In this document: positions 1 to 64,000 of the stretch, piece by piece
How positions within the stretch are numbered: position 1 is the stretch's first letter
Layout: the number at the start of each line of letters is the position of its first letter
From: a virus
Virus record (IMG/VR): IMGVR_UViG_3300042300_001229
Span: 1-64,000 of that record
Length of the DNA: 64,000 nt
Strand: one strand, 5' to 3'
The notes under the pieces: model-generated
Seen by the model: only the letters and a program-made list of their open reading frames with translations
Databases searched by the model: none
What the model was told of the DNA's origin: nothing
Translations under genes and position numbers: made by a program

Positions 1-333
1 TTCATAAACAAATTATTAAATAAAACATTTTCAACAAAAGACTTTAGTGATAGAATTGTAGGTGGTTATGATTTTGAATGGATTATTACTCAAATGAATT
101 ATCAAGATTTTGATTTCTTTTTGTATGGTCAAACACTACCAGGTGGAACTGTTAGTCTAATTATGATGGATGGTAGAAATCTGACTTTACAGGAAGCTTT
201 AGAAGACGAAGATATTGGTTGGGAAATTCAAGAGGAAGTTAACAACGTTGTTCAGGACTGTATGAACGAAATAATTTTACCGGCCACAGGTTATGATGTA
301 GAAGTTCCGGTTATTTATATTGCAGAAGAATGA
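1..333 (+). CDS. 5'-truncated CDS, unknown protein
   Basis: The reading frame is open from the first base of the window and ends at 333, so this is the C-terminal 110 residues of a longer protein; the ATG at 94 is probably internal. The visible part is acidic, with several Glu/Asp/Ile-rich stretches and no recognised domain. Its stop overlaps the next start by 4 bases (ATGA), which suggests translational coupling with the downstream peptide-bearing genes. Its own N-terminus is outside the window, so I cannot say whether it carries the shared N-terminal peptide. Confidence 0.7.
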   Translation, partial: FINKLLNKTFSTKDFSDRIVGGYDFEWIITQMNYQDFDFFLYGQTLPGGTVSLIMMDGRNLTLQEALEDEDIGWEIQEEVNNVVQDCMNEIILPATGYDVEVPVIYIAEE

Positions 334-716
334 AAATAATAATTTCAGAACGACAACAAAAGTTATTAACCGAGTCAAAAAAACTTGAGTCGGCACAAAA
401 TCTTATTGATCAGGCATTTGAGGAATTAAGAGAAAACTGTGAAAAAAATTGGGTTGAACAATATGCTTGTGATCAAATGGAAACCGTTGAAGAGATTAAA
501 GTTGTTGCATCTGAAAAAGGATCAGCGACCACAAGAGGTCAAAAAACTAATTTTTGGTTGATTGAAGTTGACATATATTATTCATCATTAGGATATACAC
601 CTTTTGAAGATTTTATTTATCAAATCCAATGGGAAGTTAGAGAAATTGTCGGATCAAGAAATATTATTATAACCATCCGAGGTACTATAAACTCAAACAA
701 AGACCTAAACTGGTAA
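330..716 (+). CDS. unknown protein with N-terminal packaging-type peptide
   Basis: 128 residues. It begins MKIIISERQQKLLTESKK, one of the forms of the N-terminal peptide shared across this window (hydrophobic strand, S/T-E, short helix, then LLTES). The rest is an alpha/beta domain with no family I recognise. It is paralogous to the protein at 1602-2291: both follow the peptide with a QNL(I/V)D segment, a Cys-containing helix, a charged strand and a conserved ending around a short 'ExVRxIxG' type helix. Overlaps both neighbours by 1-4 bases, so it is part of one translationally coupled set. I infer that it is a virion-internal protein; the function is unknown. Confidence 0.85.
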   Translation: MKIIISERQQKLLTESKKLESAQNLIDQAFEELRENCEKNWVEQYACDQMETVEEIKVVASEKGSATTRGQKTNFWLIEVDIYYSSLGYTPFEDFIYQIQWEVREIVGSRNIIITIRGTINSNKDLNW

Positions 717-1159
717 TGAAAATAATAATATCAGAATCACAATATAATTTACTTTTAGAATCAAAGTTGAAACAAAATCTTAAACAGGAAATTAAAGATT
801 TTGGAGTAAAAGATACTGCTGAACTTGTTAATGGTTTCGATAATTTAATGGAAATTTTAAACATAAATTCTCCGATGGATTTTTTACATTTGTTTGATGA
901 CTTGGATGTTGTTCAAAGTGAAATGGACCCTGATTGGACTTTATTTCGATATAAACCAAAACATAATTTGATGGTTCACAATAGAAAAAATAGAACTGTT
1001 TTCATTAATTACGAAGAAATTTGGAAACCTTTATTTGATACTGGTCTTTTCGATCCTGACATAAAGGAACTTACAAAAGAGTGGTTGTCTAGTGTCTACA
1101 ACTTAAGGGGAGTCACAACCGAAAGGTTTTATCAAGCTTCTCCATGGTTAGTTGTCTAG
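716..1159 (+). CDS. unknown protein, GG-N-L paralog family, N-terminal peptide
   Basis: 147 residues, starting MKIIISESQYNLLLESKLK. After the peptide comes a domain also present at 30729-31220 and, more distantly, at 20057-20926. Shared features are an 'IKxxG' helix, a (V/G)-G-x-x-N-L segment, an SPM/TPM-x-(F/Y)L-x-LF-(D/N)DL segment, an aromatic strand with RY/FY, and a closing helix ending in (E/D)WL. The last 20 residues are atypical and are explained by a 23-bp direct repeat at the 3' end (see repeat 1084-1173), which seems to have replaced the original C-terminus. Starts 1 base inside the preceding stop. Confidence 0.85.
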   Translation: MKIIISESQYNLLLESKLKQNLKQEIKDFGVKDTAELVNGFDNLMEILNINSPMDFLHLFDDLDVVQSEMDPDWTLFRYKPKHNLMVHNRKNRTVFINYEEIWKPLFDTGLFDPDIKELTKEWLSSVYNLRGVTTERFYQASPWLVV

Positions 1160-1173
1160 TGTCTACAATTTAA
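1084..1173 (+). repeat. 23-bp direct repeat flanking a C-terminal insertion
   Basis: Copies at 1084-1106 and 1151-1173 start GTTGTCTAGTGTCTACAA and differ at one position. The offset is 67 bp, not a multiple of three. In copy 1 the gene's frame reads LSSVYNLRG; the same reading in copy 2 would give LSSVYNLKK and a stop. The 67-bp duplication therefore shifts the frame and gives the gene an altered tail. Confidence 0.8.
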
Positions 1174-1184
1174 AAAAATAGAAT

Positions 1185-1586
1185 ATGAAAATAATAATTA
1201 CAGAATCACAAGTTAGTCTTCTCAAAGAAAATTCCATTGTGGATATGGATCTTCAACAACTATATGACAGGGCCATAAAATTAAAAAAAGTGGTTTCTAA
1301 AAATGTCCAAAGAGAGTTGGAAGATTATTCTTGGTTTGATGGATTACAGGTAAGTATTGATAGAGATTGGGGAGGACTACCTTATTATTTTTTTAACATA
1401 AAAACAAATTTGTCCCTAACAGAGGATGAATTTTATAGTCAAGAATTAGGTGATGAAATTTATGATAAAATTGGTGATGTTTTTGGTCACTTTTTTCCAG
1501 AGGTTAATAAAAATACACAATATAACTTAACTGGTGTTTGGGATGCTTCTATAACAGACAGACATGGTTATGTAACTCACATTTAG
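1185..1586 (+). CDS. unknown protein with N-terminal packaging-type peptide
   Basis: 133 residues, beginning MKIIITESQVSLLKENS; the putative processing point follows LKE. After the peptide there is a helical segment (DLQQLYDRAIKL) and an aromatic-rich domain containing WFDGL and PYYFF. No domain recognised. It lies 25 bases after the previous stop; AT-rich leader with no Shine-Dalgarno sequence. Probably co-transcribed with its neighbours. Confidence 0.8.
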   Translation: MKIIITESQVSLLKENSIVDMDLQQLYDRAIKLKKVVSKNVQRELEDYSWFDGLQVSIDRDWGGLPYYFFNIKTNLSLTEDEFYSQELGDEIYDKIGDVFGHFFPEVNKNTQYNLTGVWDASITDRHGYVTHI

Positions 1587-1589
1587 AAC

Positions 1590-1597
1590 TATTTATT
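1590..1597 (+). promoter_or_regulatory. late-type motif TATTTATT
   Basis: TATTTATT ends 4 bases before the start at 1602; same motif and position as before most peptide-bearing genes in the window. Confidence 0.45.
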
Positions 1598-1601
1598 TAA
1601 T

Positions 1602-2291
1602 ATGAAAATCATCATTTCAGAAGATCAACAAAAAGTATTACTTGAATCAAAACAAATTGATTCAGTTCAAAATCTTGTTGATATGGCGGTTGAAGATTAT
1701 GTTGAAGGTTGTTCTAGAAGACATGCATTTAGAAATCTTGAACTTGCACTTTGTAAAGGGTTCAAGAACGGAACAACAAAACTTAAAGTTTTAGAAGTAA
1801 AAAAAATACACGACCATTATGATGTAAAACTTTCTATACACACAGATCAAGAATGGTTTCAAAGAGCGGACTTTCAAGATTTTGAAATCACATTAATACT
1901 TAAAGTTGCAAATATAATAGGAACACACAAATATGGGTTTGATATTAAGGACATGGAATTAAATGATCGTGATGAAGAAGTGATTTCTGAAAGTCGTGAA
2001 ATGAGTACTAAACTAAGACGAAGATTTAGTGAACTTGAAAAAATTGGAGAGTCAATAGAGTATCAAACTGAAATACAAGATCCATGTGATTTTGAGGATG
2101 AGAATGACTATGCTGACTATTGTATTGGACAAGGACTTTATTTTTATTACAACGATGATGAAGATGAAGACTATGAATATCCACCAGACGAAATGGTTGA
2201 GGTTAGAGATGAGGTAGAAGAATATTTAGAAGAAAAATACCACAATTATTTAGTAGATATTTATAATGACTTAGTAGAAAACTGTAACTAA
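1602..2291 (+). CDS. unknown acidic protein, paralog of 330-716, N-terminal peptide
   Basis: 229 residues, beginning MKIIISEDQQKVLLESKQ. Residues 1-130 parallel the protein at 330-716 (QNLVDMAVED, Cys-containing helix, strand pair, VANIIG). The C-terminal 90 residues are an extra, strongly acidic extension with a DDEDEDYEY run and a final helical segment. The paralog lacks this extension, so the gene looks like a duplication with an added tail. Its stop overlaps the next ATG (TAATG). Confidence 0.85.
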   Translation: MKIIISEDQQKVLLESKQIDSVQNLVDMAVEDYVEGCSRRHAFRNLELALCKGFKNGTTKLKVLEVKKIHDHYDVKLSIHTDQEWFQRADFQDFEITLILKVANIIGTHKYGFDIKDMELNDRDEEVISESREMSTKLRRRFSELEKIGESIEYQTEIQDPCDFEDENDYADYCIGQGLYFYYNDDEDEDYEYPPDEMVEVRDEVEEYLEEKYHNYLVDIYNDLVENCN

Positions 2292-2596
2292 TGAAAATAC
2301 TATTAACAGAAAAACAGGCCGATAGAATATTCAACGAAAAGATTGAATGCGAAAAGTGCGAACACTCTTGGAAAAAAGAAAATGATGACAAACATCCATT
2401 TCTTTGTCATGATTGTGGGTGGGACCAAAAAAAAGGTCTTTACGATAAAGAAAACTTATTTAAGTTTTGGAAAGGAAAATTATCTAAAGAACCAATTGAA
2501 GAAAAGTGGTCTGAAAAATATAAAAGATCAATCAACTGTAATAACCCAAAAGGTTTTAGTCAAAAGGCTCATTGTCAAGGGAGAAAGAAAAAATAA
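2291..2596 (+). CDS. zinc-ribbon protein with basic C-terminal CNNPKG module
   Basis: 101 residues. Short N-terminal peptide MKILLTEKQADRIFNEK, then a zinc ribbon with two CxxC pairs (CEKC about residues 20-23, CHDC about 36-39), then a basic tail with the pattern KRSINCNNPKG...AHCQGRKKK. The tail belongs to a group of small Cys/Arg/Lys-rich C-terminal modules that recur here on different proteins (compare 21985-23229 and 44627-44998). It likely binds nucleic acid or structures a packaged protein; this is inference. Follows the previous gene with a 1-base overlap. Confidence 0.85.
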   Translation: MKILLTEKQADRIFNEKIECEKCEHSWKKENDDKHPFLCHDCGWDQKKGLYDKENLFKFWKGKLSKEPIEEKWSEKYKRSINCNNPKGFSQKAHCQGRKKK

Positions 2597-2597
2597 A

Positions 2598-3383
2598 ATG
2601 GAGTTTAAACAAGTTAAAATTTCTTCTAATTTATCAGAATTTTTTTCTGATAATTTCAAAAAAAAATGGAATTTAGTTGATTATTACGATACTAATAAAC
2701 CGGCAATTTTTTTTGGTTTATACACAAATACAGATAGATTGTTTTTGCAAAATCATAAAGGAAAAAGTTTGGTAATTTGGGGAGGTTCTGACTTAGATAG
2801 ACCAAAATCTTTAAGTTTAGTTAAAAACTTAGTAGATATTGGTTCATGCTATACTTGGGTTTATCCAGGTTTTTTTTCGGAAGTATTAAGTAAATACAAA
2901 ATAAAACATAAAAAAATTTTTGTTCCTATAAAAAACTATGACGAGTTCCAACCAATTGAATGTGGGGATAAAATTTACGTTTATAAAGGAATTTTAGGCA
3001 ACAGAAAAGATTATTTTAAATGGGACGAGGTAATCCAACCAATAATAAACCATTTTGGTAAAGATAATATTTTGTATACTCAAAACGAAACAATTGAAAC
3101 TTTAAAAAATAAATTTTATAAAAATTCTTTTGTGTATATTAAACCAAATGAAAAAGGTGGTTGTACTACCATGTTCGAAATGGCTTATATGGGAAGAAAA
3201 ACAATAGGTTTAGGGTTTGAAAACTGTGAATTTTTTTCTACCTATAAAAACACTAACAACCTAATCCAACAAATCGAAGATGAATCAAAAAAAATTGGTA
3301 AAATAAATTATAAAACTTCAGAGTCTATAAAAAATACCTTTATTTCGGATAATTCTTGGTTATACTCTAACTATTATGAATAA
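2598..3383 (+). CDS. GT-B-like glycosyltransferase
   Basis: 261 residues from the ATG at 2598. I prefer this to an in-frame ATG at 2343, which would overlap the zinc-ribbon gene by 250 bases. The C-terminal half has a GT-B type nucleotide-sugar region: SFVYIKPNEKGGCTTMFE followed by AYMGRKTIGLG, resembling the acceptor/donor loop and conserved Glu of GT1/GT4 enzymes. It is shorter than typical GT-B enzymes (350-400 residues). First gene of a sugar-modification cluster running to 8106; overlaps the acyltransferase by 8 bases. It probably modifies phage structural proteins or host surface glycans. Confidence 0.75.
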   Translation: MEFKQVKISSNLSEFFSDNFKKKWNLVDYYDTNKPAIFFGLYTNTDRLFLQNHKGKSLVIWGGSDLDRPKSLSLVKNLVDIGSCYTWVYPGFFSEVLSKYKIKHKKIFVPIKNYDEFQPIECGDKIYVYKGILGNRKDYFKWDEVIQPIINHFGKDNILYTQNETIETLKNKFYKNSFVYIKPNEKGGCTTMFEMAYMGRKTIGLGFENCEFFSTYKNTNNLIQQIEDESKKIGKINYKTSESIKNTFISDNSWLYSNYYE

Positions 3384-4140
3384 TGTTTTTTGTGAGGATT
3401 TCCGAGTAGGTAAAAATACTTTTATTTCACCTAAGGCAACTATAAAAGGAATAAATGGTAATGCAAAAAAAATAACAATAGGTGATAATACTTATATCGG
3501 CGACAATGTTCAAATAATAATTGATGAATTAGAAATTGGTGATTATTGTAAAATACACCATCACACAAATATTCATGGTTATTTACCTATGAAAATAGGA
3601 CATAACGCATGGATTGGACAAGGTTGTATAATTGATTCTATAGGTGGAGTTACTATTGGAAACAATTGTGGTATTGGTGCCTATTCTCAATTGTGGAGTC
3701 ATATTAAGTATGGGGATCCTTTAATTGGTTGTAACTACAACGATAATAAACCTTTGACAATTGGGAATGATGTTTGGTTTGTTGGTCATTGTATTGTTTC
3801 ACCAATACACGCAAAAGATAGATCAATGGCCTTGGTTGGTAGTGTAATAACAAAAGATATGGAAACAGATCAAGTTTACGCCGGAAGTCCTGCAAAAAAT
3901 ATAACTTCTAAAGTTAAACCACAATTTACCGACATAACTTTACAGGAGAAATGGGATTTAATAAAAAAAATACCTAAAACTGATGATATTGAAATTGTTG
4001 AGTCAAATAGTGAAATTATTTGTAACAAAAAAAGTTATTTTAATATAAATGAAAGAACCTACACAAAAAAAAATACAGATACTGAAATTGCCTTTATGAA
4101 AAAGTTACAATCTCAATTAATAAAATTTGTACCAAAATAA
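3376..4140 (+). CDS. left-handed beta-helix (hexapeptide) acyltransferase
   Basis: 254 residues. Residues about 5-180 contain hexapeptide repeats of the (I/V)GxxxxI type (TIGDNTYIGDNVQI, KIGHNAWIGQGC, TIGNNCGIGAYSQ, TIGNDVWFVGHC), ending in AGSPAKNI, the usual C-terminal signature of WbbJ/maltose O-acetyltransferase-type sugar acetyltransferases. A His in the IHHHTNIHG segment could be catalytic. The last 60 residues form an extra Lys/Asn-rich domain. By family it transfers an acetyl or acyl group to a sugar hydroxyl or amine; the substrate is presumably made by the neighbouring transferases. Confidence 0.9.
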   Translation: MNNVFCEDFRVGKNTFISPKATIKGINGNAKKITIGDNTYIGDNVQIIIDELEIGDYCKIHHHTNIHGYLPMKIGHNAWIGQGCIIDSIGGVTIGNNCGIGAYSQLWSHIKYGDPLIGCNYNDNKPLTIGNDVWFVGHCIVSPIHAKDRSMALVGSVITKDMETDQVYAGSPAKNITSKVKPQFTDITLQEKWDLIKKIPKTDDIEIVESNSEIICNKKSYFNINERTYTKKNTDTEIAFMKKLQSQLIKFVPK

Positions 4141-4145
4141 AAAAT

Positions 4146-4781
4146 ATGCCAATAAAAGAACATAACCCATACAAAATAGTAAAAATGTTTGAAGAAGAAA
4201 TTGCTTCTTACACTGGTGCTAAATATGCAATATCTGTTGATAGTTGTACAAATGCCTTATTTTTGATGTGTAAATATCATCAAGTTAAAGAAGTTACGAT
4301 TCCCTCAAAAACATATTTATCTGTCCCTATGAGTATAATTAATGCTGGTGGTGAAGTTATTTTTGATAAAAGGGAAATTACAAATCATTGGAGCGGTTTA
4401 TATCAATTAAAACCATATCCAATTTATGACTCAGCAAAAAGATTAACATCAAACATGTATATTCCTGGTTCTTATATGGGTTTATCTTTCCATATAAAAA
4501 AACAACTTGGTATTGGAAAAGGAGGTATGATACTAACGGACGATGAAGTGGCCGCAAAGTGGTTTAAAAAGGCAAGATATGAGGGTAGAAGTGAAAAGTT
4601 TTATAAAGAAGATAATATTGAAACAATTGGTTGGAATATGTATATGACACCACAGGAAGCTGCTCATGGACTTTGCCTTTTACAAAATTATCCCGAAAAC
4701 AATATAGATTTAAATGAAATAAATGGATATAGAGATCTAACTGATTTCCATATTTTTAAAGATTGTAAAGTAATTAAATAA
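4146..4781 (+). CDS. DegT/DnrJ/EryC1-type aminotransferase, short form
   Basis: 211 residues, about half the usual 370-400 of this PLP family. The N-terminal half has the DegT pattern YTGAKYAISVDSCTNAL (phosphate-cup Ser/Thr), then the PLP-lysine region SFHIKKQLGIGKGGMILTDD, where the second Lys aligns with the Schiff-base lysine of SFHxxK. It ends after the 'NMYMTPQEAAHGLCLL' segment, so the small C-terminal domain is missing. By family it would make an amino sugar or act on a keto sugar; the shortened form may act as a dimer or may be degenerate. Sits between the acyltransferase and three glycosyltransferases. Confidence 0.8.
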   Translation: MPIKEHNPYKIVKMFEEEIASYTGAKYAISVDSCTNALFLMCKYHQVKEVTIPSKTYLSVPMSIINAGGEVIFDKREITNHWSGLYQLKPYPIYDSAKRLTSNMYIPGSYMGLSFHIKKQLGIGKGGMILTDDEVAAKWFKKARYEGRSEKFYKEDNIETIGWNMYMTPQEAAHGLCLLQNYPENNIDLNEINGYRDLTDFHIFKDCKVIK

Positions 4782-4782
4782 A

Positions 4783-5493
4783 ATGAAACATTCTGTAATT
4801 GTAACAGGATTCAATTGTGAGTTATATGCCGAAGAGTGTATTCGGTCAATTCTGAATCAAACATATGATAATTTTGAAATATTAATTTATAATGATGGGA
4901 GCGTTGATTCTACCAAAAAAGTTTTAGAGCAATTCAAATCAAATAAAAATATAAAAATATATAACAATGAAACAAATATGGGTGCATTATATGGTAGGTA
5001 TAACTTAAATAAATTAGCACAAGGTGAAATTGTTTCTTTTGTTGGTTTAGATGATAAATTAAGTTTAGATGCTTTGGAAATAGTTACTAATTATTATACA
5101 CCAGAAATAAAAATGACATACGGCAATTGGGTTGATATGGACACTAATGTTGTTTTTGAAGTTGAAGAATACAGTGAAGAAACTTTTGAATTAAAATTAT
5201 TTAGAAAAACAAAATGGAAAGCTACTGCTTTAAACACTTTTAGAAAAAGTTTGATTGATACGATACCTGAAACTATTTTAAAAATGGACGGTAATTTTTT
5301 TACAAATTGTACAGATTTGGCATACAGTTATCCATGTTTGGAACAGTGTTCAAAAAAAGAAGTGTCTGTAATAAAAGAACCAATTTATATTTATAGAAAA
5401 AATCACCCTAATACTACTTTAAAAAGACTAGGAAGAACAAATAAAAATATGGTTAGAGAATATATATCTAAACAAAAAATTTTTAAAATTTAA
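4783..5493 (+). CDS. GT2-family glycosyltransferase
   Basis: 236 residues with a classic GT-A/GT2 start: VIVTGFNCELYAEECIRSIL, then LIYNDGSVDSTKKVLEQF (nucleotide-binding Asp) and a DxD-like VGLDDKLSLDA at about residues 86-96. Cytoplasmic and without membrane segments. The gene follows the aminotransferase with one base between stop and ATG, so they are co-translated. It likely adds a sugar to a growing glycan or a phage protein; donor and acceptor cannot be read from the sequence. Confidence 0.9.
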   Translation: MKHSVIVTGFNCELYAEECIRSILNQTYDNFEILIYNDGSVDSTKKVLEQFKSNKNIKIYNNETNMGALYGRYNLNKLAQGEIVSFVGLDDKLSLDALEIVTNYYTPEIKMTYGNWVDMDTNVVFEVEEYSEETFELKLFRKTKWKATALNTFRKSLIDTIPETILKMDGNFFTNCTDLAYSYPCLEQCSKKEVSVIKEPIYIYRKNHPNTTLKRLGRTNKNMVREYISKQKIFKI

Positions 5494-5499
5494 TTCTCT

Positions 5500-6201
5500 A
5501 TGGGAAACCAAGTATTTGACTACTGCATCATAATCACCACTTTTGATAGACAGTTGGCACTAAAAAACCTTTTAAAAAAAATTTTACATCAAAAAGGGGA
5601 TAAAAAAATTCAAATCGTAGTTTTTGATGACGGAGGTAAAGAAAATCTTATTAATTACGATGAAAATATAAAATATATAAAATTTTCAAATAATCACGGT
5701 AAAAAAAAGTTTTGGTATATAATCGATCAGACTTTTAAATATATAAGGAATATTGAATCAAAATATTATATATACTTACAAGATGACTTATTAGTGGATG
5801 ATAATTTTATTTTAGACGTTACAAATTTATATGAGAATTTAAATGACCACAAAAAAATTTCTTTGGAGTTTAGAACCGATGTAAGAACAAAAAGACCAAA
5901 TTGGTCAAACTTTACACCAAACATAATTGACAATTACATTCAAACACAATGGGTTGAATTAGATTTTATTGCGGAAAAAAAATTCTTTGAGGTTTTAGAT
6001 TTCAAAATTAACCCCATTTCAGAAAACAGATGGAACAAAGACCCAAATTTAAGTTCAGGGGTTGGATACCAATTAACAAAAAGGTTAAATGATTTAGGTT
6101 ATACAATGTATCATACCAAAGTATCATTAGTTAAACATGGTTTTGAAAAATCAAAAATGAACATTAACGAAAGAATGGTTAATGACTTAAATATTTTTTA
6201 A
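5500..6201 (+). CDS. GT-A-fold glycosyltransferase
   Basis: 233 residues. Starts with CIIITTFDRQLALKNLLKKI and QIVVFDDGGKENL, the donor-binding region of GT2-like enzymes. The DxD-type metal site is in YYIYLQDDLLVDDNF at about residue 90. More divergent than its upstream neighbour. Six bases separate it from the preceding stop and one base from the next ATG, so it belongs to the same operon. Confidence 0.8.
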   Translation: MGNQVFDYCIIITTFDRQLALKNLLKKILHQKGDKKIQIVVFDDGGKENLINYDENIKYIKFSNNHGKKKFWYIIDQTFKYIRNIESKYYIYLQDDLLVDDNFILDVTNLYENLNDHKKISLEFRTDVRTKRPNWSNFTPNIIDNYIQTQWVELDFIAEKKFFEVLDFKINPISENRWNKDPNLSSGVGYQLTKRLNDLGYTMYHTKVSLVKHGFEKSKMNINERMVNDLNIF

Positions 6202-6202
6202 G

Positions 6203-7153
6203 ATGAGTAAAATTGTTGTGAATATATCATCATACAAAAGAAATGATGGTTTAGAAAAAGTAATAAATTCGGTAATTGAAGATTGTGACAAAATAAACGT
6301 TGCCTTAAATTCTTATGAAGGTGAAATACCAAAATTTCTTTTTGACAATAAGATTAATATTTTAATAACTGACAACTCAAAGGGAGATGCTTATAAGTTT
6401 TATTTTTTAAATAATACCGAAGATGCTTATTACATTACATTAGACGATGATATAATTTACCCTAAAAATTTTATAAAAAAAATCATTCAAAAATGCGACT
6501 TTTACGAAAGAAAAAAAGTAATTACTTATCATGGAAGAAATTTTGAAAATTTCCCTATACAATCATATTACAAATCCAAATCAAAAAGATATCATTTTTT
6601 ACAAGAGGTCTCGAAAGACACAAAAGTGCAATTTGGAGGAACAGGATTGATGTGTTTTCATACCAATTTACTTAAAATACCATTTGAATATTTTATATTT
6701 CCAAATATGGCCGATGTTTGGTTAGGAAAATATTGTATGGAAAATAAAATTGAGATTATTTGTTTGAAACACCTAAAAGGTTATATACAATATATACCAC
6801 AAAAAACCACAATTTATGATGTAGAATCTAAAAATGATTTTATACAAACACAAGTTGTAAATTCTATTTTTAATAAAACGATTAACTTAGAAAATTTAAA
6901 AAACTATAATAAAAATAATTCGTTAGAACAAATTCCTAATATATCAATTCCGCAACCAACTCCACCACCACATGAACCGGTAAAAATTGAAAAAACTTTA
7001 GAAATAAATAAAAAAACAATTGATTACCAAAAAGTTAATAGAATATTTTCAAATTTACAAAATAATACACAACAAAAACCACAGGTTAATACAAATAATC
7101 TGAAACTTAATTCAAAACAAATTTCAACATTTAATAAAAAGAAATTCAGATGA
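6203..7153 (+). CDS. GT-A-fold glycosyltransferase with C-terminal tail
   Basis: 316 residues. The N-terminal 220 residues form a GT-A domain (IVVNISSYKRNDGLEKVI; metal site TLDDDIIYP about 78-86; GGTGLMCFH acceptor region). The last 90 residues are a low-complexity Asn/Gln/Pro tail ending FNKKKFR. The next gene product also has a Lys/Asn-rich tail ending LKKKFR, so the two share a C-terminal tag that may mediate docking in a complex (inference). Overlaps the next start by 4 bases. Confidence 0.8.
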   Translation: MSKIVVNISSYKRNDGLEKVINSVIEDCDKINVALNSYEGEIPKFLFDNKINILITDNSKGDAYKFYFLNNTEDAYYITLDDDIIYPKNFIKKIIQKCDFYERKKVITYHGRNFENFPIQSYYKSKSKRYHFLQEVSKDTKVQFGGTGLMCFHTNLLKIPFEYFIFPNMADVWLGKYCMENKIEIICLKHLKGYIQYIPQKTTIYDVESKNDFIQTQVVNSIFNKTINLENLKNYNKNNSLEQIPNISIPQPTPPPHEPVKIEKTLEINKKTIDYQKVNRIFSNLQNNTQQKPQVNTNNLKLNSKQISTFNKKKFR

Positions 7154-8106
7154 GTTTAAGTGTTATTATACCAACTTATAAAAATGTTATTTTTTTGGAT
7201 GAACTTTTTTTATCTATAGAAAATAGTAGATATGATAATGAATTTGAAGTTTTGATTGGAATTGATAATTGTTATGAAACGATCGATTACATTTATAATA
7301 AAGAATTTCCAAAAAACTTTAAGTTTTTTTTCTTTTTGGAAAATCAAGGTCCCTATCTAATTAAAAATACTTTAGTTGAAATAAGTCAGTATAATAAAAT
7401 TTTGTTCTTTGATTCTGATGATGTTATTCTGCCAAATTTATTTGAGGAAATTGACAGTCAATTAAACATATATGATTTGATCAAACCAAAATATATTGAT
7501 TTTGAGGATAAGAACAATCAACGAGAGTTCAAACAACAAAAAAATACATTTGGTGAGGGAGTTTTTGGGATTAAAAAAGACATATTTTTAAGTATTAATG
7601 GATTTGAGGGATGGAGAGTTGCCGCAGACTCAGATCTTATGTCTCGACTATATAAAATGAATTTAAAAATATTACATACGAATCATATTCTATTTCATAG
7701 AAGATTACACAAAAATTCTTTAACAATTCATCCTGAGACAAACTTATCATCAAAAATTAGGGCTAAATATTTTTTCATTAGTAAAAATAAACCAAAACAT
7801 TTTTTAAAATTGGAGGGGCTCAAAACGAGTGAATATAAAGTTGTTGATATTGAAAATAAAGAATTTACAAAATCTTTGATTGAGTTAAAAGAAGAACACG
7901 AAATAACCGAATATGAGAAAAAAAAGTTGAAACACGAATCTATTTCTACGATTTTTTCTAATCAACCAAAAAGAGATATTCCGAAAGAACCAAAAAAAAT
8001 AAATTATGATGCCATTAACAACAACAGATCGATGTTGTATCATCCTAATTTGAACTCTGCCTTAAAAAAGGCAAAACTTGATAATTTGAAAAAAAAATTT
8101 AGATAG
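7150..8106 (+). CDS. GT2-family glycosyltransferase with KKKFR C-terminus
   Basis: 318 residues, starting SVIIPTYKNVIFLDELFLSI, with a donor site FDSDDVILPNLF at about residues 90-102 and a GT2-type acceptor motif GFEGWRVAADSDLMSRL (the ED/xxD general-base region). The C-terminal 80 residues are basic and end LKKKFR like the upstream transferase. Last gene of the sugar cluster; transcription seems to restart at 8122. Confidence 0.88.
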   Translation: MSLSVIIPTYKNVIFLDELFLSIENSRYDNEFEVLIGIDNCYETIDYIYNKEFPKNFKFFFFLENQGPYLIKNTLVEISQYNKILFFDSDDVILPNLFEEIDSQLNIYDLIKPKYIDFEDKNNQREFKQQKNTFGEGVFGIKKDIFLSINGFEGWRVAADSDLMSRLYKMNLKILHTNHILFHRRLHKNSLTIHPETNLSSKIRAKYFFISKNKPKHFLKLEGLKTSEYKVVDIENKEFTKSLIELKEEHEITEYEKKKLKHESISTIFSNQPKRDIPKEPKKINYDAINNNRSMLYHPNLNSALKKAKLDNLKKKFR

Positions 8107-8121
8107 AATAATATTTTTTCT

Positions 8122-8129
8122 TATCTTTG
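8122..8129 (+). promoter_or_regulatory. TATCTTTG promoter (-7 element)
   Basis: Matches the Bacteroidota -7 consensus TAnnTTTG. Only 5 bases separate it from the ATG at 8135, so the mRNA is likely leaderless or nearly so. Confidence 0.7.
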
Positions 8130-8134
8130 TTTTA

Positions 8135-8497
8135 ATGAAACACCCAAGAAAGGAAGGAAAGGTAATTAGTGATAAGGACATTAAGTTTGTTAAAAAACTT
8201 TTGAAAAAAAATCCTATTATTTTTGAAAGTAATATTCATATTAAAGATGATTGCTTGGTTGAAATCACAAATATTAGAAAATATGCGAATAGTTGGTATT
8301 ATGGTTCTAACGCTAAATTTGTGTATGAAGTGGATGTCAAAGTTAAAAAAAACGATTCTTCCCGTTGGTGTAACTACACAAACACTAACTATAAAAACAG
8401 AAGAATAAGATCTTGGAAAACGGAACAACTATTTCGAGAAGAGTTATGTTATTTTAACATTATGGACTTTTGTATATCAAAGATTTCCTACGAATAG
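8135..8497 (+). CDS. unknown basic protein
   Basis: 120 residues, beginning MKHPRKEGKVISDKDIKFVKK, rich in Lys/Asn/Trp/Tyr, without the N-terminal peptide. No domain recognised. It has its own TAnnTTTG promoter and ends 21 bases before the lysozyme gene, whose late-type motif lies between them. It is therefore likely expressed early, unlike its neighbour. Confidence 0.75.
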   Translation: MKHPRKEGKVISDKDIKFVKKLLKKNPIIFESNIHIKDDCLVEITNIRKYANSWYYGSNAKFVYEVDVKVKKNDSSRWCNYTNTNYKNRRIRSWKTEQLFREELCYFNIMDFCISKISYE

Positions 8498-8507
8498 AAT
8501 TCGTCTA

Positions 8508-8515
8508 TATTTATA
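8508..8515 (+). promoter_or_regulatory. late-type motif TATTTATA
   Basis: Ends 3 bases before the lysozyme ATG; flanked by GTCTA...TAGAC, giving a small palindrome around the motif. Confidence 0.5.
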
Positions 8516-8518
8516 GAC

Positions 8519-9436
8519 ATGAAAGTTTCACTTACAGAAGAACAATTTCAAAGAATCCAAACTAAATTCGTTTATGAAAGTATTATAGATGACATGGTGT
8601 TCAAACTATCATTAATCATAGAGAATGATGGTAAAACCGAACCAGACATGGAATGGGACTTTGAAAATGTTAAAAAGGATATTGATTTAGCAAAATCTTG
8701 GGTTCAAACAAAAGAAGATGCCAAAGAGTTTTTACAGACTTTGTCTAATAAAATAAAAAACCTACCTTCTCAAATTAAAAGAAAAATTATCAAATATGTG
8801 ATTTTTTCTTTAATTGGTCTTATTAGTATTGGACAAATAAAAAATTATTTAGAACCACCACTTGAAACTGCAGTTAAACAAGAAAAAGAAATTATTAAAA
8901 ATGTCGTTAAGGATTTAAGGATTAGAAAGTCATCAGACAAATTATTAAATCATTTAAAATGGGAAGAAGGTTCAATAATCCATAAAGGTGAACCAGTATT
9001 AACGGCTTATAATCTTGGTGATGGTGCAAAAACAATTGGTTATGGTCATGCTGTGTTTCCTGATGAAGAAGAATCGTTTGAATTTCTTCCAAGATATAAT
9101 AAAATCATTTCAGGTAAAACCAAAATCACAAAAGAACAAGCAGAAACACTACTTAAAGACGATATTAAAGAGGCAGAAAGTATTATCAATAGAATACTAG
9201 ATCAGTGGGAAGAACAAGGAATTACGCCACCAATAACTCAAAGTATGTATGATGCAATGGTGTCTATGGCATACAACATGGGACCTGGTATTAGAACATC
9301 CGATTTTATCCAATATGTTAAACGAGGTGATTTGGAAGGGGCAAAAAAGGAAATACTAAACACAAGTTCTCACATGTTTAACGAATACCCTGGTTTGAAA
9401 ACAAGACGAGAAAGAGAATATAAAATGTTTGGGTAA
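8519..9436 (+). CDS. GH24-type phage lysozyme with N-terminal peptide and membrane segment
   Basis: 305 residues. An N-terminal segment MKVSLTEEQFQRIQTKF resembles the shared peptide. It is followed by a helical linker, one hydrophobic segment at about 92-109 (YVIFSLIGLISIGQI) and a C-terminal T4/P22-type lysozyme domain from about 137. That domain shows the catalytic Glu in LKWEEGS, the Asp/Thr segment LGDGAKTIGYGHA, and the helix SMYDAMVSMAYNMGPG; it ends TRREREYKMFG, typical of GH24 C-termini. Family function: hydrolysis of the MurNAc-GlcNAc bond. The peptide and membrane segment suggest a virion-borne or membrane-linked lysin rather than a simple soluble endolysin. Overlaps the next start (TAATG). 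Confidence 0.9.
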   Translation: MKVSLTEEQFQRIQTKFVYESIIDDMVFKLSLIIENDGKTEPDMEWDFENVKKDIDLAKSWVQTKEDAKEFLQTLSNKIKNLPSQIKRKIIKYVIFSLIGLISIGQIKNYLEPPLETAVKQEKEIIKNVVKDLRIRKSSDKLLNHLKWEEGSIIHKGEPVLTAYNLGDGAKTIGYGHAVFPDEEESFEFLPRYNKIISGKTKITKEQAETLLKDDIKEAESIINRILDQWEEQGITPPITQSMYDAMVSMAYNMGPGIRTSDFIQYVKRGDLEGAKKEILNTSSHMFNEYPGLKTRREREYKMFG

Positions 9437-10092
9437 TGGATAACGAAAAAATATTAAAACTATTCAAACATTTTGCAGGTGATCCTTTGGACATACATGG
9501 TTTGGTTGTTACACCCGTTAAAGTAGAACCATCTGTTAGAAGAAATGGTAGAACTAACATGTATTTCAGAGTTCAAAACCCGAATGATGTTTCATATTTT
9601 TCACCAATTGTTGGGGATTATATTTATGATGAAACAGAAGACTTTGGGGATTTTGTAAATGAAAAAATTGATGTGTATTTTGTACCAAACTTTAAACAAG
9701 GAATTTATTTAAATGAAGAATTAAAATCAAGAATTCAAAAAGTGTTTAATTCCGTTAAAGAGATTAATTTTACATTAGGAACTCCTTTTATTGGTTATGA
9801 AAGATACAAATTATTTATTGAATCAGTTGGTGTATCAACAAGTTATTGGGATAATGAAAGTTTTGGTTTATACAATAATGTGAAAGTAGTAAGAGCCGAA
9901 AAAGATGGTGAGTGGTGGGATCCTAAAGTTGTTGTAAGTGAATATCTTAATGACTTTCTACCTGACAAAGAAAGTTACTGGGAAACAGAAAATCTTTACC
10001 CCCAAATTGACAACATCTTAAACAATTATCCCCTATTTAGGGATCCATACGGCAACAATTTAGGTTACTACGATACCAAGTTTATCCAATAA
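9436..10092 (+). CDS. unknown protein following lysozyme
   Basis: 218 residues, beginning MDNEKILKLFKHFAGDPLDIHG, with no signal peptide, membrane segment or recognised domain. A conserved-looking core contains VRRNGRTNMYFRVQNPNDVSY and a C-terminal aromatic region (SYWETENLYPQIDNIL). Translationally coupled to the lysozyme (1-base overlap). Its 3' end overlaps the convergent nuclease gene by 11 bases. Could be a virion component or lysis partner; not determined. Confidence 0.8.
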   Translation: MDNEKILKLFKHFAGDPLDIHGLVVTPVKVEPSVRRNGRTNMYFRVQNPNDVSYFSPIVGDYIYDETEDFGDFVNEKIDVYFVPNFKQGIYLNEELKSRIQKVFNSVKEINFTLGTPFIGYERYKLFIESVGVSTSYWDNESFGLYNNVKVVRAEKDGEWWDPKVVVSEYLNDFLPDKESYWETENLYPQIDNILNNYPLFRDPYGNNLGYYDTKFIQ

Positions 10093-11356
10093 CTTTTTTT
10101 GATCTTTTTTTACGGTGAAAAGAAATCACAAATCTGTGAACTTCATTTTGAACTTCAGCAAGCAAAAATCCAAACTCATTTCGTGGAATATCAAATGACG
10201 ACCCGTCAGTCAAGTGGATTGTTTGAGATTGGTGTTTGTCGTTTTTGGAAATAGAAATCAAATCAATACGAGATAACAAACCAAGAGATTCAAATACTTG
10301 TTTTGCAACACCCAACTGACCTTTACCACCATCAATAACAACAAGTGAAGGTAACTCTTGTTTTTCGTTCAAAAGTCTTGTAAAACGACGAGAAAGAACT
10401 TCAGTGAATGAAGCGTAGTCATCAGGACCCTCAACAGTTTTGATGTTAAACTTACGGTAGTTTGACTTATCAGTTTTACCATTCTTGTAACGAACAAGAG
10501 CAGACACTTGACAGTCACCACTAGTGTGAGAATTGTCAAACGCCTCAATCAAAGTAGGAACATTGATAAGACCCAAAGATTCTTTAAACTGACGAGCAAC
10601 ATCATTATACTTTCTAACACGAAAAGGTTCAAGTTTCTTTTGAAGTGAATCAACAACAGAGATTTTAGTTTTGAACTCTTGAGCTTTCTCAAACTCCATA
10701 GAATCAGAAAAATATTTCATAGACTTTTTCAAACGACTACGAACCTTGTCAAACTCAAAAGAAAATACTTCTTTCATCTCACTTACAATCTTCTTGTAGG
10801 AGAACTTTAGAATGTTTGAAATACAAGGTGCATTACAACGACCAAGATGAAACTCCAAACAAGTTTTGAACTTTTCGTTTGAAATGTTTTCTTCAGTCAA
10901 GTTGTAAGAACAAGAACGAAGATTGAAGATGTCGTGAACCATTTCATAGATCTCATAACAAGAGTTGGAACTTGTAGACTCAAGAAGGATCTGACCTGAA
11001 AAGTTAGAAGGATTACAAACTTGTAAACGAGGGAACTCCTCATCACTCAAAGTAATAAACCAACGACGAGATCTGTCGTCTTTTGCTTTGATGTTGTATT
11101 TTGGTTTCAAAGACTTGATAAGTTCGTCCTCCAACAAAAGAGCCTGTGACTCATCGTTAGTAGTCATGAACTCAACATCACGGATCTCACTCACAAGAGA
11201 AGTAGTCTTGATATCCTTGTGATTTTTTTGAAAGTAAGACTTCACTCGTTTCGGTAAAAACTTTGACTTACCCACATAGATGATCTGACCCTTCTCATTT
11301 TTGAAAAGGTAACAACCACTTGATTGGGGAATGTTTGAAAGTTTCTCTGTAATCAC
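10082..11356 (-). CDS. uvrC: UvrC-like nuclease lacking the C-terminal HhH domain
   Basis: 424 residues from a GTG at 11356; an in-frame ATG at 11383 lies upstream of the promoter's -7 element and cannot be the start. Domains: GIY-YIG nuclease (GCY at 14-16, YVG at 27-29, Arg37, Glu near 76), a Cys cluster (CLEFHLGRCNAPC) as in UvrC, a UVR-type coiled coil (MEFEKAQEFKTKI), and the UvrC RNase H-like nuclease (Asp in EAFDNSHTSGD, Asp in VVIDGGKGQL, His in EVHRFVISFHRKKR). The tandem helix-hairpin-helix at the end of bacterial UvrC (about 600 residues) is missing. Family role: dual incision of damaged DNA with UvrA/UvrB; a phage form could borrow host UvrAB. On the opposite strand to its neighbours. 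Confidence 0.92.
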   Translation of the reverse strand: MITEKLSNIPQSSGCYLFKNEKGQIIYVGKSKFLPKRVKSYFQKNHKDIKTTSLVSEIRDVEFMTTNDESQALLLEDELIKSLKPKYNIKAKDDRSRRWFITLSDEEFPRLQVCNPSNFSGQILLESTSSNSCYEIYEMVHDIFNLRSCSYNLTEENISNEKFKTCLEFHLGRCNAPCISNILKFSYKKIVSEMKEVFSFEFDKVRSRLKKSMKYFSDSMEFEKAQEFKTKISVVDSLQKKLEPFRVRKYNDVARQFKESLGLINVPTLIEAFDNSHTSGDCQVSALVRYKNGKTDKSNYRKFNIKTVEGPDDYASFTEVLSRRFTRLLNEKQELPSLVVIDGGKGQLGVAKQVFESLGLLSRIDLISISKNDKHQSQTIHLTDGSSFDIPRNEFGFLLAEVQNEVHRFVISFHRKKRSKKVIG

Positions 11357-11360
11357 AATA

Positions 11361-11368
11361 CAAATATA
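11361..11368 (-). promoter_or_regulatory. TATATTTG promoter for the UvrC-like gene
   Basis: Reverse strand reads TATATTTG, then TATT, then the GTG start. The 4-base gap decides the start codon and implies a leaderless mRNA. Confidence 0.75.
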
Positions 11369-11445
11369 GTGAAAATCTTTCAAATAATAACATAAACATC
11401 ATAAACTTTCATTGGCCCAAACCTAATTATTTTTTTGTCGTATTT

Positions 11446-12507
11446 ATGTGTATGAAACTAATATCTTTTATAGTATCTATATTTCTATTTTTCATTAGTT
11501 TATCACAAACTCAAACCGTAACTTTTAATTATACAGGTGCTGTTCAAACATGGGTTGTTCCACCTTGTGTTACTTCTATCAATGTAGTCGCCGCAGGAGC
11601 AAAAGGTGGAGGTGCTATTGGAGGAAACGGAGCAAGAATAACCGCAACAATAGCCGTAACACCAGGTCAAACTCTGAATATATATGTTGGTGGAATGGGG
11701 ACATGTGGAAATAATTCAGGAGGATGGAATGGTGGAGGAACAGGATATGCTTCTAACCCTGCGAATGTAACATATAATTCTTGTGGTGGTGGAGGTGCAA
11801 CTGATATTAGAATTGGAGGAACCGCACTTGCAAATAGAGTAATTGTTGCAGGAGCGGGTGGTGGTAAAGGTGGAGGATCAAACACAAATACACCTGGTGG
11901 TGGAGCCTTATGTAATAACGGAGCAAACGGAGGAAATACCTTTGGTGCTGGCGGTGGAGGAGGAACACAAGTTGCAGGAGGAAATGGTGGTGCTCCTTGG
12001 GCAGGAACACCTCCTGGTGGTCAAGCAGGAACATTAGGTCAAGGTGGAAATGGTGGATTTTGGCAAACGGCATCAGGTGGCGGTGGCGGTGGCGGTCGTT
12101 ATGGCGGTGGCGGTGGAGGAAATGATGGATGTTGCACTGGTGCTAACGGTGGAGGTGGTGGCGGTGGAGGATCTTCACTTGTCCCTGTTGGAGGAACTTG
12201 TTTACCCACAAACAACACAGGACACGGATATTTAACAATCACTTACACACCCGTTAATTTGGTGGTTAACCCAACCTCAACAAATGTCACATGTTTTGGA
12301 TTATGTGATGGAACCGCAAACTCAAATGTAACAACACCAGGGGCCACTTTTCTTTGGTCACCGGGAGGACAAACAACCCCTTCAATATCAAATCTTTGTC
12401 CTGGCACATATACCGTAACGGTAAATATAAGTGGTTGCACAGCAACAGGATCTGTAACTATAACCCAACCTAATCAAATATTGTTAGGTCCAATAAACCA
12501 TAATTAA
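11446..12507 (+). CDS. secreted glycine-rich protein with SprB-type repeat
   Basis: 353 residues. Signal peptide (LISFIVSIFLFFISLSQTQT), then a TFNYTGAVQTWVVPPCVTSI strand region and a long Gly-rich domain (residues about 45-255; runs of GGGG with GGGGATDIRIGG, as in Gly-rich ALK-type domains). A Cys-containing SprB-like repeat follows (TCFGLCDGTANSNV...CPGTYTVTVNISGC). It ends LLGPINHN. The SprB-like repeat matches repeats in the 816-residue protein at 40201. Part of a three-gene secreted set; the only T9SS sorting domain is on the third gene. Start at 11446 or at the second Met (11452). Confidence 0.85.
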   Translation: MCMKLISFIVSIFLFFISLSQTQTVTFNYTGAVQTWVVPPCVTSINVVAAGAKGGGAIGGNGARITATIAVTPGQTLNIYVGGMGTCGNNSGGWNGGGTGYASNPANVTYNSCGGGGATDIRIGGTALANRVIVAGAGGGKGGGSNTNTPGGGALCNNGANGGNTFGAGGGGGTQVAGGNGGAPWAGTPPGGQAGTLGQGGNGGFWQTASGGGGGGGRYGGGGGGNDGCCTGANGGGGGGGGSSLVPVGGTCLPTNNTGHGYLTITYTPVNLVVNPTSTNVTCFGLCDGTANSNVTTPGATFLWSPGGQTTPSISNLCPGTYTVTVNISGCTATGSVTITQPNQILLGPINHN

Positions 12508-12516
12508 AATAAAAAA

Positions 12517-13083
12517 ATGAAAAAATTATTTGTATTACTATTCATGTTTTTGACTACAACACTTTTTGGTCAATTAACAACAAACAATCCCGACACAATT
12601 TGTTTTCAATCAGGAACCCTTTCTCAATACACCGTTACTTCAGTTGGTAATGGAAACTATAACTGGACAATCCCTGCGTGTGCAACAATCCAATCAGGGC
12701 AAGGAACAAATACAATATTTGTCAATTGGTCCAATTGTCCTGCGGGTCTTATCAATAATGGTGTGTCGGTTACTTATACAAGTCCTCAAGGGTGTTTTTC
12801 ACCAGCGGTTAACCTAAATGTTTTAATTTATAATGTTGTTCCAACAATAACTCAAATTGGACCATTTTGTTCAACAGATCCATGTGTTCCTTTAGTTGGA
12901 ACTCCTGCGGGTGGGATTTGGTCGGGACCTGGTGTTGTTAATGGTCAATTCTGTCCTCAAACTGCGGGAGCAGGAACACACACAATATCTTATTTATATT
13001 CAAACGGAGGATGTTCATTTTCAACAACAATAAACGTAGTTGTAAACCCATTACCAACATTAACACCAATATCACATAACTAA
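12517..13083 (+). CDS. secreted PKD/Ig-like repeat protein
   Basis: 188 residues. Signal peptide MKKLFVLLFMFLTTTLFGQ, then two Ig/PKD-like beta domains with Cys pairs. The segment NYNWTIPACATIQSGQGTN parallels NYVWTNTMGNISSGQGTN in the 816-residue protein at 40201, and IGPFCSTDPCVPLVGTPAGG parallels IGPFCEYDNCINLIATPPNG there. It ends LTPISHN, the same kind of ending as the upstream gene. Exported, probably via Sec; extracellular or cell-surface. Overlaps the next ATG by one base. Confidence 0.85.
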   Translation: MKKLFVLLFMFLTTTLFGQLTTNNPDTICFQSGTLSQYTVTSVGNGNYNWTIPACATIQSGQGTNTIFVNWSNCPAGLINNGVSVTYTSPQGCFSPAVNLNVLIYNVVPTITQIGPFCSTDPCVPLVGTPAGGIWSGPGVVNGQFCPQTAGAGTHTISYLYSNGGCSFSTTINVVVNPLPTLTPISHN

Positions 13084-13652
13084 TGAAACAATTATTGTTT
13101 TTGTTTTTATTTTTTAGTTTAACTTGTTTTTCACAACAAGAATTTGAAATATGTGAAAGTTCAAATACCGTGACATATTCAACTTCAATTGATATGAGTG
13201 GAACTATTGAATGGTTTTTGAATGGTTTCAGTTTAGGAAACGGAAACGATATGAGTATTACATATAGTCAACCTGGTGATTATCAAATAGTGGCGGTTGG
13301 TTATAATGATTTAGGATGTCCAGGTCCACCTGTTGTGTATAATGTGAGTGTAACAAAATGTGATCCCTTAATTTATTGGGTCCCAAATTCTTTTACACCC
13401 GATAATAATGAATTTAATCAAACGTGGGGACCAGTAATAACAAGTGGGATTTCTTTAGAAAACTTTGAACTTACGGTTTATAATAGGTGGGGAAATATTG
13501 TTTGGCAAAGTAAAAACGCAAATACAAATTGGGACGGAACATATAATGGTAGTTTTGTTCCTGATGGAACATACTCTTGGATTATGAAAATTGACTTATT
13601 AGACTCTGATGAATTGAAAGTTATTTCAGGTTTTGTTACTATTATCAAATAA
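13083..13652 (+). CDS. secreted protein with T9SS type B C-terminal sorting domain
   Basis: 189 residues. Signal peptide MKQLLFLFLFFSLTCFSQ, one short beta domain, then a gliding-motility-associated C-terminal domain (CHU_C type) from about residue 96: YWVPNSFTPDNNEFNQTWGP, FELTVYNRWGNIVW, NWDGTYNGSFVPDGTYSW, and a closing GFVTIIK strand. In Bacteroidota this domain directs secretion and surface attachment through the type IX secretion system. A phage gene with such a domain would exploit the host T9SS. It has an almost identical ending in the protein at 40201. Confidence 0.92.
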   Translation: MKQLLFLFLFFSLTCFSQQEFEICESSNTVTYSTSIDMSGTIEWFLNGFSLGNGNDMSITYSQPGDYQIVAVGYNDLGCPGPPVVYNVSVTKCDPLIYWVPNSFTPDNNEFNQTWGPVITSGISLENFELTVYNRWGNIVWQSKNANTNWDGTYNGSFVPDGTYSWIMKIDLLDSDELKVISGFVTIIK

Positions 13653-13661
13653 AATTGATAT

Positions 13662-14012
13662 ATGGAAATAACTAAAATAAATTATAAAGAAGTTTATGAA
13701 AACTTCAAGGAAGTAAAACCAGATCTTTTAGATGAATATGCGACTTACTACGGATGTTATATCAAAGACAAGTTAGTTGGAATTGTTTCTTATGTTGAAC
13801 ATGATTCAGTTATTTATTTGTGCCATGCTTATGTTTTAGAAGAGTATAGAGATAGGGGAATCTACAAATTACTTTGGAACTATAGAGATTCAAAAATACA
13901 TGATACAGAAAAAACAATCTATGCTCACTGTAATGTTGATAGTTTGAAATACTTTATTAACAACGGTTTCTCTATTGAGAAAGCACTTTTCAAAGTTGTT
14001 AAAAACAAATAA
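13662..14012 (+). CDS. GNAT-family N-acetyltransferase
   Basis: 116 residues, a compact GNAT fold: KLVGIVSYVEHDSVIYLCHAYV (beta strands), EEYRDRGIYKLLWNYRDSKI (acetyl-CoA pyrophosphate loop; R-x-x-G-x-x pattern), and NVDSLKYFINNGFSIEKALFKVV. Substrate unknown. No N-terminal peptide, unlike the other GNAT at 53805. Spaced 9 bases after the T9SS gene. Confidence 0.85.
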   Translation: MEITKINYKEVYENFKEVKPDLLDEYATYYGCYIKDKLVGIVSYVEHDSVIYLCHAYVLEEYRDRGIYKLLWNYRDSKIHDTEKTIYAHCNVDSLKYFINNGFSIEKALFKVVKNK

Positions 14013-14053
14013 AAAAGTTTCAATATTTTCTTTTTTATGTCATTTACATTTAC

Positions 14054-14061
14054 TATATTTT
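14054..14061 (+). promoter_or_regulatory. TATATTTT promoter-like element for umuD
   Basis: TAnnTTT(T) variant, 5 bases before the umuD ATG; same geometry as the other putative leaderless starts. Last base deviates from the consensus. Confidence 0.5.
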
Positions 14062-14066
14062 AGTAT

Positions 14067-14384
14067 ATGTTAAGACATCAAAACCCAATTCAAATTAAAG
14101 CGACAACAACAGGATTTGCTTCACCAGCAGAAACCTATGTTGATAAAAGGTTAGATCTAAACGACTTAATTGTTAAAGATCATTATACAACATTTTATTT
14201 TAAGTATTCAGGACCAAGTGTGTTTGGAATTAACCAAGGAGATACAATTGTAATTGACCGAACTGAGGATCCAAAAGATGGGGATTTGGTAGTTTTAACA
14301 GAAAAAACACACTTCAAACTTAGAGAATACAAAGGACAAAAAAACTTATGGGGAAAAGTAACATGGATATTAAAGAAAATGTAA
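14067..14384 (+). CDS. umuD: UmuD-like S24 peptidase, polymerase V accessory subunit
   Basis: 105 residues (E. coli UmuD has 139). TGFASPAETYVDKRLDLNDL aligns with the UmuD N-terminal arm. Catalytic Ser51 lies in SGPSVFGINQGD and Lys84 in THFKLREY. The self-cleavage site of UmuD (Cys24-Gly25, 36 residues before the Ser) corresponds exactly to Thr15-Gly16 here, so Cys is replaced by Thr. By family it is activated by RecA filaments and joins UmuC as a translesion polymerase. Overlaps umuC by 37 bases. Confidence 0.9.
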   Translation: MLRHQNPIQIKATTTGFASPAETYVDKRLDLNDLIVKDHYTTFYFKYSGPSVFGINQGDTIVIDRTEDPKDGDLVVLTEKTHFKLREYKGQKNLWGKVTWILKKM

Positions 14385-15580
14385 GAAAGATTGGAATTAT
14401 TGACTGTAACAACTTTTATGTTAGTTGTGAACGGTTATTTAACCCTGAGTCAATTGGAAGACCTACCGTTGTATTATCAAACAACGACGGATGTGTGATT
14501 GCCAGATCTCAAGAAGCAAAAGATCTTGGAATTAAAATGGGTGAACCATTTTTCAAGAGCCGTGAGTTCATGGACCAACATAGATTTTGCGTCTATTCAT
14601 CAAATTATAACTTGTATGGTGATATCTCAGATCGGGTTATGAAAGTGATTGGTGAGTTTGGAAATGACATTGAAGTGTATTCTATTGATGAAGCTTTTGT
14701 TGATTTTTCAAACATTCCTCTTGAAGATCTAACAGAAACATTATTGGGAATCAAAGAAGAAGTAAGAAAGAAAGTTGGAATCCCTGTATCTATCGGTGTT
14801 GGTCCGAACAAAACCTTAGCTAAACTAACATCTTATTTAGCTAAACAACAGCTAAACTATAATGGTGTGTGTTCATACTGGGACTTACCAAACTTTAGAA
14901 ATATTTGTTATGGAATTGATGTAGATGAAGTTTGGGGTATTGGTAGAAAATGGGCAAAAAAATTAAAAAACATCGGTGTTGAATCGGTAGGTCAGTTTAT
15001 TAACACAAACGAATATACTGTTAGAAAGTTGATGAATATCAATGGTGTAAAAACACAATTGGAGTTAACAGAGATGTATTGTTTTCCAATTCAAAAAAAA
15101 TCCAAACCAAAGAAGAATATCGCTTCCACTCGTTCATTTGGAAAAGATGTACAGGACTTTGATCAATTGGGTGAAGCGATGTATACCTACATTAAAAACG
15201 GTGTAAAAAAACTAAGTCAAAACAAATTGTTTGCAAATAAGGCAACCATATTTGTTTCAGGAAACTATCATAAAGGAGATAAGTATCACCATTCTAAAAC
15301 AATCAAACTACAAACCCCAACAAGAGATCCCGATCTTATTTGGTCTCAGATTCATGAACAATACAAAGTTCTTTGTAATAAATCTGAAAAATATAAAAAG
15401 TGTGGAATTGTTTTTAATGAACTAACTCCCGACACAATTATTCAAACCTCTTTATTCAATGATGAGGTCCAAGTTGTTGAAGCACCACAGAATGAAACTC
15501 ATGAGTGGGAAATGAGACAAGACTATATTACTCAAAAATATACTACATCTTGGGATGAACTCCCTTATGTTTTTGTGTAG
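14348..15580 (+). CDS. umuC: UmuC-like Y-family DNA polymerase
   Basis: 410 residues. Y-family motifs are complete: IIDCNNFYVSCERLF (Asp19), VVLSNNDGCVIARSQEAK, YSIDEAFVDF (Asp114, Glu115), GIPVSIGVGPNKTLAKL, and a helix-hairpin-helix region VWGIGRKWAKKL. The little-finger domain is followed by the UmuC-specific C-terminus ending KYTTSWDELPYVFV. Translesion DNA synthesis with the UmuD partner encoded just upstream. An alternative ATG at 14363 would shorten it by 5 residues. Confidence 0.95.
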   Translation: MGKSNMDIKENVRKIGIIDCNNFYVSCERLFNPESIGRPTVVLSNNDGCVIARSQEAKDLGIKMGEPFFKSREFMDQHRFCVYSSNYNLYGDISDRVMKVIGEFGNDIEVYSIDEAFVDFSNIPLEDLTETLLGIKEEVRKKVGIPVSIGVGPNKTLAKLTSYLAKQQLNYNGVCSYWDLPNFRNICYGIDVDEVWGIGRKWAKKLKNIGVESVGQFINTNEYTVRKLMNINGVKTQLELTEMYCFPIQKKSKPKKNIASTRSFGKDVQDFDQLGEAMYTYIKNGVKKLSQNKLFANKATIFVSGNYHKGDKYHHSKTIKLQTPTRDPDLIWSQIHEQYKVLCNKSEKYKKCGIVFNELTPDTIIQTSLFNDEVQVVEAPQNETHEWEMRQDYITQKYTTSWDELPYVFV

Positions 15581-15588
15581 AAAAGTAT

Positions 15589-15727
15589 TTGAATGTAATT
15601 GTAAAACTTATTCGAAAAATCTTGAAGGAAAATGAACCTAGATTACCCAAAAAATTATGAACCAAAAATCAAAATAAAAGTTGAGAGTAAAAAAACTTAT
15701 AACAAAGGGAAAAAACTAGCTTATTAA
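15589..15727 (+). pseudogene. frameshifted small gene carrying the N-terminal peptide
   Basis: Frame 1 from a TTG at 15589 encodes a 23-residue peptide containing IVKLIRKILKENE, a typical form of the shared peptide, and stops at 15660. An overlapping frame from the ATG at 15632 encodes 31 residues (NLDYPKNYEPKIKIKVESKK and a short basic end) to 15727. One shift near 15632 would join peptide and body, so this looks like a frameshifted small packaged protein, or less likely a programmed shift. Confidence 0.45.
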
Positions 15728-15743
15728 ATTACTAATTAAATAG

Positions 15744-16028
15744 TTACATATTTTTTAAAACCATCTCCAAAGTATATATAGACTCTTTATCTTTTTTAGT
15801 TTGGATCTTTTTAGATTTCAAATAAGATAGCGAATCCATAATTTCTTGTTTTTTAGAAGTTGTAGGCTTTACCTCTTTGACGGAAGTTGTGTTTGAGTTC
15901 AAAACTTTTTTAACACTCGGAGTTTGTGAAGGTAAATTTGTATTATATAACAAATTATAAATCTTCGCCGCAGTCGTAGTGTCCTTAGCAAATAAATAAA
16001 TGAGAAAAAATTTAAATATCTTATACAT
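15744..16028 (-). CDS. unknown small basic protein with hydrophobic N-terminus
   Basis: 94 residues from the ATG at 16028, chosen because the longer start at 16070 overlaps the upstream gene's end. It begins MYKIFKFFLIYLFAKDTTTAA, a hydrophobic helix, then a Ser/Thr/Pro/Lys-rich linker and a helical C-terminus (KKIQTKKDKESIYTLEMVL). Membrane association through the N-terminus is possible. Second gene of a short minus-strand operon. Confidence 0.6.
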   Translation of the reverse strand: MYKIFKFFLIYLFAKDTTTAAKIYNLLYNTNLPSQTPSVKKVLNSNTTSVKEVKPTTSKKQEIMDSLSYLKSKKIQTKKDKESIYTLEMVLKNM

Positions 16029-16038
16029 CCAAACAAAT

Positions 16039-16251
16039 TTAAAATAAACCAATTTCTTCAGCTTCCTCAACAGTTAGATTATCCAAACCGATTTTTAACA
16101 TAGAGAAAAACTCCAAAACGGAAATATCAACACTTTTTTCTTCTTCAACTATTTCAACATAATCAGGTTCTTCATCAAACTCAAACATGCTATCTTCAAA
16201 ACGTGAGTCAATAAACTCATAAATGCGGTCGGTAATTTTGTTCATCTTCAT
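16039..16251 (-). CDS. unknown small acidic protein
   Basis: 70 residues from the ATG at 16251 (MKMNKITDRIYEFIDSRF...), strongly acidic with EEPDYVEIVEEEK and a C-terminal helix ending VEEAEEIGLF. The start is set by a TATCTTTG element 4 bases upstream. Acidic small early proteins of phages are often inhibitors of host proteins or DNA mimics, but nothing specific is visible here. Confidence 0.7.
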   Translation of the reverse strand: MKMNKITDRIYEFIDSRFEDSMFEFDEEPDYVEIVEEEKSVDISVLEFFSMLKIGLDNLTVEEAEEIGLF

Positions 16252-16255
16252 ACAA

Positions 16256-16263
16256 CAAAGATA
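16256..16263 (-). promoter_or_regulatory. TATCTTTG promoter, minus strand
   Basis: Four bases before the ATG at 16251; divergent from the late-type motif at 16313. Confidence 0.7.
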
Positions 16264-16312
16264 CAATTTTAAATGAAATAAATTACTTTTTTCATAAATA
16301 AATTTTCTAAAG

Positions 16313-16320
16313 TATTTATA
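16313..16320 (+). promoter_or_regulatory. late-type motif TATTTATA
   Basis: Ends 4 bases before the start of the 945-residue polyprotein. Confidence 0.5.
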
Positions 16321-16324
16321 TGAT

Positions 16325-19162
16325 ATGAGAGATTTAATAATTCAAGTAATAACTGAAGAATCTAAAAAACTACTTAAAGAAAGTGGTATCAGAGATATTA
16401 AAAAACTTTCCAAAAGATATCAAATGGCCAAAATCTATTTTCATCAAGATTTAGATGGAGTTACCACGGCATTGGCAATGAAAAACTATTTGGAAAACAA
16501 CGGAATCAAAGTTGTTGATGCCGAAATTATTCAATATGGATCAAAAGAGTTTGCAATTCATAAACCTGAAGGTGAAGGTGATATAATGCCAGTCTTAGTG
16601 GATTTTGCTCACGGTAAACCGATGTTTGTAATTCACACAGATCACCACGACACTCAAGCTGGTGTAGAACAGGGAACATCAACAAACTTCAAACCATCAA
16701 GATCGAATGTTGAAACAATTTCACAATCAATTTCACCAAGAGATATTTTTAGTCAAGACGATATCGAAACAATTTCTATGATTGACTCAGCAGATTTTGC
16801 AAAACATGATATTACTCCACAACAAGTTTTGAAATATCTATTCCAAGTGGATAAAACAAAAGGAGTTAAAGAAAATAAAAAAATGATGGGACTTGTTGCT
16901 AACAAGTTATTATTAGCGTTTAAAAACAAACCTGGGTTTTTGAAAAAGTTAGTTATGGATGCAAAACCATCACTTCAGAGTATTTTATTAAATATAAAAG
17001 ATATAATGGAAAAAGAAGGTTATGCGTCAATAGACCAATTGATAAAAAACCAAGAGTCCTATATTGAATCAAGAAAAGAAAAAGGTGTTACTTATGAAGA
17101 TGGTATTATTTCACAATATACATTAGGACCAACGCAAAAATCAGGTGGATATGATCGTTACACACCATTCATCAATCATCCTGACGCTGAGTTCTTAGTG
17201 ACAGGACTTCCAATGGGAATGGTTCAAGCATCTTGTAATCCATATAAAAAAGAAAGAGCGTTAAAGGGTGTTGATTTAGGTGAAATAAAAAATGAGGTAT
17301 TAGAAAAGTTTAGACCTGAATTAGAAAAACAAAGAATTTCATTTGGAACACTTAAAAGAATATCAGAAATGGACTCTGATAAAACTTCAGTTGGATTTAC
17401 ATTTAAAGACTTTTTAGCAATATATGGAAATTCACCATCTTTGAAGATTTATGGGACAGAAAAACTTGAAAAATATCTTGATTACATGTCAAAAAAACTT
17501 TTCAAATCAATACCTGCGGAAGATAGAAAAGTATTTAACAAGGCTTCTGTAAATGGTTATGATGTTATTATGGCTAATTCAGGAGGACATAAATGTATTA
17601 CAAATATTTCTGGTATTAACTATCTATACTCTAATTCTAAGTTCCAAGAACCTGAACAAAGAGTTAGAGAATCTTATGTTGATTTGTTAAAAGACATTCA
17701 GGCTGAGTTTGTAAAAACTTTAAAAGAAAAAATAAAGTCTTCCACCAAAATACAAGAAAAATACATTACTAAAAAAAAAATATTAAGTAGCCCAACATCA
17801 ATTCTTCTGAACCCAAAAAACCTAATAAAAGAACAAAAAATTAGTTTACCATTAATAATTAAAGATGGATATTCAGCACCCAAAGGGGATGCTGATGCTC
17901 TTCACTCATTTGAAAGAAGAAAAAAAGATGGTTTTGGGGGTAAAATGACAACAAAAATTGGAGAAAAGTTAAAAGAAATTTACAACGCAGGAATCAATCC
18001 CGACGTTGTGAATATAAACATAACAGTAGACTCTAAAAATTATACGGTTCAGTGGGAAGCAACTTTGGATGAAAGTCAAGATGGAAATGCTTACATGGGA
18101 GTTTCAACAAGAGGATCTGCAGGTGGTGGGGCCGATATTAGAGCGTTGGGTCAAGTAGGACCATTAAAAAAAGAATTAGAAAAAATGGGAGCAAGAAACA
18201 TTACACAAGTTTTAGACTTTAATAATAAGTCAGGAGTAAAAATCAGACAATATTTCTTTAAATACACTTTACCTGAAAAATATCCACCACATGAAACATC
18301 AGAAGGTTTATATTCTAAAACGACAGAACCGTCAGTTATTAACTTATCCGACGACAAATCTTTAGAAACAAATCAAGGACAACTTGTTGGTGATATTTTA
18401 AATTTTGGATCGTTGAAGTCTAATCTTAGTCAAATACTTAAAAACAAGATTGGTTCGTTGTTTGGATCCAAAGAAACATCAGATGAGGACGATACTAAAT
18501 CAACACAGACATCAACCGCGACGGTTTCTCAAACATCAGGAAGTGATTCAGATTTTATGGAAATCACAAAAAAAGTGATTGCCAATTTTGAGGGCGGATA
18601 TTGGAACGGATCAACGTCAAAAAATGAGAGCACAAGTAAATTAGGAATTTGTAAAAATCACCCGAAGGGAAGTATGGGTTCATCAACAGAAACTATGTTC
18701 GGGTTAGATAGATATAACGGTAACATAGAAAGCACCCCTGAGGGTAAACAATTTTTTGAAATTATAGACAACCAAAAAGAAGAATTGGGAATGGACGCTT
18801 TTTGTAAAAAATGGAAATGGTTATATCGAGGTGGTGAAAACGAAGAGGAATTAAAAGAATTGGCCGCTAAAATAATGAAAAGATCATTTGATAGAAATAT
18901 GTCAAATTTTGTTAAAGACCAAGAAGTCAAAGACAAAATTATGAAAAACAAAGGGCTTTTGGTTCATATGACTTATGCGTGTTGGAATGGACCTGGTTTC
19001 TTCAAAAAGTTTGCAAATGAATTAACCGATGCCGTAAAACAAGGGAAATCTGACTCAGAGTTGATAGATGTTGCGATTAATTCAAGGGCAAACACAAAAT
19101 TGTTAAATAAAGATAAAGTGGCGGCGGCAATTAAAAATCCCGACGGAATGAAGACCGCTTAA
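16325..19162 (+). CDS. multidomain virion protein: peptide + DHH phosphoesterase + muramidase-like domain
   Basis: 945 residues. The N-terminal peptide is MRDLIIQVITEESKKLLKES. A DHH-type phosphoesterase domain follows (QDLDG at 41-45, HTDHHDT at 104-110, SADFAKHD), the family that includes RecJ and nanoRNase/c-di-AMP hydrolases. Next come a middle region with a Gly-rich strand segment (AYMGVSTRGSAGGGADIRAL) and a Ser/Thr-rich linker. The C-terminal domain of about 190 residues has FEGGYWNG near residue 756, ETMFGLDRYNG and MTYACWNGPGFF; it looks like a GH108/N-acetylmuramidase-type lysozyme. Peptide plus muramidase suggests a packaged, injected enzyme acting on cell wall at entry; the DHH part may degrade a host nucleotide signal. 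The DHH call is firm, the muramidase moderate. Confidence 0.85.
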   Translation: MRDLIIQVITEESKKLLKESGIRDIKKLSKRYQMAKIYFHQDLDGVTTALAMKNYLENNGIKVVDAEIIQYGSKEFAIHKPEGEGDIMPVLVDFAHGKPMFVIHTDHHDTQAGVEQGTSTNFKPSRSNVETISQSISPRDIFSQDDIETISMIDSADFAKHDITPQQVLKYLFQVDKTKGVKENKKMMGLVANKLLLAFKNKPGFLKKLVMDAKPSLQSILLNIKDIMEKEGYASIDQLIKNQESYIESRKEKGVTYEDGIISQYTLGPTQKSGGYDRYTPFINHPDAEFLVTGLPMGMVQASCNPYKKERALKGVDLGEIKNEVLEKFRPELEKQRISFGTLKRISEMDSDKTSVGFTFKDFLAIYGNSPSLKIYGTEKLEKYLDYMSKKLFKSIPAEDRKVFNKASVNGYDVIMANSGGHKCITNISGINYLYSNSKFQEPEQRVRESYVDLLKDIQAEFVKTLKEKIKSSTKIQEKYITKKKILSSPTSILLNPKNLIKEQKISLPLIIKDGYSAPKGDADALHSFERRKKDGFGGKMTTKIGEKLKEIYNAGINPDVVNINITVDSKNYTVQWEATLDESQDGNAYMGVSTRGSAGGGADIRALGQVGPLKKELEKMGARNITQVLDFNNKSGVKIRQYFFKYTLPEKYPPHETSEGLYSKTTEPSVINLSDDKSLETNQGQLVGDILNFGSLKSNLSQILKNKIGSLFGSKETSDEDDTKSTQTSTATVSQTSGSDSDFMEITKKVIANFEGGYWNGSTSKNESTSKLGICKNHPKGSMGSSTETMFGLDRYNGNIESTPEGKQFFEIIDNQKEELGMDAFCKKWKWLYRGGENEEELKELAAKIMKRSFDRNMSNFVKDQEVKDKIMKNKGLLVHMTYACWNGPGFFKKFANELTDAVKQGKSDSELIDVAINSRANTKLLNKDKVAAAIKNPDGMKTA

Positions 19163-19176
19163 TTGAATTACAAACA

Positions 19177-19596
19177 ATGAAACAAAAAATTAGAAAAATA
19201 TTAAAAGAAGAAGACGGGGGACTCAAAGAAAGATTTCTCAGAAATATGAAATCACTTGAGTATATTATTCAAAGTAATGTGAATAATGATATTGAAGAAA
19301 TTGAATTTGTTGATGTTGATTTTTACGAAAGATATAAAGATATCACTGCAACAATTAAAGTCAAATCTTATTGTGAGGATCCTGACATTTATGAATTATC
19401 TACCCAAATGAAAAAAGTTGAAGATCAAATTTACCAAATTATCGGAAAATACGAATTTTCAAAAAACGGTAAATTGAATAAAGTTGATGGTGATAGTTAT
19501 CTCATGTTTTTTGCTATTAAAGTAAATTGGGAAAGTAATAATGGTGAATTATATATTGAATTTTATTTACACCAAGATGATTATAGAACTGAATAA
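19177..19596 (+). CDS. unknown protein with N-terminal peptide (MKQKIRKILKE)
   Basis: 139 residues. Begins MKQKIRKILKEEDGG; putative processing after ILKE. The rest alternates acidic strands and helices (EIEFVDVDFYERYKDITATI, KKVEDQIYQIIGKYEF). No known domain. Starts 14 bases after the polyprotein; its stop overlaps the next ATG by one base. Confidence 0.85.
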   Translation: MKQKIRKILKEEDGGLKERFLRNMKSLEYIIQSNVNNDIEEIEFVDVDFYERYKDITATIKVKSYCEDPDIYELSTQMKKVEDQIYQIIGKYEFSKNGKLNKVDGDSYLMFFAIKVNWESNNGELYIEFYLHQDDYRTE

Positions 19597-20060
19597 TGAG
19601 AAATTTAATTAAACAAATATTAAAAGAAGAAACAAGTCCTGACGATATTCGTAAAGGAATTGACATTACCGTTATAATGTTAAAAAAACAATATCCTTTT
19701 GTTGTGGGTTGGGAATATTCTGATTCACCCGATAAATGGACTTATAAAATATATATCGACCTTGAAATTGATCACTCGAAAATGATGGAGTTTTATGGTT
19801 TGAAACCACACCCAAAATGGTATAATTTTTTGAAAAAGGATATCGAAACACGAGAAAAATACCCATATCCGTATTCTCAAACAAATTATGAGGAAGATGA
19901 AAACTTTGATACCGATGAATATAGAATATTACAAAATGACTTAGAGAGTTTTTATGAGGAAATGATACCAAACAAACTCAAAATGAAACGATCACGGGCT
20001 GTTTTTAATCAAAATGAACCTAAAGATTTGGGTGTTGATAATTACATTTTTGTTAAATGA
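19596..20060 (+). CDS. unknown protein with N-terminal peptide (MRNLIKQILKE)
   Basis: 154 residues. Begins MRNLIKQILKEETSPDD. The body is an alpha/beta domain with aromatic-rich strands (WEYSDSPDKWTYKIYIDLEI). No recognised family. Overlaps both neighbours (1 and 4 bases), the same tight coupling as the rest of the 19-23 kb run. Confidence 0.85.
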   Translation: MRNLIKQILKEETSPDDIRKGIDITVIMLKKQYPFVVGWEYSDSPDKWTYKIYIDLEIDHSKMMEFYGLKPHPKWYNFLKKDIETREKYPYPYSQTNYEEDENFDTDEYRILQNDLESFYEEMIPNKLKMKRSRAVFNQNEPKDLGVDNYIFVK

Positions 20061-20926
20061 GAGAGTTAATTAGATATATCTTAAAAGAGTCTTCAGCACT
20101 TTCAAACATACTTGATGTAATTAAAGATGAGGGTATATTTGTTGCTGCTGAAATGGTTGGTGGAATAAATAATCTTAAAAGAATGATGAAACCATTTCCT
20201 GATCTTACGGACATGATAGATTCACTCAAAGGAAAGTTGGATCTTTTAGGACATTTCAAAAATGATATAATTGAATTCCCATTTGAATTTGAAGTTGTTG
20301 GTATTGCTAAAAATATACATGAAACGAACTCTTGGCCAATACTTAATTTGATTTATGATGATTCTAACTTAAATGAAAGTGATAAAAAATTGTTGGAGCA
20401 ATTTATTTACTCCTCAATTGCTGATTTAAACATAGGTAAACTTGATATAAAACCTGAAGTAAGAGACATGTACAAAGATGGGTATTATGTTTCTATTGAC
20501 TTTGTAAATGGAAAAGACTGGGAAAGTTTGGACCACGACATTAGGTATAATTACAATGATATTAAAAACTTACATCGTGAGTATTACAATAAAATTAATA
20601 TGAACGAATCGAAGACACTTCAAGAAAACGAAGAAGACCCAACTCAAAAGATATTAAACTTTCTTTTAAGAAGATATAAAGTGGAGGAAAGAAATTTTGG
20701 TGATGAAGAAAAACCAATAATATTTAAGACAATATTTTTTGATGTTAACGGAGAAACATATACCATATCAACATTTCAAAACAAACAAGAACAAAGAATG
20801 ACAATTATTAAAATGTTGATAGAACATGATGTAATTGAACCCTTCAATTTTTATGAAAGACACCTTGACTCTTACGCTCAAAATGTGGTAAGAGCTGTTA
20901 AAACATTCTTAAACCAAGTAATGTAA
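20057..20926 (+). CDS. unknown two-part protein, GG-N-L family, N-terminal peptide
   Basis: 289 residues. Begins MRELIRYILKESSAL; IKDEGIFVAAEMVGGINNLKRMM then matches the start of the domain at 716-1159 and 30729-31220. A second peptide-like segment (MNESKTLQENEEDPTQKI) near residue 190 introduces a different C-terminal domain, so it may be a fusion of two packaged proteins. Function unknown. Confidence 0.85.
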   Translation: MRELIRYILKESSALSNILDVIKDEGIFVAAEMVGGINNLKRMMKPFPDLTDMIDSLKGKLDLLGHFKNDIIEFPFEFEVVGIAKNIHETNSWPILNLIYDDSNLNESDKKLLEQFIYSSIADLNIGKLDIKPEVRDMYKDGYYVSIDFVNGKDWESLDHDIRYNYNDIKNLHREYYNKINMNESKTLQENEEDPTQKILNFLLRRYKVEERNFGDEEKPIIFKTIFFDVNGETYTISTFQNKQEQRMTIIKMLIEHDVIEPFNFYERHLDSYAQNVVRAVKTFLNQVM

Positions 20927-20928
20927 TT

Positions 20929-21957
20929 GTGAATCAACTTAGACAACATATTAAAAATGTTCTTGTTGAGGAAAACCAAAACAATAAAGTTAATTTGGTT
21001 AAACAAATGATATATGATTTGTTTGATGAGGTTTCTTTTATTGAGCAATCCACATATGATGATAAACCACTCCTTAAAATTTACTTTGACTCCGACGATC
21101 CTGCCGCAAACATCACATCTTGGTTTGCGGAACACATATCAGACGAAATCATGCAAATTACAGGTGGTCATGTTGTTGTTTGTCCTTATTGGGCTTTTCA
21201 TTGGGATTTTAGACATAAAATTGTTGATGTTTACATTGACACTGAAAAGTTGAAATATGATAATTTGGGAAATGTTATTAACGAATCTGAAAAAAAGAAA
21301 AAATTAGAAAAACCAATTAAATACTTCTACAAAAACTTTTTACATGAACAACCAGTTGAATATAAAGGAATAATTTTACAACCAAATTATCACGAAGAAT
21401 ATGATGTTATTACTTGGATTATTGAAAACCCTGAGGATTATTCTTTCAATGGGGAATTGATTAAAGAAGTGGCGGTTGATGAGTTTAGAGATTTTTGTTC
21501 TTTTGTTAATTTAGATTTTTATGGGTTATACAAACAAATGAATGTTATAGAAAACATGCCAAACGGTCGGTATTACTTAAACAAAAATGATGAAAACTTT
21601 ATTGAAACAACATTAAAAAATAAAAAGTATTTAGAATTCGACGCCTATAAATCTCAGTATATGTTAAACTTTGAATTTGTAAGATATCAAATTCACATAA
21701 ACAGTGATACTATTGAAATTACCACAAGGGGATATTTTGAGGGTGTTAAAATAACTGAAGACGGTAAAGAAGAACAAGTTGACGATAATTTCATTGAAGA
21801 AATGACTGACTTTGAGTTCGATGATTTCAGGGAGTATTTTTCATTCAATGATTTTTATGGTGAAGTATTAAATCGTTTACGAACAAACCCGAGATTTTAT
21901 GATCCTCGTATAGATATGTTTGATGTAGAAATAGTGCCATTAAGAAGTAGGGACTAA
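20929..21957 (+). CDS. unknown protein with N-terminal peptide (GTG start)
   Basis: 342 residues from GTG at 20929 (MNQLRQHIKNVLVEENQ). Two halves: residues about 18-110 resemble the alpha/beta repeats of neighbouring products (MIYDLFDEVSF...LLKIYFDSDDP; compare the VYDVFDEG segment in the next gene), then an acidic domain with DEFRDFCSFVNLDFYGLYKQ and a related FDDFREYFSFNDFYGEVL, a possible internal duplication. Two bases after the previous stop. Confidence 0.8.
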   Translation: MNQLRQHIKNVLVEENQNNKVNLVKQMIYDLFDEVSFIEQSTYDDKPLLKIYFDSDDPAANITSWFAEHISDEIMQITGGHVVVCPYWAFHWDFRHKIVDVYIDTEKLKYDNLGNVINESEKKKKLEKPIKYFYKNFLHEQPVEYKGIILQPNYHEEYDVITWIIENPEDYSFNGELIKEVAVDEFRDFCSFVNLDFYGLYKQMNVIENMPNGRYYLNKNDENFIETTLKNKKYLEFDAYKSQYMLNFEFVRYQIHINSDTIEITTRGYFEGVKITEDGKEEQVDDNFIEEMTDFEFDDFREYFSFNDFYGEVLNRLRTNPRFYDPRIDMFDVEIVPLRSRD

Positions 21958-21984
21958 TTGGTTTTTTTTAATATTTATTAAGTA

Positions 21985-23229
21985 ATGGATCTAAAACAAC
22001 ATATCAAAAATATACTCAAAGAAGAAACTAATGAAAGTTTATTAGATGATCTTGGTAATTTTTTCAGGTTTAAAAAAAGGGTAGAAGTTGATCCTAGTAC
22101 AATACAATCAGAAAAAGAAAAATTCACATGCGAAGATTGCGGAGATCCCAATTATCAAATGTACATGGTCGACGATGATATTTGGCGTGAATTCGGAAAC
22201 AATACCAATACACTTTGTATGTCTTGTTTAGAAAAACGAATGGGAAGAAAATTAACCAAACACGATTTTTCTCAACACCGTAGTGCTCCTGTAAATAAAC
22301 ATAATTTAGAAGTTCAGGATATTCTAACAGAATCAGTGAAAGAACATGTAAGTGATCTTAAAAAACCTTTCATGAAATATGAAAAACTAATTAACAAGTT
22401 AGTTTATGATGTATTTGATGAAGGTATTTGTGGGTTAAGTTGGGATGTAATCAAACTACATCATAGAGAAGGAATTTCAATAAGGATCATTTTATATTTT
22501 ACTTATGATAGTTTGAAAGATTTTGGTTATGAAAGATACGGACAATCTAAACAAGAACTTAAAGGATTAATTGAAGATTATTTACCAAAGTTTGACGGGA
22601 TATATATTGCTTACGACACAACAAAATGTGATGATACTCATAAAGAAGAAGAAACCGAAGGTGTTGGTGGTTATGCCGCACCTGCATTTGAAATGAAACC
22701 AGATCATGTTCATTTCAAACACCAATATAATGAAGAAACAGAACTTACAGAGAAATGTTGGAAAGGATATACTCAAAAAGGTATGAAGACAATGTTTGGT
22801 AAGAGATATCCTAATTGTGTTAAAAAGAAAAATAAATCATTAAAAGAATATTGGACTCCAAAAGAAGAAGACTATTCCAATATAGAAAGTGCGATCAACA
22901 AAATTATACCAAAGAGTTTTTCTTGGTTTAAAGAAATAGAAATAGATAATATTAGTTATTCTGAATTTTCCAACACATTAACAATTTACGGAGAATTAAA
23001 AGTAGATGAAAAGTGGGGAGCAAAACAATGGAGAGAATATTATGAATATAAACCTTTCCCTTCAAATAGTGGATGGGAAGAAGAAGATCCCGTTAGATTA
23101 GGTGATATTATAGGAAAAGGAGAACTTGATGATTTAAACGACGAATTAGAACTTATAGTATCATCAGTTGGTGGTTACTCAATTATAGATACCATGAGAT
23201 TAGGACAACTAAAATTATATTTTGTATGA
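21985..23229 (+). CDS. zinc-binding protein with N-terminal peptide and CWKGY module
   Basis: 414 residues. N-terminal peptide MDLKQHIKNILKEETNES. A zinc ribbon follows (CEDCGDPNYQ... LCMSCLEKR, about residues 48-76), then a domain similar to the preceding protein (LINKLVYDVFDEGICGL), then a Cys module near residue 252 (CWKGYTQKGMKTMFGKRYPN followed by CVKKK), and a C-terminal alpha/beta domain. The CWKGY module is one of several small Cys/Lys modules shared between otherwise unrelated proteins here. Probable packaged nucleic-acid-binding protein. Preceded by TATTTATT at about 21971. Confidence 0.85.
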   Translation: MDLKQHIKNILKEETNESLLDDLGNFFRFKKRVEVDPSTIQSEKEKFTCEDCGDPNYQMYMVDDDIWREFGNNTNTLCMSCLEKRMGRKLTKHDFSQHRSAPVNKHNLEVQDILTESVKEHVSDLKKPFMKYEKLINKLVYDVFDEGICGLSWDVIKLHHREGISIRIILYFTYDSLKDFGYERYGQSKQELKGLIEDYLPKFDGIYIAYDTTKCDDTHKEEETEGVGGYAAPAFEMKPDHVHFKHQYNEETELTEKCWKGYTQKGMKTMFGKRYPNCVKKKNKSLKEYWTPKEEDYSNIESAINKIIPKSFSWFKEIEIDNISYSEFSNTLTIYGELKVDEKWGAKQWREYYEYKPFPSNSGWEEEDPVRLGDIIGKGELDDLNDELELIVSSVGGYSIIDTMRLGQLKLYFV

Positions 23230-23253
23230 TAAAGATAAAAGAACAAATAATTT

Positions 23254-23287
23254 GATCCTCCACTTGTAAAAATGGGGGATTTTTTTT
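23254..23287 (+). terminator. rho-independent terminator (copy 1)
   Basis: GATCC-CC ... GG-GGATC hairpin followed by a T run. Same design as those at 24389 and 26014; the next promoter starts inside the T run. Confidence 0.8.
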
Positions 23288-23294
23288 ATCTTAG
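23287..23294 (+). promoter_or_regulatory. TATCTTAG promoter-like element
   Basis: TAnnTT(A)G variant, 5 bases before the GTG start at 23300. Confidence 0.5.
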
Positions 23295-23299
23295 CGTTA

Positions 23300-23551
23300 G
23301 TGAAAGATTTATCCAAATATATAGAGTCGTTGCTCGATGATCATATGCCCGACAAAAAAGTTGAGGTTAAAAAATATAACGATAAGTATTCAATTAAAAT
23401 CACCATAACTAAGGAGAATTTTAATCCTGAAACACAAGATTCTTACCAATATATTATGTCGTTTACCACCGACTATACAATAAATGACATTATGAAAACT
23501 TTTTTACCTGATAACCAAGTTATGTTTTACACAACTTATATTTTTGTTTAA
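23300..23551 (+). CDS. small unknown protein, tandem paralog 1
   Basis: 83 residues from GTG at 23300: MKDLSKYIESLLDDHMPDKK. It shares the N-terminal pattern MKDLxxYIESLxDD with the next protein, and both continue with a charged strand-strand-helix domain (KYSIKITITKENF / SYFISITKDLKG). Probably a tandem duplication. Function unknown; stop abuts the next ATG. Confidence 0.75.
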   Translation: MKDLSKYIESLLDDHMPDKKVEVKKYNDKYSIKITITKENFNPETQDSYQYIMSFTTDYTINDIMKTFLPDNQVMFYTTYIFV

Positions 23552-23854
23552 ATGAAAGACTTAACCGAATACATAGAATCTTTGTTTGATGACATTAATT
23601 TGCCATTAAAAATTTCTTTACAGGAAGATGGATCATATTTTATTTCTATAACAAAAGATTTAAAAGGTAGTCATGTATTCTATAGTATGGCTATTGAAAA
23701 CGCAGAACCAAACATTAGATACATAAGAAATCAAATAAAAAGATACTTACCAAATCTTAAAGTCAAATTGTTGGTGGAATATATTAATTACCCGAACATT
23801 AATTTAAAACCAATGCTTAAAGAATATAAATACGGAGCATGGAAAATAAATTAG
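23552..23854 (+). CDS. small unknown protein, tandem paralog 2
   Basis: 100 residues: MKDLTEYIESLFDDINLPLK. Paralog of the upstream gene with a longer C-terminus. Overlaps the next start by 16 bases. The YIESL helix could be a variant of the shared peptide, but the [ILV]xE ending is not clear. Confidence 0.75.
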   Translation: MKDLTEYIESLFDDINLPLKISLQEDGSYFISITKDLKGSHVFYSMAIENAEPNIRYIRNQIKRYLPNLKVKLLVEYINYPNINLKPMLKEYKYGAWKIN

Positions 23855-24096
23855 ATAAACTTATATTGGACTATTTCAAACTGATCATACCACATGATTA
23901 TGATGATTTAAAATTCAGATATAGTGCAAACAAAAAAATATTTTTCATTACTGTGCATTGTGATACGGCCCAAAAGGCACATAAGTTCTTCGGGAGAAAA
24001 GGAAGGGATTTAAATATACTAAAACAATTAGAGGAAGATATGTCAAATATGTTCCCATTTGATTTTTATATCACTTGCGAATTTAAAGTTTCTTAG
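23839..24096 (+). CDS. small unknown protein
   Basis: 85 residues: MENKLDKLILDYFKLIIPHD, then KIFFITVHCDTAQKAHKFFG and a C-terminal strand FDFYITCEFKVS. Same size and secondary-structure order as the two tandem paralogs upstream, so possibly a third, diverged member. Confidence 0.7.
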   Translation: MENKLDKLILDYFKLIIPHDYDDLKFRYSANKKIFFITVHCDTAQKAHKFFGRKGRDLNILKQLEEDMSNMFPFDFYITCEFKVS

Positions 24097-24097
24097 A

Positions 24098-24105
24098 TAT
24101 TTATT
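24098..24105 (+). promoter_or_regulatory. late-type motif TATTTATT
   Basis: Ends 4 bases before the ATG at 24110. Confidence 0.45.
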
Positions 24106-24109
24106 AGAT

Positions 24110-24385
24110 ATGAACCTACAAGAACAAATATCAAGAATACAAGAAATGATGGGGGTTATTAATGAACAAACCACAGGTGACACAAACACCATCATTAAAA
24201 ATATAATCAATAAACCAGTAACATTGATGGGTGTTGAGCCCATAAAAACTGAAGTTCATAAAGTGGATATATTAAACGATGGGTCTTTAGATATACATTT
24301 CAAAAATGGTCAAAACATGAATATATCACAAGAAAGGTTCAGATCAATTAATTTAAAAATTCCACTTAAATTTCATTTAAAATAA
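24110..24385 (+). CDS. small unknown protein with N-terminal peptide (NLQEQISRIQ type)
   Basis: 91 residues from the ATG at 24110: MNLQEQISRIQEMMGVINEQ then TTG. An upstream in-frame ATG at 24059 would add residues before the peptide and overlap the previous gene, so it is rejected. This is the NLxEQIxRI form of the peptide, also on the GNAT at 53805. The short beta-rich body (DGSLDIHFKNGQNMNI) is unknown. Confidence 0.8.
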   Translation: MNLQEQISRIQEMMGVINEQTTGDTNTIIKNIINKPVTLMGVEPIKTEVHKVDILNDGSLDIHFKNGQNMNISQERFRSINLKIPLKFHLK

Positions 24386-24388
24386 TTT

Positions 24389-24420
24389 AATCCTCCGTTT
24401 GTTTTAATGGGGGATTTTTT
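24389..24420 (+). terminator. rho-independent terminator (copy 2)
   Basis: AATCCTCC / GGGGGATT hairpin with T tract, nearly identical to 26014-26046. Confidence 0.85.
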
Positions 24421-24421
24421 A

Positions 24422-24429
24422 TATATTTG
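24422..24429 (+). promoter_or_regulatory. TATATTTG promoter of the methyltransferase unit
   Basis: Consensus -7 element directly after the terminator, 18 bases before the ATG at 24448. Confidence 0.65.
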
Positions 24430-24447
24430 TGTTAAATAGATAAACAA

Positions 24448-25134
24448 ATGGGTATAAAAAAAGGGGCGTCTCCTGCACAAATAATCGAAATCATAGAAAA
24501 TTTAATTAATTTAGGTCTGAATATTAATTCACGAGAATTCAAAGACAAAGTTATTTACGAATATAATAAGATTTTTTCTAAAAATTCCAAAGATACTATT
24601 ATCGCAAATCTTAGAGAGGATGCTTTAATAAATTTCCAAGAAGACAGAGTTATTGTTAAATTACCACAGGATACTACTAAAGTCGATTTAATGGCGGTAA
24701 AGATCATTGATGGTATTGTTGACATTAGAGTTTCACAACAAAAAGGTAATGATGCGTCTTTTAACACTTCCTCATTGTATAGCACACTTAAAGGTTTAAA
24801 TGATTTCATAAATCAAGATAAAGTATCTAATTATTTTCATTTGTTACCTAATCATCTTAATCCTAACTTAAATGGATTACCATATAAAGTAGACGTTGTT
24901 ATTGGCATGATTTTAGCCTGCGGGGATGGTGTTAAAGGTAATGTTAATGTGGTCACAAATAATAAATATTTAGAGTATATGGGTATATTAAATACTGATA
25001 TTTGTGAAGTTGATTATTGGGTTCACAAAGAATTTAAAAAAAGAGAGCATGCATATTCGGCTATTGATAAATGTCATAATTTTGATATTATTTATAATAA
25101 ATGTATTGATATTATTTTAAATCATGGAAATTAA
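24448..25134 (+). CDS. unknown protein coupled to DNA methyltransferase; candidate restriction endonuclease
   Basis: 228 residues, no signal or membrane segment. VDLMAVKIIDGIVDIRVSQQ then KG is a possible but non-canonical nuclease core. The helical N-terminus (SPAQIIEIIENLINLG) resembles DNA-binding or dimerisation segments. It overlaps the methyltransferase by 11 bases and the two share one promoter and terminator, the usual layout of a type II restriction-modification pair. No firm family match; the restriction role is inferred from context. It has Cys pairs but no HNH motif. Confidence 0.75.
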   Translation: MGIKKGASPAQIIEIIENLINLGLNINSREFKDKVIYEYNKIFSKNSKDTIIANLREDALINFQEDRVIVKLPQDTTKVDLMAVKIIDGIVDIRVSQQKGNDASFNTSSLYSTLKGLNDFINQDKVSNYFHLLPNHLNPNLNGLPYKVDVVIGMILACGDGVKGNVNVVTNNKYLEYMGILNTDICEVDYWVHKEFKKREHAYSAIDKCHNFDIIYNKCIDIILNHGN

Positions 25135-25942
25135 TAAAACTTATAACGAGAGTTGTTTAAAAACAATGGGTTCTATGGCCAATAATTTTATCGACTTAAC
25201 AATCACATCACCACCTTATGATGAAATAAGAAATTATAATAAAAAGGTTGGTAAATTAAGTAATGAATTTAACGGATACTCATTCCCATTCGAAGATATT
25301 GCAAATGAGCTGTATAGAGTAACTAAAAAAGGGGGAGTTGTTGTTTGGGTGGTTAATGATAGCATGATTGATGGTTCAGAATCTTTAAACTCATTTAGAC
25401 AAGCACTTTATTTCAAAGAGATTGGATTTAAAGTTCATGATACGATGATATATAGGAAATTAAACCCTATGCCTAATGCTGGTATAAGATATCAACAGAT
25501 GTTTGAGTATATGTTTGTCTTCTCTAAAGGCAAACCTAAAACGACTAACATAGAATTACGGGAAAGAAGTAATAAATGTAATGACAAACGAGTTTATAGA
25601 AAGAAAAAGTTTTCAAGGAATCAAGATGGAGATTTTAATCAAAATGATTATTTTGTTAAAGAAATGGTGCCTGATTACAATATATGGGATTTTTATGTTG
25701 GTGGTGGAAATAGCACTCATGATAAGGTCGCATTCGAACACCCCGCAATATTTCCTGAAGAGTTAGTAAGGAGACACATAATTAGTTGGTCAAATGAAGG
25801 TGATTTAATATATGACCCGTTTATGGGTAGTGGAACCACCTCTAAAATGTCAATTTTAAACAATAGAAATTATATAGGGTCAGAATTATCTGAAGAGTAT
25901 TGTGAAATAGAAAGAAAAAGATTATCGTTAATTGGTAAATAA
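25124..25942 (+). CDS. DNA methyltransferase (beta-class, SPPY)
   Basis: 272 residues. Catalytic motif IV SPPY at 29-32 precedes the AdoMet-binding motif I DPFMGSGTT at 231-239, the order of beta-class N4-cytosine/N6-adenine methyltransferases. Also YRVTKKGGVVVWVVND (motif V region) and GSELSEEYCEIERKR near the end. It methylates DNA at an unknown site; could protect phage DNA from host restriction or partner the upstream gene. TSPPY occurs in both m4C and m6A enzymes, so the product base is undecided. Confidence 0.95.
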   Translation: MEINKTYNESCLKTMGSMANNFIDLTITSPPYDEIRNYNKKVGKLSNEFNGYSFPFEDIANELYRVTKKGGVVVWVVNDSMIDGSESLNSFRQALYFKEIGFKVHDTMIYRKLNPMPNAGIRYQQMFEYMFVFSKGKPKTTNIELRERSNKCNDKRVYRKKKFSRNQDGDFNQNDYFVKEMVPDYNIWDFYVGGGNSTHDKVAFEHPAIFPEELVRRHIISWSNEGDLIYDPFMGSGTTSKMSILNNRNYIGSELSEEYCEIERKRLSLIGK

Positions 25943-26013
25943 TACAATATATTATGGTATGATACAAAACTAAATGTTGAGTTTTATAATTAAACAAAAA
26001 GAATAAATAATTC

Positions 26014-26046
26014 AATCCTCCGTTTGTTTTAATGGGGGATTTTTTA
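26014..26046 (+). terminator. rho-independent terminator (copy 3)
   Basis: AATCCTCC ... GGGGGATT plus T run; closes the methyltransferase unit. Confidence 0.85.
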
Positions 26047-26058
26047 TATAATTAAGTT

Positions 26059-26751
26059 ATGAAAGTTTTAGTGTTAGGTAATGGAAAATTAGGTCAAGAG
26101 ATCATCAACCAAACAGGGTGGGATTTTTTATCAAGAAAGAAAGATAATATTGATATCACAACGTTTGATGAATGGATTTATAAACTACAAGGATATGACG
26201 TGATTCTTAATTGTATTGCAAACACAAATACATATTCAGATGATTATGAATCGGTCATTAAAGACAATTATGAGTTTGTTACGTATTTGGTTACGTTCTG
26301 TAATGAAGCGGGATCAAAACTAATTCATATATCAACAGATTATGTTTATGCGAGATCACAAAAAAATGCTAACGAGAACAGTGTTCCAGCACCTGACAAC
26401 ACTTGGTATAGTTTATCTAAAGTTTTGGCTGATGAACATATTAGATTATTCTCCAAAGATTATTTAATATGTAGATTGTCTCATAAACCAAAACCATTCC
26501 CATATGATTCAGCATGGACTGATGTGGTAACAAATGCTGACTACACAGACGTTATATCTTCATTGGTAATAGAACTAATTAAAAAAGACGCAAAAGGTTT
26601 ATACAATGTAGGAACGGATCAAAAAACGATATATGATTTAGCCAAACAAACAAATCCAAATGTAAAAGAATCATTGGCACCTACACATATACCTAAAAAT
26701 GTTACAATGGATTTAACAAAGATGAAAAAGTTTTTATCTATGGTAAGTTAA
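26059..26751 (+). CDS. RmlD/SDR-type sugar-nucleotide reductase
   Basis: 230 residues, shorter than dTDP-4-dehydrorhamnose reductase (about 290). Rossmann fold with VLVLGNGKLGQEI (Gly-rich NAD(P) loop, residues 3-15), DVILNCIANTNT, KLIHISTDYVYA (catalytic Ser/Thr), WYSLSKVLADEH (YxxxK-like) and NVGTDQKTIYDLA. Likely reduces a nucleotide sugar and may serve the glycosyltransferases at 2.6-8.1 kb or modify host surface sugars. Confidence 0.9.
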   Translation: MKVLVLGNGKLGQEIINQTGWDFLSRKKDNIDITTFDEWIYKLQGYDVILNCIANTNTYSDDYESVIKDNYEFVTYLVTFCNEAGSKLIHISTDYVYARSQKNANENSVPAPDNTWYSLSKVLADEHIRLFSKDYLICRLSHKPKPFPYDSAWTDVVTNADYTDVISSLVIELIKKDAKGLYNVGTDQKTIYDLAKQTNPNVKESLAPTHIPKNVTMDLTKMKKFLSMVS

Positions 26752-26781
26752 AGAGTGTAGGATAAAGTGGGGGAATATGAG

Positions 26782-26789
26782 TATCTTTA
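26782..26789 (+). promoter_or_regulatory. TATCTTTA promoter-like element
   Basis: One mismatch to TAnnTTTG; 11 bases before the secreted-protein start at 26801. Confidence 0.5.
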
Positions 26790-26800
26790 AATAAAAAACA

Positions 26801-27316
26801 ATGAAAAATCTATTATTGACATTTATCCTTGTTCTTATGTCTTTTATGACATTTTCACAAGTTCCTGCAAACATTTATATCTCCAATCAAAATGAATGCC
26901 TTTACGGATTAACCAATACTTATGTTTCAGAAGTAGGATCTGGCAGTATGATACCTACATCTATTGATAGTATGCAATCTCAAAATGTTCATCATTATAT
27001 TATTGATGTTCCAGTTTCGAACAATGGAGTTGCGTTTTATCCTATCACAGTAACAGTTTGTTTGTATGTAGGTGCAACACAAGAACCATTCCCACCCCAA
27101 ACACCACAATGTTTTACACAAACAACAAATTTCACAATCTTTATTAACTTTGTTGTTGATTGTTCAGTATTAGAACTTAATGAAGTAACGGTAAATAAAA
27201 AAGAAATTGTAAAGGTTGTAGATTTTATGGGAAGAGAAACAACTACTATGTTTAATCAACCAATGATCTATGTTTATAGTGATGGATCAAAAGAGATAAG
27301 GTATATTAACGAGTAA
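26801..27316 (+). CDS. secreted protein with flavobacterial signal peptide
   Basis: 171 residues. Signal peptide MKNLLLTFILVLMSFMTFSQ, a beta-rich domain with several Cys (NECLYG, VTVCLYVG, QCFTQT), and a C-terminal segment IVKVVDFMGRETTTMFNQPM followed by IYVYSDGSKEIRYINE. This resembles the end of type A T9SS sorting domains (VxDxxGRE...) but is shorter than usual. Likely exported; possible surface-acting moron. Confidence 0.8.
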   Translation: MKNLLLTFILVLMSFMTFSQVPANIYISNQNECLYGLTNTYVSEVGSGSMIPTSIDSMQSQNVHHYIIDVPVSNNGVAFYPITVTVCLYVGATQEPFPPQTPQCFTQTTNFTIFINFVVDCSVLELNEVTVNKKEIVKVVDFMGRETTTMFNQPMIYVYSDGSKEIRYINE

Positions 27317-27341
27317 TAATATAATTCATTCACTCACTACA

Positions 27342-27374
27342 AAAGGGAGACTCCATACGGGTCTCCTTTTTTCA
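27342..27374 (+). terminator. rho-independent terminator
   Basis: GGGAGAC / GTCTCC hairpin followed by a T run, 25 bases after the secreted-protein stop. Confidence 0.85.
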
Positions 27375-28100
27375 TTCATTCATGTATTATATTATTACAT
27401 TTCTATATAGGATATGTCCCACTAATTACCACATATATTAAACAGTAATGTAATCCCCCCACTAAATGAAAGACCCCCATTTATAAGTGACACAATTAAA
27501 GAAGACGTTATGGTGATCAGTTTATTGGTGATTTCACAAATGGGGAACAAAGTTCCCCCACTTATTACCACCAACTTTAGTAGATCAAAGAGTAATCCTA
27601 GATGAGGTGTTCACTACAGATTAATGTTCAGTGGCACTCCACTGGCGTGTCGGTCTACGATGCTGAACACAGGGAAATAATGAACAGTTAAGTAGATTAT
27701 TTACAAGTCTAAATAATGTGTCTATTATTAGGGGGTCGAATGTTAAGTTGGATCTAAGTAAAACACTAAAGTGGTCGTTGAAGTTATATATAATATACCA
27801 TTCTAACGTCCTAAAGGACTGTCCACGCTTCTTGTTCTTTAACTATACTTTTTTAGCTGGAAAATATAAGTAGTTAAAAAAGTGGTCCTGTAGGGGTCAA
27901 GAGAGGGGATTTTTTCACTCTCAGTATAGCAACAGGACCAATAATGGTGGTAGAAAGTGGTAATGAATTGTGGGAGTTTGTGGTATAAAAGTGGGTGAGG
28001 GGATTGTGTTGTGAAGCGAGCAAGACTGACTTTTTGTCATTTCCAAATTTTTTAACATAAAGTTATTAACAAAAATCCCCTCTGTTGATAACTTAATGAG
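27375..28100. other. 725-bp non-coding region, structured, upstream of HNH gene
   Basis: No convincing ORF. It contains G/C-run clusters (CCCCCC, GGGGG) unusual for this AT-rich sequence and several inverted repeats: TGTTCAG...CTGAACA (about 27624-27673), ACTTTTTTA...TAAAAAAGT, and TGGTCCTGT...ACAGGACCA (about 27882-27940). A boxA-like GTTCTTTAACTATA lies at 27834. The segment CACTGGCGTGTCGGTCTACGA near 27640 recurs in a similar form near 29640. Reads as one or more structured RNAs next to a homing endonuclease. Confidence 0.6.
27834..27847 (+). promoter_or_regulatory. boxA-like element
   Basis: GTTCTTTAACTATA, close to bacterial boxA (GCTCTTTAACA). Confidence 0.4.
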
Positions 28101-28108
28101 TATTTATA
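28101..28108 (+). promoter_or_regulatory. late-type motif TATTTATA
   Basis: 23 bases before the HNH start at 28132. Confidence 0.35.
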
Positions 28109-28131
28109 ATATAAAATATTATTAAAAAGTT

Positions 28132-28752
28132 ATGGATAAAATATGCACCATATGTGAGTTAAATAAAAATATTGACGAATTTCTCAAGTGTGATCCTTGT
28201 AAAGATGGTTATAGAAATCAATGTAAAGATTGTATCAAAAATAGGAACATTAAATGGAGAGAGGAAAACCCCGAATACCATAGAGATTGGGTCTCAAACA
28301 ATAAGGAGAAAGACACACTCAGAAAAAAAATTCATTATGAATTAAATAGGGAAAAATACATACAAAATAGTAATGACTATAGAAAGAATAATAAAGATAG
28401 AGTAAATAAGGTTGTGTCTGATTACAGGAAAAAAAGATTCACTGAGGATGAGGTTTTTAAATTAACATTTACTGTGCGAAGTAGAATACGTAATTTTTTA
28501 AAATTATCGGGGGGGATTAAAAAAGACACAACATTTGATTTAATTGGGTGTTCCCCAACAGAATTAGTAAAACATATTGAGGATAAGTTTACAGATGGGA
28601 TGACATGGGATAATCATGGTGAATGGCATATCGATCATATAATACCTTTATCTTCCGCTAAAAATTACGATGAACTTAAAAAACTATCACACTACACTAA
28701 TCTACAACCATTATGGGCTAAAGATAATTTAACTAAGAGTAATAAACTATGA
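28132..28752 (+). CDS. HNH homing endonuclease 1
   Basis: 206 residues. Zinc-finger pairs at the N-terminus (CTIC, CDPC, CKDC), a highly charged helical middle, and a C-terminal HNH motif: WDNHGEWHIDHIIPLSSA ... HYTNLQPLWAKDN. Family role: site-specific DNA cleavage that spreads its own gene. Paralog of the gene at 30040, with the same C-terminal layout; the two enclose 1.3 kb of mostly non-coding sequence. Free-standing, not inside a visible coding gene. Overlaps the next ATG by 4 bases. Confidence 0.92.
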   Translation: MDKICTICELNKNIDEFLKCDPCKDGYRNQCKDCIKNRNIKWREENPEYHRDWVSNNKEKDTLRKKIHYELNREKYIQNSNDYRKNNKDRVNKVVSDYRKKRFTEDEVFKLTFTVRSRIRNFLKLSGGIKKDTTFDLIGCSPTELVKHIEDKFTDGMTWDNHGEWHIDHIIPLSSAKNYDELKKLSHYTNLQPLWAKDNLTKSNKL

Positions 28753-29057
28753 TACAACTAATAGACAAATTCGAAACAACTGTAAGTGAAAATAATGGTT
28801 CCATAATGGTCAATTATAGATATGACACTCTGTCACTCGACTCAGAGTCTCGGTCTGTGACGGGAACTTGTGAATATAGAATAATTGAGGTCAATAACAG
28901 GTTTCAACAAAAAGCATGGTTACTTATCAACACAGACATGGCAGACGTTATTGAATTCATTCATTCCAATTCCCCATTAAGTGATGACGATTTAATGACG
29001 GTTAATAAACTTATAAGAGATCACTCACTTCTTAGGGTTCAAGATCTTCATCGGTAA
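28749..29057 (+). CDS. unknown small protein
   Basis: 102 residues: MIQLIDKFETTVSENNGSIM, beta-rich N-terminus then a helical C-terminus (DLMTVNKLIRDHSLLRV). Translationally coupled to HNH endonuclease 1. Its 3' end overlaps a small convergent membrane-protein gene by 26 bases. Confidence 0.65.
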   Translation: MIQLIDKFETTVSENNGSIMVNYRYDTLSLDSESRSVTGTCEYRIIEVNNRFQQKAWLLINTDMADVIEFIHSNSPLSDDDLMTVNKLIRDHSLLRVQDLHR

Positions 29058-29196
29058 CAATATGTTTTTTCAACCATAGCGAAACCTTTGAGTTGGGGAA
29101 CTTGGAAACCATAACAATGGAAAAGATCATTCCAATAAAAAGGGGGACAAAAAAGATGGAGACAACAATCCCCAAGTAATATAGAATATCAATCAT
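29032..29196 (-). CDS. small membrane protein
   Basis: 54 residues: MIDILYYLGIVVSIFFVPLF and IGMIFSIVMVSKF, one long or two short membrane helices, then a polar tail (KKHIVTDEDLEP). Supported by a TATTTATA motif 5 bases upstream on the same strand. Too small for family assignment; could be a phage membrane-exclusion or spanin/holin-type accessory protein. Confidence 0.6.
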   Translation of the reverse strand: MIDILYYLGIVVSIFFVPLFIGMIFSIVMVSKFPNSKVSLWLKKHIVTDEDLEP

Positions 29197-29201
29197 AATA
29201 A

Positions 29202-29209
29202 TATAAATA
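29202..29209 (-). promoter_or_regulatory. late-type motif TATTTATA, minus strand
   Basis: Five bases before the small membrane protein start at 29196. Confidence 0.45.
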
Positions 29210-30039
29210 TACGAATATTATTTCACACCATCAAATTAAATATTGGGGGATCAATAATAATATATTAGTGCAGATTGGAGTCTACACTCCAAGAGGTGTT
29301 TCTCCCCCAGCCCGAATATGTGATCATCACCTTCAATACAAAGATAGAAATTTATTTTGACATAAACAAATAAACCATTGATCTTTTTTAAAAGAATAAT
29401 ATATTTATAATAAGAATCTTATTTTCCCCACAGTTGGGAATTAGTTAATCAATGATCCAAGTGACATGTAAAGATTAAGATGAGGTTTAAAACAAATAAG
29501 ACATACGAACTTCTAACGAGGGGTTCTTTAATCTAATCTCTTTCTAATAGGTGGGGAATTTTTTTATGCTTGTATGTTTCTAAACTATAAGGCAGGATGG
29601 AGTCTACTCGGTCCCCCTCGTTAATGAAGGTTACAATACTCAACTGACGTATCGGTCTATGACACAAAGGTAGTGAAAAAAAATGAGATGATCAAATAAC
29701 GGATCACTTAATTGTCAATTAAAGTTATTAACAAACCACTCCCTCCCTTCTTCTTTGGCATGGGCCCCTACCTTATTATATACCCCCTCCCCCCTACCGT
29801 ATTCCCCCCATAAGTGACATTCTGTCAGGGGAAAGGGGGGTTCAATCCCCTCTATAAAGTATTCGTAAAAAAATTTCTGGAAAAAAATTGATATTTTTCC
29901 CTATGTCTTATTAAGGGTGGAGGTTTTCTAAAACACGACCCCCCTTTTTGAAAAAAGGTCATATATACTAAAAAAAATTTTTAGAATTTTATGGGAAAAA
30001 TTGACCCCTATTTATGTTATATCTATATATTTAAGTTAT
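29210..30039. other. 830-bp non-coding region between two HNH genes
   Basis: No gene visible. CAG(A/G)-TGGAGTCTAC occurs twice (about 29272 and 29594) and the CGTATCGGTCTATGA segment near 29645 echoes 27640. The stretch 29750-29840 is dominated by C runs (CCCCCTCCCCCC). The end (29927-29990) carries CTAAAACACGACCCCCC followed by poly-T and an AT-rich block, repeated in a similar form at 31738-31805. Confidence 0.55.
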
Positions 30040-30663
30040 ATGGAAAATAGAAAATGTGTTGATTGTAAAGAGTCTAAACTTAAATGTGATTTCTATGTTA
30101 AGAATATAAAGTCGGGGACATTACAGAGTTATTGTAAAATGTGTTCAAACATACGAAGAAGAAAAAGAGATAAAATATTTAGATCTAAAAACCTACATAA
30201 AAGAACACCAAATAAAATAGAGTGTTTAACGACTTGTAGTTGTTGTGGTGAAAGAAAAATTACAACTGAAAACTTCCGTATTCAAACAAACGGGATTAAT
30301 TATGAAAAGGTTTGTAAGTCCTGTAAAAATGTTAAAAGAAAAGAAAGAATGGATAATGACCCAATCTTTAAATTCAAAATTCGTCTTAGAAAAACAATAA
30401 AGGAATCCGTAAAAAGAAGGGGTTATACAAAAAAATCAAAAACCTATGATATATTGGGAATTGATTTTATGGGTTTCAGAGCTCACATTGAGAATTTATT
30501 CTTGGAGGGGATGACTTGGGATAATCACGGGGAATGGCACTATGATCACATTATTCCATTGTCAACTGCCACCACTTATGAGGAGGTCATTAAATTAAAT
30601 CATTATACTAACTTCCAACCCCTATGGGCTGAAGATAATCTAAAGAAAGGATCTAAATTTTAA
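30040..30663 (+). CDS. HNH homing endonuclease 2
   Basis: 207 residues from the ATG at 30040 (MENRKCVDCKESKLKCDF); an earlier in-frame ATG at 30001 is less likely because the protein aligns end to end with HNH 1 from 30040. Several CxxC zinc pairs (CVDC, CKMC, CSCC, CKSC). HNH motif WDNHGEWHYDHIIPLSTA ... HYTNFQPLWAEDN. Same family as 28132-28752. Followed by a strong terminator. Confidence 0.92.
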   Translation: MENRKCVDCKESKLKCDFYVKNIKSGTLQSYCKMCSNIRRRKRDKIFRSKNLHKRTPNKIECLTTCSCCGERKITTENFRIQTNGINYEKVCKSCKNVKRKERMDNDPIFKFKIRLRKTIKESVKRRGYTKKSKTYDILGIDFMGFRAHIENLFLEGMTWDNHGEWHYDHIIPLSTATTYEEVIKLNHYTNFQPLWAEDNLKKGSKF

Positions 30664-30664
30664 T

Positions 30665-30695
30665 TCTCCCTCCTTTTAAAGAGGGGGGGTTTTAT
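30665..30695 (+). terminator. rho-independent terminator
   Basis: CCCTC / GAGGG hairpin with TTTTATTTT, 2 bases after the HNH 2 stop. Confidence 0.8.
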
Positions 30696-30704
30696 TTTAT
30701 CATA

Positions 30705-30712
30705 TATTTATT
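30705..30712 (+). promoter_or_regulatory. late-type motif TATTTATT
   Basis: 16 bases before the ATG at 30729. Confidence 0.45.
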
Positions 30713-30728
30713 ACTAAAGAATTTTATT

Positions 30729-31220
30729 ATGAAAAAAATTGTATCTATTACTGAATCACAACTAACCAATATAATTAAACAAGTTCTCAAAGAAAATGAA
30801 ACAAAAGATAGTTTAATTGATATGATCAAAGAAGATGGGTGGAAAGAATCATCCGGAATGGTTGGGGGTTCAGATAACTTAAAAAAATTGTCTGGTATTG
30901 ATACCCCAATGAAATACCTTAGTTTATTCAACGACTTAAATAGTATGACCGATGAATTAAGACCTACTTGGAAAATGTTTTTTTATCATGAAAATAAACC
31001 AACTATGATGTTAATTTCAAATAAAGAAGAAAACAAGGTCTATATGAATATCGGGTTTATGGATCAATTTTTAAGGGCCTTTAATTTAGATCTTAATGAA
31101 TCTAGAGAATATATTAAAGATTGGTTGTTAAACTCTTATGATTATGACGTAGATACTTCAAATATTATTATGAGAAGAGGTTACCCATTTAATAATTTTA
31201 GAAGTGAGAGTATGACATAA
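30729..31220 (+). CDS. unknown protein, GG-N-L family, canonical N-terminal peptide
   Basis: 163 residues. Begins MKKIVSITESQLTNIIKQVL then KENE, a canonical long form of the shared peptide. Body: MIKEDGWKESSGMVGGSDNL, DTPMKYLSLFNDLNSMTDEL, and a closing YIKDWLLNSY helix; matches 716-1159 across its whole length except the C-termini. Flanked by terminators on both sides, so it is transcribed as a single gene. Confidence 0.88.
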   Translation: MKKIVSITESQLTNIIKQVLKENETKDSLIDMIKEDGWKESSGMVGGSDNLKKLSGIDTPMKYLSLFNDLNSMTDELRPTWKMFFYHENKPTMMLISNKEENKVYMNIGFMDQFLRAFNLDLNESREYIKDWLLNSYDYDVDTSNIIMRRGYPFNNFRSESMT

Positions 31221-31269
31221 TAATATTTTTTTATTTAACTAATAATTTTTAATCCAAAATAAATTATAT

Positions 31270-31298
31270 CCCCCATCTCTCAACAGTTGGGGTTTTTT
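31270..31298 (+). terminator. rho-independent terminator
   Basis: CCCCCA ... TTGGGG hairpin followed by TTTTTT. Confidence 0.75.
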
Positions 31299-31309
31299 AT
31301 TTTCCATTA

Positions 31310-31317
31310 TATTTATC
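31310..31317 (+). promoter_or_regulatory. late-type motif TATTTATC
   Basis: Four bases before the ATG at 31322; final base deviates. Confidence 0.4.
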
Positions 31318-31321
31318 TAAT

Positions 31322-31741
31322 ATGAAAATCATTATAACTGAAGATCAATACGGACAATTAACTAACCTCGTTAAACGAGTGATTCGTGAAAATGACTCTA
31401 TGTTAGAAAAAAACAAAAAGTTTTTAAAAAACAAGTTGGGTATTGATTTTACAAATGTCATTCAACAAATAACCTCAACTTATGATATTCCAATGGAATT
31501 TGCTGGATATATTTCACCTGGATTGATTAATCGTTATTTAAACAAATATGGACCTATGTATCTTTTTGAACTTGACGGGAAAAAATATCTTTATTTAGAT
31601 GTGGGGGATCATGAGAAGTTTATTGATGAGAATGGAAATATATATATTGAAAATGAAATACCCGAACAACTTGGAATCGCAATAATGGGTTTAAGATTCT
31701 CAGATATTATTGATCTGTATTTTAAAGAAGAGGATTTCTAA
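31322..31741 (+). CDS. unknown protein with N-terminal peptide
   Basis: 139 residues. Begins MKIIITEDQYGQLTNLVKRV then IREND, combining the MKIII start with the VKRVIRE ending and so linking the two sub-forms of the peptide. The segment NKLGIDFTNVIQQI...EFAGYISPGLINRYL resembles the helix order at 45640-46260 (KQFGIDFVFLG...). Unknown function. Confidence 0.85.
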   Translation: MKIIITEDQYGQLTNLVKRVIRENDSMLEKNKKFLKNKLGIDFTNVIQQITSTYDIPMEFAGYISPGLINRYLNKYGPMYLFELDGKKYLYLDVGDHEKFIDENGNIYIENEIPEQLGIAIMGLRFSDIIDLYFKEEDF

Positions 31742-31805
31742 AACAAGACCCCCCTTTTTAAAAAGAACTGAAATCTTAAAAAAAAAATTTTGAAAAAATT
31801 TCCCT
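31738..31805 (+). repeat. second copy of C-rich/A-T block seen at 29927
   Basis: CTAAAACAAGACCCCCC then poly-T and an AAAAATTTT block. The first copy is in the non-coding region before HNH 2. Possibly a terminator remnant or recombination seam. Confidence 0.5.
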
Positions 31806-31844
31806 TAATTTGATTAGTGGATTTATTTAAATTACATTTTTATT

Positions 31845-32429
31845 ATGAATCACAACTTGAATTTTGAAATGAAACTTAGAGATGAGTATGCTACTCATGT
31901 GATGAGTCATACCTATAGTTCTTATTCTGAGTTTAAATTAATACAGGAGGAAGAAAAACTTAGATACCTTATCCATAGAAAATATCTTAAGTTGTTGGGT
32001 AAGTTTATTGAATCTACTTACCCTGGTTTGAAGTTTGATGTTTTTATTAGACACCGAGATCCAAAGATTAAAAATCCTCAGTGGTATGGTCAAACCTATA
32101 TGGAACTTAGAATCTATGATATAATTTCTTTACCCTCTTATGCTCCACAAACATTTTCTCAAGTGTATAAAACCCCACATTATAATGGGTATATCGGAGG
32201 TGAGGAAATATATAATGAAATTGAGAATTTTATTTCTGAACTAAATAAACATATTTTAATCACTTTTAGACCTCTTATTTCCCCACATACACCCATTCAT
32301 AATATTGATATGTTTGATCCTAAACCATTTGAATGTTGGGGGGAATATTTTGCTCGTGAATACCATAGAGCCGCAATATCTTCTAGTTACCAAGACAATT
32401 GGATCCATCCTGATAGATTTGGTTTGTAG
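31845..32429 (+). CDS. unknown protein, no N-terminal peptide
   Basis: 194 residues: MNHNLNFEMKLRDEYATHVM. An N-terminal helical segment is followed by an aromatic alpha/beta domain (KFDVFIRHRDPKIKNPQWYG, TYMELRIYDIISL) and a C-terminus rich in Trp/His/Pro (YQDNWIHPDRFGL). No known family. Stands between peptide-bearing genes and has a weak late-type leader (CATTTTTATT). Confidence 0.75.
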   Translation: MNHNLNFEMKLRDEYATHVMSHTYSSYSEFKLIQEEEKLRYLIHRKYLKLLGKFIESTYPGLKFDVFIRHRDPKIKNPQWYGQTYMELRIYDIISLPSYAPQTFSQVYKTPHYNGYIGGEEIYNEIENFISELNKHILITFRPLISPHTPIHNIDMFDPKPFECWGEYFAREYHRAAISSSYQDNWIHPDRFGL

Positions 32430-32432
32430 TAG

Positions 32433-32440
32433 TATTTATA
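32433..32440 (+). promoter_or_regulatory. late-type motif TATTTATA
   Basis: Four bases before the ATG at 32445. Confidence 0.45.
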
Positions 32441-32444
32441 GAGT

Positions 32445-32894
32445 ATGAAAATAATCATCTCTAAAGATCAGTATAGAAGAGTTCTTTTAAAATTCCTTGA
32501 TAGTTTTATTAAAGGTTTCGATGTGGATCCTTACGAAGAAGAAAGTTCGTATAGAAATGTTAAAACTTCTGATGGAGATGACTTTGCAACTCTTTGGCAT
32601 GATGAGCCAATTACTAAGGGGTGTAAAAGAGAATTATCATTAGATAACCAATTTACTAATGATTTTGAAAGTTTTATTCCCATTAATAGAAAAAAAGTTT
32701 TTTCAGAAGTAGTTCTTGAATATTTCACATCAAAAACGGGTATCAAATGTGATTGTGTTGAGTTTAGTTATTTTACAGGAAAATATAAAGAATTAGAAAG
32801 GTATGATGATGATTCAGATGAGGTAATCTCCTATACTGATAAAGAATTCGATCACTACCATTATAAAAAACCTAAAAGATCTAAAAAACGATAA
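32445..32894 (+). CDS. unknown protein with variant N-terminal peptide
   Basis: 149 residues. Begins MKIIISKDQYRRVLLKFLDS; the conserved Glu of the peptide is Lys here, so processing may be absent. Body acidic, with CDCVEFSYF near residue 103 and a basic end (HYHYKKPKRSKKR). Unknown function. Confidence 0.8.
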   Translation: MKIIISKDQYRRVLLKFLDSFIKGFDVDPYEEESSYRNVKTSDGDDFATLWHDEPITKGCKRELSLDNQFTNDFESFIPINRKKVFSEVVLEYFTSKTGIKCDCVEFSYFTGKYKELERYDDDSDEVISYTDKEFDHYHYKKPKRSKKR

Positions 32895-32929
32895 TTCTTC
32901 CTTTTAAATGGGGGCCATATACCGCGGAT

Positions 32930-32973
32930 CCCGACTTCGTCGGTTTTTTTTTACCGACCGAACCCTTCGGGTT
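32930..32973 (+). terminator. tandem hairpin terminators
   Basis: CCGAC-TTC-GTCGG followed by nine T's, then AACCC-TTC-GGGTT with a T-rich run. Confidence 0.85.
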
Positions 32974-33056
32974 TTATTTTGTCTTATATAATGTCTTACT
33001 TAATAGATCACTTAAAAAAAGGGTCGGTTTTTATTTGTTGATATATTTAAAATTGT

Positions 33057-33191
33057 ATGTCAAAAATAATAAACAAACCAAAAATAAGGGAATTCTATTC
33101 TTCGGGGATCTCAGAAGATACACTTAAGTTTAAGAAATTCAAAAAAGTTATTAAACCCTCCGATAAGAAAAATGAGACAACCACAAAATAA
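33057..33191 (+). CDS. small basic protein
   Basis: 44 residues: MSKIINKPKIREFYSSGISE, then Lys-rich KFKKFKKVIKPSDKK. Preceded by GATATATTTAAAATTGT, close to the late motif. Reading frame is clean and Lys-biased like its neighbours, but size limits certainty. Confidence 0.5.
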   Translation: MSKIINKPKIREFYSSGISEDTLKFKKFKKVIKPSDKKNETTTK

Positions 33192-33212
33192 ACCTTTTTT
33201 TTCTTTTGACTA

Positions 33213-33220
33213 TATTTATA
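33213..33220 (+). promoter_or_regulatory. late-type motif TATTTATA
   Basis: 13 bases before the ATG at 33234. Confidence 0.5.
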
Positions 33221-33233
33221 ATTAAAGTTCATT

Positions 33234-33920
33234 ATGAAAAAAATCGTTAGATTGAGTGAGTCAGATTTAACAAGAGTAGTTAGACGTGTAATAAACGAAG
33301 GGTTTTCAGATATCGATTGGACAAACATTTGGTTAAAATTAAGAAGACTTTCTGAAAGTTTTCATTATCCTAATGATGACGGAATCATTTTTTCTTATGG
33401 GGGACTAGATTTTGAAATTTCAAAAGATGGGGATAGTTTGCATCTTATGGAATTTTATAGAAACCCAAGAGAGTGGGACTCAAAATATAGAGATGGAGAA
33501 GAAGTTTTGGAAAATTATTTTAATAAAATAAAAAAATTTGTTGACGAGTTTAATGATAAATATGATTTCCCTTTTGAACTTATGTTTGAAATGGGACCAC
33601 GATTTGAAATGATATTCTATTGTAATTTTGAAAATAATCTATATGAGTCAAATATTACGTCGTCCGTTATTTCGATTTTAAACGAAGATCGTAGTAAAAC
33701 AATTACAAAACCTAGTGGATTTGATAACTATAATAAAAAATGTAAAAATAAAACCAAAGGGATTTTTGACATTGTTTTAAATAAGGTTAGATTTTCATGT
33801 ATGACAAGTGAGGATAATACAAACTCATTTAATTCACGTGAATCAAATCCTTTTACGGGAAAAACCAGAGGAAATTATAATGTTAATGGAAATAATATTA
33901 CATTATCAACCACCTTATAA
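33234..33920 (+). CDS. unknown protein with canonical N-terminal peptide
   Basis: 228 residues. Begins MKKIVRLSESDLTRVVRRVI then NEG: the fullest form of the peptide (MKKI-V-R-L-[ST]-E-S-D-L-T-R-[IV]-V-x-R-V-I-x-E). Residues about 25-140 form an alpha/beta domain (GGLDFEISKDGDSLHLMEFY). A second part (DNYNKKCKNKTKGIFDIVLN ... NGNNITLSTTL) has two Cys. Unknown. Confidence 0.85.
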   Translation: MKKIVRLSESDLTRVVRRVINEGFSDIDWTNIWLKLRRLSESFHYPNDDGIIFSYGGLDFEISKDGDSLHLMEFYRNPREWDSKYRDGEEVLENYFNKIKKFVDEFNDKYDFPFELMFEMGPRFEMIFYCNFENNLYESNITSSVISILNEDRSKTITKPSGFDNYNKKCKNKTKGIFDIVLNKVRFSCMTSEDNTNSFNSRESNPFTGKTRGNYNVNGNNITLSTTL

Positions 33921-33930
33921 TTTATAATAA

Positions 33931-33938
33931 TATTTATA
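33931..33938 (+). promoter_or_regulatory. late-type motif TATTTATA
   Basis: 14 bases before the ATG at 33953. Confidence 0.5.
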
Positions 33939-33952
33939 ATTAAACAATTAGT

Positions 33953-34621
33953 ATGAAACATTTATTAAACGATTTATCTAACGAAGAAAAAAATAGAATT
34001 AGAGAACAATACGAAGGTAGTCTGTTAGTGAATACCTCAAGATTTAAAAAACTTTTGGAATCTCACCTTGGTAATGTTAAACCATTACTAACCGAAAATC
34101 CAACAGGTGACACTGGAAATCAAGAAGTCGTTGGTGGAGGAGGTCAAGGCTCACCACAGGATGTATATTCTGTAACCGCAAGAATCCAAAATCAGTGTAG
34201 ACCCGAGGCAGTAACTGCCTATAAATCCGAAGCACAACAAGCACCTCAATTTGCAACAACAAACAAAGCAGGTCTTCCAGTTAAAATTGATGAAAAAACA
34301 ATTGAGTTTACAAAAAAATTATATGATGGTATGACATATAAAGGAAATATAAAATATAGATATAATTGTGTAGATTTGGATAATTCAGCTACCGCAGTTG
34401 GGTTGAATGTTAATGCCGCCAAACCTAATGAATTTACCGCAGTTCCTGCTTGGGTTGGAAATTATAAAACTTCGGTTATAACTCAGGCAAATCCTAAGGG
34501 ATTTTTAAGATCTTTTTGCGCATATGCTCTTACTGATATACCAACAATAAATAATGTGAATAAAAAGTTAGAATATTGTTGTAAGGATGGATCTGGAGCT
34601 CAATCAAGTGTTCCTTGTTAA
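33953..34621 (+). CDS. unknown protein with LSNEEKNRI-type N-terminal peptide
   Basis: 222 residues. Begins MKHLLNDLSNEEKNRIREQY and continues through FKKLLESHLGNVKPLLTENP, so the leader may be about 45 residues with a processing point after LLTE. A Gly-rich linker (VVGGGGQGSPQ) leads to a domain with four Cys (NQCRPEAV, YNCVDLD, SFCAYAL, YCCKDGSG) that may form disulfides or bind metal. Start of a run of linker-containing proteins to 36457. Confidence 0.85.
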   Translation: MKHLLNDLSNEEKNRIREQYEGSLLVNTSRFKKLLESHLGNVKPLLTENPTGDTGNQEVVGGGGQGSPQDVYSVTARIQNQCRPEAVTAYKSEAQQAPQFATTNKAGLPVKIDEKTIEFTKKLYDGMTYKGNIKYRYNCVDLDNSATAVGLNVNAAKPNEFTAVPAWVGNYKTSVITQANPKGFLRSFCAYALTDIPTINNVNKKLEYCCKDGSGAQSSVPC

Positions 34622-34650
34622 AAAAATATTGTGAATTAAAAAATAATAAC

Positions 34651-35001
34651 ATGTATCTCAACAAAAGAAAAACACAAAACATACAAAAATCTAATCTTAT
34701 CTTAGAACAGAGATATTTGAAGGAACAAGCCCCGCCGCCACCTGCACCTCCTGCCGCTCCGGCACCTGCCGCTCCAGCGGATTCACCTACCACACCATCT
34801 AGTAGTTCAACAAGAACTCCAATTAAACCTATGGTAAAAGCATCAGGACCAAAATCAATTAAAGGTAATGATGGTAAAGTTATTGAATGGGAAAAACAGA
34901 CTGAAGATCAGAAAAAAAATGTTGCAACTAAATGTGGTCACAAATCCGTGGACGAATATGAAAAGTCTGAATGGAAATGTGCGGTCCAAGAGGTTAAATA
35001 A
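34651..35001 (+). CDS. Pro/Ala-linker protein with N-terminal peptide
   Basis: 116 residues from the ATG at 34651, 29 bases after the previous stop. Leader MYLNKRKTQNIQKSNLILEQ...YLKEQ followed immediately by a Pro/Ala linker (APPPPAPPAAPAPAAPA), then a small basic domain with two Cys (VATKCGHKSVDEYEKSEWKC). The layout leader-linker-domain fits a cleavable leader ending at YLKEQ or LILEQ. Confidence 0.8.
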   Translation: MYLNKRKTQNIQKSNLILEQRYLKEQAPPPPAPPAAPAPAAPADSPTTPSSSSTRTPIKPMVKASGPKSIKGNDGKVIEWEKQTEDQKKNVATKCGHKSVDEYEKSEWKCAVQEVK

Positions 35002-35038
35002 TTTTTTCATTATTTAAAGAATTTTACATTTATAAAAC

Positions 35039-35046
35039 TATTTATA
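35039..35046 (+). promoter_or_regulatory. late-type motif TATTTATA
   Basis: 12 bases before the ATG at 35059. Confidence 0.5.
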
Positions 35047-35058
35047 AAAAAAAGTTTT

Positions 35059-35967
35059 ATGAAAAAGAATTTATTTGTATTATCGGAAAATGAAAAAAAT
35101 CGGATTTTAAACATGCACAAATCCGCAACTAAACAAAATTATGTTTTTGAACAAGCCGCACCGGTTGTAGATCCCAATAAACCAAATGTAGATGCTGTTA
35201 CAGGAAACCAAGGAACTCCTGTTGTAGGAGCGGTTACACCTCAATCCTCAGTGTCTAATATCCCAACACAAACAGCACCAGCGGCAGGAGCGACTCCAGC
35301 GGCAGGAGCGACCCCAGCGGCAGGAGCAACACCCGATAAAAAAACAATAATGTTACATGATCTTGATTATGATTATAAAAAAGAAGGTGACAAATACTTC
35401 TTTAAAATTAAGGCGGACGCTGTATCACCAAATTTACAAAAACTTTTCAAACAGGGTAAGTTCAAAGATTTTACAGAGGCTAAACCAGGAACTAAATCAT
35501 TTGACGCCATCAGCAAACTTAATTGGGCTAAAGGAGATAAACTTGATGTAAAACCGGCGTCCTCAATGAAAGTATCGTCACCTAGTTTAACCGCATCTCC
35601 ACAAGGAGGTGCTGCACCCGCAGCCGGATCAAACTCAACAACATTACAAGACCCTGTTGGAGAAGCAAAAAAACTTATGCCAAATATTAGTTCATTAGAT
35701 CCTGCGAAACAAAAAGAAGTTGCCACATGGTCAAAATCACCGGCAGGAGAGTATATTCTAAAACTTCCGCCAGATCAGAGAGAAAAGGCTTTAGATAATT
35801 TAGAAAAGAAAAGTGGTGATCAAACAACAAAGGCATTAAAATCAGATATTAGAACCGCACTTGGAATGGCTGCCGACACGGCATTTCAAAGATTAGGTCA
35901 AGGAATAAAAGGAGCGGTTGCTGGATTCAAAGCAGGAGCTCAAGGACAACAACCACCAACAGCCTAA
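35059..35967 (+). CDS. Ala/Pro repeat-linker protein with LSENEKNRI-type peptide
   Basis: 302 residues. Leader MKKNLFVLSENEKNRILNMH...YVFEQ, then a low-complexity linker with three tandem PAAGAT hexapeptides (18-bp repeats, about 35286-35335). A folded domain follows (DYDYKKEGDKYFFKIKADAV ... AKPGTKSFDAISKLNWAKGD), then a second linker and a helical C-terminus ending in a Gly/Ala/Gln tail. Likely structural or packaged protein. Confidence 0.85.
   Translation: MKKNLFVLSENEKNRILNMHKSATKQNYVFEQAAPVVDPNKPNVDAVTGNQGTPVVGAVTPQSSVSNIPTQTAPAAGATPAAGATPAAGATPDKKTIMLHDLDYDYKKEGDKYFFKIKADAVSPNLQKLFKQGKFKDFTEAKPGTKSFDAISKLNWAKGDKLDVKPASSMKVSSPSLTASPQGGAAPAAGSNSTTLQDPVGEAKKLMPNISSLDPAKQKEVATWSKSPAGEYILKLPPDQREKALDNLEKKSGDQTTKALKSDIRTALGMAADTAFQRLGQGIKGAVAGFKAGAQGQQPPTA
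35286..35335 (+). repeat. 18-bp tandem repeat encoding PAAGAT
   Basis: Three near-identical units of CCAGCGGCAGGAGCGACT inside the linker of 35059-35967. Confidence 0.85.
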
Positions 35968-35974
35968 TTAGGGT

Positions 35975-36457
35975 ATGAAAAGACTTATAATTACAGAAGA
36001 CGAAAAAAAAAGAATCAAACTTCTTTATGAGCAATCAACTTTTGTGAAAGATATGGCAAAAACTTTTAACTCATCTGAGGAATCTTTTTTGCCGTTGGAT
36101 TGGTCGACTTTGGAAAAAACCGATCCTAAAAGGGCTGAGTATGGTCAAAATTTATCTAAAGTAAAAACCGCGTTTCAAAACTTCACAAATAAGGCGTGGA
36201 ATGGTAAAACTGATATTTCAAAAACTATATCATATTTACAAAACTATAATATCGATAATAAATACCAAAAACGATGGTTAGATTCCGCAGTTAAAACTTT
36301 ACAACATTTACAAAACCAAATAAAAAGTAGCGATAACACCCAAAGTAAAACTAATACTACCACAACAAATACCACAACTAATTCTACAAACGTAACAACA
36401 CCATCGTTTTCGGATTGGAGATCAAAATTAAATCAACAGTTTGGCATAAATTCATAA
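35975..36457 (+). CDS. unknown protein with ITEDEKKRI-type peptide
   Basis: 160 residues. Begins MKRLIITEDEKKRIKLLYEQ then STF. The body is a helical domain (SKVKTAFQNFTNKAWNGKTD, KYQKRWLDSAVKTLQHLQNQ), then a Thr/Asn-rich linker and a short C-terminal motif SDWRSKLNQQFGINS. The leader bridges the MKIIITE and the EKxRI forms of the peptide. Seven bases after the previous stop. Confidence 0.85.
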   Translation: MKRLIITEDEKKRIKLLYEQSTFVKDMAKTFNSSEESFLPLDWSTLEKTDPKRAEYGQNLSKVKTAFQNFTNKAWNGKTDISKTISYLQNYNIDNKYQKRWLDSAVKTLQHLQNQIKSSDNTQSKTNTTTTNTTTNSTNVTTPSFSDWRSKLNQQFGINS

Positions 36458-36461
36458 AATA

Positions 36462-36938
36462 ATGTTTACCATCAAAAAAAGAAACTTATTAAATCTCATA
36501 AGTGAATCTTCTAATTACGTTTCCGACATTTACACAGAAGAAAAATTAAGACGAGTTAATAAGATAATTAAAGACATGGTTTTTACTTTCGAAGGTCAAC
36601 TTTCAATAGGTCTCGATTGGAAAGCAAAATTTGATTATCAGTTTCAAATCAAAGGGGTTAGACAAATGATCTCAGTTGGTGAATTATATGATTATTTAAT
36701 GGTTGATGTTACAATTATTGATGGAGATAAAATGTTTTTGGTTTCTGCTAAATTGATGGGGTCTTCAATTACTAATGAATATCGACTCAAAAATAATTTA
36801 TCAACTAGTATATCCGAAGAACTCCAATACTTTTTTGGTTCAGATTATGTTAGAGTAACATTAGATAAAGACAAAAGTTCAATAAAACTAAGTGACGAAC
36901 TAAAGGAAAAAATAGATAACTTTATTTTTGAAAGATAA
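36462..36938 (+). CDS. unknown protein with short N-terminal peptide
   Basis: 158 residues. Begins MFTIKKRNLLNLISESSNYV; the putative processing point follows LISE. Beta-rich body (LSIGLDWKAKFDYQFQIKGV, YLMVDVTIIDGDKMFLVSAK). Unknown. Confidence 0.8.
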   Translation: MFTIKKRNLLNLISESSNYVSDIYTEEKLRRVNKIIKDMVFTFEGQLSIGLDWKAKFDYQFQIKGVRQMISVGELYDYLMVDVTIIDGDKMFLVSAKLMGSSITNEYRLKNNLSTSISEELQYFFGSDYVRVTLDKDKSSIKLSDELKEKIDNFIFER

Positions 36939-36950
36939 AAAAAAATGAAG

Positions 36951-36958
36951 TATTTATT
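36951..36958 (+). promoter_or_regulatory. late-type motif TATTTATT
   Basis: Three bases before the ATG at 36962. Confidence 0.5.
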
Positions 36959-36961
36959 AAT

Positions 36962-37306
36962 ATGAAAAATAATTTAACAGAATCAGACATCAATAGAATC
37001 GTATTTGATGTTATAAATGAATCTGAAGAAGTAAAAGAAGGTTGGTTTAGTAATTTGTTTAAAGATAAATATACAATTTACTCGGAGGAGCTTGAAGAAA
37101 TAATGCAAGATTTAATCAAAAACGTTTACTCCGATCGAGATATTATTTCCAACATCAAAGAACTATATTCCAAAATTCAAAGTTCTGATATGGATAGAAG
37201 AGACAAGAGAGAATTACTCGAAATAATGTATGAACTTTATCAGTTGATAAATGAAACTCAAACAAAGGTAAATCGATATATTCATAGATTACAACGATTA
37301 AGATAA
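36962..37306 (+). CDS. small helical protein with N-terminal peptide
   Basis: 114 residues. Begins MKNNLTESDINRIVFDVINE then SEE. The rest is predominantly helical and charged (EELEEIMQDLIKNVYSDRDI, RDKRELLEIMYELYQLINET), likely a coiled-coil bundle. Confidence 0.85.
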   Translation: MKNNLTESDINRIVFDVINESEEVKEGWFSNLFKDKYTIYSEELEEIMQDLIKNVYSDRDIISNIKELYSKIQSSDMDRRDKRELLEIMYELYQLINETQTKVNRYIHRLQRLR

Positions 37307-37311
37307 ATATT

Positions 37312-37782
37312 GTGAAACCATATCAAAAATATTCTGATAGAGCACTCATACCGATTCTCAAAGACATTATTGAATCTTTAGAATCCAATAATATGTATTT
37401 GGAAGATATAGATGATGTTAATCATAACCTTGGAGAGTTGTCAGAAATTATAACAGATGAATTAACTTCTTACTTTACAAATGTTGATTTTGAAGATGTG
37501 ACATTTTTTATGGCACTTATAATAATGAATGATGATTTCGAATCGCCTCTCAAAAGGCCTGAGTTAAGAACATTTGAAATTACTCATGTTTATCAAAGGG
37601 TGGAAACGGTAAATTATACTTATAGAAATGAGATGAAAAGTTTCATACCATTAGATAATTCCATTTTAGGTGAATTACAAAGTAGTGGTGAATATGAACC
37701 ATTTGAAGGTGAATCAATTGACGAAGACACTGTTGATGGTGATTATGGTGATGATTGGATAGAACATATTGAAGAAATCTAA
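37312..37782 (+). CDS. unknown acidic protein (GTG start)
   Basis: 156 residues from GTG at 37312: MKPYQKYSDRALIPILKDII. Helical N-terminus, then a beta/aromatic middle (RTFEITHVYQRVETVNYTYR) and an acidic C-terminus (DEDTVDGDYGDDWIEHIEEI). The start lies 5 bases after the preceding stop. The leader differs from the consensus, so I do not count it as peptide-bearing. Confidence 0.7.
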   Translation: MKPYQKYSDRALIPILKDIIESLESNNMYLEDIDDVNHNLGELSEIITDELTSYFTNVDFEDVTFFMALIIMNDDFESPLKRPELRTFEITHVYQRVETVNYTYRNEMKSFIPLDNSILGELQSSGEYEPFEGESIDEDTVDGDYGDDWIEHIEEI

Positions 37783-37790
37783 AAATTTTC

Positions 37791-37798
37791 TATATTTG
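37791..37798 (+). promoter_or_regulatory. TATATTTG promoter
   Basis: Four bases before the GTG at 37803; leaderless geometry. Confidence 0.7.
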
Positions 37799-37802
37799 TA
37801 TT

Positions 37803-38117
37803 GTGAAAAAAGCAAGTTCCAGTTTATTTGATTTGGTCTATGGAGACCTTATACCCGTAGAGTCAACGATATTTGGTAAAATGTGTTTTATCTTTTACAC
37901 GGTGGAGGAGGACTTAAAATCTAAAATCTTATATTACCCCTCCACTAAAGAAGTTAAGACTCTTAGATCCCTTGAAATTGAGTTCTCAGAGTTTATACCA
38001 CTTCATAGAGATGAGTTTATAAAACAATTTTCAGAATGGATGAGATCAAGATACTCTGACGAAATGATTTTTAGAGGGGTTGAGTATGTGGATTTTTTAG
38101 AAGAATTACTTGTGTGA
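37803..38117 (+). CDS. unknown small protein, leaderless GTG start
   Basis: 104 residues: MKKASSSLFDLVYGDLIPVE, a compact alpha/beta protein ending VEYVDFLEELLV. No family. The consensus promoter 4 bases upstream fixes the GTG as start and marks it as an early-type gene inside a late-type block. Confidence 0.75.
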   Translation: MKKASSSLFDLVYGDLIPVESTIFGKMCFIFYTVEEDLKSKILYYPSTKEVKTLRSLEIEFSEFIPLHRDEFIKQFSEWMRSRYSDEMIFRGVEYVDFLEELLV

Positions 38118-38125
38118 TATTTATT
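38118..38125 (+). promoter_or_regulatory. late-type motif TATTTATT
   Basis: Three bases before the ATG at 38129; overlaps the end of the previous gene's stop region. Confidence 0.45.
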
Positions 38126-38128
38126 TAT

Positions 38129-38470
38129 ATGAAAATCAACGAAGAATTAAACCAAATCAAATATCTTTTAGAGTATAAAAGAGGACAAGAAATTAACGAA
38201 ATGGTTTTTTCTAATTTACCCGGTGTTCAGCCTGATAAAATGGATTATAGAAGACCAATACCTGATCCTGATATTATACCTGATTGTTTTACTCAAATGT
38301 TAAAATCAGATTTAAACATGGTTTCTTTTGATAAAAACACGTTAAAAGATGAATCACAAAAAAGAGTTAATGGTGTTGATATGATTTTTAATCCTGATAG
38401 TCCATCTGACGAATTGGGTATTACAATAATAAAAGATGGAAAACCTTTTTGTTTTGTAAAAAAATTTTAA
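38129..38470 (+). CDS. small protein with NEELNQIKYLL-type peptide
   Basis: 113 residues from ATG 38129: MKINEELNQIKYLLEYKRGQ. Start chosen because of the late motif just upstream; an in-frame ATG at 38114 sits before the motif. Followed by a Pro/Asp-rich region and a C-terminal strand (LGITIIKDGKPFCFVKKF). Unknown. Confidence 0.75.
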   Translation: MKINEELNQIKYLLEYKRGQEINEMVFSNLPGVQPDKMDYRRPIPDPDIIPDCFTQMLKSDLNMVSFDKNTLKDESQKRVNGVDMIFNPDSPSDELGITIIKDGKPFCFVKKF

Positions 38471-38499
38471 AAAAAAATAGTTTTTTATCTGAAATCAAA

Positions 38500-38507
38500 T
38501 ATTTATA
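38500..38507 (+). promoter_or_regulatory. late-type motif TATTTATA
   Basis: 15 bases before the ATG at 38523. Confidence 0.5.
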
Positions 38508-38522
38508 AACAAAACAAAAATT

Positions 38523-39035
38523 ATGGGAAGAAAAATTAGACTTACAGAATCTGAATTTCATTCTTTAGTAAGAAGACTTGTTCGTGAGGCTGAAGAAGAA
38601 ATGATGTCAATTACAATGGATGATGAAGAATCCGAAGGAATGTCAAAAGAAGACACCGTTCATGCGGTTGCTGACTTCTTTAAAAGAAAATTAAGAAGAT
38701 TAGATAGTGACGAAATCGAAGAACTTGAGGATATGGTTGTTAATTCTGAAACAGAAGATCTAACTGAAATGTTTTTAAGAGAAGACATTTCTGATAGAAA
38801 AAAATCTTTTAAAGAAAAGGCAATGATTCGTGGTGGAATTGGTATGATGGGAGCAGGAATACTTGGAATGATTAGTCAAGCAATGGGTTATACTGATGCT
38901 GGAGACCTTATGATTGCGGTTCACGATTACGTTGACAAAATGGGTGGTGGTCCTGTGAGCACCGCAGTATTAATTGCTGGTTTAGTTATGGCACTTAAAG
39001 GTGCTGCTGACAGAGGCCTTAGAACAGGAAGATAA
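38523..39035 (+). CDS. membrane-active-type protein with canonical N-terminal peptide
   Basis: 170 residues. Begins MGRKIRLTESEFHSLVRRLV then REAEEE; the sequence around RE-A matches the T4 prohead-protease style site. An acidic helical segment follows, then two hydrophobic Gly/Ala/Met-rich helices (MIRGGIGMMGAGILGMISQA, and TAVLIAGLVMALKGAADRGL). It could act on membranes during DNA entry or line the internal core; both are inference. Confidence 0.85.
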   Translation: MGRKIRLTESEFHSLVRRLVREAEEEMMSITMDDEESEGMSKEDTVHAVADFFKRKLRRLDSDEIEELEDMVVNSETEDLTEMFLREDISDRKKSFKEKAMIRGGIGMMGAGILGMISQAMGYTDAGDLMIAVHDYVDKMGGGPVSTAVLIAGLVMALKGAADRGLRTGR

Positions 39036-39036
39036 T

Positions 39037-39066
39037 AAAATCCCCTCTATAAAGAGGGGTTTTTTT
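39037..39066. terminator. bidirectional terminator
   Basis: AATCCCCTC-TATAAA-GAGGGG with T run forward and A run behind; serves the convergent genes on both sides. Confidence 0.85.
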
Positions 39067-39391
39067 ATTTCTTTTCTTTAAGATGTTCTTGTAAGATTTC
39101 AATAATCTGATCGATTTCTTCTTTTTCCTTTTTGTCCGAAGACTTAAAGTTTGTCGTTTTATAAAGTATTTCCCAATAAAAAATGTAATGTAACAGAAAC
39201 ATTATTAACAGGGAATTATACGAAACTCCAAAAAAGAATAAAAAAGTCCCACCAAAAGTTAAAATCGTATATAAAAAATAATATAACTCTGAGTTTGTAA
39301 AAGACAAAAACTTATATTGTCTAATTATTTTTTTTAACTTTTCTTTTGGTAGGTCTTTGTATAAATCAACCTCTTCTCTTAATTTTGACAT
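39065..39391 (-). CDS. small membrane protein
   Basis: 108 residues: MSKLREEVDLYKDLPKEKLK, two hydrophobic segments (about 32-54 and 56-77: YYFLYTILTFGGTFLFFFGV, SLLIMFLLHYIFYWEI), then a charged C-terminal helix (KKEKEEIDQIIEILQEHLKE). Inner-membrane helical hairpin; function unknown. It has both a TATCTTTG element (39425-39432) and a TATTTATT near the ATG, so it may be expressed early and late. Confidence 0.75.
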   Translation of the reverse strand: MSKLREEVDLYKDLPKEKLKKIIRQYKFLSFTNSELYYFLYTILTFGGTFLFFFGVSYNSLLIMFLLHYIFYWEILYKTTNFKSSDKKEKEEIDQIIEILQEHLKEKK

Positions 39392-39424
39392 ATCAATAAA
39401 TATTTTAGTTATCCTGTATTACTA

Positions 39425-39432
39425 CAAAGATA
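39425..39432 (-). promoter_or_regulatory. TATCTTTG promoter, minus strand
   Basis: 33 bases before the start at 39391; a late-type TATTTATT lies between it and the gene. Confidence 0.6.
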
Positions 39433-39456
39433 AATAAAAATAATTGATATAAAAAA

Positions 39457-39882
39457 TTAATTTACAGAAACAAGTTCTAAATCAAAAATTAATTTTTTTC
39501 CTGCCAATGGGTGATTAGCGTCCAAAACAACATTAGTTTCGTTTACTTCTTTAACCATAACATTCATAGGTCCTTGTTGTGTCATAGTTTGTAACATTTG
39601 GCCTACCTCAACATTTTCAGGAACTCTGTCTTTTGGAACCTCAACAACTAAATCTTCTCTAAGATCCCCATATGCTTCAGTATGATCCATCTCAATAGTT
39701 TTTTTATCACCTTCTTTCATACCCAAAAGACCTTTTTCAAAACCAGGAATTAAAGAACCTTGACCCAAAGTTGCCGATAATGGTTCACGACCTTCCATTA
39801 ATGAAGTGTCAAAAACAGATCCATCTTCTAATTTTCCCGTGTAATTAACAGTCACGGTGCTGTTTACCTCAACAATTTTCAT
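39457..39882 (-). CDS. FKBP-type peptidyl-prolyl isomerase (SlyD/FkpB-like)
   Basis: 141 residues. FKBP core: VTVNYTGKLEDGSVFDTS, PLSATLGQGSLIPGFEKGLL, GMKEGDKKTIEM, EAYGDLRED, and the insert-in-flap region GQMLQTMTQQGPMNVMVKEV ... DANHPLAGKKLIFDLELVSV, the layout of SlyD-like enzymes. It catalyses proline isomerisation and chaperones folding. It lacks the His-rich SlyD tail. Rare in phages; it may help fold phage structural or secreted proteins. Confidence 0.95.
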   Translation of the reverse strand: MKIVEVNSTVTVNYTGKLEDGSVFDTSLMEGREPLSATLGQGSLIPGFEKGLLGMKEGDKKTIEMDHTEAYGDLREDLVVEVPKDRVPENVEVGQMLQTMTQQGPMNVMVKEVNETNVVLDANHPLAGKKLIFDLELVSVN

Positions 39883-39930
39883 AAATTTTTTTTTCTAATC
39901 ATAAAACAAAAAAATGTTTTTGTAAAACTA

Positions 39931-39938
39931 TATTTATA
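39931..39938 (+). promoter_or_regulatory. late-type motif TATTTATA
   Basis: Four bases before the ATG at 39943. Confidence 0.5.
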
Positions 39939-39942
39939 ATAT

Positions 39943-40137
39943 ATGTTAGATTTTTTAAAACATTTATATTTAACTCTTATAAATAAATACGGATCCTTTA
40001 TGTGGTTTGGAGTCCATATGGGAGTGACACAAGTTGATTGGCATTGGTTTTTAGAATTTTTTTTGTGCGTGTTGATTAATTCCATGGTTTTACATACAAT
40101 TTACCTTGAGTGGAAAGATGCGAAGTCCAAAAATTAG
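39943..40137 (+). CDS. small membrane protein
   Basis: 64 residues: MLDFLKHLYLTLINKYGSFM, then WHWFLEFFLCVLINSMVLHT as a membrane helix and a basic tail (LEWKDAKSKN). Supported by the late motif just upstream. Function unknown. Confidence 0.6.
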   Translation: MLDFLKHLYLTLINKYGSFMWFGVHMGVTQVDWHWFLEFFLCVLINSMVLHTIYLEWKDAKSKN

Positions 40138-40200
40138 CATTTATATTGATTGGACTTTTATTCAATAACAACTTAACAAGATAAATAACGTATTTAAATT

Positions 40201-42651
40201 ATGAAACACATTTTATTTTTATTTTTATTCCCCCTTTTTATTTATTCTCAGTATTGTCCTTATATTGGACCTGACTTAACTTTACCTTGTGGTGTAAACT
40301 CAACAACGTTAACTGCTGATCCATCACAATGTGGTCAAGGAGCCCTTCCTCAAGGAACCTCTAATTACGGAGTTACTAACATACCTTATGTTGTACAAGT
40401 TAATAACGGAACATTGGTACAACTTAGTGATGATTCACAATCTAATACGTTTAATATTGGGTTTACTTTTTGTTTTTACGGTTCTAATTATACACAGTTT
40501 CGTATAGGATCAAATGGATGGATTTCGTTGGGTGCTGGAGTTCAACCAGCCACTTTTGCCACTCAAGCAATACCTTCAGCAAATGCCGCAGTTCCCAAAA
40601 ATTGTATTATGGGTCCGTGGCAAGATTGGAATCCAAGTTTAGGGGGTCAAATTAGATATCAAGTACAAGGAACTGCCCCTTGTCGTAAATTAGTAGTCAG
40701 TTGGATAGGTGTTCCTATGTTTTCTTGTACAAACCTTCAGGGAACTTTTCATATTATTCTTTACGAATCAACTAACGTGATTGAAAATCATATTGCAAAT
40801 AAACCCGCATGTAATCAATGGGCAGGAGGAACCGCAGTTCAGGGTATTCACAACCTTTTAGGAAATGCGGCAGTTCCTGTTGCAGGTAGAAACTCAACAC
40901 AATGGACCACTGTTAACAATGCTTATCGTTGGACGCCAAGTGGAGGTGTAATTCAGCCAACATGGACTTGGTATCAGGTTGGAAACCCTAACCCAATTGG
41001 TACGGGATTGAGTATTACTGTTACTCCTCCAATCGGAGGAGCTTATTATACCTGCCAACCAGTGTTCCCTTCTTGTAATGCTGGTTGGTCCTCTTGTAAC
41101 GCAGGAGTTGGACAAGGTCCTGATACAATTTTAGTAACACCAACACCAAATTTACCACCTCCCACAATTACTCCAACAGATCCTTTGTGTAATAATGGTT
41201 GTAATGGATCAATAGTTGTAACTCCTGTTGGCGGATTAGGTCCTTATATTATCAATTGGTCTAATGGGTCAAACACTCTAACATTAAATAATTTGTGTTC
41301 AGGGACATATAATTTCTCTTTGACCGATGCAAATGGGTGTGTATATAACGGAACTTCAACTTTATTAAACCCACCACCATTACAATTACCAACAGTAACG
41401 TCAACTAACCCAACTTGTTTTGGTTATTGTGACGGATCATCAATTGTTAATCCTATAGATGGACTTGCACCATACACATATCTTTGGAATGATGGTCAAA
41501 CCACTCAAACGGCAACTAATTTATGTTCGGGAAACTATTCTGTGACTGTTACAGACGCAAATAACTGTCCTGTAACTCAAACCACAACGTTAGTTGATCC
41601 TCCACTTGTAACAATTAACCCGATTACAGGATCAGACACAGTTTGTTTTAACTCTACAGGTAATTTATACAACGTCTCAAGTGTTTTTCCTAACCTAAAC
41701 TACGTATGGACTAACACGATGGGAAATATCTCGTCAGGACAAGGGACAAATCAAATAAATTTGGACGTAACTGGTGTGAATGGGGGTCTATATTCCAATA
41801 CTTTATCAGTTATTGGTGTAAATCAAGTTGGATGTCAGTCACAACCTCAAACTTTTTCTATTGTTGTATTGAATATACTACCTGTAATTACACCTATCGG
41901 TCCGTTTTGTGAATATGACAACTGTATTAACTTAATTGCAACCCCACCTAATGGAATTTTCAGTGGATTAAACGTTTGGGGTAATCAATATTGTCCTGAC
42001 AATGGGTTTATTGGGTTAGATTTTGTAAATTATATGTATTCTCAGTCAGGATGTTGGTTTGATACGTCAATTAACGTTCAAGTTTATCCACGACCTAACA
42101 TTTTACCTGTGACAAATGGTGTTGTTGATGAGAATTTAGAGTATCATCAAATATGTGAGGGTGATACTGTATCAGATGTGTTTAGTTTATCATCAGTTAG
42201 TGGTGGATATAACGAATGGTATGTGTTTGGGGATACAATTACTAACAATACGTTAAATATAACGTGGGATATGGACGGTATATTCACTTTTCAGGGAGTA
42301 AGATGGGACAATGGGTGTGTTTCTAACCCCCAATCCTTCACCATAACCTTAGAATTGTGTCCAAATGAGATATTTTACATCCCAAATGCCTTTACACCCG
42401 ATGGTGATGAAAGAAATAACATATTAAAACCAATAATCACCTCAGGAGTGGACATTTTTAACTACTCTTTTGTGGTTTTTAATAGGTGGGGACAGATTGT
42501 ATGGGAATCTTTTAATACCAATGTGGGTTGGGATGGGACATATAACAATATTCCTTGTCAAGATGGGGTTTATACGTGGAAATTAAAATTTAAAAGTCCC
42601 AAAACCGATGAAATCAAAGAATTTTACGGTAGTTTTACGCTTATTAAGTAA
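40201..42651 (+). CDS. 816-residue secreted repeat protein with T9SS type B sorting domain
   Basis: Signal peptide MKHILFLFLFPLFIYSQ. Residues about 20-260 form a galactose-binding/lectin-like region (FNIGFTFCFYGSNYTQFRIG; YWGPW-type features as in adhesins). Then follow two SprB-type Cys repeats (CNNGCNGSIVVTPVGG; CFGYCDGSSIVNPIDG), an Ig/PKD pair similar to the protein at 12517, and a C-terminal CHU_C domain from about 720 (IFYIPNAFTPDGDERNNILK, VFNRWGQIVWE, GWDGTYNNIPCQDGVYTW). By family the last domain sends the protein through the host T9SS to the cell surface. A cell-surface adhesin or mask encoded by a phage; possible roles are superinfection exclusion or altered host adhesion. Confidence 0.92.
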   Translation: MKHILFLFLFPLFIYSQYCPYIGPDLTLPCGVNSTTLTADPSQCGQGALPQGTSNYGVTNIPYVVQVNNGTLVQLSDDSQSNTFNIGFTFCFYGSNYTQFRIGSNGWISLGAGVQPATFATQAIPSANAAVPKNCIMGPWQDWNPSLGGQIRYQVQGTAPCRKLVVSWIGVPMFSCTNLQGTFHIILYESTNVIENHIANKPACNQWAGGTAVQGIHNLLGNAAVPVAGRNSTQWTTVNNAYRWTPSGGVIQPTWTWYQVGNPNPIGTGLSITVTPPIGGAYYTCQPVFPSCNAGWSSCNAGVGQGPDTILVTPTPNLPPPTITPTDPLCNNGCNGSIVVTPVGGLGPYIINWSNGSNTLTLNNLCSGTYNFSLTDANGCVYNGTSTLLNPPPLQLPTVTSTNPTCFGYCDGSSIVNPIDGLAPYTYLWNDGQTTQTATNLCSGNYSVTVTDANNCPVTQTTTLVDPPLVTINPITGSDTVCFNSTGNLYNVSSVFPNLNYVWTNTMGNISSGQGTNQINLDVTGVNGGLYSNTLSVIGVNQVGCQSQPQTFSIVVLNILPVITPIGPFCEYDNCINLIATPPNGIFSGLNVWGNQYCPDNGFIGLDFVNYMYSQSGCWFDTSINVQVYPRPNILPVTNGVVDENLEYHQICEGDTVSDVFSLSSVSGGYNEWYVFGDTITNNTLNITWDMDGIFTFQGVRWDNGCVSNPQSFTITLELCPNEIFYIPNAFTPDGDERNNILKPIITSGVDIFNYSFVVFNRWGQIVWESFNTNVGWDGTYNNIPCQDGVYTWKLKFKSPKTDEIKEFYGSFTLIK

Positions 42652-42655
42652 TAGA

Positions 42656-42663
42656 TATTTATT
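42656..42663 (+). promoter_or_regulatory. late-type motif TATTTATT
   Basis: Three bases before the ATG at 42667. Confidence 0.4.
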
Positions 42664-42666
42664 TAT

Positions 42667-43326
42667 ATGAGTAAAAAGAAAAATCCTGAGTTAAAAGAGG
42701 GTGATCGCATTGTTTTAATCTACATGCCAGGTGAAGATATTGATACAGGAACCAAAGGAAGGGTTAAAAGTATTGGTCAAGCACCATCTTTCGGGGAATC
42801 ACCTAGTTATATGTATAATGTAGAGTGGTTAGATGACGATGGTAAGGTAATTAGCACCCTTTCTTTACTTCCTGAGGCCGATTCTTGGATATTAGATCCC
42901 GAATTTACTCAAAATGACCTAAATGAGGCCAAAAATCGTGTAATAACTGACTTAGATGAGTTAATTAGACGACATGAGTGGTCGAGACTCTTTAAAAAGT
43001 CCGATTTGAAGTATATTTTAGACTATTTGGAGGTAATTAGACAGTTAGGTGTGGTAAATATGTTCCAATCAGGTCAATTTTTAGGTCAAACTAAAGATTA
43101 TTTAACAAAATACTTTGATTTATACCGAATGCAACGTGAATTAGACGATAATGATGAAGAAAAAATAGAAAAAATCTTAGAAATGTCTGAAAACGTAAGA
43201 AATATCATGATTTCAGCCGCAATTACCGATTTAGAGCAAAAAAATGTAGAAATTACAGGTAGATCAGCAACAAATAGGGTAAATAAACTAACAACTGAAC
43301 TTGTAAAACACTTTATGGGTAGATAA
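42667..43326 (+). CDS. unknown protein with KOW/SH3-like N-terminus
   Basis: 219 residues. Residues 9-70 resemble a small beta barrel (EGDRIVLIYMPGEDIDTGTK, YNVEWLDDDGKVISTLSLLP), as in KOW/SH3 domains. The rest is helical (DLKYILDYLEVIRQLGVVNM; EKIEKILEMSENVRNIMISA). No N-terminal peptide. Unknown role; possibly a virion or transcription factor. Confidence 0.75.
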   Translation: MSKKKNPELKEGDRIVLIYMPGEDIDTGTKGRVKSIGQAPSFGESPSYMYNVEWLDDDGKVISTLSLLPEADSWILDPEFTQNDLNEAKNRVITDLDELIRRHEWSRLFKKSDLKYILDYLEVIRQLGVVNMFQSGQFLGQTKDYLTKYFDLYRMQRELDDNDEEKIEKILEMSENVRNIMISAAITDLEQKNVEITGRSATNRVNKLTTELVKHFMGR

Positions 43327-43398
43327 TCGTGTTTTTTTTACCTAAAAACTTGATTATATCACAAAAATTGACGATTTTTTCATAAAAACACACATATT

Positions 43399-43692
43399 AT
43401 GACATTATTATCAATTTCTTTATTAGTTTTTAGTATTATTATCCTTTTTACTACCATTTTATTCATTATTTGGTGGAAAAAATACGGAAAATCACTATTT
43501 TCTACCCTAAAAGACCTAAAAAACATGCAAAATCCGTCAAATTTCGTTCAAAATCTTGGAAATTTGGATAATTTAGAGGATTTTTATCAAAATATTGGTA
43601 ATTTTGGGGGTCAAATGGGTAATTTTAACGAAAATATTACTAAATTTAACCAAAGAATGAGTGAAATTGGTAAAAAAATGGGTCAAAAGTAG
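43399..43692 (+). CDS. single-pass membrane protein with Asn/Gly/Phe repeats
   Basis: 97 residues. N-terminal membrane helix (LLSISLLVFSIIILFTTILF then IIWW), then a soluble tail with repeating (N/Q)-x-(L/F)-G-N-(L/F) units (NFVQNLGNLDNLEDFYQNIG). Topology N-out or N-in unclear. Followed by two hairpin terminators. Confidence 0.75.
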   Translation: MTLLSISLLVFSIIILFTTILFIIWWKKYGKSLFSTLKDLKNMQNPSNFVQNLGNLDNLEDFYQNIGNFGGQMGNFNENITKFNQRMSEIGKKMGQK

Positions 43693-43704
43693 ATAAAAAC
43701 ACCG

Positions 43705-43774
43705 AAAAAAGACCTATTTTAGGTCGTTTTTTGTCTCTATATATACAAAAAAACCCCCTATTTTGGGGGTTTTT
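43705..43774. terminator. tandem terminators, second one bidirectional
   Basis: GACCT-ATTTT-AGGTC with T run, then AAAAACCCCC-TATTTT-GGGGGTTTTT, which can serve the convergent minus-strand genes. Confidence 0.85.
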
Positions 43775-43794
43775 ACGTTAAAATAGGGGTATTT

Positions 43795-44043
43795 TTACTC
43801 GTTTTCAGGATTATCTTCTTTAAAGAAATTGGTTAAAAACTTACCAACAACACCAAATATAATAGACGATACTATCATAGACTTTATTTCTAAGGGTGTA
43901 AATATGTCTTTTAAGTTGTCGAATTGCCATAAACCACCTATCGCAAGAACAGAAGCGATTGCCAATAAAGAATCACCCCATTTTCTCCATTTTTTGGGTG
44001 TTGGTTTCCAATAATCACTAGTCATTTTTTTTAACTTTGTCAT
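43795..44043 (-). CDS. putative holin (two-helix membrane protein)
   Basis: 82 residues: basic N-terminus (MTKLKKMTSDYWKPTPKKWR), two hydrophobic segments (SLLAIASVLAIGGLWQF; MIVSSIIFGVVGKFLTNFF), charged acidic end. Size, topology and position fit a phage holin, but no strong family signature is visible. Overlaps nothing; 1 base after the upstream gene's stop. Confidence 0.6.
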   Translation of the reverse strand: MTKLKKMTSDYWKPTPKKWRKWGDSLLAIASVLAIGGLWQFDNLKDIFTPLEIKSMIVSSIIFGVVGKFLTNFFKEDNPENE

Positions 44044-44044
44044 T

Positions 44045-44572
44045 TTAGATTCCTTTAATAAGGTTTATTGATTGTTTTAGGTATTCTTTAGCTCTTGGGG
44101 ACGGAGTATATTCATCATCCTTAGTTTGAAGGTTTAAAACCCTTTCAATGTCCTTAACTAACTCAGTTCCGTGTTCATTTTCTTTATATAACTCGATGAT
44201 CTTATCCATGGCTTTATTGCATTCACCTGTAGTCTCGTCATAATAGTTTTTATTCCTAAACTTATTCAAATGATTCATCATTTCATATGCCAAATGTGTT
44301 CCACCGTCTTTAATGTCTTTAAACAAACGGATATTATTCAAAATCCCTAAAGTATCAACCATAGAGTTAACCCCTGTAATTCTTTTGGTAATCCCTGGTG
44401 TGTATTTATCAAATTCACCCGCTCTCCCGACTATTTCGTCTAGAGGCATAACATTTTCAGGAATACACTTAGGTTTTTCCTTTTTATTTTTTTTTCCTTC
44501 CATTTCGTTTTCTAAAAGAACTTTTCTAATGACTCTATTTAGGTCACGGTTATTAAATTGATTTCGTTTCAT
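44045..44572 (-). CDS. unknown protein with N-terminal peptide, minus strand
   Basis: 175 residues. Begins MKRNQFNNRDLNRVIRKVLL then ENEMEG, the RVIRKVLxE form. A Lys-rich stretch (GKKNKKEKPKCIPE) is followed by a helical body (NSMVDTLGILNNIRLFKDIK; GTELVKDIERVLNL). Shows that the peptide is not limited to plus-strand genes. Cotranscribed with the putative holin. Confidence 0.85.
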   Translation of the reverse strand: MKRNQFNNRDLNRVIRKVLLENEMEGKKNKKEKPKCIPENVMPLDEIVGRAGEFDKYTPGITKRITGVNSMVDTLGILNNIRLFKDIKDGGTHLAYEMMNHLNKFRNKNYYDETTGECNKAMDKIIELYKENEHGTELVKDIERVLNLQTKDDEYTPSPRAKEYLKQSINLIKGI

Positions 44573-44599
44573 CTTATAATATATTTTAAAAACTTTAAG

Positions 44600-44607
44600 T
44601 ATTTATA
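44600..44607 (+). promoter_or_regulatory. late-type motif TATTTATA in divergent region
   Basis: 19 bases before the ATG at 44627; the same 54-bp gap also serves the divergent gene at 44572. Confidence 0.45.
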
Positions 44608-44626
44608 ATAATAAATATTAGATAAT

Positions 44627-44998
44627 ATGAAAAATATTAATGACATTATAAGGAAAGTATTGATTGAGTCATTTTTAAGACCTAAGTTTATTTTTGAGGA
44701 TTTCTATGGGTCGGTTGAAGATGTTGATTTTTTAAATGAAGCCGAATATCAAGGAAGAAAAGTTCAACTTGGTAAAATAATGCAGGGTGACGTAAAAAAG
44801 TTTAAGGTTTATGTTAAAAATGACAAAGGTAAAGTTGTTAAAGTTAATTTTGGTTTTGGTGGTAAATCAGCAAAAGGGAAAAGAATGGTTATTAAAAAAA
44901 ATAACCCAGAAAGACGACGATCTTTCAGAGCAAGACACAATTGCGATAATCCTGGACCAAGATGGAAACCAAGATATTGGGCTTGTAGAACTTGGTAA
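44627..44998 (+). CDS. peptide-bearing protein with C-terminal RARHNCDNPG module
   Basis: 123 residues. Begins MKNINDIIRKVLIESFLRPK (cut after VLIE). After a variable region comes a basic domain (VQLGKIMQGDVKKFKVYVKN) and a C-terminal module RRSFRARHNCDNPGPRWKPR followed by YWACRTW. I recall very similar RARHNCxxPGPxWKxRYWSC modules at the ends of proteins in marine T4-like phages, but cannot check it here. Probably virion-internal and nucleic-acid or scaffold binding. Confidence 0.9.
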   Translation: MKNINDIIRKVLIESFLRPKFIFEDFYGSVEDVDFLNEAEYQGRKVQLGKIMQGDVKKFKVYVKNDKGKVVKVNFGFGGKSAKGKRMVIKKNNPERRRSFRARHNCDNPGPRWKPRYWACRTW

Positions 44999-45062
44999 TA
45001 AATAACTAAATTAACACAATTTTATTTTGGGTAATTATTTTTTAGCAAAAAAAATAGATTTA

Positions 45063-45650
45063 ATGGAGAGTTATAGATATGACTCATTAGTTCGACAGAT
45101 TATAAAGGATATTGTTCTTATGTATAAAAAAGAATCTGACGGGCATTTTTATTTACCCTACGATGTTGATGAAGAGTCTGACGAATACGACTTTAAAGAC
45201 ATATTTGTTTCTGTTGAATTAATTTTGGAAGAGTCAAATACGGTTGACGATTTTTTATTAAACGCCGATTTTTATCCCGATGATGATACTATTGTTGTAA
45301 AAATAGTATATAATCCAGAATTTAAAACTAAAAATATCTACAACATGGTCGGAGAATTAAACGAACTCATTGCACACGAACTTAGACATAGTCACCAAAA
45401 AAATACCGGTCTATTTGATTTGGATTCTGACATGGATGTTGATGAAGAAAAAGGTTTCGAGTATTATACAAGACCTGAGGAAATTGACGCTCAATATTAC
45501 GGATTCAAAAGAATGTCAAAAATCACAAAAAAACCTTTCGATGAATTAGTTAAAAATTGGTTCAAAAAGTATAAGGATGTTCATCAAATGGATGATTCTG
45601 AAGTTGAAGAAACTGTATCGATGATATTAAATTACAGACCTAAGATTTAA
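45063..45650 (+). CDS. putative zinc metallopeptidase (HELRH)
   Basis: 195 residues from ATG 45063: MESYRYDSLVRQIIKDIVLM. A TTG at 45027 would add 12 residues without a clear leader. The core is GELNELIAHELRHSHQ (HExxH near residue 104) followed by YYTRPEEIDAQ, whose Glu could be the third zinc ligand. It is compact, with no signal peptide. Substrate unknown; the helical N-terminus could be a diverged packaging peptide. Confidence 0.75.
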   Translation: MESYRYDSLVRQIIKDIVLMYKKESDGHFYLPYDVDEESDEYDFKDIFVSVELILEESNTVDDFLLNADFYPDDDTIVVKIVYNPEFKTKNIYNMVGELNELIAHELRHSHQKNTGLFDLDSDMDVDEEKGFEYYTRPEEIDAQYYGFKRMSKITKKPFDELVKNWFKKYKDVHQMDDSEVEETVSMILNYRPKI

Positions 45651-46260
45651 ACCTATCTATAATCTTTTTGACTAGCATATAAACAATATGTGATGTAAAA
45701 ATCCCGCCTAAATAGTGTCCTACACCCATCGCTAATAATTTAATTTGTTTTTCACCTATTGATAAATCTGAAAGATCTTTCAATATTGGAACTAATGGGA
45801 CCAAAAACGTGTAGGCGATCATATTAGAGACTTTTGAAAAAGTTAAATTCAAACTTTCTAAAAAACCGAAAAGAGCATCTCTTAAATCATAGGATTTTGA
45901 AAGTGCTCTATCAAAAAACGTAATTAATTTTTTTTCTTTTATTAGTTCTAACACCTCACGTAATTTTTCCTTATTCGAGGAAAAAAAAGTTAAAATTATA
46001 CCAAAAGATATTAGGGTTATGTCTGTTTCTGTTAGGTTTGGATATCTACCACTCATATATTTTGAAACAGGTCCCACAAATCCCCCTATTACAGAACCCC
46101 AAGTTCCCAAAAAAACAAAATCAATTCCAAATTGTTTTTTTACGTCTTCGATAATTTTTTTTGTAAAGTTTTTCGAATTAGTAAAAATATCCGACATGGC
46201 ATTTTCTTTAGATTCTTGTAGAACTTTAATGTATTGCGATTCTGTTAAAATTATATCCAT
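45640..46260 (-). CDS. multi-helix membrane-type protein with N-terminal peptide
   Basis: 206 residues. Begins MDIILTESQYIKVLQESKEN. Then FGIDFVFLGTWGSVIGGFVG, hydrophobic segments (TLISFGIILTFFS; MIAYTFLVPLVPILKDL; GVGHYLGGIFTSHIVYMLV) and a basic end. A membrane-active protein with the packaging-type peptide, like 38523. Its 3' end overlaps the convergent metallopeptidase gene by 11 bases. Confidence 0.8.
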   Translation of the reverse strand: MDIILTESQYIKVLQESKENAMSDIFTNSKNFTKKIIEDVKKQFGIDFVFLGTWGSVIGGFVGPVSKYMSGRYPNLTETDITLISFGIILTFFSSNKEKLREVLELIKEKKLITFFDRALSKSYDLRDALFGFLESLNLTFSKVSNMIAYTFLVPLVPILKDLSDLSIGEKQIKLLAMGVGHYLGGIFTSHIVYMLVKKIIDRFKS

Positions 46261-46349
46261 ACTATATGTAAATATCTTTATATGGAATAATAATTTATAA
46301 ATTATAAACTTAAATTATATTTCTATTTTAATTTATATCGTAGTTGAGA

Positions 46350-46357
46350 TATTTATA
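46350..46357 (+). promoter_or_regulatory. late-type motif TATTTATA
   Basis: 15 bases before the ATG at 46373. Confidence 0.5.
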
Positions 46358-46372
46358 TAAAAAAATATAGTT

Positions 46373-46987
46373 ATGAATTCATACTTTTTTAAAATGAACA
46401 AACAAGAAAGAGAGAACATCTTGGATCAACATAAACATGTATATGATGGTTATGTAACAAAATACAATCAACAATCAAACCAATATCCTCTTTATGTTCA
46501 GGATTTGGCAAATGATAAAAATGGTATTACGGTAAATAATAAAGGATTGGTTAAGACTTATACTAACGTAGGTATTAATGAAGGTCTTTTAGATATGATT
46601 GCCGATGGGCCTATGGACTTAGAAAACGGAACGATAGATATTGATAGTGTGAGTCAAACAAATTCAATCAATAAAAAAATGTTGGACCAATATTATCCAT
46701 CACCCAACGAGGAAGAAGAAGAATTTGTAACCTATGGTAAAATCTCAGATGAAGAGGACATACCAAACACAAGCTTACAAAACTTAGATAGGTTTGAATA
46801 TGATATTGACGAACTTGAGGACTATTCAGCGAGCAAAGATTATGACAATACAGACGAAGAATATTTAACTTACAGTGAAAGACTACAAGATACACTACAA
46901 AATGTTGATGAAGAAATACTACCTGAATTAGTTCAACAATTGTATGAGTCGAGACACATGTTCGAAAGATTCAAAAAATACAACTAA
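46373..46987 (+). CDS. acidic protein with NKQERENIL-type leader
   Basis: 204 residues. Leader MNSYFFKMNKQERENILDQH...YDGY is the same kind as at 35059 (LSENEKNRILNMHK). The rest is acidic and apparently extended (PSPNEEEEEFVTYGKISDEE; ELEDYSASKDYDNTDEEYL) with a helical end (EILPELVQQLYESRHMFERF). Possibly a disordered core or scaffold-like protein. Confidence 0.8.
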   Translation: MNSYFFKMNKQERENILDQHKHVYDGYVTKYNQQSNQYPLYVQDLANDKNGITVNNKGLVKTYTNVGINEGLLDMIADGPMDLENGTIDIDSVSQTNSINKKMLDQYYPSPNEEEEEFVTYGKISDEEDIPNTSLQNLDRFEYDIDELEDYSASKDYDNTDEEYLTYSERLQDTLQNVDEEILPELVQQLYESRHMFERFKKYN

Positions 46988-46988
46988 A

Positions 46989-47288
46989 ATGGAAATTCAA
47001 GAATTGATTTTTTTTTATCTACACGAAAACACAAACACCATAGAAGTTCAATTTAGATTAAATGTCGATTCTGAGGATGAAATTAGAATTGATAATATCA
47101 ATTTAAATGAGGCTTCTGATTTTGGTTATGATTTGATATTAGAGGAAATTGAATCATATGACGATGATGACGAAGAAAATTTATATTGGTTTGATTCCCC
47201 ATCAATTGACGAAGACAATCTAATTAGTTTTCTAAATGAATATTATATAGTGAGCCCCGAAAAACTACCAAAACCCGAGTTAATCTAA
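46989..47288 (+). CDS. small acidic protein
   Basis: 99 residues from ATG 46989 (MEIQELIFFYLHENTNTIEV), one base after the previous stop; an earlier ATG at 46944 lies inside the upstream gene. Acidic (DDDDEENLYWFDSPSIDEDN). Converges with the lipoprotein gene, overlapping by 4 bases. Confidence 0.7.
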   Translation: MEIQELIFFYLHENTNTIEVQFRLNVDSEDEIRIDNINLNEASDFGYDLILEEIESYDDDDEENLYWFDSPSIDEDNLISFLNEYYIVSPEKLPKPELI

Positions 47289-47785
47289 GGACCAACTCGA
47301 GTTAAAAACATGGTTGTGGTTTCACCACTGCTGTTTGAACCATAATCATAGCTTCCTGATGTTCTAATAACAAGACTTTCAGGACCATCATCAATTATTT
47401 TCCAAACTCTACGAGTTCCATCGTAATCAAAAACAATATATCCCAAATCATATACGTTTCTTTGACCATGAACGTAATATGTGAATTTTTTAGTCCAAGT
47501 TGTCCCACCACTGGGTAAATCAATAGGATAGAAATAAATTACAGAATAGTCCAAAGCAAGTCTTGTAAACCCAACCTCAATAGAATCCAAAGGTTTTGTT
47601 TCACTTTCATTTACGTAAAGCGTTCCGGGGTAAAAAACTTGGTTCAACCCTGAATAGTCTCGGTTTTCATAAGTAATTTTATCTATACGATATTCTCCAC
47701 TTAAACTAAGAAGTGGTGGTTGTGCATACTTTACACAAGAGCTTATAACAAGAGATAAAATAAGAATTGATAAAATGTTTTTCAT
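47285..47785 (-). CDS. predicted lipoprotein
   Basis: 166 residues. Lipoprotein signal MKNILSILILSLVISSCVKY with Cys at residue 17, then a beta-rich domain (LSLSGEYRIDKITYENRDYS; GQRNVYDLGYIVFDYDGTRR; SLVIRTSGSYDYGSN), similar in style to lipocalin-like Bacteroidota lipoproteins. Outer-membrane anchored if processed. Possible superinfection-exclusion lipoprotein (as in T5 Llp), inferred from type and context only. Confidence 0.8.
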   Translation of the reverse strand: MKNILSILILSLVISSCVKYAQPPLLSLSGEYRIDKITYENRDYSGLNQVFYPGTLYVNESETKPLDSIEVGFTRLALDYSVIYFYPIDLPSGGTTWTKKFTYYVHGQRNVYDLGYIVFDYDGTRRVWKIIDDGPESLVIRTSGSYDYGSNSSGETTTMFLTRVGP

Positions 47786-47801
47786 ATGGTTTTAATTTCT
47801 A

Positions 47802-47809
47802 CAAATATA
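47802..47809 (-). promoter_or_regulatory. TATATTTG promoter for the lipoprotein
   Basis: 16 bases before the start at 47785; a TATTTATA overlaps it. Confidence 0.6.
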
Positions 47810-47834
47810 AATATATTTTTTTAATTACAAGGAC

Positions 47835-47842
47835 TATTTATT
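47835..47842 (+). promoter_or_regulatory. late-type motif TATTTATT
   Basis: Six bases before the ATG at 47849. Confidence 0.45.
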
Positions 47843-47848
47843 AAAAAA

Positions 47849-48082
47849 ATGGAATTAGACGAAATAATTTATTTACTGAAAAGATATACAACAACCGAAT
47901 CGAAAGATGAGATTGGAGAACAAGATGCTGGAGGATCGGGAGGTGGTGGCGGAGCTGCTTATCCTACGGTTACAAAATGGGAAACAGGACTAACGAGAAG
48001 TGTTGCAAATCAAATAGATTATAAGGCTAAGTGGAAAGATTTGAACAAACTGACTAGAGGGAAGGCAAATACTTTATTATAA
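47849..48082 (+). CDS. small Gly-rich linker protein
   Basis: 77 residues: MELDEIIYLLKRYTTTESKD with an IGEQ end, a Gly stretch (DAGGSGGGGGAAYPTVTKWE), and a basic C-terminus (TGLTRSVANQIDYKAKWKDL). Leader-linker-basic layout like 34651. Likely virion protein. Confidence 0.75.
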   Translation: MELDEIIYLLKRYTTTESKDEIGEQDAGGSGGGGGAAYPTVTKWETGLTRSVANQIDYKAKWKDLNKLTRGKANTLL

Positions 48083-48096
48083 ACATTTTTTAATGA

Positions 48097-48104
48097 TATT
48101 TATA
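48097..48104 (+). promoter_or_regulatory. late-type motif TATTTATA
   Basis: Eight bases before the ATG at 48113. Confidence 0.5.
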
Positions 48105-48112
48105 AAAAAACT

Positions 48113-49588
48113 ATGAACTACAATAATTTAAAATTGGTCGGTATATCTCACGATGTAAAATATATTTTTACAAATGAGGGTATATTAGAGACCAATTCTT
48201 TTTTTTCAAATTCCAAAACAAATTTAATCGAATATTCTTACGAAAACCTTCACTTAGGTATTCAAATGTTAAAGGAACATTATTCGACATTTTATAAGGC
48301 GAATCAAATATCTCTTATAGAGTATTCCAATTCACCTAGAAGATCTTTATATAGATTACTCGAGATCTTTGAATTGAAAAACTACACAACCATTATAAAG
48401 GAATGGGAAGAAGTTTATGGAAACAAATTACTTCTAATCAATGAATCAGTAGATAAACTACTTGTTGAAAGTAGGGTAAATGATGCTTGGAATAGTATCT
48501 CAAACATTTTACATGAAAATATGATTGGGGATTTCTTTAGTGACCCTATTGGATCAATCGGTAGAGGTGTAAAAAATGTTGGTAGTTGGGTTTACGATCA
48601 AGGAAAAAAGGCCGTTGATTGGACTGTAGATCAGGCAAAACAAATTAGAGATAAAGGATTTTTTACATGGGCAGGAGAAAAAGTTAGTAACGCTTGGAAT
48701 TATGTTAAAGATGCGGTTGCAAGGGCATGGAATTGTTTAACAAATAATTTCTTTGAGTGTTTAATGGAGGGAATTAGAGACGCATCATTTTCTGCCGTGG
48801 GAATGGGAGTTATGACCGCAATTTCATTTATTCCTGGTGTGGGTCAAGTGGCGGATGTTATAGTATTTGGTAGTTTGTTAATTTGGGACATTTACAAAAT
48901 GTTGAGCGGTAAATACGAATCAGGTAAATACAAATGGAGTTGGATGGAAATAATTATCGACGCCATATGTGCCGTGTTACCAGCGTTAGGGTTTTTAGCA
49001 AAATCGGCTCTTAGAGGAATCAAGGGATTTGCCGAATTGGGAATTAAGGCGGCAACTGAAGGAGGTATTTTTAGAAGAGTTCTAAACTTTTTCAAGGGAA
49101 GCCTTGGTAAAATATTTTCTGCAATAGGAAAATCTATGAAGTTTGTCGGAGAAAAATTAGGATTAACATTTCTTGAAAAATACGGAGCAAAGGCCGAAAC
49201 AATTTTAACAAAAGAAGTTGAGGTTGCTGAAAAGGCAGCACAAACAGCCGCTAAGGAAGGTGAAAAGGGCGTTGTAGGAACAGCAAAAGATTCACTTAAA
49301 AAGGCGGGCGAAGGAGTTAAACAATTTACCAAAGATTTCAAATTTACTAAACCAATTCCTGTGGTTTTAAAAAAATCGGGAAAAACAGTATTAGTTACCG
49401 CGGCTCTTTGTGCCGCTCTTGGTGTTGATGGGTGGACTTGTCAACACAAAATAGAAAATGGTGAGATAAGCGAAGAACAAATTAAAAAAGCGGAAGAAGA
49501 CTTAAAAGCCGGATTAAAATCAGATAAACTAAAACAAGAAATGTCGAAATTAACCGTGCAAGATGCTGAAGCACAGGGATTATTTTAA
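48113..49588 (+). CDS. large protein with central hydrophobic/pretoxin-like region
   Basis: 491 residues. N-terminal helical region (to about 130), then amphipathic helices (SIGRGVKNVGSWVYDQGKKA), a hydrophobic block about 220-262 (VGMGVMTAISFIPGVGQVAD and VIVFGSLLIWDIYKML) resembling the FIPGVG pretoxin/PT-type motif before toxin domains. A second hydrophobic stretch (IIIDAICAVLPALGFLAKSA) and a long Ala/Lys/Glu-rich helical tail follow. I see no catalytic toxin domain. Candidate virion membrane-penetrating protein. Confidence 0.75.
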   Translation: MNYNNLKLVGISHDVKYIFTNEGILETNSFFSNSKTNLIEYSYENLHLGIQMLKEHYSTFYKANQISLIEYSNSPRRSLYRLLEIFELKNYTTIIKEWEEVYGNKLLLINESVDKLLVESRVNDAWNSISNILHENMIGDFFSDPIGSIGRGVKNVGSWVYDQGKKAVDWTVDQAKQIRDKGFFTWAGEKVSNAWNYVKDAVARAWNCLTNNFFECLMEGIRDASFSAVGMGVMTAISFIPGVGQVADVIVFGSLLIWDIYKMLSGKYESGKYKWSWMEIIIDAICAVLPALGFLAKSALRGIKGFAELGIKAATEGGIFRRVLNFFKGSLGKIFSAIGKSMKFVGEKLGLTFLEKYGAKAETILTKEVEVAEKAAQTAAKEGEKGVVGTAKDSLKKAGEGVKQFTKDFKFTKPIPVVLKKSGKTVLVTAALCAALGVDGWTCQHKIENGEISEEQIKKAEEDLKAGLKSDKLKQEMSKLTVQDAEAQGLF

Positions 49589-49593
49589 ATATT

Positions 49594-50886
49594 ATGGAAA
49601 ATTTAAAAGAACAACTTAACAGAATCAAATTATTATACAACTATAATTTGAACGAAACTTATGAAGAAAACAAAATTAAACAGTCGTCCAAAAACTATTT
49701 GAATGAGGCTGCTGCCGAGGCCCTAATCGCAGCCAAGGAGTTGGGGAACGCAGAAAGAGCCATCCTACATAATAGTTTAGAAACTGTAGTTGCCGATATA
49801 GGTGCAGTCACTATTAAAAATGAGAAAGGAATTTTTTCATCAACAAAAAATGTCGAAGAAATAGTGTTGGCGATGAAAGAAGGAAGAATTGCGGGTGCTG
49901 AGTTAGGTAATATTGGTAAGTCTCTCTTAAAAAGCCCGGCAACAAGCACAGAGATTAAATCATTAGCAGCCGAACTGGTAACATCATTTCCATCTTTTGA
50001 ACAAAAATATGGTATGTTAACAAGAGAACAAGCCGTAAACGAACTAATGAATGGTCCTGGAAAATATACAAAAGGTGAAGCAGAAACTCTTATGAATAAG
50101 TATAAGTCGAGAAAAAGTCGAGTTGATCCAATCGAGCCCCCTAAGACAGGTGAAGGACCGAAACCAAGTGAAGGACCGAAACCAAGTGAAGGACCGAAAC
50201 CAAGTGAAGGACCTGTAAATCAAAATAATATCAACCTCAATATAACTAACCAAGTTCAATCCGAGGGATTTAAAATTGCGGAAGAGTATGGACCTCACAT
50301 GGATGATGCAGCAAGAAAAAGAAAATGGAAAGACTCTCAAGATTGGTTAAAAAATGACGAAAGAGGGTTTATGGAAGAATATAATAGAGTTAGTAAGGGA
50401 TCAAGACTTAGAAGAGGTCTTAATTGGGGTCGAAAAATTATGTCTTGGGGAACTCTTTGGGGAATATTTAAAATTGCGGGAATAGGTCTAACTTTATGGG
50501 CCGTATATAGTTTATTTACAGATAGTGGATGGAAAGTTAAAGACGATGATAAAATAGATGATGATGACGGCGGAGGCGGCGGCGGAGACGATGACGGAGG
50601 AGGTGGAGGATCACCTGATGACGACCAAAACCAAGGAGTGTTGATCGACGTTGATGGTAATAAATATATAGAATGCACACCACCTTATTATAAGGGTTGT
50701 GTCGCTAAAAAAGGAAATGACGACATAAGAAAGGCTCAAGATTGTTTGGGTGTAACACCTAATGGTTTCTTTAATAAAGAAACAGAAGACGCATTATATA
50801 AAAAAATAAACAAGAAAAGTTTTAGTCCATCAGATATGCCATCGATATGTGCGACGAGTTATGGGGCTAGTAGATTCTCTTATTAA
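49594..50886 (+). CDS. large membrane/peptidoglycan-binding-like protein with N-terminal peptide
   Basis: 430 residues. Leader MENLKEQLNRIKLLYNYNLN then E, the NLxEQLxRI form. Helical part, a PKPSEG linker with three 18-bp repeats, a helix near 294-310 (WGIFKIAGIGLTLWAVYSLF), an acidic Asp/Gly linker (DDDDGGGGGGDDDGGGGG), and a C-terminal peptidoglycan-binding-like domain (NDDIRKAQDCLGVTPNGFFN). Topology suggests a protein spanning the membrane with a wall-binding head. Six bases after the previous stop. Confidence 0.85.
   Translation: MENLKEQLNRIKLLYNYNLNETYEENKIKQSSKNYLNEAAAEALIAAKELGNAERAILHNSLETVVADIGAVTIKNEKGIFSSTKNVEEIVLAMKEGRIAGAELGNIGKSLLKSPATSTEIKSLAAELVTSFPSFEQKYGMLTREQAVNELMNGPGKYTKGEAETLMNKYKSRKSRVDPIEPPKTGEGPKPSEGPKPSEGPKPSEGPVNQNNINLNITNQVQSEGFKIAEEYGPHMDDAARKRKWKDSQDWLKNDERGFMEEYNRVSKGSRLRRGLNWGRKIMSWGTLWGIFKIAGIGLTLWAVYSLFTDSGWKVKDDDKIDDDDGGGGGGDDDGGGGGSPDDDQNQGVLIDVDGNKYIECTPPYYKGCVAKKGNDDIRKAQDCLGVTPNGFFNKETEDALYKKINKKSFSPSDMPSICATSYGASRFSY
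50151..50212 (+). repeat. 18-bp tandem repeat encoding GPKPSE
   Basis: Three units of GAAGGACCGAAACCAAGT in the linker of 49594-50886. Confidence 0.85.
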
Positions 50887-50900
50887 AAAATATAAAAAAA

Positions 50901-52664
50901 ATGGATATTTCAAAAAAACTAACACAAATCCTATTAGAACAAGAAGCTAGTAAAGAAACTAAAGGAGTTAATGTCTCCGATACAGGTAAAGTATTGCAAA
51001 ATACTATTAATTTTTGCCAAGGTATATCTTTTCTAAAAGATAAGGCGATTAAGTCTATGAGTAGAACATCACCAAAAGATACAACTAGCGGACAACCATT
51101 AATGGCTAAATTCAAAGATGTTTATAACTCGGGTAAAGAAAGTGTTGCCTTTGCTTCCGGAGACGATGGTAGTGGAAATATTATAGTTGTTTTTGGTATG
51201 CAAGATCCGAACTTAACAGATCAAGCATTATTAGGATACAGAGTTACAACAGGAGCAGTTGCCGACAGGATAACTGACGGTATTGCAAAAGGGTGTCAAT
51301 ATTTACAAAAAATAGAAGATGTGGGACAAGCACAACTTTCGGCTTATGATAGATCTAGACTTGATGCTTTTATTAAAAAACAAGGTGGTTTATTTACCTC
51401 AACTGATCCGAAAGATCCGTTGAACTATAGAGAATATAAAATGAAGAATCTCAAAGACGCTGACGGATTACCTTTATTACAAAGTCCAGGTGAAGGTATT
51501 GTTTGGAAAAAAGTCGAACAAGATCAAGGAACTATGGGTGATGTTGCAGGTGAAGTTGATGACTTTATGAAAGAACAAGGATTTACAAAAAACAAACCAA
51601 AGGCAGGAACCGATGAAGCAAATTATGGGTTTTATCTAAAAGACGTTCAAGGAGATTTACCATCATTAAGTATTGATCCTGATATCAGAAATACAGGAAT
51701 ATATTTCCCTGACCCAAGTTATACAAGTGAATACGGTGGTTCAGTTTTGACTCCTGATAGAAAGGCTTGTAAATCTGTAATTAAAAGACTTTACGATTGC
51801 AAAACAAAAACAAACAAAGCAGGATGTTCCGCAAATCTATTTAGAGATAAGTTTATTGCTCTTTCGTGTGGTGATAAAAACTTTATCGAAGGTCCTTTTG
51901 GAAAAGGAGATGAATATAAGGCAATTTTTTCAGATCCAGGTCCATACGGATTGGCAAATCTAAACAGAGCAAGAGGTAAAGCGAAGTATTCTTCAATGAC
52001 AGAATCTCTTAACAAAAAAATCAACAAAAGATTAAACGAAGATTTCAAAAGACTTTCTTTTAATAAAAAAAAAATTCAATTTGACAATCAACTAGTTGAG
52101 TCATTAGCAGATCAGTTGGTTGTAAGTGCATTATTCGACTTACAAAAAGATTTCAAAAAATTCCAAAGATTGGATGAAAATGCAATAACCGATTTTCTAT
52201 CTAGTGCTGGAAGTAAAGCTTTAGAAGGCGGAAAAAACTTAGTTAGTAATTTAGGAAGTAAATTGGGAACGGGTCTAAGTCAAGGATTTAAAGAGACGAT
52301 CGCAAAAAAAATAATTGGCTGGGCAGGTTTCGACCCAAATGGTTATTTCGCTCTTTTAATCGCTAATATTTTTGCAAATCTTGAATTTAAGGATTATATG
52401 AATTTTATTAGTGATTGTGAAAAGTTTAGTGAAATTATTACAAAATCAGCGTTAGAGGCGTGGTTAGATAAAGCAGTTGTATCAATGAAAGGTGGTGAAG
52501 CTGGAACTATATCAACTTTTGTTTATACGGCCCTAAAAAATACCGTAACTGAGGCAGCAGCAAACACACCAGCATTTAGAGCATTAGAAGGGATGGCAAC
52601 CAAAATTGTTTGTGGAATTATAGAAGGTGTAAAAGAGAGCGGGATTATTACAAGTTTTTTCTAA
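50901..52664 (+). CDS. large virion-type protein with N-terminal peptide
   Basis: 587 residues. Leader MDISKKLTQILLEQEASKET. N-terminal half is a mixed domain (SVAFASGDDGSGNIIVVFGM; RVTTGAVADRITDGIAKGCQ), then a Cys region (KRLYDCKTKTNKAGCSANLF), a helical stretch, and Gly/Ala/Phe-rich helices at the end (IIGWAGFDPNGYFALLIANI). Size and peptide suggest a major packaged or structural protein. Third of a coupled trio with 48113 and 49594. Confidence 0.8.
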   Translation: MDISKKLTQILLEQEASKETKGVNVSDTGKVLQNTINFCQGISFLKDKAIKSMSRTSPKDTTSGQPLMAKFKDVYNSGKESVAFASGDDGSGNIIVVFGMQDPNLTDQALLGYRVTTGAVADRITDGIAKGCQYLQKIEDVGQAQLSAYDRSRLDAFIKKQGGLFTSTDPKDPLNYREYKMKNLKDADGLPLLQSPGEGIVWKKVEQDQGTMGDVAGEVDDFMKEQGFTKNKPKAGTDEANYGFYLKDVQGDLPSLSIDPDIRNTGIYFPDPSYTSEYGGSVLTPDRKACKSVIKRLYDCKTKTNKAGCSANLFRDKFIALSCGDKNFIEGPFGKGDEYKAIFSDPGPYGLANLNRARGKAKYSSMTESLNKKINKRLNEDFKRLSFNKKKIQFDNQLVESLADQLVVSALFDLQKDFKKFQRLDENAITDFLSSAGSKALEGGKNLVSNLGSKLGTGLSQGFKETIAKKIIGWAGFDPNGYFALLIANIFANLEFKDYMNFISDCEKFSEIITKSALEAWLDKAVVSMKGGEAGTISTFVYTALKNTVTEAAANTPAFRALEGMATKIVCGIIEGVKESGIITSFF

Positions 52665-52691
52665 TTTTTTTGGTGGTATAGTTTTTTTGTT

Positions 52692-52699
52692 TATCTTTG
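52692..52699 (+). promoter_or_regulatory. TATCTTTG promoter with -33 TTTG
   Basis: Followed by the DUF2927-like gene at 52717; a TTTTTTTGG lies about 20 bases upstream. Confidence 0.65.
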
Positions 52700-52716
52700 T
52701 ATCAAATAATAGAAAA

Positions 52717-53460
52717 ATGAAAAATCCAATCAAAAGTTTAATTAGTGTTTTAGTTTTATGTCTAATCGTTTTTTGTCTATTAAATGATAAAATGCAAATT
52801 GCCATTTTAGAAAAGGTAGAAAAAATATTCAAAACAGATTTATCCACACTCAAACAAAATATCAAAAACGATGATTTATCGATTGGTGGTGGAAATACGG
52901 CCGAACCTTTTGATGAAAACAAATACAAATCTTATTCTGCCGAGTCGGTCGAGTATTTCAAGGAAATCGCTTTAGGTCGTGAATTTAAAAGTGATAGTGA
53001 AGTTCTTAAGCGTTGGGACAAGGACATGAAAATATATGTTGGAGGAAACACCAATGAAGTTTTGAATAGTGAGTTGGAACGAATTGTATTGGAATTGAAC
53101 AACATAATTGATCCCATCAATATCGAAATCGTTTCTGATTCATCATTATCCAATATGTATATTTATTTTGGATCTTACAAAGATTTTAGTTTGATTAAAC
53201 CAAACATTGATTATGGATTACTAAAGTCAAATTGGGGTCTTTTTATAGTTAAACAAAATTCAGGTTGTATGTATGTTGATATTCATAGGGCTAATGAACT
53301 CGAGCAAAAACATTTACTTCGTGAAGAATTAACACAATCTTTAGGTTTATGTGATGATTCTTACAAATATCCTGAAAGTATTTTTTATCAAGGTTGGACA
53401 ACAACAACAGAATACGCACCGATTGATAGAGAACTAATTGACATGTTATACAATAATTAG
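52717..53460 (+). CDS. membrane-anchored DUF2927-like protein
   Basis: 247 residues from ATG 52717; the longer reading from 52687 would start inside the promoter. Single N-terminal helix (SLISVLVLCLIVFCLLNDKM), then an extracytoplasmic domain. HLLREELTQSLGLCDDSYKY and PESIFYQGW match the DUF2927 pattern of predicted metzincin-like proteases with a modified zinc motif. Early-type promoter and no packaging peptide. Acts outside the inner membrane if the topology is right. Confidence 0.75.
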   Translation: MKNPIKSLISVLVLCLIVFCLLNDKMQIAILEKVEKIFKTDLSTLKQNIKNDDLSIGGGNTAEPFDENKYKSYSAESVEYFKEIALGREFKSDSEVLKRWDKDMKIYVGGNTNEVLNSELERIVLELNNIIDPINIEIVSDSSLSNMYIYFGSYKDFSLIKPNIDYGLLKSNWGLFIVKQNSGCMYVDIHRANELEQKHLLREELTQSLGLCDDSYKYPESIFYQGWTTTTEYAPIDRELIDMLYNN

Positions 53461-53473
53461 TATATTTATAATA

Positions 53474-53485
53474 GTTCTTTGAATG
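53474..53485 (+). promoter_or_regulatory. boxA-like element at start of tRNA array
   Basis: GTTCTTTGAATG just upstream of the first tRNA. Confidence 0.35.
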
Positions 53486-53487
53486 TT

Positions 53488-53572
53488 AGAGGAGTGTCAG
53501 AGCGGTCGAATGAGGCGGTCTTGAAAACCGTTGATCTTTACGGATCCGGGGGTTCGAATCCCTCCTCCTCTG
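53488..53572 (+). tRNA. tRNA-Ser(TGA)
   Basis: Acceptor AGAGGAG/CTCCTCT, anticodon loop CTTGAAA, long variable arm, T-arm GGTTCGAATCC. CCA not encoded. Confidence 0.93.
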
Positions 53573-53587
53573 CAAAATGTGAAATAT

Positions 53588-53659
53588 GGGTCCATAGTTA
53601 AACGGATATAACCCTAGCCTTCTAAGCTTGTATTCCTGGTTCGATTCCAGGTGGACCTA
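53588..53659 (+). tRNA. tRNA-Arg(TCT)
   Basis: Acceptor GGGTCCA/TGGACCT (first pair G-U), anticodon loop CTTCTAA, T-arm GGTTCGATTCC. Confidence 0.9.
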
Positions 53660-53706
53660 CTACTTTCCCATGAATTTCCCTGTGACAATTAGAACAAACT
53701 AAAATA

Positions 53707-53714
53707 TATTTATA
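53707..53714 (+). promoter_or_regulatory. late-type motif TATTTATA
   Basis: Eight bases before the small ORF at 53723. Confidence 0.4.
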
Positions 53715-53722
53715 TTAGTATT

Positions 53723-53836
53723 ATGGAAGACATACATCAACAAATTCACGAGGAGTTTATTAACTCTGAAGATTATGATAAGTATCTTTATGATATTTAT
53801 AATTATGAACCTCAACGAACAGATCCACAGGATTAA
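53723..53836 (+). CDS. small acidic ORF overlapping the GNAT start
   Basis: 37 residues: MEDIHQQIHEEFINSEDYDK. Preceded by a late-type motif, but it overlaps the next gene's start by 32 bases. May be a regulatory leader ORF. Confidence 0.4.
   Translation: MEDIHQQIHEEFINSEDYDKYLYDIYNYEPQRTDPQD
53795..53802 (+). promoter_or_regulatory. late-type motif TATTTATA
   Basis: Two bases before the GNAT ATG at 53805. Confidence 0.45.
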
Positions 53837-54275
53837 AAACTTGATGTATGAACAACCACAAGTCCAAATTGTATATAAAGGTGATTTAGATGGATACTTT
53901 GGAAAAAACATTGAGTTAACGTCTCCTGATAATAATACTATTGGTTTTATCCATATATCCAAAATGAATGATGGTGAAAATTTAGATCTGAACTTCAATA
54001 CTTTATATGACGAATCCAAGTTTCAAACCATTCCATTAAATTATGATAATTGTCTTTTTATGCACACTTTAGAGGTGGATGAAAACCATAGAAAACAGGG
54101 ACATGGGTCACACTTATTAGATTTGGCACATGAATTTGCAAAAAATAACGGATATAATTATCTATCTTTTATTTCTGATAATGATAATGAAATTGCAAAC
54201 AACATTTATCAAAAAAGAGGTTATAAGTCATTAAATTCTAATGACAATTCTAGTTTTTATTTTGTTGAATTGTAA
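53805..54275 (+). CDS. GNAT acetyltransferase with N-terminal packaging-type peptide
   Basis: 156 residues from ATG 53805: MNLNEQIHRIKNLMYEQPQV, the same leader as 24110. A GNAT domain follows with MHTLEVDENHRKQGHGSHLL (acetyl-CoA loop RxxGxG) and ISDNDNEIANNIYQKRGYKS. If the leader targets the capsid, this would be an acetyltransferase delivered into the host with the DNA, as T4 delivers Alt. The longer reading from 53775 would place residues before the motif and is rejected. Confidence 0.88.
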   Translation: MNLNEQIHRIKNLMYEQPQVQIVYKGDLDGYFGKNIELTSPDNNTIGFIHISKMNDGENLDLNFNTLYDESKFQTIPLNYDNCLFMHTLEVDENHRKQGHGSHLLDLAHEFAKNNGYNYLSFISDNDNEIANNIYQKRGYKSLNSNDNSSFYFVEL

Positions 54276-54283
54276 AAATTACT

Positions 54284-54291
54284 TATCTTTA
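54284..54291 (+). promoter_or_regulatory. TATCTTTA promoter with -33 TTTG
   Basis: TTTG at 54261-54264, 19-base spacer; 4 bases before the ATG at 54296. Leaderless geometry. Confidence 0.65.
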
Positions 54292-54295
54292 CAGT

Positions 54296-54793
54296 ATGAC
54301 AAACAAATTACCATACGAAAAAACAGGAAATGCGATTAAAGGATATAGTGATTCTGCCATCGCCAAAGGAGAAACAAATGATTGTGTTGTTAGAGCATTT
54401 GCATCTTCATTCGATGTGTCTTATGATTACGCTCACAAATACGTTGCAGATGAGTTTGGAAGAAAACCAAGAAAAGGAACTTACGGGACTATAACAACTC
54501 TTGTTAAAATGGCCGACAGTTTGATCAAGGTTAACGGTAAAAAAGTTTGTCCTCTTGGAGTAAGACACAACGATCATTTGTTAAGATCATTAATGTATGA
54601 TGTTAAAGTAAAAGGTGAGACTAAAAAAAGAAACATGACCGTTGGAACATTTGTTAAACAAAACCCAAAAGGAACTTTCTTTGTATTGGTTAGAAGACAC
54701 GCTTTTACAATCAAAGACGGTGTTGTAATTGGAAACCCTGAAGATTCAATTAAAACAAAACGACCTATGAGGTGTGCATTTGAGATAAAATAA
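54296..54793 (+). CDS. papain-like cysteine peptidase-type protein
   Basis: 165 residues. NDCVVRAFASSFDVSYDYAH near residue 29 provides a nucleophile-type Cys with a helix. FFVLVRRHAFTIKDGVVIGN near the end provides the His and a following Asn/Asp, as in C39/C1-type peptidases common in phages. No signal peptide. Substrate unknown. Early-type promoter and no packaging peptide. Confidence 0.75.
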   Translation: MTNKLPYEKTGNAIKGYSDSAIAKGETNDCVVRAFASSFDVSYDYAHKYVADEFGRKPRKGTYGTITTLVKMADSLIKVNGKKVCPLGVRHNDHLLRSLMYDVKVKGETKKRNMTVGTFVKQNPKGTFFVLVRRHAFTIKDGVVIGNPEDSIKTKRPMRCAFEIK

Positions 54794-54797
54794 TATT

Positions 54798-55178
54798 ATG
54801 AAAACAATTTTTATTACTCTTTTATTTTTTACCTTCATTGGTTATTCTCAACCTTTGATGAGACAATATTCAAATATGGATTATCAGTCAATTGCGGAAT
54901 CCAACTTTAAAAAAATAACCTTTAAACCAAAAAATGATTATGTTTATAAACTTGATTATGGACAATTCCAATTGTCGGTAAGCACCAAATTAAAAAGGGT
55001 TCCCTTCCAGGATAAATTCTCTGATCTAACCGTGGACGATATTTTATTTGCAGGTTCTTACGACATAAGGGCAAGATTTTACATATCTCCAAATGTTAAG
55101 GTGTTTCAACGAGCCTTTATCACAGGATTAAGTAATGGTCAAGTTTTTCATACGACAGGAGTTATAATAAAATTTTAG
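54798..55178 (+). CDS. secreted protein with flavobacterial signal peptide
   Basis: 126 residues. Signal peptide MKTIFITLLFFTFIGYSQ, then a small beta-rich domain (VYKLDYGQFQLSVSTKLKRV; YDIRARFYISPNVKVFQRAF). No sorting domain. Exported, probably periplasmic or outer-membrane. Four bases after the previous stop. Confidence 0.75.
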   Translation: MKTIFITLLFFTFIGYSQPLMRQYSNMDYQSIAESNFKKITFKPKNDYVYKLDYGQFQLSVSTKLKRVPFQDKFSDLTVDDILFAGSYDIRARFYISPNVKVFQRAFITGLSNGQVFHTTGVIIKF

Positions 55179-55208
55179 AAAAAAACTTGTCAATTAAAAA
55201 AAGATTAC

Positions 55209-55216
55209 TATATTTG
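55209..55216 (+). promoter_or_regulatory. TATATTTG promoter before ncRNA/tRNA unit
   Basis: Consensus -7 element in the 260-base gap after the secreted-protein gene. Confidence 0.55.
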
Positions 55217-55224
55217 TAAAGAAA

Positions 55225-55428
55225 TTGAAACTTTTTAAAAAAACGATATAATTATAATAAAAATGAAAAATACACTCAAACATATGGTCAATTGTCTACC
55301 GAGCAATCAGTGGTCGTTTAGCTATATTACGCGAAATCAGTCGAGGGTATTTTCACTTATGAGTTAAAAACGTTTAACTAACATAATAAAAGGAATGTAA
55401 AACCCGAGACTTAAAAATCTCGGGTTTT
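55225..55428 (+). ncRNA. possible small RNA or leader with terminator
   Basis: Starts downstream of the 55209 promoter and ends in the hairpin AACCCGAGA / TCTCGGGTT with T run (55402-55428). A 34-residue ORF (55263-55367) lies inside; it could be a leader peptide, or coincidental. Confidence 0.4.
55402..55428 (+). terminator. rho-independent terminator
   Basis: AACCCGAGA-CTTAAAAA-TCTCGGGTT followed by T's. Confidence 0.85.
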
Positions 55429-55440
55429 TTGTTTTATATT

Positions 55441-55514
55441 GGCTCTGTAAGCATTGATGGCGATGCGTCTGACTTGTAATCAGAAGAAATCAGTTCGAAT
55501 CTGGTACGGAGCTC
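55441..55514 (+). tRNA. tRNA-Thr(TGT)
   Basis: Anticodon stem TCTGA/TCAGA with loop CTTGTAA; acceptor pairs with one G-U at each end. Confidence 0.9.
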
Positions 55515-55520
55515 AAAAAG

Positions 55521-55533
55521 GTTCTTTGACATA
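55521..55533 (+). promoter_or_regulatory. boxA-like element
   Basis: GTTCTTTGACATA; same sequence as at 58588. Confidence 0.45.
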
Positions 55534-55547
55534 TTGGTTTCATAAAT

Positions 55548-55618
55548 TGTCTCGTAGCCTAAAGGCAGGGCACCGGATTTTGACTCCGGGTGTGTTGGTT
55601 CGAGTCCAGCCGAGACAA
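55548..55618 (+). tRNA. tRNA-Gln(TTG)
   Basis: Acceptor TGTCTCG/CGAGACA, anticodon stem CCGGA/TCCGG with loop TTTTGAC. Confidence 0.92.
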
Positions 55619-55625
55619 CGATAAT

Positions 55626-55709
55626 GGAAGAGTAATCACAACGGCTTGTGACTCCGTCTTGAAAACGGCAGGTACTGAAAGGTATGGGGATCGACACCTC
55701 ACTCTTCCT
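55626..55709 (+). tRNA. tRNA-Ser(TGA), second copy, diverged T-loop
   Basis: Acceptor GGAAGAG/CTCTTCC, anticodon CCGT-CTTGAAA-ACGG, long variable arm. T-loop ATCGACA instead of TTCGAAT. Confidence 0.8.
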
Positions 55710-55715
55710 CCATAT

Positions 55716-55788
55716 AGGGTAGTTGACTAATTGGTAAGTCACCACGTTTGGGACGTGGACGATGCAAGTTCGAGTCTTGTCTACCCTA
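55716..55788 (+). tRNA. tRNA-Pro(TGG)
   Basis: Acceptor AGGGTAG/CTACCCT; CCACG-TTTGGGA-CGTGG. Confidence 0.93.
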
Positions 55789-55848
55789 CTATAAATAAAC
55801 AAATAAAAAAACAAGTATCATGGAAAGTGACAAGTATGACAAACAAAA

Positions 55849-55921
55849 CCCCTCGTAGCTTAATCGGGAAAGCACCATACTTTTAATATGGGGAGAGTCG
55901 GATCGTAACCGGCCGGGGGGA
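55849..55921 (+). tRNA. tRNA-Lys(TTT)
   Basis: CCATA-CTTTTAA-TATGG; acceptor CCCCTCG/CGGGGGG with one U-G pair; T-loop ATCGTAA. Confidence 0.9.
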
Positions 55922-55993
55922 CAAAAAAAATTTAGTAAAACTGAGCGTTCATTACCAAAAAGTGGTTACTTTTGTTCTGAAAAACTAAAACAA

Positions 55994-56067
55994 GCACCTT
56001 TAGCTCAGCAGGTAGTAGCGGTTGTTTTACATACAACAGGTCACAGGTTCGATCCCTGTAGGGTGCA
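55994..56067 (+). tRNA. tRNA-Val(TAC)
   Basis: GTTGT-TTTACAT-ACAAC; acceptor GCACCTT/AGGGTGC. A TACTTTTG element lies at 55967. Confidence 0.92.
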
Positions 56068-56130
56068 CGAGGAGACTGTTACTAATTCATAGACCTTATG
56101 TGGACGACGGTATCATAGAATTAGATTTTT

Positions 56131-56211
56131 GGGAGAGTTGAGCAATTGGTTGGCTCAGCAGACTGTAAATCTGTCGCGAAAGCCTTGGGGGTTCGAGTCC
56201 CTCCTCTCCCA
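56131..56211 (+). tRNA. tRNA-Tyr(GTA)
   Basis: CAGA-CTGTAAA-TCTG, class II variable arm, acceptor GGGAGAG/CTCTCCC. The spacer before it has a CTAATTC/GAATTAG hairpin. Confidence 0.92.
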
Positions 56212-56215
56212 CACT

Positions 56216-56287
56216 GGACTGGTAGCTCAGAGGCAGAGCAAAACCCTGTTAAGGTTGAGGTCGAGATATCGTAATTCTCCCAGTCCG
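56216..56287 (+). tRNA. tRNA-Asn(GTT)
   Basis: AACC-CTGTTAA-GGTT; acceptor GGACTGG/CCAGTCC; T-loop ATCGTAA. Confidence 0.88.
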
Positions 56288-56297
56288 CAAAAAACTA

Positions 56298-56374
56298 CGG
56301 CACATATACCCTCCGTCTGATACGCGGTTGAAAGGTTAATAGGTCCCATGTAGGTTCGATTCCTACTGTGCCGA
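56298..56374 (+). tRNA. tRNA of unclear isotype (possibly Ile GAT), reduced D-arm
   Basis: Acceptor CGGCACA/TGTGCCG and T-arm GTAGG-TTCGATT-CCTAC are perfect. The only anticodon-like arm is CCGT-CTGATAC-GCGG (anticodon GAT). It would leave almost no D-arm and a 20-base variable region. Confidence 0.6.
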
Positions 56375-56378
56375 CTAC

Positions 56379-56462
56379 GGAAGATAAACCTTGATGGAGA
56401 TAGGGTCCGCCTGCTAAGCGAGATGTACCTTCGGGTATTTGGTTCGATTCCAATGTCTTCCG
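56379..56462 (+). tRNA. tRNA-Ser(GCT)
   Basis: Loop CTGCTAA; long variable hairpin TACC-TTC-GGGTA; acceptor GGAAGAT/GTCTTCC. Confidence 0.88.
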
Positions 56463-56487
56463 CAACTTATGACAAAAAATAATTCAT

Positions 56488-56841
56488 ATGAATGACAGAT
56501 ATAAAAAAATAGATGAAAAATCAAAAATAGTTACAGATGGATTGGGTTGTAAAATTGACGATGGTATAAGAGAGTTAATTGTTTTACTTAATTATAATAA
56601 CATCGGAACAACACAATCTTGTTGGGGACACAAAAATTGGGGTGAAAAATTTCCTTGGTTTGACATTAAGAATGAATATCATAAGAATATAGAAAACATT
56701 ATTTTTGATTTAGAAATTGAATTTGAGAAACTTGGTGATGATACAATAAGATTTTACCCAAAGTGTAAAAAATTGATAAAGGGTAGAAAAGAGTTTAACA
56801 AGTTAAAAGACAAACTAAAACAAATTAGTAATTTTTTATAA
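56488..56841 (+). CDS. unknown protein inside tRNA array
   Basis: 117 residues. DGLGCKIDDGIRELIVLLNY and TTQSCWGHKNWGEKFPWFDI form a compact motif with Cys and His in a spacing (SCWGH) that suggests metal binding. I recall similar small proteins in phages with the pattern T-x-x-S-C-x-G-H. Ends in a Lys-rich helix. It sits between tRNA-Ser and tRNA-Met. Confidence 0.75.
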   Translation: MNDRYKKIDEKSKIVTDGLGCKIDDGIRELIVLLNYNNIGTTQSCWGHKNWGEKFPWFDIKNEYHKNIENIIFDLEIEFEKLGDDTIRFYPKCKKLIKGRKEFNKLKDKLKQISNFL

Positions 56842-56844
56842 TCT

Positions 56845-56914
56845 GCCGATAGGAAAGGTTTCCGGTCCGGGCTCATATCCTGGATGTCATTTGGTTCGAT
56901 ACCCTTTATCGGTA
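56845..56914 (+). tRNA. tRNA-Met(CAT), diverged
   Basis: CCGGG-CTCATAT-CCTGG. Acceptor GCCGATA/TATCGGT has a G-U first pair and the T-stem is imperfect. CAT could also be tRNA-Ile with modified C34. Confidence 0.75.
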
Positions 56915-56921
56915 CTACATG

Positions 56922-56994
56922 GTGTATGTAGCTCAGTTGGCAGAGTGCTTGATTGTGGGTCAAGAGGTCATGGGTTCGACCCCCATCATACACA
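56922..56994 (+). tRNA. tRNA-His(GTG)
   Basis: CTTGA-TTGTGGG-TCAAG; acceptor GTGTATG/CATACAC. Confidence 0.94.
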
Positions 56995-57000
56995 CAAAAT

Positions 57001-57073
57001 ACCTTCGTAGTTCAATTGAAAAGAACCTGTGACTACGGATCACAAGATGGGAGTTTGAGTCTCTCCGAAGGTA
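57001..57073 (+). tRNA. tRNA-Arg(ACG)
   Basis: TGTGA-CTACGGA-TCACA; acceptor ACCTTCG/CGAAGGT. Confidence 0.92.
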
Positions 57074-57081
57074 CAATATTT

Positions 57082-57153
57082 GCGTCGTAGCTTATGGAAG
57101 CGGCAGGCCTCCAAAACCTCGCATAGACATGGGTTCGATTCCCTGACGACGCG
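57082..57153 (+). tRNA. tRNA-Trp(CCA)
   Basis: Loop CTCCAAA in a stem with one mismatch; acceptor GCGTCGT/ACGACGC. Confidence 0.88.
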
Positions 57154-57161
57154 CCAAATAA

Positions 57162-57234
57162 GGACCGGTAGCTCAGTTGGTAGAGCGCTAGACTGAAGAT
57201 CTAGGCGTGGATGGTTCGATTCCGTCCCGGTCCA
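57162..57234 (+). tRNA. tRNA-Phe(GAA)
   Basis: CTAGA-CTGAAGA-TCTAG; acceptor GGACCGG/CCGGTCC. Confidence 0.95.
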
Positions 57235-57246
57235 CAAACAATTAAA

Positions 57247-57254
57247 AAGGAGAT
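57247..57254 (+). promoter_or_regulatory. Shine-Dalgarno sequence of the YkuK-like gene
   Basis: AAAGGAGA immediately upstream of the ATG at 57258; most neighbours lack any such element. Confidence 0.6.
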
Positions 57255-57257
57255 AAA

Positions 57258-57713
57258 ATGAACCGAGTATTTAGAAAGGTTGATGGAAATCCAGTTTCTG
57301 ACATATCAAAACACACTTTGGATATTTTAAATGAATGTCCTTATGTTGAAATTCATGTTGGAACTGATTCTCAAAACCACAGAAGATCGACTGTATATGT
57401 AACCGCAATAGCATATCGGTATGGAAACCGCGGAGTTCACTATATATATCACAAACATAAGGTTAAAAAAATTCGTGATAAGTGGACAAGGTTATGGAAT
57501 GAAGCCGATTATTCAATTGAGGTTGCAAACTTTTTAACAAGTAAGGTGAATGTTAAACTTGAGATTGATCTTGATTATAACGCTCAAGAACAACACTTTA
57601 GTTCAAAGTTGGTTGGTCCTGCGGTTGGGTGGGTTAATTCTTTGGGTTATAAGGCGAATATTAAACCTGATAACCAAATTGCAACAAAGGCGGCAGATTT
57701 TCATTGTCGTTAA
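57258..57713 (+). CDS. YkuK/DUF458-type RNase H-fold protein
   Basis: 151 residues. VEIHVGTDSQNHRRSTVYVT (RNase H-like first strand with Asp), GVHYIYHKHKVKKIRDKWTR, NEADYSIEVANFL, a strand with EIDLDYNAQEQHFSSKLVGP, and the DUF458 ending IKPDNQIATKAADFHCR. Likely nuclease-fold protein of unknown substrate. It has a clear Shine-Dalgarno AAGGAG 6 bases before the ATG, rare in this window, which may point to a different source. Confidence 0.85.
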   Translation: MNRVFRKVDGNPVSDISKHTLDILNECPYVEIHVGTDSQNHRRSTVYVTAIAYRYGNRGVHYIYHKHKVKKIRDKWTRLWNEADYSIEVANFLTSKVNVKLEIDLDYNAQEQHFSSKLVGPAVGWVNSLGYKANIKPDNQIATKAADFHCR

Positions 57714-57715
57714 TT

Positions 57716-57787
57716 GGTCGGGTGTCTGATAGGTAAAGTCCAGATCTGCAAAATCTCGGTATGTGGGTTCGAATCCCACCCTGACCT
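57716..57787 (+). tRNA. tRNA-Cys(GCA)
   Basis: AGAT-CTGCAAA-ATCT; acceptor GGTCGGG/CCTGACC. Confidence 0.92.
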
Positions 57788-57795
57788 CAACAAAT

Positions 57796-57869
57796 GCCCC
57801 TATGGCGGAATTGGCATACGCATGTGATTTAGGATCACAATTTTGCAGGTTCGAGTCCTGCTGGGGGCA
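57796..57869 (+). tRNA. tRNA-Leu(TAG)
   Basis: TGTGA-TTTAGGA-TCACA; acceptor GCCCCTA/TGGGGGC. The variable region is short for tRNA-Leu. Confidence 0.88.
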
Positions 57870-57930
57870 CAAAAAATAGTATATATACTAAATTTTAGAT
57901 TTTTTCTAAAATAATAACTTTTTGATCTCA

Positions 57931-57938
57931 TATTTATT
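57931..57938 (+). promoter_or_regulatory. late-type motif TATTTATT
   Basis: Three bases before the ATG at 57942. Confidence 0.45.
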
Positions 57939-57941
57939 AAT

Positions 57942-58331
57942 ATGAAAAAAATAATAAGAATTACAGAATCTGATTTGACTAACATAGTTAAACGAGTGAT
58001 TAAAGAAAATGAAAATAATAGATTAGGTAAAGTTTATTTCAATAACGAGAATTATCCTGGATTTATGTATGTTAAAGAAATATTACCTAAATATCAAATG
58101 TATTGGGTTGGGACTATGACAAATGAAGTATTACCTACTGAATTAATAAAAGATGATGATATGGATATCTATTGGTTAGAATCACCCGATGGTAAAACAT
58201 TTGGTTACGAACTTTTTGAAGATGATTTAAAAGGTAAAAAATATTTAGTTTTAGATTTAGTTGACCCACAAGAAATTGAGAAATATCTAAGAAATGGCGG
58301 TGAATGGTTCCCAAGTCACTACGAGGCGTAA
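57942..58331 (+). CDS. unknown protein with canonical N-terminal peptide
   Basis: 129 residues. Begins MKKIIRITESDLTNIVKRVI then KENEN, the clearest consensus copy. The body looks like a small beta barrel (LGKVYFNNENYPGFMYVKEI) ending GGEWFPSHYEA. It lies inside the tRNA array with its own late motif, so it is expressed separately from the tRNAs. Confidence 0.88.
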   Translation: MKKIIRITESDLTNIVKRVIKENENNRLGKVYFNNENYPGFMYVKEILPKYQMYWVGTMTNEVLPTELIKDDDMDIYWLESPDGKTFGYELFEDDLKGKKYLVLDLVDPQEIEKYLRNGGEWFPSHYEA

Positions 58332-58406
58332 ATTAAAAAAATAATCCATAAAACTTGACACTTTCTAAAAGTATCATATATTTATAACAAAACTTAAAAA
58401 CCGCAA

Positions 58407-58475
58407 ATGAAAAATTTACACATATTATTGATAGGGGGCGATTTAGCTGAGGCAACTTTCAAGAGGAGGGTGTAA
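58407..58475 (+). CDS. possible micro-ORF
   Basis: 22 residues (MKNLHILLIGGDLAEATFKR and RV), preceded by ATATATTTATAACA and followed by a terminator at 58500. The frame is supported only by the flanking signals; it may be part of a small RNA. Confidence 0.3.
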   Translation: MKNLHILLIGGDLAEATFKRRV

Positions 58476-58499
58476 TATTTTATACATATAATATTTAGA

Positions 58500-58527
58500 A
58501 CCCCTCCCCAAAAAAGAGGGGTTTTTT
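58500..58527 (+). terminator. rho-independent terminator
   Basis: CCCCTC-CCCAAAAAA-GAGGGG followed by a T run. Confidence 0.85.
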
Positions 58528-58562
58528 TGTGAATATAAGTTTGGTAGTTTCAAAAAGATCAC

Positions 58563-58570
58563 TATCTTTG
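58563..58570 (+). promoter_or_regulatory. TATCTTTG promoter of tRNA-Leu unit
   Basis: Followed 17 bases later by a boxA-like GTTCTTTGACATA. Confidence 0.7.
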
Positions 58571-58587
58571 TGAAACAAAAGACAAAG

Positions 58588-58600
58588 GTTCTTTGACATA
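58588..58600 (+). promoter_or_regulatory. boxA-like element
   Basis: GTTCTTTGACATA between promoter and tRNA-Leu. Confidence 0.5.
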
Positions 58601-58611
58601 ATGGTGAAAAT

Positions 58612-58692
58612 GGTTCGGTGTTGGAATCGGTATACACGTTCGGCTTAAGATCGAATGCGCAATGCGTGAGGGTTCGAGTCCCTCCCGGACTA
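58612..58692 (+). tRNA. tRNA-Leu(TAA)
   Basis: TTCGG-CTTAAGA-TCGAA, class II; acceptor GGTTCGG/CCGGACT with wobble pairs. Confidence 0.88.
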
Positions 58693-58747
58693 CAGAAAAA
58701 AATAAAAAATATTTTACAAAGTGTTTGGCAGATCAAAATAAAGTTCT

Positions 58748-58755
58748 TATATTTG
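58748..58755 (+). promoter_or_regulatory. TATATTTG promoter of ncRNA unit
   Basis: Consensus -7 element; boxA-like GTTCATTGACATA follows at 58819. Confidence 0.65.
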
Positions 58756-58818
58756 TAAAACAAACAACGGGGGTGAGAAAATGTGATGGTGGACTCACCC
58801 CCACACAAAAGAGAAAAA

Positions 58819-58831
58819 GTTCATTGACATA
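58819..58831 (+). promoter_or_regulatory. boxA-like element
   Basis: GTTCATTGACATA, one mismatch to the copies at 55521 and 58588. Confidence 0.45.
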
Positions 58832-59370
58832 TTAGATTGGTAAGATAGCAGATAGACCTATATCGGCAGAATCCCATAGGGAGTCAGAAATGACGAGCAA
58901 AACGGAGCCCCTATCAGACTAATGGATTGAGGAGGTACTCAAAGTTTTCCGAAAGGTTAACAGGTAAAAACGATGGTTTGGGTAGAACGGATGTTAAAGG
59001 CGAGGTATAGGTAGTACGGATGGGGTGACCCACGAATGAGTAAATCTTAAGGTCTTACCATTTTTTAAGATATTAAGTGTTTAACGGCAAAGTATTGATA
59101 AAGTGTTAGAGAGGATAAAAATCTGTGAAACTTAAAAGACAATTAGGAAGAGTGATCTTTACGTTGGGAACTAAAAGTGGAGATAATAAAGTATCTATAA
59201 CCGTTAAACATTTTAAAATATTGATAGTGGTTTTCCCCACTCAACGGATGTCGACAATCCAGAGTGGATCAGGAATTCATCACCGTTTCTGCCGAGGCCT
59301 CGTAAAACTACGATTAAGCAGTTAAGATTGGAGCGAGATGGGTACTCCAACACTATCGACAATATTGTGT
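58832..59370 (+). ncRNA. unidentified structured RNA, about 540 nt
   Basis: No convincing protein frame. Pairings visible: ATAGGG/CCCTAT (about 58870-58912), ATCTTAA/TTAAGAT, a long-range GTTTAACGG (near 59081) with CCGTTAAAC (near 59201), CCACTC/GAGTGG (59238-59264), and TTGGAG/CTCCAA near 59330. It lies between a tRNA promoter unit and two enlarged tRNAs. It does not show RNase P, tmRNA or SRP signatures that I can recognise. Confidence 0.6.
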
Positions 59371-59469
59371 TGTTCCCTTGAGAAAGGAATTGTAAAGAAG
59401 AGTGACATTACTTGAATTACAAAAATTGTAATCGCACACTACAACACAGAGGACCTCTCATTCTCAAAT
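59371..59469 (+). ncRNA. tRNA-spacer RNA with GNRA hairpin, copy 1
   Basis: TTCCCTTGAGAAAGGAA forms a stem with a GAGA tetraloop; the unit ends near CACAGAGGACCTCTC just before a tRNA. A related unit precedes the next tRNA. Confidence 0.5.
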
Positions 59470-59589
59470 GGTCAGGTGGCGAAACGGTTGCCAATAGTTC
59501 AAAGTGTTCTCGTATAAAATTCGAGATATAGGTCGCAGGTAGAATAGCCTGCCACAATGACAATACAGGTTCGAATCCTGTCCTGACTA
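59470..59589 (+). tRNA. enlarged tRNA (120 nt), probable Leu class, anticodon unclear
   Basis: Acceptor GGTCAGG/CCTGACT, D-arm TGGC/GCCA, T-arm ACAGG-TTCGAAT-CCTGT. About 12 extra bases follow the D-arm; the next hairpin TCTCG-TATAAAATT-CGAGA has a 9-base loop (AAA or TAA anticodon); the variable hairpin is GCAGG/CCTGC. Confidence 0.6.
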
Positions 59590-59595
59590 CAAAGT

Positions 59596-59721
59596 GTTGT
59601 TCCCTTGAGAAAGGAAGACTGAACAGACGCTACGTATGAAACTGATTACATTAAAAGTAATGTCAATCGTTTGATTGGGGGTAAAACAGTACAGACAACA
59701 CAGAGGAACTCAACCTCAAAT
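59596..59721 (+). ncRNA. tRNA-spacer RNA with GNRA hairpin, copy 2
   Basis: Same GTTCCCTTGAGAAAGG start and CACAGAGGAACTC end as 59371-59469, different middle with ACATTA/TAATGT hairpin. Confidence 0.5.
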
Positions 59722-59823
59722 AGTCAGGTGGCGGAATGGTAGACGCATCGGAAGAGTGGTGTGGGTTCAAGTCCCAAGTAATTAAGTCGGTCACCAATAC
59801 AGGTTCAAATCCTGTCCTGACTA
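59722..59823 (+). tRNA. enlarged tRNA-Leu(CAA)
   Basis: 102 nt. Acceptor AGTCAGG/CCTGACT, D-arm of Leu type (TGGCGGAATGGTAGACGCA), anticodon arm TGGG-TTCAAGT-CCCA (CAA), T-arm ACAGG-TTCAAAT-CCTGT. About 12 extra bases lie between D-arm and anticodon arm, as in the preceding tRNA. Confidence 0.75.
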
Positions 59824-59824
59824 C

Positions 59825-59872
59825 AAAAGACACAAAAAGTATATTTTTTTTTACTAAAAGTGTGTCTTTTCT
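59825..59872 (+). terminator. long-stem terminator after tRNA unit
   Basis: AAAAGACAC ... GTGTCTTTT around a T-rich loop. Confidence 0.6.
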
Positions 59873-59884
59873 ATTTTTTCTTGA

Positions 59885-59892
59885 TATTTATT
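59885..59892 (+). promoter_or_regulatory. late-type motif TATTTATT
   Basis: 11 bases before the ATG at 59904. Confidence 0.4.
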
Positions 59893-59903
59893 AATAAAGA
59901 GAT

Positions 59904-60413
59904 ATGAAGAAAACAGAAAAAGAATTAGAGGTTATTAGGTTGTATACCGAAAAAAAAACACCGACCGAAATATCTAATGACTTAGGTATTGGAAGAAGAA
60001 CGGTTTATAGAATAATAAATAGAAACGGAATTGAGTATAACAAAAAGGAAGAAACTTGTTGTAAACTTTGTGGAAAAACAATAACAAGTAAGAATTTTTG
60101 TCAAATGTGTTCTGTAAACATACGAAGGTATAGAGTTAAGGAATACGCGGTTAAATATTTGGGTGGTGAATGTGTTAAGTGTGGGTGGAAAGGTGATTTA
60201 TCAGGATATGACCTTCATCATAGAGACCCAGAAGAAAAAGATTTTAACTCAAGTGCCCTCAACATGGCAAATATGAGTTGGGATAAAGTGAAAAATGAGT
60301 TAGATAAATGTGATTTGTTATGTGCGTTGTGTCACAGATTAGAACACTCAAACTACTCAAATGAAAAATTAAAAGAAGTTGCTAAAAATTATCAAGGTAA
60401 GTTGTTTAAATAA
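59904..60413 (+). CDS. HNH homing endonuclease with N-terminal helix-turn-helix
   Basis: 169 residues. An N-terminal HTH (EISNDLGIGRRTVYRIINRN) and two CxxC pairs (CKLC, CQMC) precede a His-based nuclease core with its own zinc pairs: CVKCGWKGDLSGYDLHHRDP ... CDLLCALCHRLEH. Free-standing endonuclease within the tRNA array; it differs from the HNH pair at 28-30 kb. Confidence 0.9.
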   Translation: MKKTEKELEVIRLYTEKKTPTEISNDLGIGRRTVYRIINRNGIEYNKKEETCCKLCGKTITSKNFCQMCSVNIRRYRVKEYAVKYLGGECVKCGWKGDLSGYDLHHRDPEEKDFNSSALNMANMSWDKVKNELDKCDLLCALCHRLEHSNYSNEKLKEVAKNYQGKLFK

Positions 60414-60440
60414 TATATTTTTAGTAATTTTACATAAAAT

Positions 60441-60515
60441 GGTGTGGTAGCTCAGTAGGTAGAGCAAAGGGACGGAAACCCCTTGTGCCGATGGTTCGAT
60501 TCCATTCCCATACCA
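60441..60515 (+). tRNA. tRNA with 8-base anticodon loop (Phe-like body)
   Basis: Acceptor GGTGTGG/CCATACC. Stem AAGGG/CCCTT encloses the 8-base loop ACGGAAAC, so the anticodon (GGA, GAA or CGG) cannot be set. Confidence 0.7.
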
Positions 60516-60523
60516 CAAATAAG

Positions 60524-60604
60524 GCGGGATAGTAAGTAGTTGGTAGCTGGCGAGGCTCATAACCTCGTGTCTTTGACCCCGGTGGTTCGAGCCCACCTCC
60601 CGCA
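60524..60604 (+). tRNA. tRNA-Met(CAT)
   Basis: CGAGG-CTCATAA-CCTCG; acceptor GCGGGA/TCCCGC. Longer variable region than usual. Confidence 0.85.
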
Positions 60605-60612
60605 ACTATAAT

Positions 60613-60685
60613 GCTGATGTAGCTCAATGGTGAGAGCAGGACGCTTATATCGTCAAGGCTATGGGTTCAAGTCCCTTCATCAGCA
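60613..60685 (+). tRNA. tRNA-Ile(TAT)
   Basis: GACG-CTTATAT-CGTC; acceptor GCTGATG/CATCAGC. It reads AUA directly, without a CAT/lysidine tRNA. Confidence 0.88.
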
Positions 60686-60900
60686 CGGGAGTGTCGACAG
60701 TAGAGTTCTACTTGAGAAAGAGGTAACACGCACTTAAAATGGGGGTTACAAAATAGTCAAGTCGTTTATAAAGTTTTGGTTGATAAAAACTTTCGTTTTG
60801 TGGAGATGGTTTAATGTGAAAAACCAACACCCGTGATGTTAGTGGGTTTGATCACCCCATTCACGTAAAAGTGATAACCGACCCCAAAGGTTGTCACACT
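60686..60900 (+). ncRNA. spacer RNA with CTTGAGAAAG motif, about 215 nt
   Basis: TTCTACTTGAGAAAGAGGTAA resembles the GNRA hairpin of the units at 59371 and 59596. Further pairs: AACACCCGTG...CACGTAAAAGTG region and GGTTATC-type hairpins. No ORF. Confidence 0.45.
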
Positions 60901-60902
60901 TT

Positions 60903-60975
60903 GCGGAAGTAGCTCAATTGGTAGAGCTCCTGCCTTCCAAGCAGGTTGTTGAGAGTTCGAGTCTCTTCTTCCGCT
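60903..60975 (+). tRNA. tRNA-Gly(TCC)
   Basis: CCTGC-CTTCCAA-GCAGG; acceptor GCGGAAG/CTTCCGC. Confidence 0.95.
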
Positions 60976-61052
60976 CATCTTATCTTCCATTCGAAAGAAG
61001 TAAGTGGAGAAAAAGTTAAAAAGTCGTTACTTATAATAGCGACTTTGGTTAT

Positions 61053-61126
61053 GGGGGTATAGCTCAGTTGGCTAGAGCATCTGCCTTGCACGCAGAGGGT
61101 CATGGGTTCGAATCCCTTTACCTCCA
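61053..61126 (+). tRNA. tRNA-Ala(TGC)
   Basis: TCTGC-CTTGCAC-GCAGA; acceptor GGGGGTA/TACCTCC. Confidence 0.94.
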
Positions 61127-61132
61127 CAACTT

Positions 61133-61206
61133 GGTCTGGTAGTTCAGTTGGTTAGAATACCTGCCTGTCACGCAGGGGGTCGCGGGTTCGAGTCCCGTCC
61201 AGACCG
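61133..61206 (+). tRNA. tRNA-Asp(GTC), copy 1
   Basis: CCTGC-CTGTCAC-GCAGG; acceptor GGTCTGG/CCAGACC. Confidence 0.95.
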
Positions 61207-61226
61207 CAAAAAAAGTTAAAAAAAGA

Positions 61227-61258
61227 TTTGTTAAATTGAAATATTCTACTTATCTTTG
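61227..61258 (+). promoter_or_regulatory. complete TTTG-N20-TATCTTTG promoter
   Basis: TTTG at 61227-61230 and TATCTTTG at 61251-61258, ideal Bacteroidota sigma-A spacing. Confidence 0.8.
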
Positions 61259-61270
61259 TTTTAACAATAT

Positions 61271-61423
61271 GACTCCATAGTCGGTTATGGTTCGCTACCA
61301 TGGCGATAAGTGGGTGAATGAGGGTAATTTGCGAGTAACTCTCCTTAATACTAGGATCGGAGTATCAAAGTTGAAGCTTATTACATGTAGTTCACAAGGT
61401 GGGTTCGATTCCCACTGGGGTTA
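61271..61423 (+). tRNA. tRNA-like RNA with large insertion (153 nt)
   Basis: Acceptor GACTCCA/TGGGGTT and T-arm GTGGG-TTCGATT-CCCAC are tRNA-like. The middle has extra hairpins (ATGGT-TCGCT-ACCAT; GAGGGT/ACTCTC) and no clear anticodon arm. Confidence 0.55.
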
Positions 61424-61449
61424 CTAAGAGAAAAGCGGAAAGTAAATAT

Positions 61450-61528
61450 CTACGGCTTTTAGCTCGAGCGGTTAGAGCGTCGGCACACAAGCCGAAGGAC
61501 ACAGGTTCGAATCCTGTATGGTCGTAGT
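61450..61528 (+). tRNA. tRNA of unclear isotype, unusual anticodon loop
   Basis: Acceptor CTACGGC/GTCGTAG, T-arm ACAGG-TTCGAAT-CCTGT. TCGG-CACACAAG-CCGA gives an 8-base loop (or 6 with a longer stem); anticodon CAC (Val) or ACA possible. No U33. Confidence 0.7.
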
Positions 61529-61542
61529 AAACACTGAAAGCA

Positions 61543-61655
61543 GTAAAAGGTTCTGTATGAGTAGTAACCTGACAATCTGATGAGTTGCAAATCAACAGAT
61601 TGGTAAAGTTAAGTCTTATGGGGATCCGCGGTCTTAGGTAAGACGAATCTTTTAC
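61543..61655 (+). ncRNA. three-way-junction RNA, 113 nt
   Basis: Closed by GTAAAAG/CTTTTAC; inner hairpins CAATCTG/CAGATTG (61575-61605 region) and GTCTTA/TAAGAC (61612-61641 region). No tRNA T-arm. Confidence 0.5.
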
Positions 61656-61666
61656 ACTCTTAATTT

Positions 61667-61738
61667 GGCCCATTCGTCTAAAAGTAAGGACATTTGGTTT
61701 TCAACCAAAAAATCTCGGAGCGTTACCGGGATGGGCTA
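61667..61738 (+). tRNA. tRNA-Glu(TTC)
   Basis: TTTGG-TTTTCAA-CCAAA; acceptor GGCCCAT/ATGGGCT; T-loop AGCGTTA is diverged. Confidence 0.88.
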
Positions 61739-61741
61739 CAA

Positions 61742-62644
61742 TTATAATCCTTTTTGGTAAGACTTTACCCATTTACGAATTGCAGTATCTGAAACACCAA
61801 ACATTTTTCCGGTTGACCTAAAACCGTTATCTTCAATCAATTTAAGTAAGTCTTCATGATTCGGCCTTTCAACCTTTCTCTGACTCTTCATTGATTGGAT
61901 TTGTTTTTCTGTAAAACCAAATTCATTTCTGTCTTTTTTCTTGTGTTTTTTAGGGTGAACTACCATACCAATTCTTATATTATTTATTTTTGGTTTTTTA
62001 TTCAGTATTGAAACAATTTCATCAAAAACATTATTAATATTAGTTTTAATTTCTTTTTCCGAAACTCTGATAACTAACCAACCTAATTCATTTAATAATT
62101 TATCTTTTTTATCGTCTCTTTCTTTTCTTTCGGGTAAAAGATGTTGAGATCCATCAATTTCAATAGCAACCATTTGATTTACAAACGCAAAATCAATAAA
62201 ATAAGGAAAAACCGAATATTCTCTAACTATTGCATATTTTTTATCTAAACCATTTTTTTCAATATATTCAATACATAATTTTTCTGGGTAGGAAACATTG
62301 GATAATCTCCAAGCAGTTTTTTCAGGATTATTTTTCATAAACTCCAATCTTTTTTCTCGCATTATTTTTTTACTTTCTTCAGTATGTTTGAAGTTTTCTG
62401 GATATTTTTTATGGGCTAATTTATTGGCCACGGATGCCGATCTGACTTTATCTCCTAATATTATTTTTATGTCATCAGATTGTAATTTAAATTTTTTTCT
62501 TAAATCTTTAACACTATAAGATTCATCAATATATAATCTAATAAGTTCATCTTTTATTAGATGTAATTTTTCACATTTTTTAATGTGTTGGTTAAGATTA
62601 CCAAGATTATCAATATAACGATTACAAATTTTACATTCAAACAT
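61742..62644 (-). CDS. homing endonuclease, Vsr/DUF559-type nuclease with zinc finger
   Basis: 300 residues. N-terminal C2H2 finger (CKICNRYIDNLGNLNQHIKK and C), a NUMOD-like segment (SKKIMREKRLEFMKNNPEK), a PD-(D/E)XK-type core (FIDFAFVNQMVAIEIDGSQH with Asp, Glu-x-Asp, then RKERDDKKDKLLNELGWLVI), and a C-terminal HTH (GFRSTGKMFGVSDTAIRKWV). This combination matches free-standing homing endonucleases with very-short-patch-repair-like folds. Inserted on the minus strand 4 bases after tRNA-Glu. Confidence 0.88.
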   Translation of the reverse strand: MFECKICNRYIDNLGNLNQHIKKCEKLHLIKDELIRLYIDESYSVKDLRKKFKLQSDDIKIILGDKVRSASVANKLAHKKYPENFKHTEESKKIMREKRLEFMKNNPEKTAWRLSNVSYPEKLCIEYIEKNGLDKKYAIVREYSVFPYFIDFAFVNQMVAIEIDGSQHLLPERKERDDKKDKLLNELGWLVIRVSEKEIKTNINNVFDEIVSILNKKPKINNIRIGMVVHPKKHKKKDRNEFGFTEKQIQSMKSQRKVERPNHEDLLKLIEDNGFRSTGKMFGVSDTAIRKWVKSYQKGL

Positions 62645-62660
62645 AATAACTTCCTTTATA

Positions 62661-62668
62661 TATAAATA
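62661..62668 (-). promoter_or_regulatory. late-type motif TATTTATA, minus strand
   Basis: 16 bases before the homing endonuclease start at 62644. Confidence 0.4.
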
Positions 62669-62729
62669 TCACGAACCCACAAAAAAGTCATACGAACTAA
62701 CCCTAAATTATATTTTTTTTTTAAAAAAA

Positions 62730-62761
62730 TTTGATTAGTCTAAATATATGTCTTACATTTG
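62730..62761 (+). promoter_or_regulatory. TTTG-N20-TACATTTG promoter
   Basis: TTTG 62730-62733 and TACATTTG 62754-62761; drives the tRNA at 62774 and the RNA after it. Confidence 0.75.
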
Positions 62762-62773
62762 TAAAAAAAGGTT

Positions 62774-62857
62774 AGTCAGGAGTGTAAAGAGACCTGGTGT
62801 TGAATCCATTTTGTTAAAAATGGTTGCTCATTGTAGGTTCGAATCCTACCCTGACTT
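62774..62857 (+). tRNA. tRNA with 8-base anticodon loop, possible Asn(GTT)
   Basis: Acceptor AGTCAGG/CCTGACT, T-arm GTAGG-TTCGAAT-CCTAC. CCATT-TTGTTAAA-AATGG has an 8-base loop. D-arm poor. Confidence 0.65.
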
Positions 62858-62860
62858 CAA

Positions 62861-63311
62861 AAGACCCCACGATTAACAGAAGTATCCGGCTGTTATGGGT
62901 GTGAACCTGACTTGAAGGCTTCAAGGCTATGGGGGAGGCTACACGAACAAACAAGGGTTCCCCATTATGGATGGAGGGGGTTAGGGGTCTTAAGTGATCG
63001 TAATACAATCCACAAGTTGTAAGAACACTGAACAATCTTACAATATACACTCGTCTTCCGAGTGAGACCCACCACGTAACTTTGGGGGTATGGTGAAGAT
63101 GTTCTGAGGATAACACTGAACGCTGAGTTTGATTCCACCCGACACGATGGTGAGATAGAATAAGGACGGAGTGTGAAAGTATAAACCCACCGTGGATGGT
63201 TACTATGGACTAACGAATCTTAGTCATATCGGTGAGGGATATTATGTCGTCAAATATTAAAACTTGAAAGGTTCTCCCAAACTGGCGTGGGGATGATTCA
63301 GAACCTTTTTT
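62861..63311 (+). ncRNA. unidentified structured RNA with terminator, about 450 nt
   Basis: Follows the tRNA directly. AAGACCCC at the 5' end pairs with GGGGTCTT near 62990. Further hairpins: GTAAGA/TCTTAC, ACTCG/CGAGT, ACTAA/TTAGT. The final hairpin AAGGTTCT/AGAACCTT with T's is a terminator. CACTGAAC occurs twice (near 63028 and 63114). No ORF supported. Confidence 0.6.
63268..63311 (+). terminator. rho-independent terminator
   Basis: AAGGTTCT ... AGAACCTT followed by T run. Confidence 0.8.
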
Positions 63312-63314
63312 AAT

Positions 63315-63386
63315 GGTCCATTGGTGTAGTGGCTAACATTCATCCCTGTCACGGATGAGCCGCGAGTTCGATTCTCGCATGGACCG
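63315..63386 (+). tRNA. tRNA-Asp(GTC), copy 2
   Basis: CATCC-CTGTCAC-GGATG; acceptor GGTCCAT/ATGGACC. Differs clearly from copy 1; the cassette-like region starts at its 3' end. Confidence 0.93.
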
Positions 63387-63416
63387 CTAAAATTATTAAA
63401 ATTAAATCAGAATAAT

Positions 63417-63620
63417 ATGAAAGCAAAACTAACATTTAACCTACCCGAAGACGAACACGAATTTTACTGCGTAACAAGTAAAACAAAAAGAAAAGAGTAT
63501 ATGAAAAAACTAAATTACGGAATTGAACCGTACCCGAAAGGAGAAAATAAAAAATACGAATTAGGGACTTTTATTGAGCCGATTATAATTGACACCAATG
63601 TTGCTCAAAATAGCCACTAA
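63417..63620 (+). CDS. unknown small protein in cassette-like region
   Basis: 67 residues: MKAKLTFNLPEDEHEFYCVT, Lys-rich middle, ending DTNVAQNSH. The LTFNLPED start is seen in small phage and plasmid proteins. It ends next to an inverted repeat (GGTTGCAGATATACCC). Confidence 0.6.
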   Translation: MKAKLTFNLPEDEHEFYCVTSKTKRKEYMKKLNYGIEPYPKGENKKYELGTFIEPIIIDTNVAQNSH

Positions 63621-63748
63621 CGGTTGCAGATATACCCAGTTTGGGATTAAATAATAAAAACTTTAAATTATAAACAAAATGACAAAAAAAGCAGAAAATC
63701 CAAATGAAACACAGAACCCCAAATTGGGTATATCTGTTGTTAGCGGTT
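63616..63748. repeat. inverted repeat pair around the next start codon
   Basis: GCAGATATACCCAGTTTGGG near 63624 and its inverted partner (CCCCAAATTGGGTATATCTG near 63717) can form a long stem enclosing the ATG at 63679; CTAAC and GTTAG flank the arms. Confidence 0.7.
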
Positions 63749-63891
63749 CGTTGCCTTCGGTTGATGAAGCAGGGGTAATGGCTGTAAAAATTTCAGAAAT
63801 GGTAGAACCACCGTTGACAGCACAGGAACAATCGTTCTTTATTGCTGGATTTTGCGAATGCGTAAAGTGGCTTGGTAGCAATGACCGCTAA
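63679..63891 (+). CDS. unknown small protein in cassette-like region
   Basis: 70 residues: MTKKAENPNETQNPKLGISV and VSGSLPSVDEAGVMAVKISE, ending ECVKWLGSNDR. The inverted-repeat arm at 63717 lies inside the coding sequence. I recall similar NPNETQ...SGSLP proteins repeated in Bacteroidota genomes. Function unknown. Confidence 0.6.
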   Translation: MTKKAENPNETQNPKLGISVVSGSLPSVDEAGVMAVKISEMVEPPLTAQEQSFFIAGFCECVKWLGSNDR

Positions 63892-63897
63892 CACAAA

Positions 63898-63926
63898 AGC
63901 AGGTGCAGTTTCAATTGCACTTGCTA
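63898..63926. repeat. hairpin with TAAC/GTTA flanks
   Basis: GCAGGTGCA-GTTTCAAT-TGCACTTGC, with GCTAAC on both sides. Confidence 0.6.
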
Positions 63927-63979
63927 ACTGTTAACCGCCGTTTTAATGGCGTAAATTATTAAAATTAAATAAAAATAAT

Positions 63980-64000
63980 ATGAAAACAAAATCAGGTTAC
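63980..64000 (+). CDS. 3'-truncated CDS at window end
   Basis: Starts MKTKSGY and runs out of the window; shares its upstream sequence with the ORF at 63417. Confidence 0.5.

Follow-up and report, generated by a model that had tools for sequence, protein, structure and literature searches.

Phage T4 has capsid-targeting sequences on a handful of proteins (IPI, IPII, IPIII and Alt); these are short N-terminal peptides of 10-19 residues that are found on different proteins and end in hydrophobic-x-E (hxE), and the same phage has a gp21-family protease and a gp23-type capsid protein. To our knowledge, the proteins that giant phages carry into the cell are known for few isolates. In phiKZ and SPN3US, N-terminal head-protein propeptides are cut after x-E by a gp21-related protease (PMC10052503, PMC9026906). 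The window analysed here, 64,000 nucleotides of viral DNA (IMG/VR record IMGVR_UViG_3300042300_001229, positions 1 to 64,000), belongs to a phage that resembles T4 in each of these features but differs in having about five classes of tag on tens of proteins per genome, the main one (class A) being 22 residues long. It is unlike phiKZ and SPN3US, where the motif is A-x-E or S/A-x-E, and unlike SPN3US in particular, where all but two N-terminal propeptides exceed 100 residues. We think it probable that the tags are T4-type capsid-targeting propeptides, greatly multiplied and cut by a gp21 homologue, by which tens of proteins would be loaded into each virion. Capsid targeting of the T4 type is known; what appears from the sequences to be new is its expansion to several tag classes and tens of proteins per genome.

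The preliminary description of the window listed 32 proteins said to begin with one of three related short peptides. Each of the 32 starts opens a reading frame (ATG in 31, GTG at 20929). Residues 2-25 of each were scored without gaps against the window genes and three related genomes (G022, G017 and G026; genes of at least 80 aa, excluding those cut at piece borders), and pairs with blastp-matching bodies were excluded. At a score of 38, body-unrelated look-alikes were found for the N-termini of 29/32 proteins, which bears out the original observation, versus 3/32 for their own internal segments; of 49 other window genes of at least 80 aa, 11 had an N-terminal and five an internal partner. 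At the laxer score of 34 the listed proteins gave 32/32 N-terminal and 7/32 internal partners on a high background (17/49 versus 16/49 in the other genes), and 34651, 36462 and 38129 each had a single partner, at this score only. Eight of the other genes had several partners at score 34: seven resemble signal peptides or membrane starts, and the eighth, 32445, a start missing from the list, looks like an overlooked tag. Signal peptides likewise yield similar N-termini. All listed proteins had been said to end their tag in hxE or E-Q; an hxE ends within residues 9-32 in 31/32 of them (24/49 of other genes) and, by reading, is lacking from 46373. Recurring classes are indeed present, but are better seen as about five than as three: class A, TESDLTRIVKRVIxE (full main tag MKK(I/V)(I/V)RLTESDLTRIVKRVIxE); class A', MKIIITESQ...; class B, MxxLIxQILKE; class C, NLxEQIxRIxxMM...xE; and class D, EEKxRI.... 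The features are as follows, a slash marking the end of the tag and the putative cut.

330..374, +, class A' tag MKIIISERQQKLLTE/ (protein 330-716)
716..760, +, class A' tag MKIIISESQYNLLLE/ (protein 716-1159; body akin to 30729, which has a class A tag)
1185..1229, +, class A' tag MKIIITESQVSLLKE/ (protein 1185-1586)
1602..1646, +, class A' tag MKIIISEDQQKVLLE/ (protein 1602-2291)
2291..2338, +, A'-like tag MKILLTEKQADRIFNE/ (protein 2291-2596)
8519..8578, +, A'-like tag MKVSLTEEQFQRIQTKFVYE/ (lysozyme, PF00959, residues 161-300)
16325..16381, +, class B tag MRDLIIQVITEESKKLLKE/ (945-aa protein)
19177..19209, +, class B tag MKQKIRKILKE/
19596..19628, +, class B tag MRNLIKQILKE/
20057..20089, +, class B tag MRELIRYILKE/ (body akin to 30729)
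20929..20970, +, class B-like tag MNQLRQHIKNVLVE/ (GTG start)
21985..22023, +, class B tag MDLKQHIKNILKE/
24110..24166, +, class C tag MNLQEQISRIQEMMGVINE/
30729..30794, +, class A tag MKKIVSITESQLTNIIKQVLKE/
31322..31390, +, A'/A hybrid tag MKIIITEDQYGQLTNLVKRVIRE/
32445..32471, +, probable extra A'-type start MKIIISKDQ (14 partners at score 34)
33234..33299, +, class A tag MKKIVRLSESDLTRVVRRVINE/
33953..34015, +, class D tag MKHLLNDLSNEEKNRIREQYE/
34651..34725, +, weak tag MYLNKRKTQNIQKSNLILEQRYLKE/ (one partner only)
35059..35151, +, class D-like tag MKKNLFVLSENEKNRILNMH...NYVFE/
35975..36031, +, class D-like tag MKRLIITEDEKKRIKLLYE/
36462..36506, +, weak tag MFTIKKRNLLNLISE/ (one partner only)
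36962..37021, +, class A variant MKNNLTESDINRIVFDVINE/
38129..38173, +, weak tag MKINEELNQIKYLLE/ (one partner only)
38523..38588, +, class A variant MGRKIRLTESEFHSLVRRLVRE/
44510..44572, -, tag MKRNQFNNRDLNRVIRKVLLE/ (protein 44045-44572; homologues in G022 and G026 start differently)
44627..44668, +, class B tag MKNINDIIRKVLIE/
46213..46260, -, class A' tag MDIILTESQYIKVLQE/ (protein 45640-46260)
46373..46432, +, class D-like start MNSYFFKMNKQERENILDQH (sole listed protein lacking hxE, by reading)
49594..49656, +, class C tag MENLKEQLNRIKLLYNYNLNE/
50901..50939, +, class B-like tag MDISKKLTQILLE/
53805..53852, +, class C-like tag MNLNEQIHRIKNLMYE/ (GNAT acetyltransferase, PF00583, residues 42-140)
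57942..58007, +, class A tag MKKIIRITESDLTNIVKRVIKE/

In five records, hxE occurred no more than 17 residues after the selected part of the tag in 30/30 class A, 15/16 class B, 10/10 class C and 6/7 class D proteins; class A' is looser at its end (20/26). The ending in the gp21 motif L/I-x-E that characterizes T4-type capsid-targeting sequences was found in classes A, B and C and partly in A'. When class A proteins were picked by their core alone, with E22 left free, the closing E stood at its fixed position in 28/30 and 126/130 proteins against a background of 0.069. Another class A set was picked by a pattern that specified E9, E22 and core residues, whose invariance in that set is therefore by construction. 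The P1' residue of class A is, unlike in T4, mostly Q (54) or N (34), followed by D (12) and E (11), of 145. Within the tagged bodies [LI]xE showed no clear specific avoidance: its observed/expected ratio was 1.02 versus 1.14 in untagged proteins, but the control [LI]xxE was equally lowered.

The main tag was present in at least 120 viral stretches, and an exact pattern scan of a cellular genome collection gave no matches. By body, the 145 class A proteins form 97 clusters (blastp E 1e-3). Pairs of proteins with unrelated bodies that resemble each other at the N-terminus, versus in an internal segment (genes of at least 80 aa, those cut at piece borders excluded), numbered 193 versus 4 in G022, 48 versus 0 in G017, 39 versus 0 in G026 and 39 versus 2 in G004, a 140-kb record that matches the whole of the window's record (70,579 bases) at 100% identity. 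Hence these phages have the short N-terminal peptide common to unrelated proteins of one phage that defines T4-type capsid targeting. The same count in 100 kb of T4 gave 1 versus 0 (IPII with IPIII), whereas 41 kb of LR745206 had no N-terminal pair that passed and 50 kb of phiKZ no common N-terminal tag. Regular expressions, which judged A' on its first nine residues only, tagged 26/205 genes in G004 and 53/413 in G022 (versus 1/455 and 5/1179 internal Met positions); these are low estimates, as the patterns miss, for example, TERDL variants. Neither the 22-aa tag nor 50901 had a tblastn match among named phages, and the nearest relatives were found by way of the protease and capsid protein. 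Pfam named only two of the 30 window proteins scanned, the lysozyme and the GNAT protein, and found six families among 97 class A proteins. The sequence TATTTAT stands upstream of 48/89 tagged versus 144/819 untagged genes of at least 80 aa (Fisher 5e-13). TATTTAT also stands before TerL.

The same body can carry different tags. Homologues of the 945-aa protein at 16325 were found in G022, G017, G026, LR745206 and LR756502, and the family has different tags in six phages; in two 640-kb phages the start is T4-like (...KYNQFINE). The BLAST alignments mostly begin at hxE or within a few residues of it, and the short starts MKKILKE and MKKIISE keep little beyond hxE. Of 13 aligned pairs with unlike starts, three had alignments that began just ahead of hxE, by only a few residues, and in the others the alignment extended into the tag. 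A PDB search with the 945-aa protein gave nothing useful. A SAM-lyase-type family is another body with different tags; we infer that the class A protein L113:11201 matches it because L113:11201 is homologous to the G009 match, and two more matches (G013 and G017) fell below the cut-off.

The prohead protease that the preliminary description expected in the rest of the genome was found in G004, about 21 kb past the end of the window's 70.6-kb record, which itself has no PF03420 match. It belongs to PF03420, the T4 gp21 family (Peptidase S77; E 8.2e-24, over the cut-off), and also matches phrog_207, head maturation protease (4.5e-43); G004 likewise encodes a gp23-type capsid protein and TerL. 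Among 20 tagged records of at least 69 kb, our own choice from the listed tagged loci, PF03420 was present in 12, including nine of the ten over 100 kb; the eight records that lack it may be fragments. In G026, the one record over 100 kb without it, nothing matched G022's TerL, portal-like, scaffold-like or protease genes either. The N-terminal region of the capsid protein has several conserved hxE sites, the last of which, LINE60/A, precedes the part that aligns with mature gp23 and is present in 11/11 sequences. We favour LINE60/A as the predicted end of the capsid propeptide; HLKE44/N (HIKE in one) is about as conserved, and the gp23 alignment, which opens with a weak piece (10.9 bits), lies at a plain distance that would suit this site as well. 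An acidic 494-aa protein, with no PHROG match, is encoded between the capsid protein and protease genes and is a candidate for the core or scaffold protein to which the tag would bind.

Under the capsid-targeting reading, we infer that the tag, which is about 10-30 residues long and forms an amphipathic helix in class A, would dock its protein on the prohead core during head assembly, whereupon the gp21-family protease would cut after the closing hxE, a kind of site that the capsid protein has as well, to free the mature protein within the head. Upon infection the freed proteins would be packaged cargo that enters the cell along with the DNA. The injected set would include the lysozyme, the GNAT acetyltransferase and many unknowns and, in relatives, SAM-lyase-type and amidase-type proteins.

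The tags could instead be uncut helices by which their proteins dock on some other structure of the phage or host (tail, outer capsid, replication site or membrane), with the closing E as part of the helix end. The tags had been described as related short helices, which is true of class A; its mean moment is 0.635 versus 0.298 for shuffled sequences, a strong amphipathicity that suits docking, and it alone gave P < 0.02 in the helix test (0.06 for two B tags, 0.10-0.45 for the others). The docking of uncut helices also accords with the difference in P1', which is A in the capsid protein (11/11) but mostly Q/N in class A tags. However, class A tags have E at P1 in 154/160 cases with a variable P2, as in a protease site, the shortest starts of the 16325 family retain little more than hxE, and the same phage has a prohead protease and an hxE-bearing capsid protein. 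We thus regard uncut helices as unlikely.

It is still less probable that the tags are functionless remnants of duplication or recombination at gene starts. Similar tags on neighbours such as 330, 716, 1185 and 1602 would fit such an origin, but the 97 body clusters and near-invariant end position argue for selection on the class A tag, and homologous bodies bear other tags in distant phages. Least plausible, and in our view very improbable, is that the common start is a translation or transcription start sequence to which the peptide is incidental. The upstream TATTTAT association and a codon variety within the tag somewhat below expectation (ratio 0.79) point that way, whereas 47 copies of the peptide TESDLTRIVKRVI have 42 DNA spellings, and in class A peptide conservation reaches residue 22 and stops at E; selection acts on the protein.

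Starts of other kinds are found in Flavobacterium phage immuto (NC_055915), an isolate whose host is Flavobacterium sp. LMO8, and the uncultured huge phages LR756508, LR756502 and LR745206. All four have a gp23-type capsid protein over the cut-off and a gp21-type protease match (two over the cut-off; those of two 640-kb phages below it), and all have their own repeated N-terminal starts, many ending in hxE by eye. These starts are unlike those of the window: FDLKKFLVENKLT... in immuto, KLRxIIREEI... in LR756508 (13/56 genes) and KYxxF-x-E in LR756502 and LR745206 (17/111 and 3/54 genes). PMC7077304 mentions neither immuto nor mass spectrometry. We incline, though with little assurance, to a broader proposal in which large T4-like and huge phages would generally use head-loading tags as an address system, with a code particular to each lineage, such that bodies swap tags as they move between phages and the tags reveal an injected set of tens of proteins per genome, counter-defence enzymes included. 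Should the tags prove to be capsid addresses, the injected proteins of uncultivated phages could be read from sequence, and dozens of 'hypothetical' genes per genome would become candidate entry and counter-defence effectors; the tags would also be a source of natural packaging signals and allow a test of the joint evolution of tag and protease specificity. The Far-T4 phages, relatives of T4 from aquatic habitats, are uncultivated and known by their gp23, gp20 and gp17, and passages of an article on them mention no tag or internal-protein system (PMC4360716). The Far-T4 reference RM378 is among the matches of the capsid protein, and the pattern ENQ..hhxE/A recurs in the capsid proteins of immuto and LR756508.

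The window covers positions 1-64,000 of a virus record 70,579 bases long. As a 140,128-base record (G004) showed 100% identity over that entire 70,579-base record, G004 was treated as the same phage. The preliminary description had proposed that 32 unrelated window proteins begin with related short helices that close with hydrophobic-x-E (hxE) or E-Q. All 32 starts belong to open reading frames (31 ATG, that at 20929 GTG). These proteins were compared with the window genes and three related genomes, body-similar pairs being excluded. At score 38, N-terminal look-alikes were found for 29 of the 32, versus 3 of the 32 for their own internal segments (other window genes, 11/49 N-terminal versus 5/49 internal). 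At score 34 the figures were 32/32 versus 7/32, with a higher background in the other genes (17/49 versus 16/49). The common N-terminus on unrelated proteins was upheld, as was the closing hxE, which ends in residues 9-32 in 31 of the 32 proteins versus 24 of 49 other genes.

The class A tag has the consensus MKK(I/V)(I/V)RLTESDLTRIVKRVI-x-E and is found on 97 body clusters (145 proteins). When proteins were picked by the core alone, which reaches to about residue 16, and position 22 was left free, E22 was present in 28/30 (five records) and 126/130 (other loci), the background being 0.069. In a set picked by a pattern containing the core and both E residues, positions 1-20 held 3.0 to 4.3 bits, position 21 1.5 bits, position 23 1.6 bits and later positions 0.2 to 0.9 bits. 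It is the peptide rather than the DNA that is conserved, as 47 exact copies of TESDLTRIVKRVI had 42 DNA spellings. The proposed helix was supported for class A (mean helical hydrophobic moment of the last 15 tag residues 0.635 versus 0.298 shuffled); among single tags of the other classes, none reached P 0.05. Class A' tags (MKIIITESQ...) have a loose ending.

Shared N-termini were also sought in other phages by a pattern-free count, per genome, of body-unrelated pairs alike at the N-terminus versus alike at an internal segment.

Body-unrelated pairs, N-terminal versus internal (G022, G017 and G026, related viral records; LR entries, uncultured huge phages)
G022: 193 vs 4
G017: 48 vs 0
G026: 39 vs 0
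G004: 39 vs 2
Flavobacterium phage immuto: 17 vs 1 (signal peptides among them)
LR756508, 41 kb: 88 vs 0
LR756502, 72 kb: 24 vs 0
LR745206, 41 kb: 0 vs 0
phiKZ, 50 kb: 0 vs 0

Thus, no shared N-terminal pair was found in 41 kb of LR745206 or 50 kb of phiKZ. In 100 kb of T4 the sole pair was internal proteins IPII and IPIII, whose common start is the T4 capsid-targeting sequence (PMC9026906). Tag patterns marked 26/205 genes of G004, 53/413 of G022, 17/279 of G017 and 16/230 of G026, versus 0.1 to 0.4% of internal Met positions. At least 120 viral contig stretches carried the class A pattern, and an exact-pattern search of the cellular collection gave zero matches. By eye, immuto (NC_055915), which is an isolate, has three repeated starts of its own, FDLKKFLVENKLT..., KKQILSEQFKRMQxLAGIITES and KKSxLxxxIxEEL, shared among gp003, gp076, gp077, gp092 (start 1); gp083, gp230; and gp072, gp080, gp094, gp095.

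Related bodies can carry different tags, as in the family of the window protein at 16325.

Starts of the 16325 family (slash, predicted cut)
Window: ...LLKE/SGIRDI
G022: MVMRKNLILE/SGLRDI
G017: MKKIISE/GGIRNI
G026: MKKILKE/TGLRDI
LR745206: MISKYNQFINE/EVGLRNI
LR756502: MLRKYGQFINE/EVGFKNL

The starts in LR745206 and LR756502 are similar to that of T4, and in LR756502 such starts occur on 17/111 genes versus 1/325 internal Met positions. The class A body at 30729 is related to those at 716 (A') and 20057 (class B, MxxLIxQILKE; score 97), and the 44045 family has three different starts. A SAM-lyase-type family has a class A tag on one contig (...KKIISE/TSLSRIHRHI) and MSKQMREMINKFGNVLNE/SSLNRVHSFI on a second. 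Among 13 pairs aligned, 3 alignments begin a few residues before hxE and the others extend into the tag.

A minority of tagged proteins have known domains. Those in the window are a lysozyme and a GNAT acetyltransferase; those of relatives are peptidoglycan-binding, LysM, Tae4-type amidase and SAM-lyase-type proteins, the last presumably counter-restriction proteins.

Tagged proteins on viral contig stretches
L203:1363-2037 (-): Tae4-type amidase (PF14113), class A tag
L113:11201 and L200:1369-1986 (-): SAM-lyase-type proteins (PF23780), two different tags

Cell-wall and counter-restriction functions would suit injected proteins. Tagged bodies showed no specific avoidance of internal [LI]xE sites.

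The preliminary description had also raised a prohead protease elsewhere in the genome, and G004 indeed encodes one of the T4 gp21 family (PF03420), together with a large terminase. PF03420 was present in 12 of 20 tagged records of our choosing, each 69 kb or more, and in 9 of the 10 over 100 kb. The exception was G026. None of the G022 genes for terminase, portal-like, scaffold-like and protease proteins matched there (E 1e-8), nor did the Gp23 profile, and the capsid protein gave only a 54-residue match (33%); the head module is probably missing from this record. Protease matches in both 640-kb phages (LR756502, LR745206) fell under the cut-off. In the 484-kb phage LR756508, a gp21-type protease lies in one 574-aa frame (156507-158102; L210:4505), PF03420 matching as two pieces about 1 kb apart around what by eye is an intein-like insert.

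The G004 capsid protein is of the gp23 type (phrog_138, 2.9e-66). Eleven capsid sequences, three of them alike in the compared stretch, share an N-terminal region with hxE sites ALLE6/S, VIKE23/D, HLKE or HIKE44/N, QLYE51/N and LINE60/A. We favour LINE60/A as the predicted propeptide cut because ENQ..hhxE/A recurs in the immuto (IVSE/A) and LR756508 (LLKE/A) capsid proteins; near the same place LR756502 has QINE/N and LR745206 SINE/N. PDB gp23 chains have 521 (precursor) and 456 (mature) residues, and capsid residue 73 aligns with residue 28 of mature gp23 in a weak first alignment piece. The residue directly after the predicted cut is A at the capsid candidate; in class A tags it is mainly Q or N.

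According to PMC9026906, an N-terminal propeptide of 10-19 residues brings the internal proteins of T4 into the prohead core; in it, residues 4 and 7 mainly serve targeting and residues 8 and 10 processing, and gp21 cuts after L/I-x-E. The T-even internal proteins are described as diverse defence proteins of which the targeting sequence alone is conserved (PMC3012670). The present tags agree with those of T4 in position, length and ending, and in the types of protease and capsid protein that accompany them. It is thus quite likely that they serve T4-type capsid targeting of tens of proteins in each genome. The tag would lead its protein into the prohead core, as in T4, and the gp21-family protease would cut it off after hxE. 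Counting against this reading are the Q or N that mostly follows the class A tags, the lack of specific avoidance of internal [LI]xE sites, the loose ending of class A' and the sub-cut-off protease matches of both 640-kb phages. Our confidence is slightly reduced because the capsid cut site and tag junctions are not fully sharp. The principle is that of T4 and already known. The scale, the several tag classes per phage, the lineage-specific tags and the differently tagged bodies were not found in a literature search lacking most subscription journals, which is weak evidence as the T4 tag string itself was also unmatched there.

In G004, G022, G017 and G026, TATTTAT lies within 25 bases before the start of 48/89 tagged versus 144/819 untagged genes, the latter at least 80 aa long (Fisher 5e-13); for ATAAATA as a control, P was 0.13. 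Over all genes, the distance of TATTTAT to the start has two peaks, at 4-6 and at about 13-17 bases; TATTTAT is possibly a late promoter, the short-distance class having leaderless transcripts. The window also has 25 predicted tRNA genes (53488-63387; one anticodon ambiguous) and, by eye, a cluster of sugar acetyl-, amino- and glycosyltransferase genes (2382-8106). Secreted-looking proteins at 13083-13652 and 40201-42651 end, by eye, in an apparent C-terminal domain of the Bacteroidetes type IX secretion/gliding kind, which points to a Bacteroidota host.
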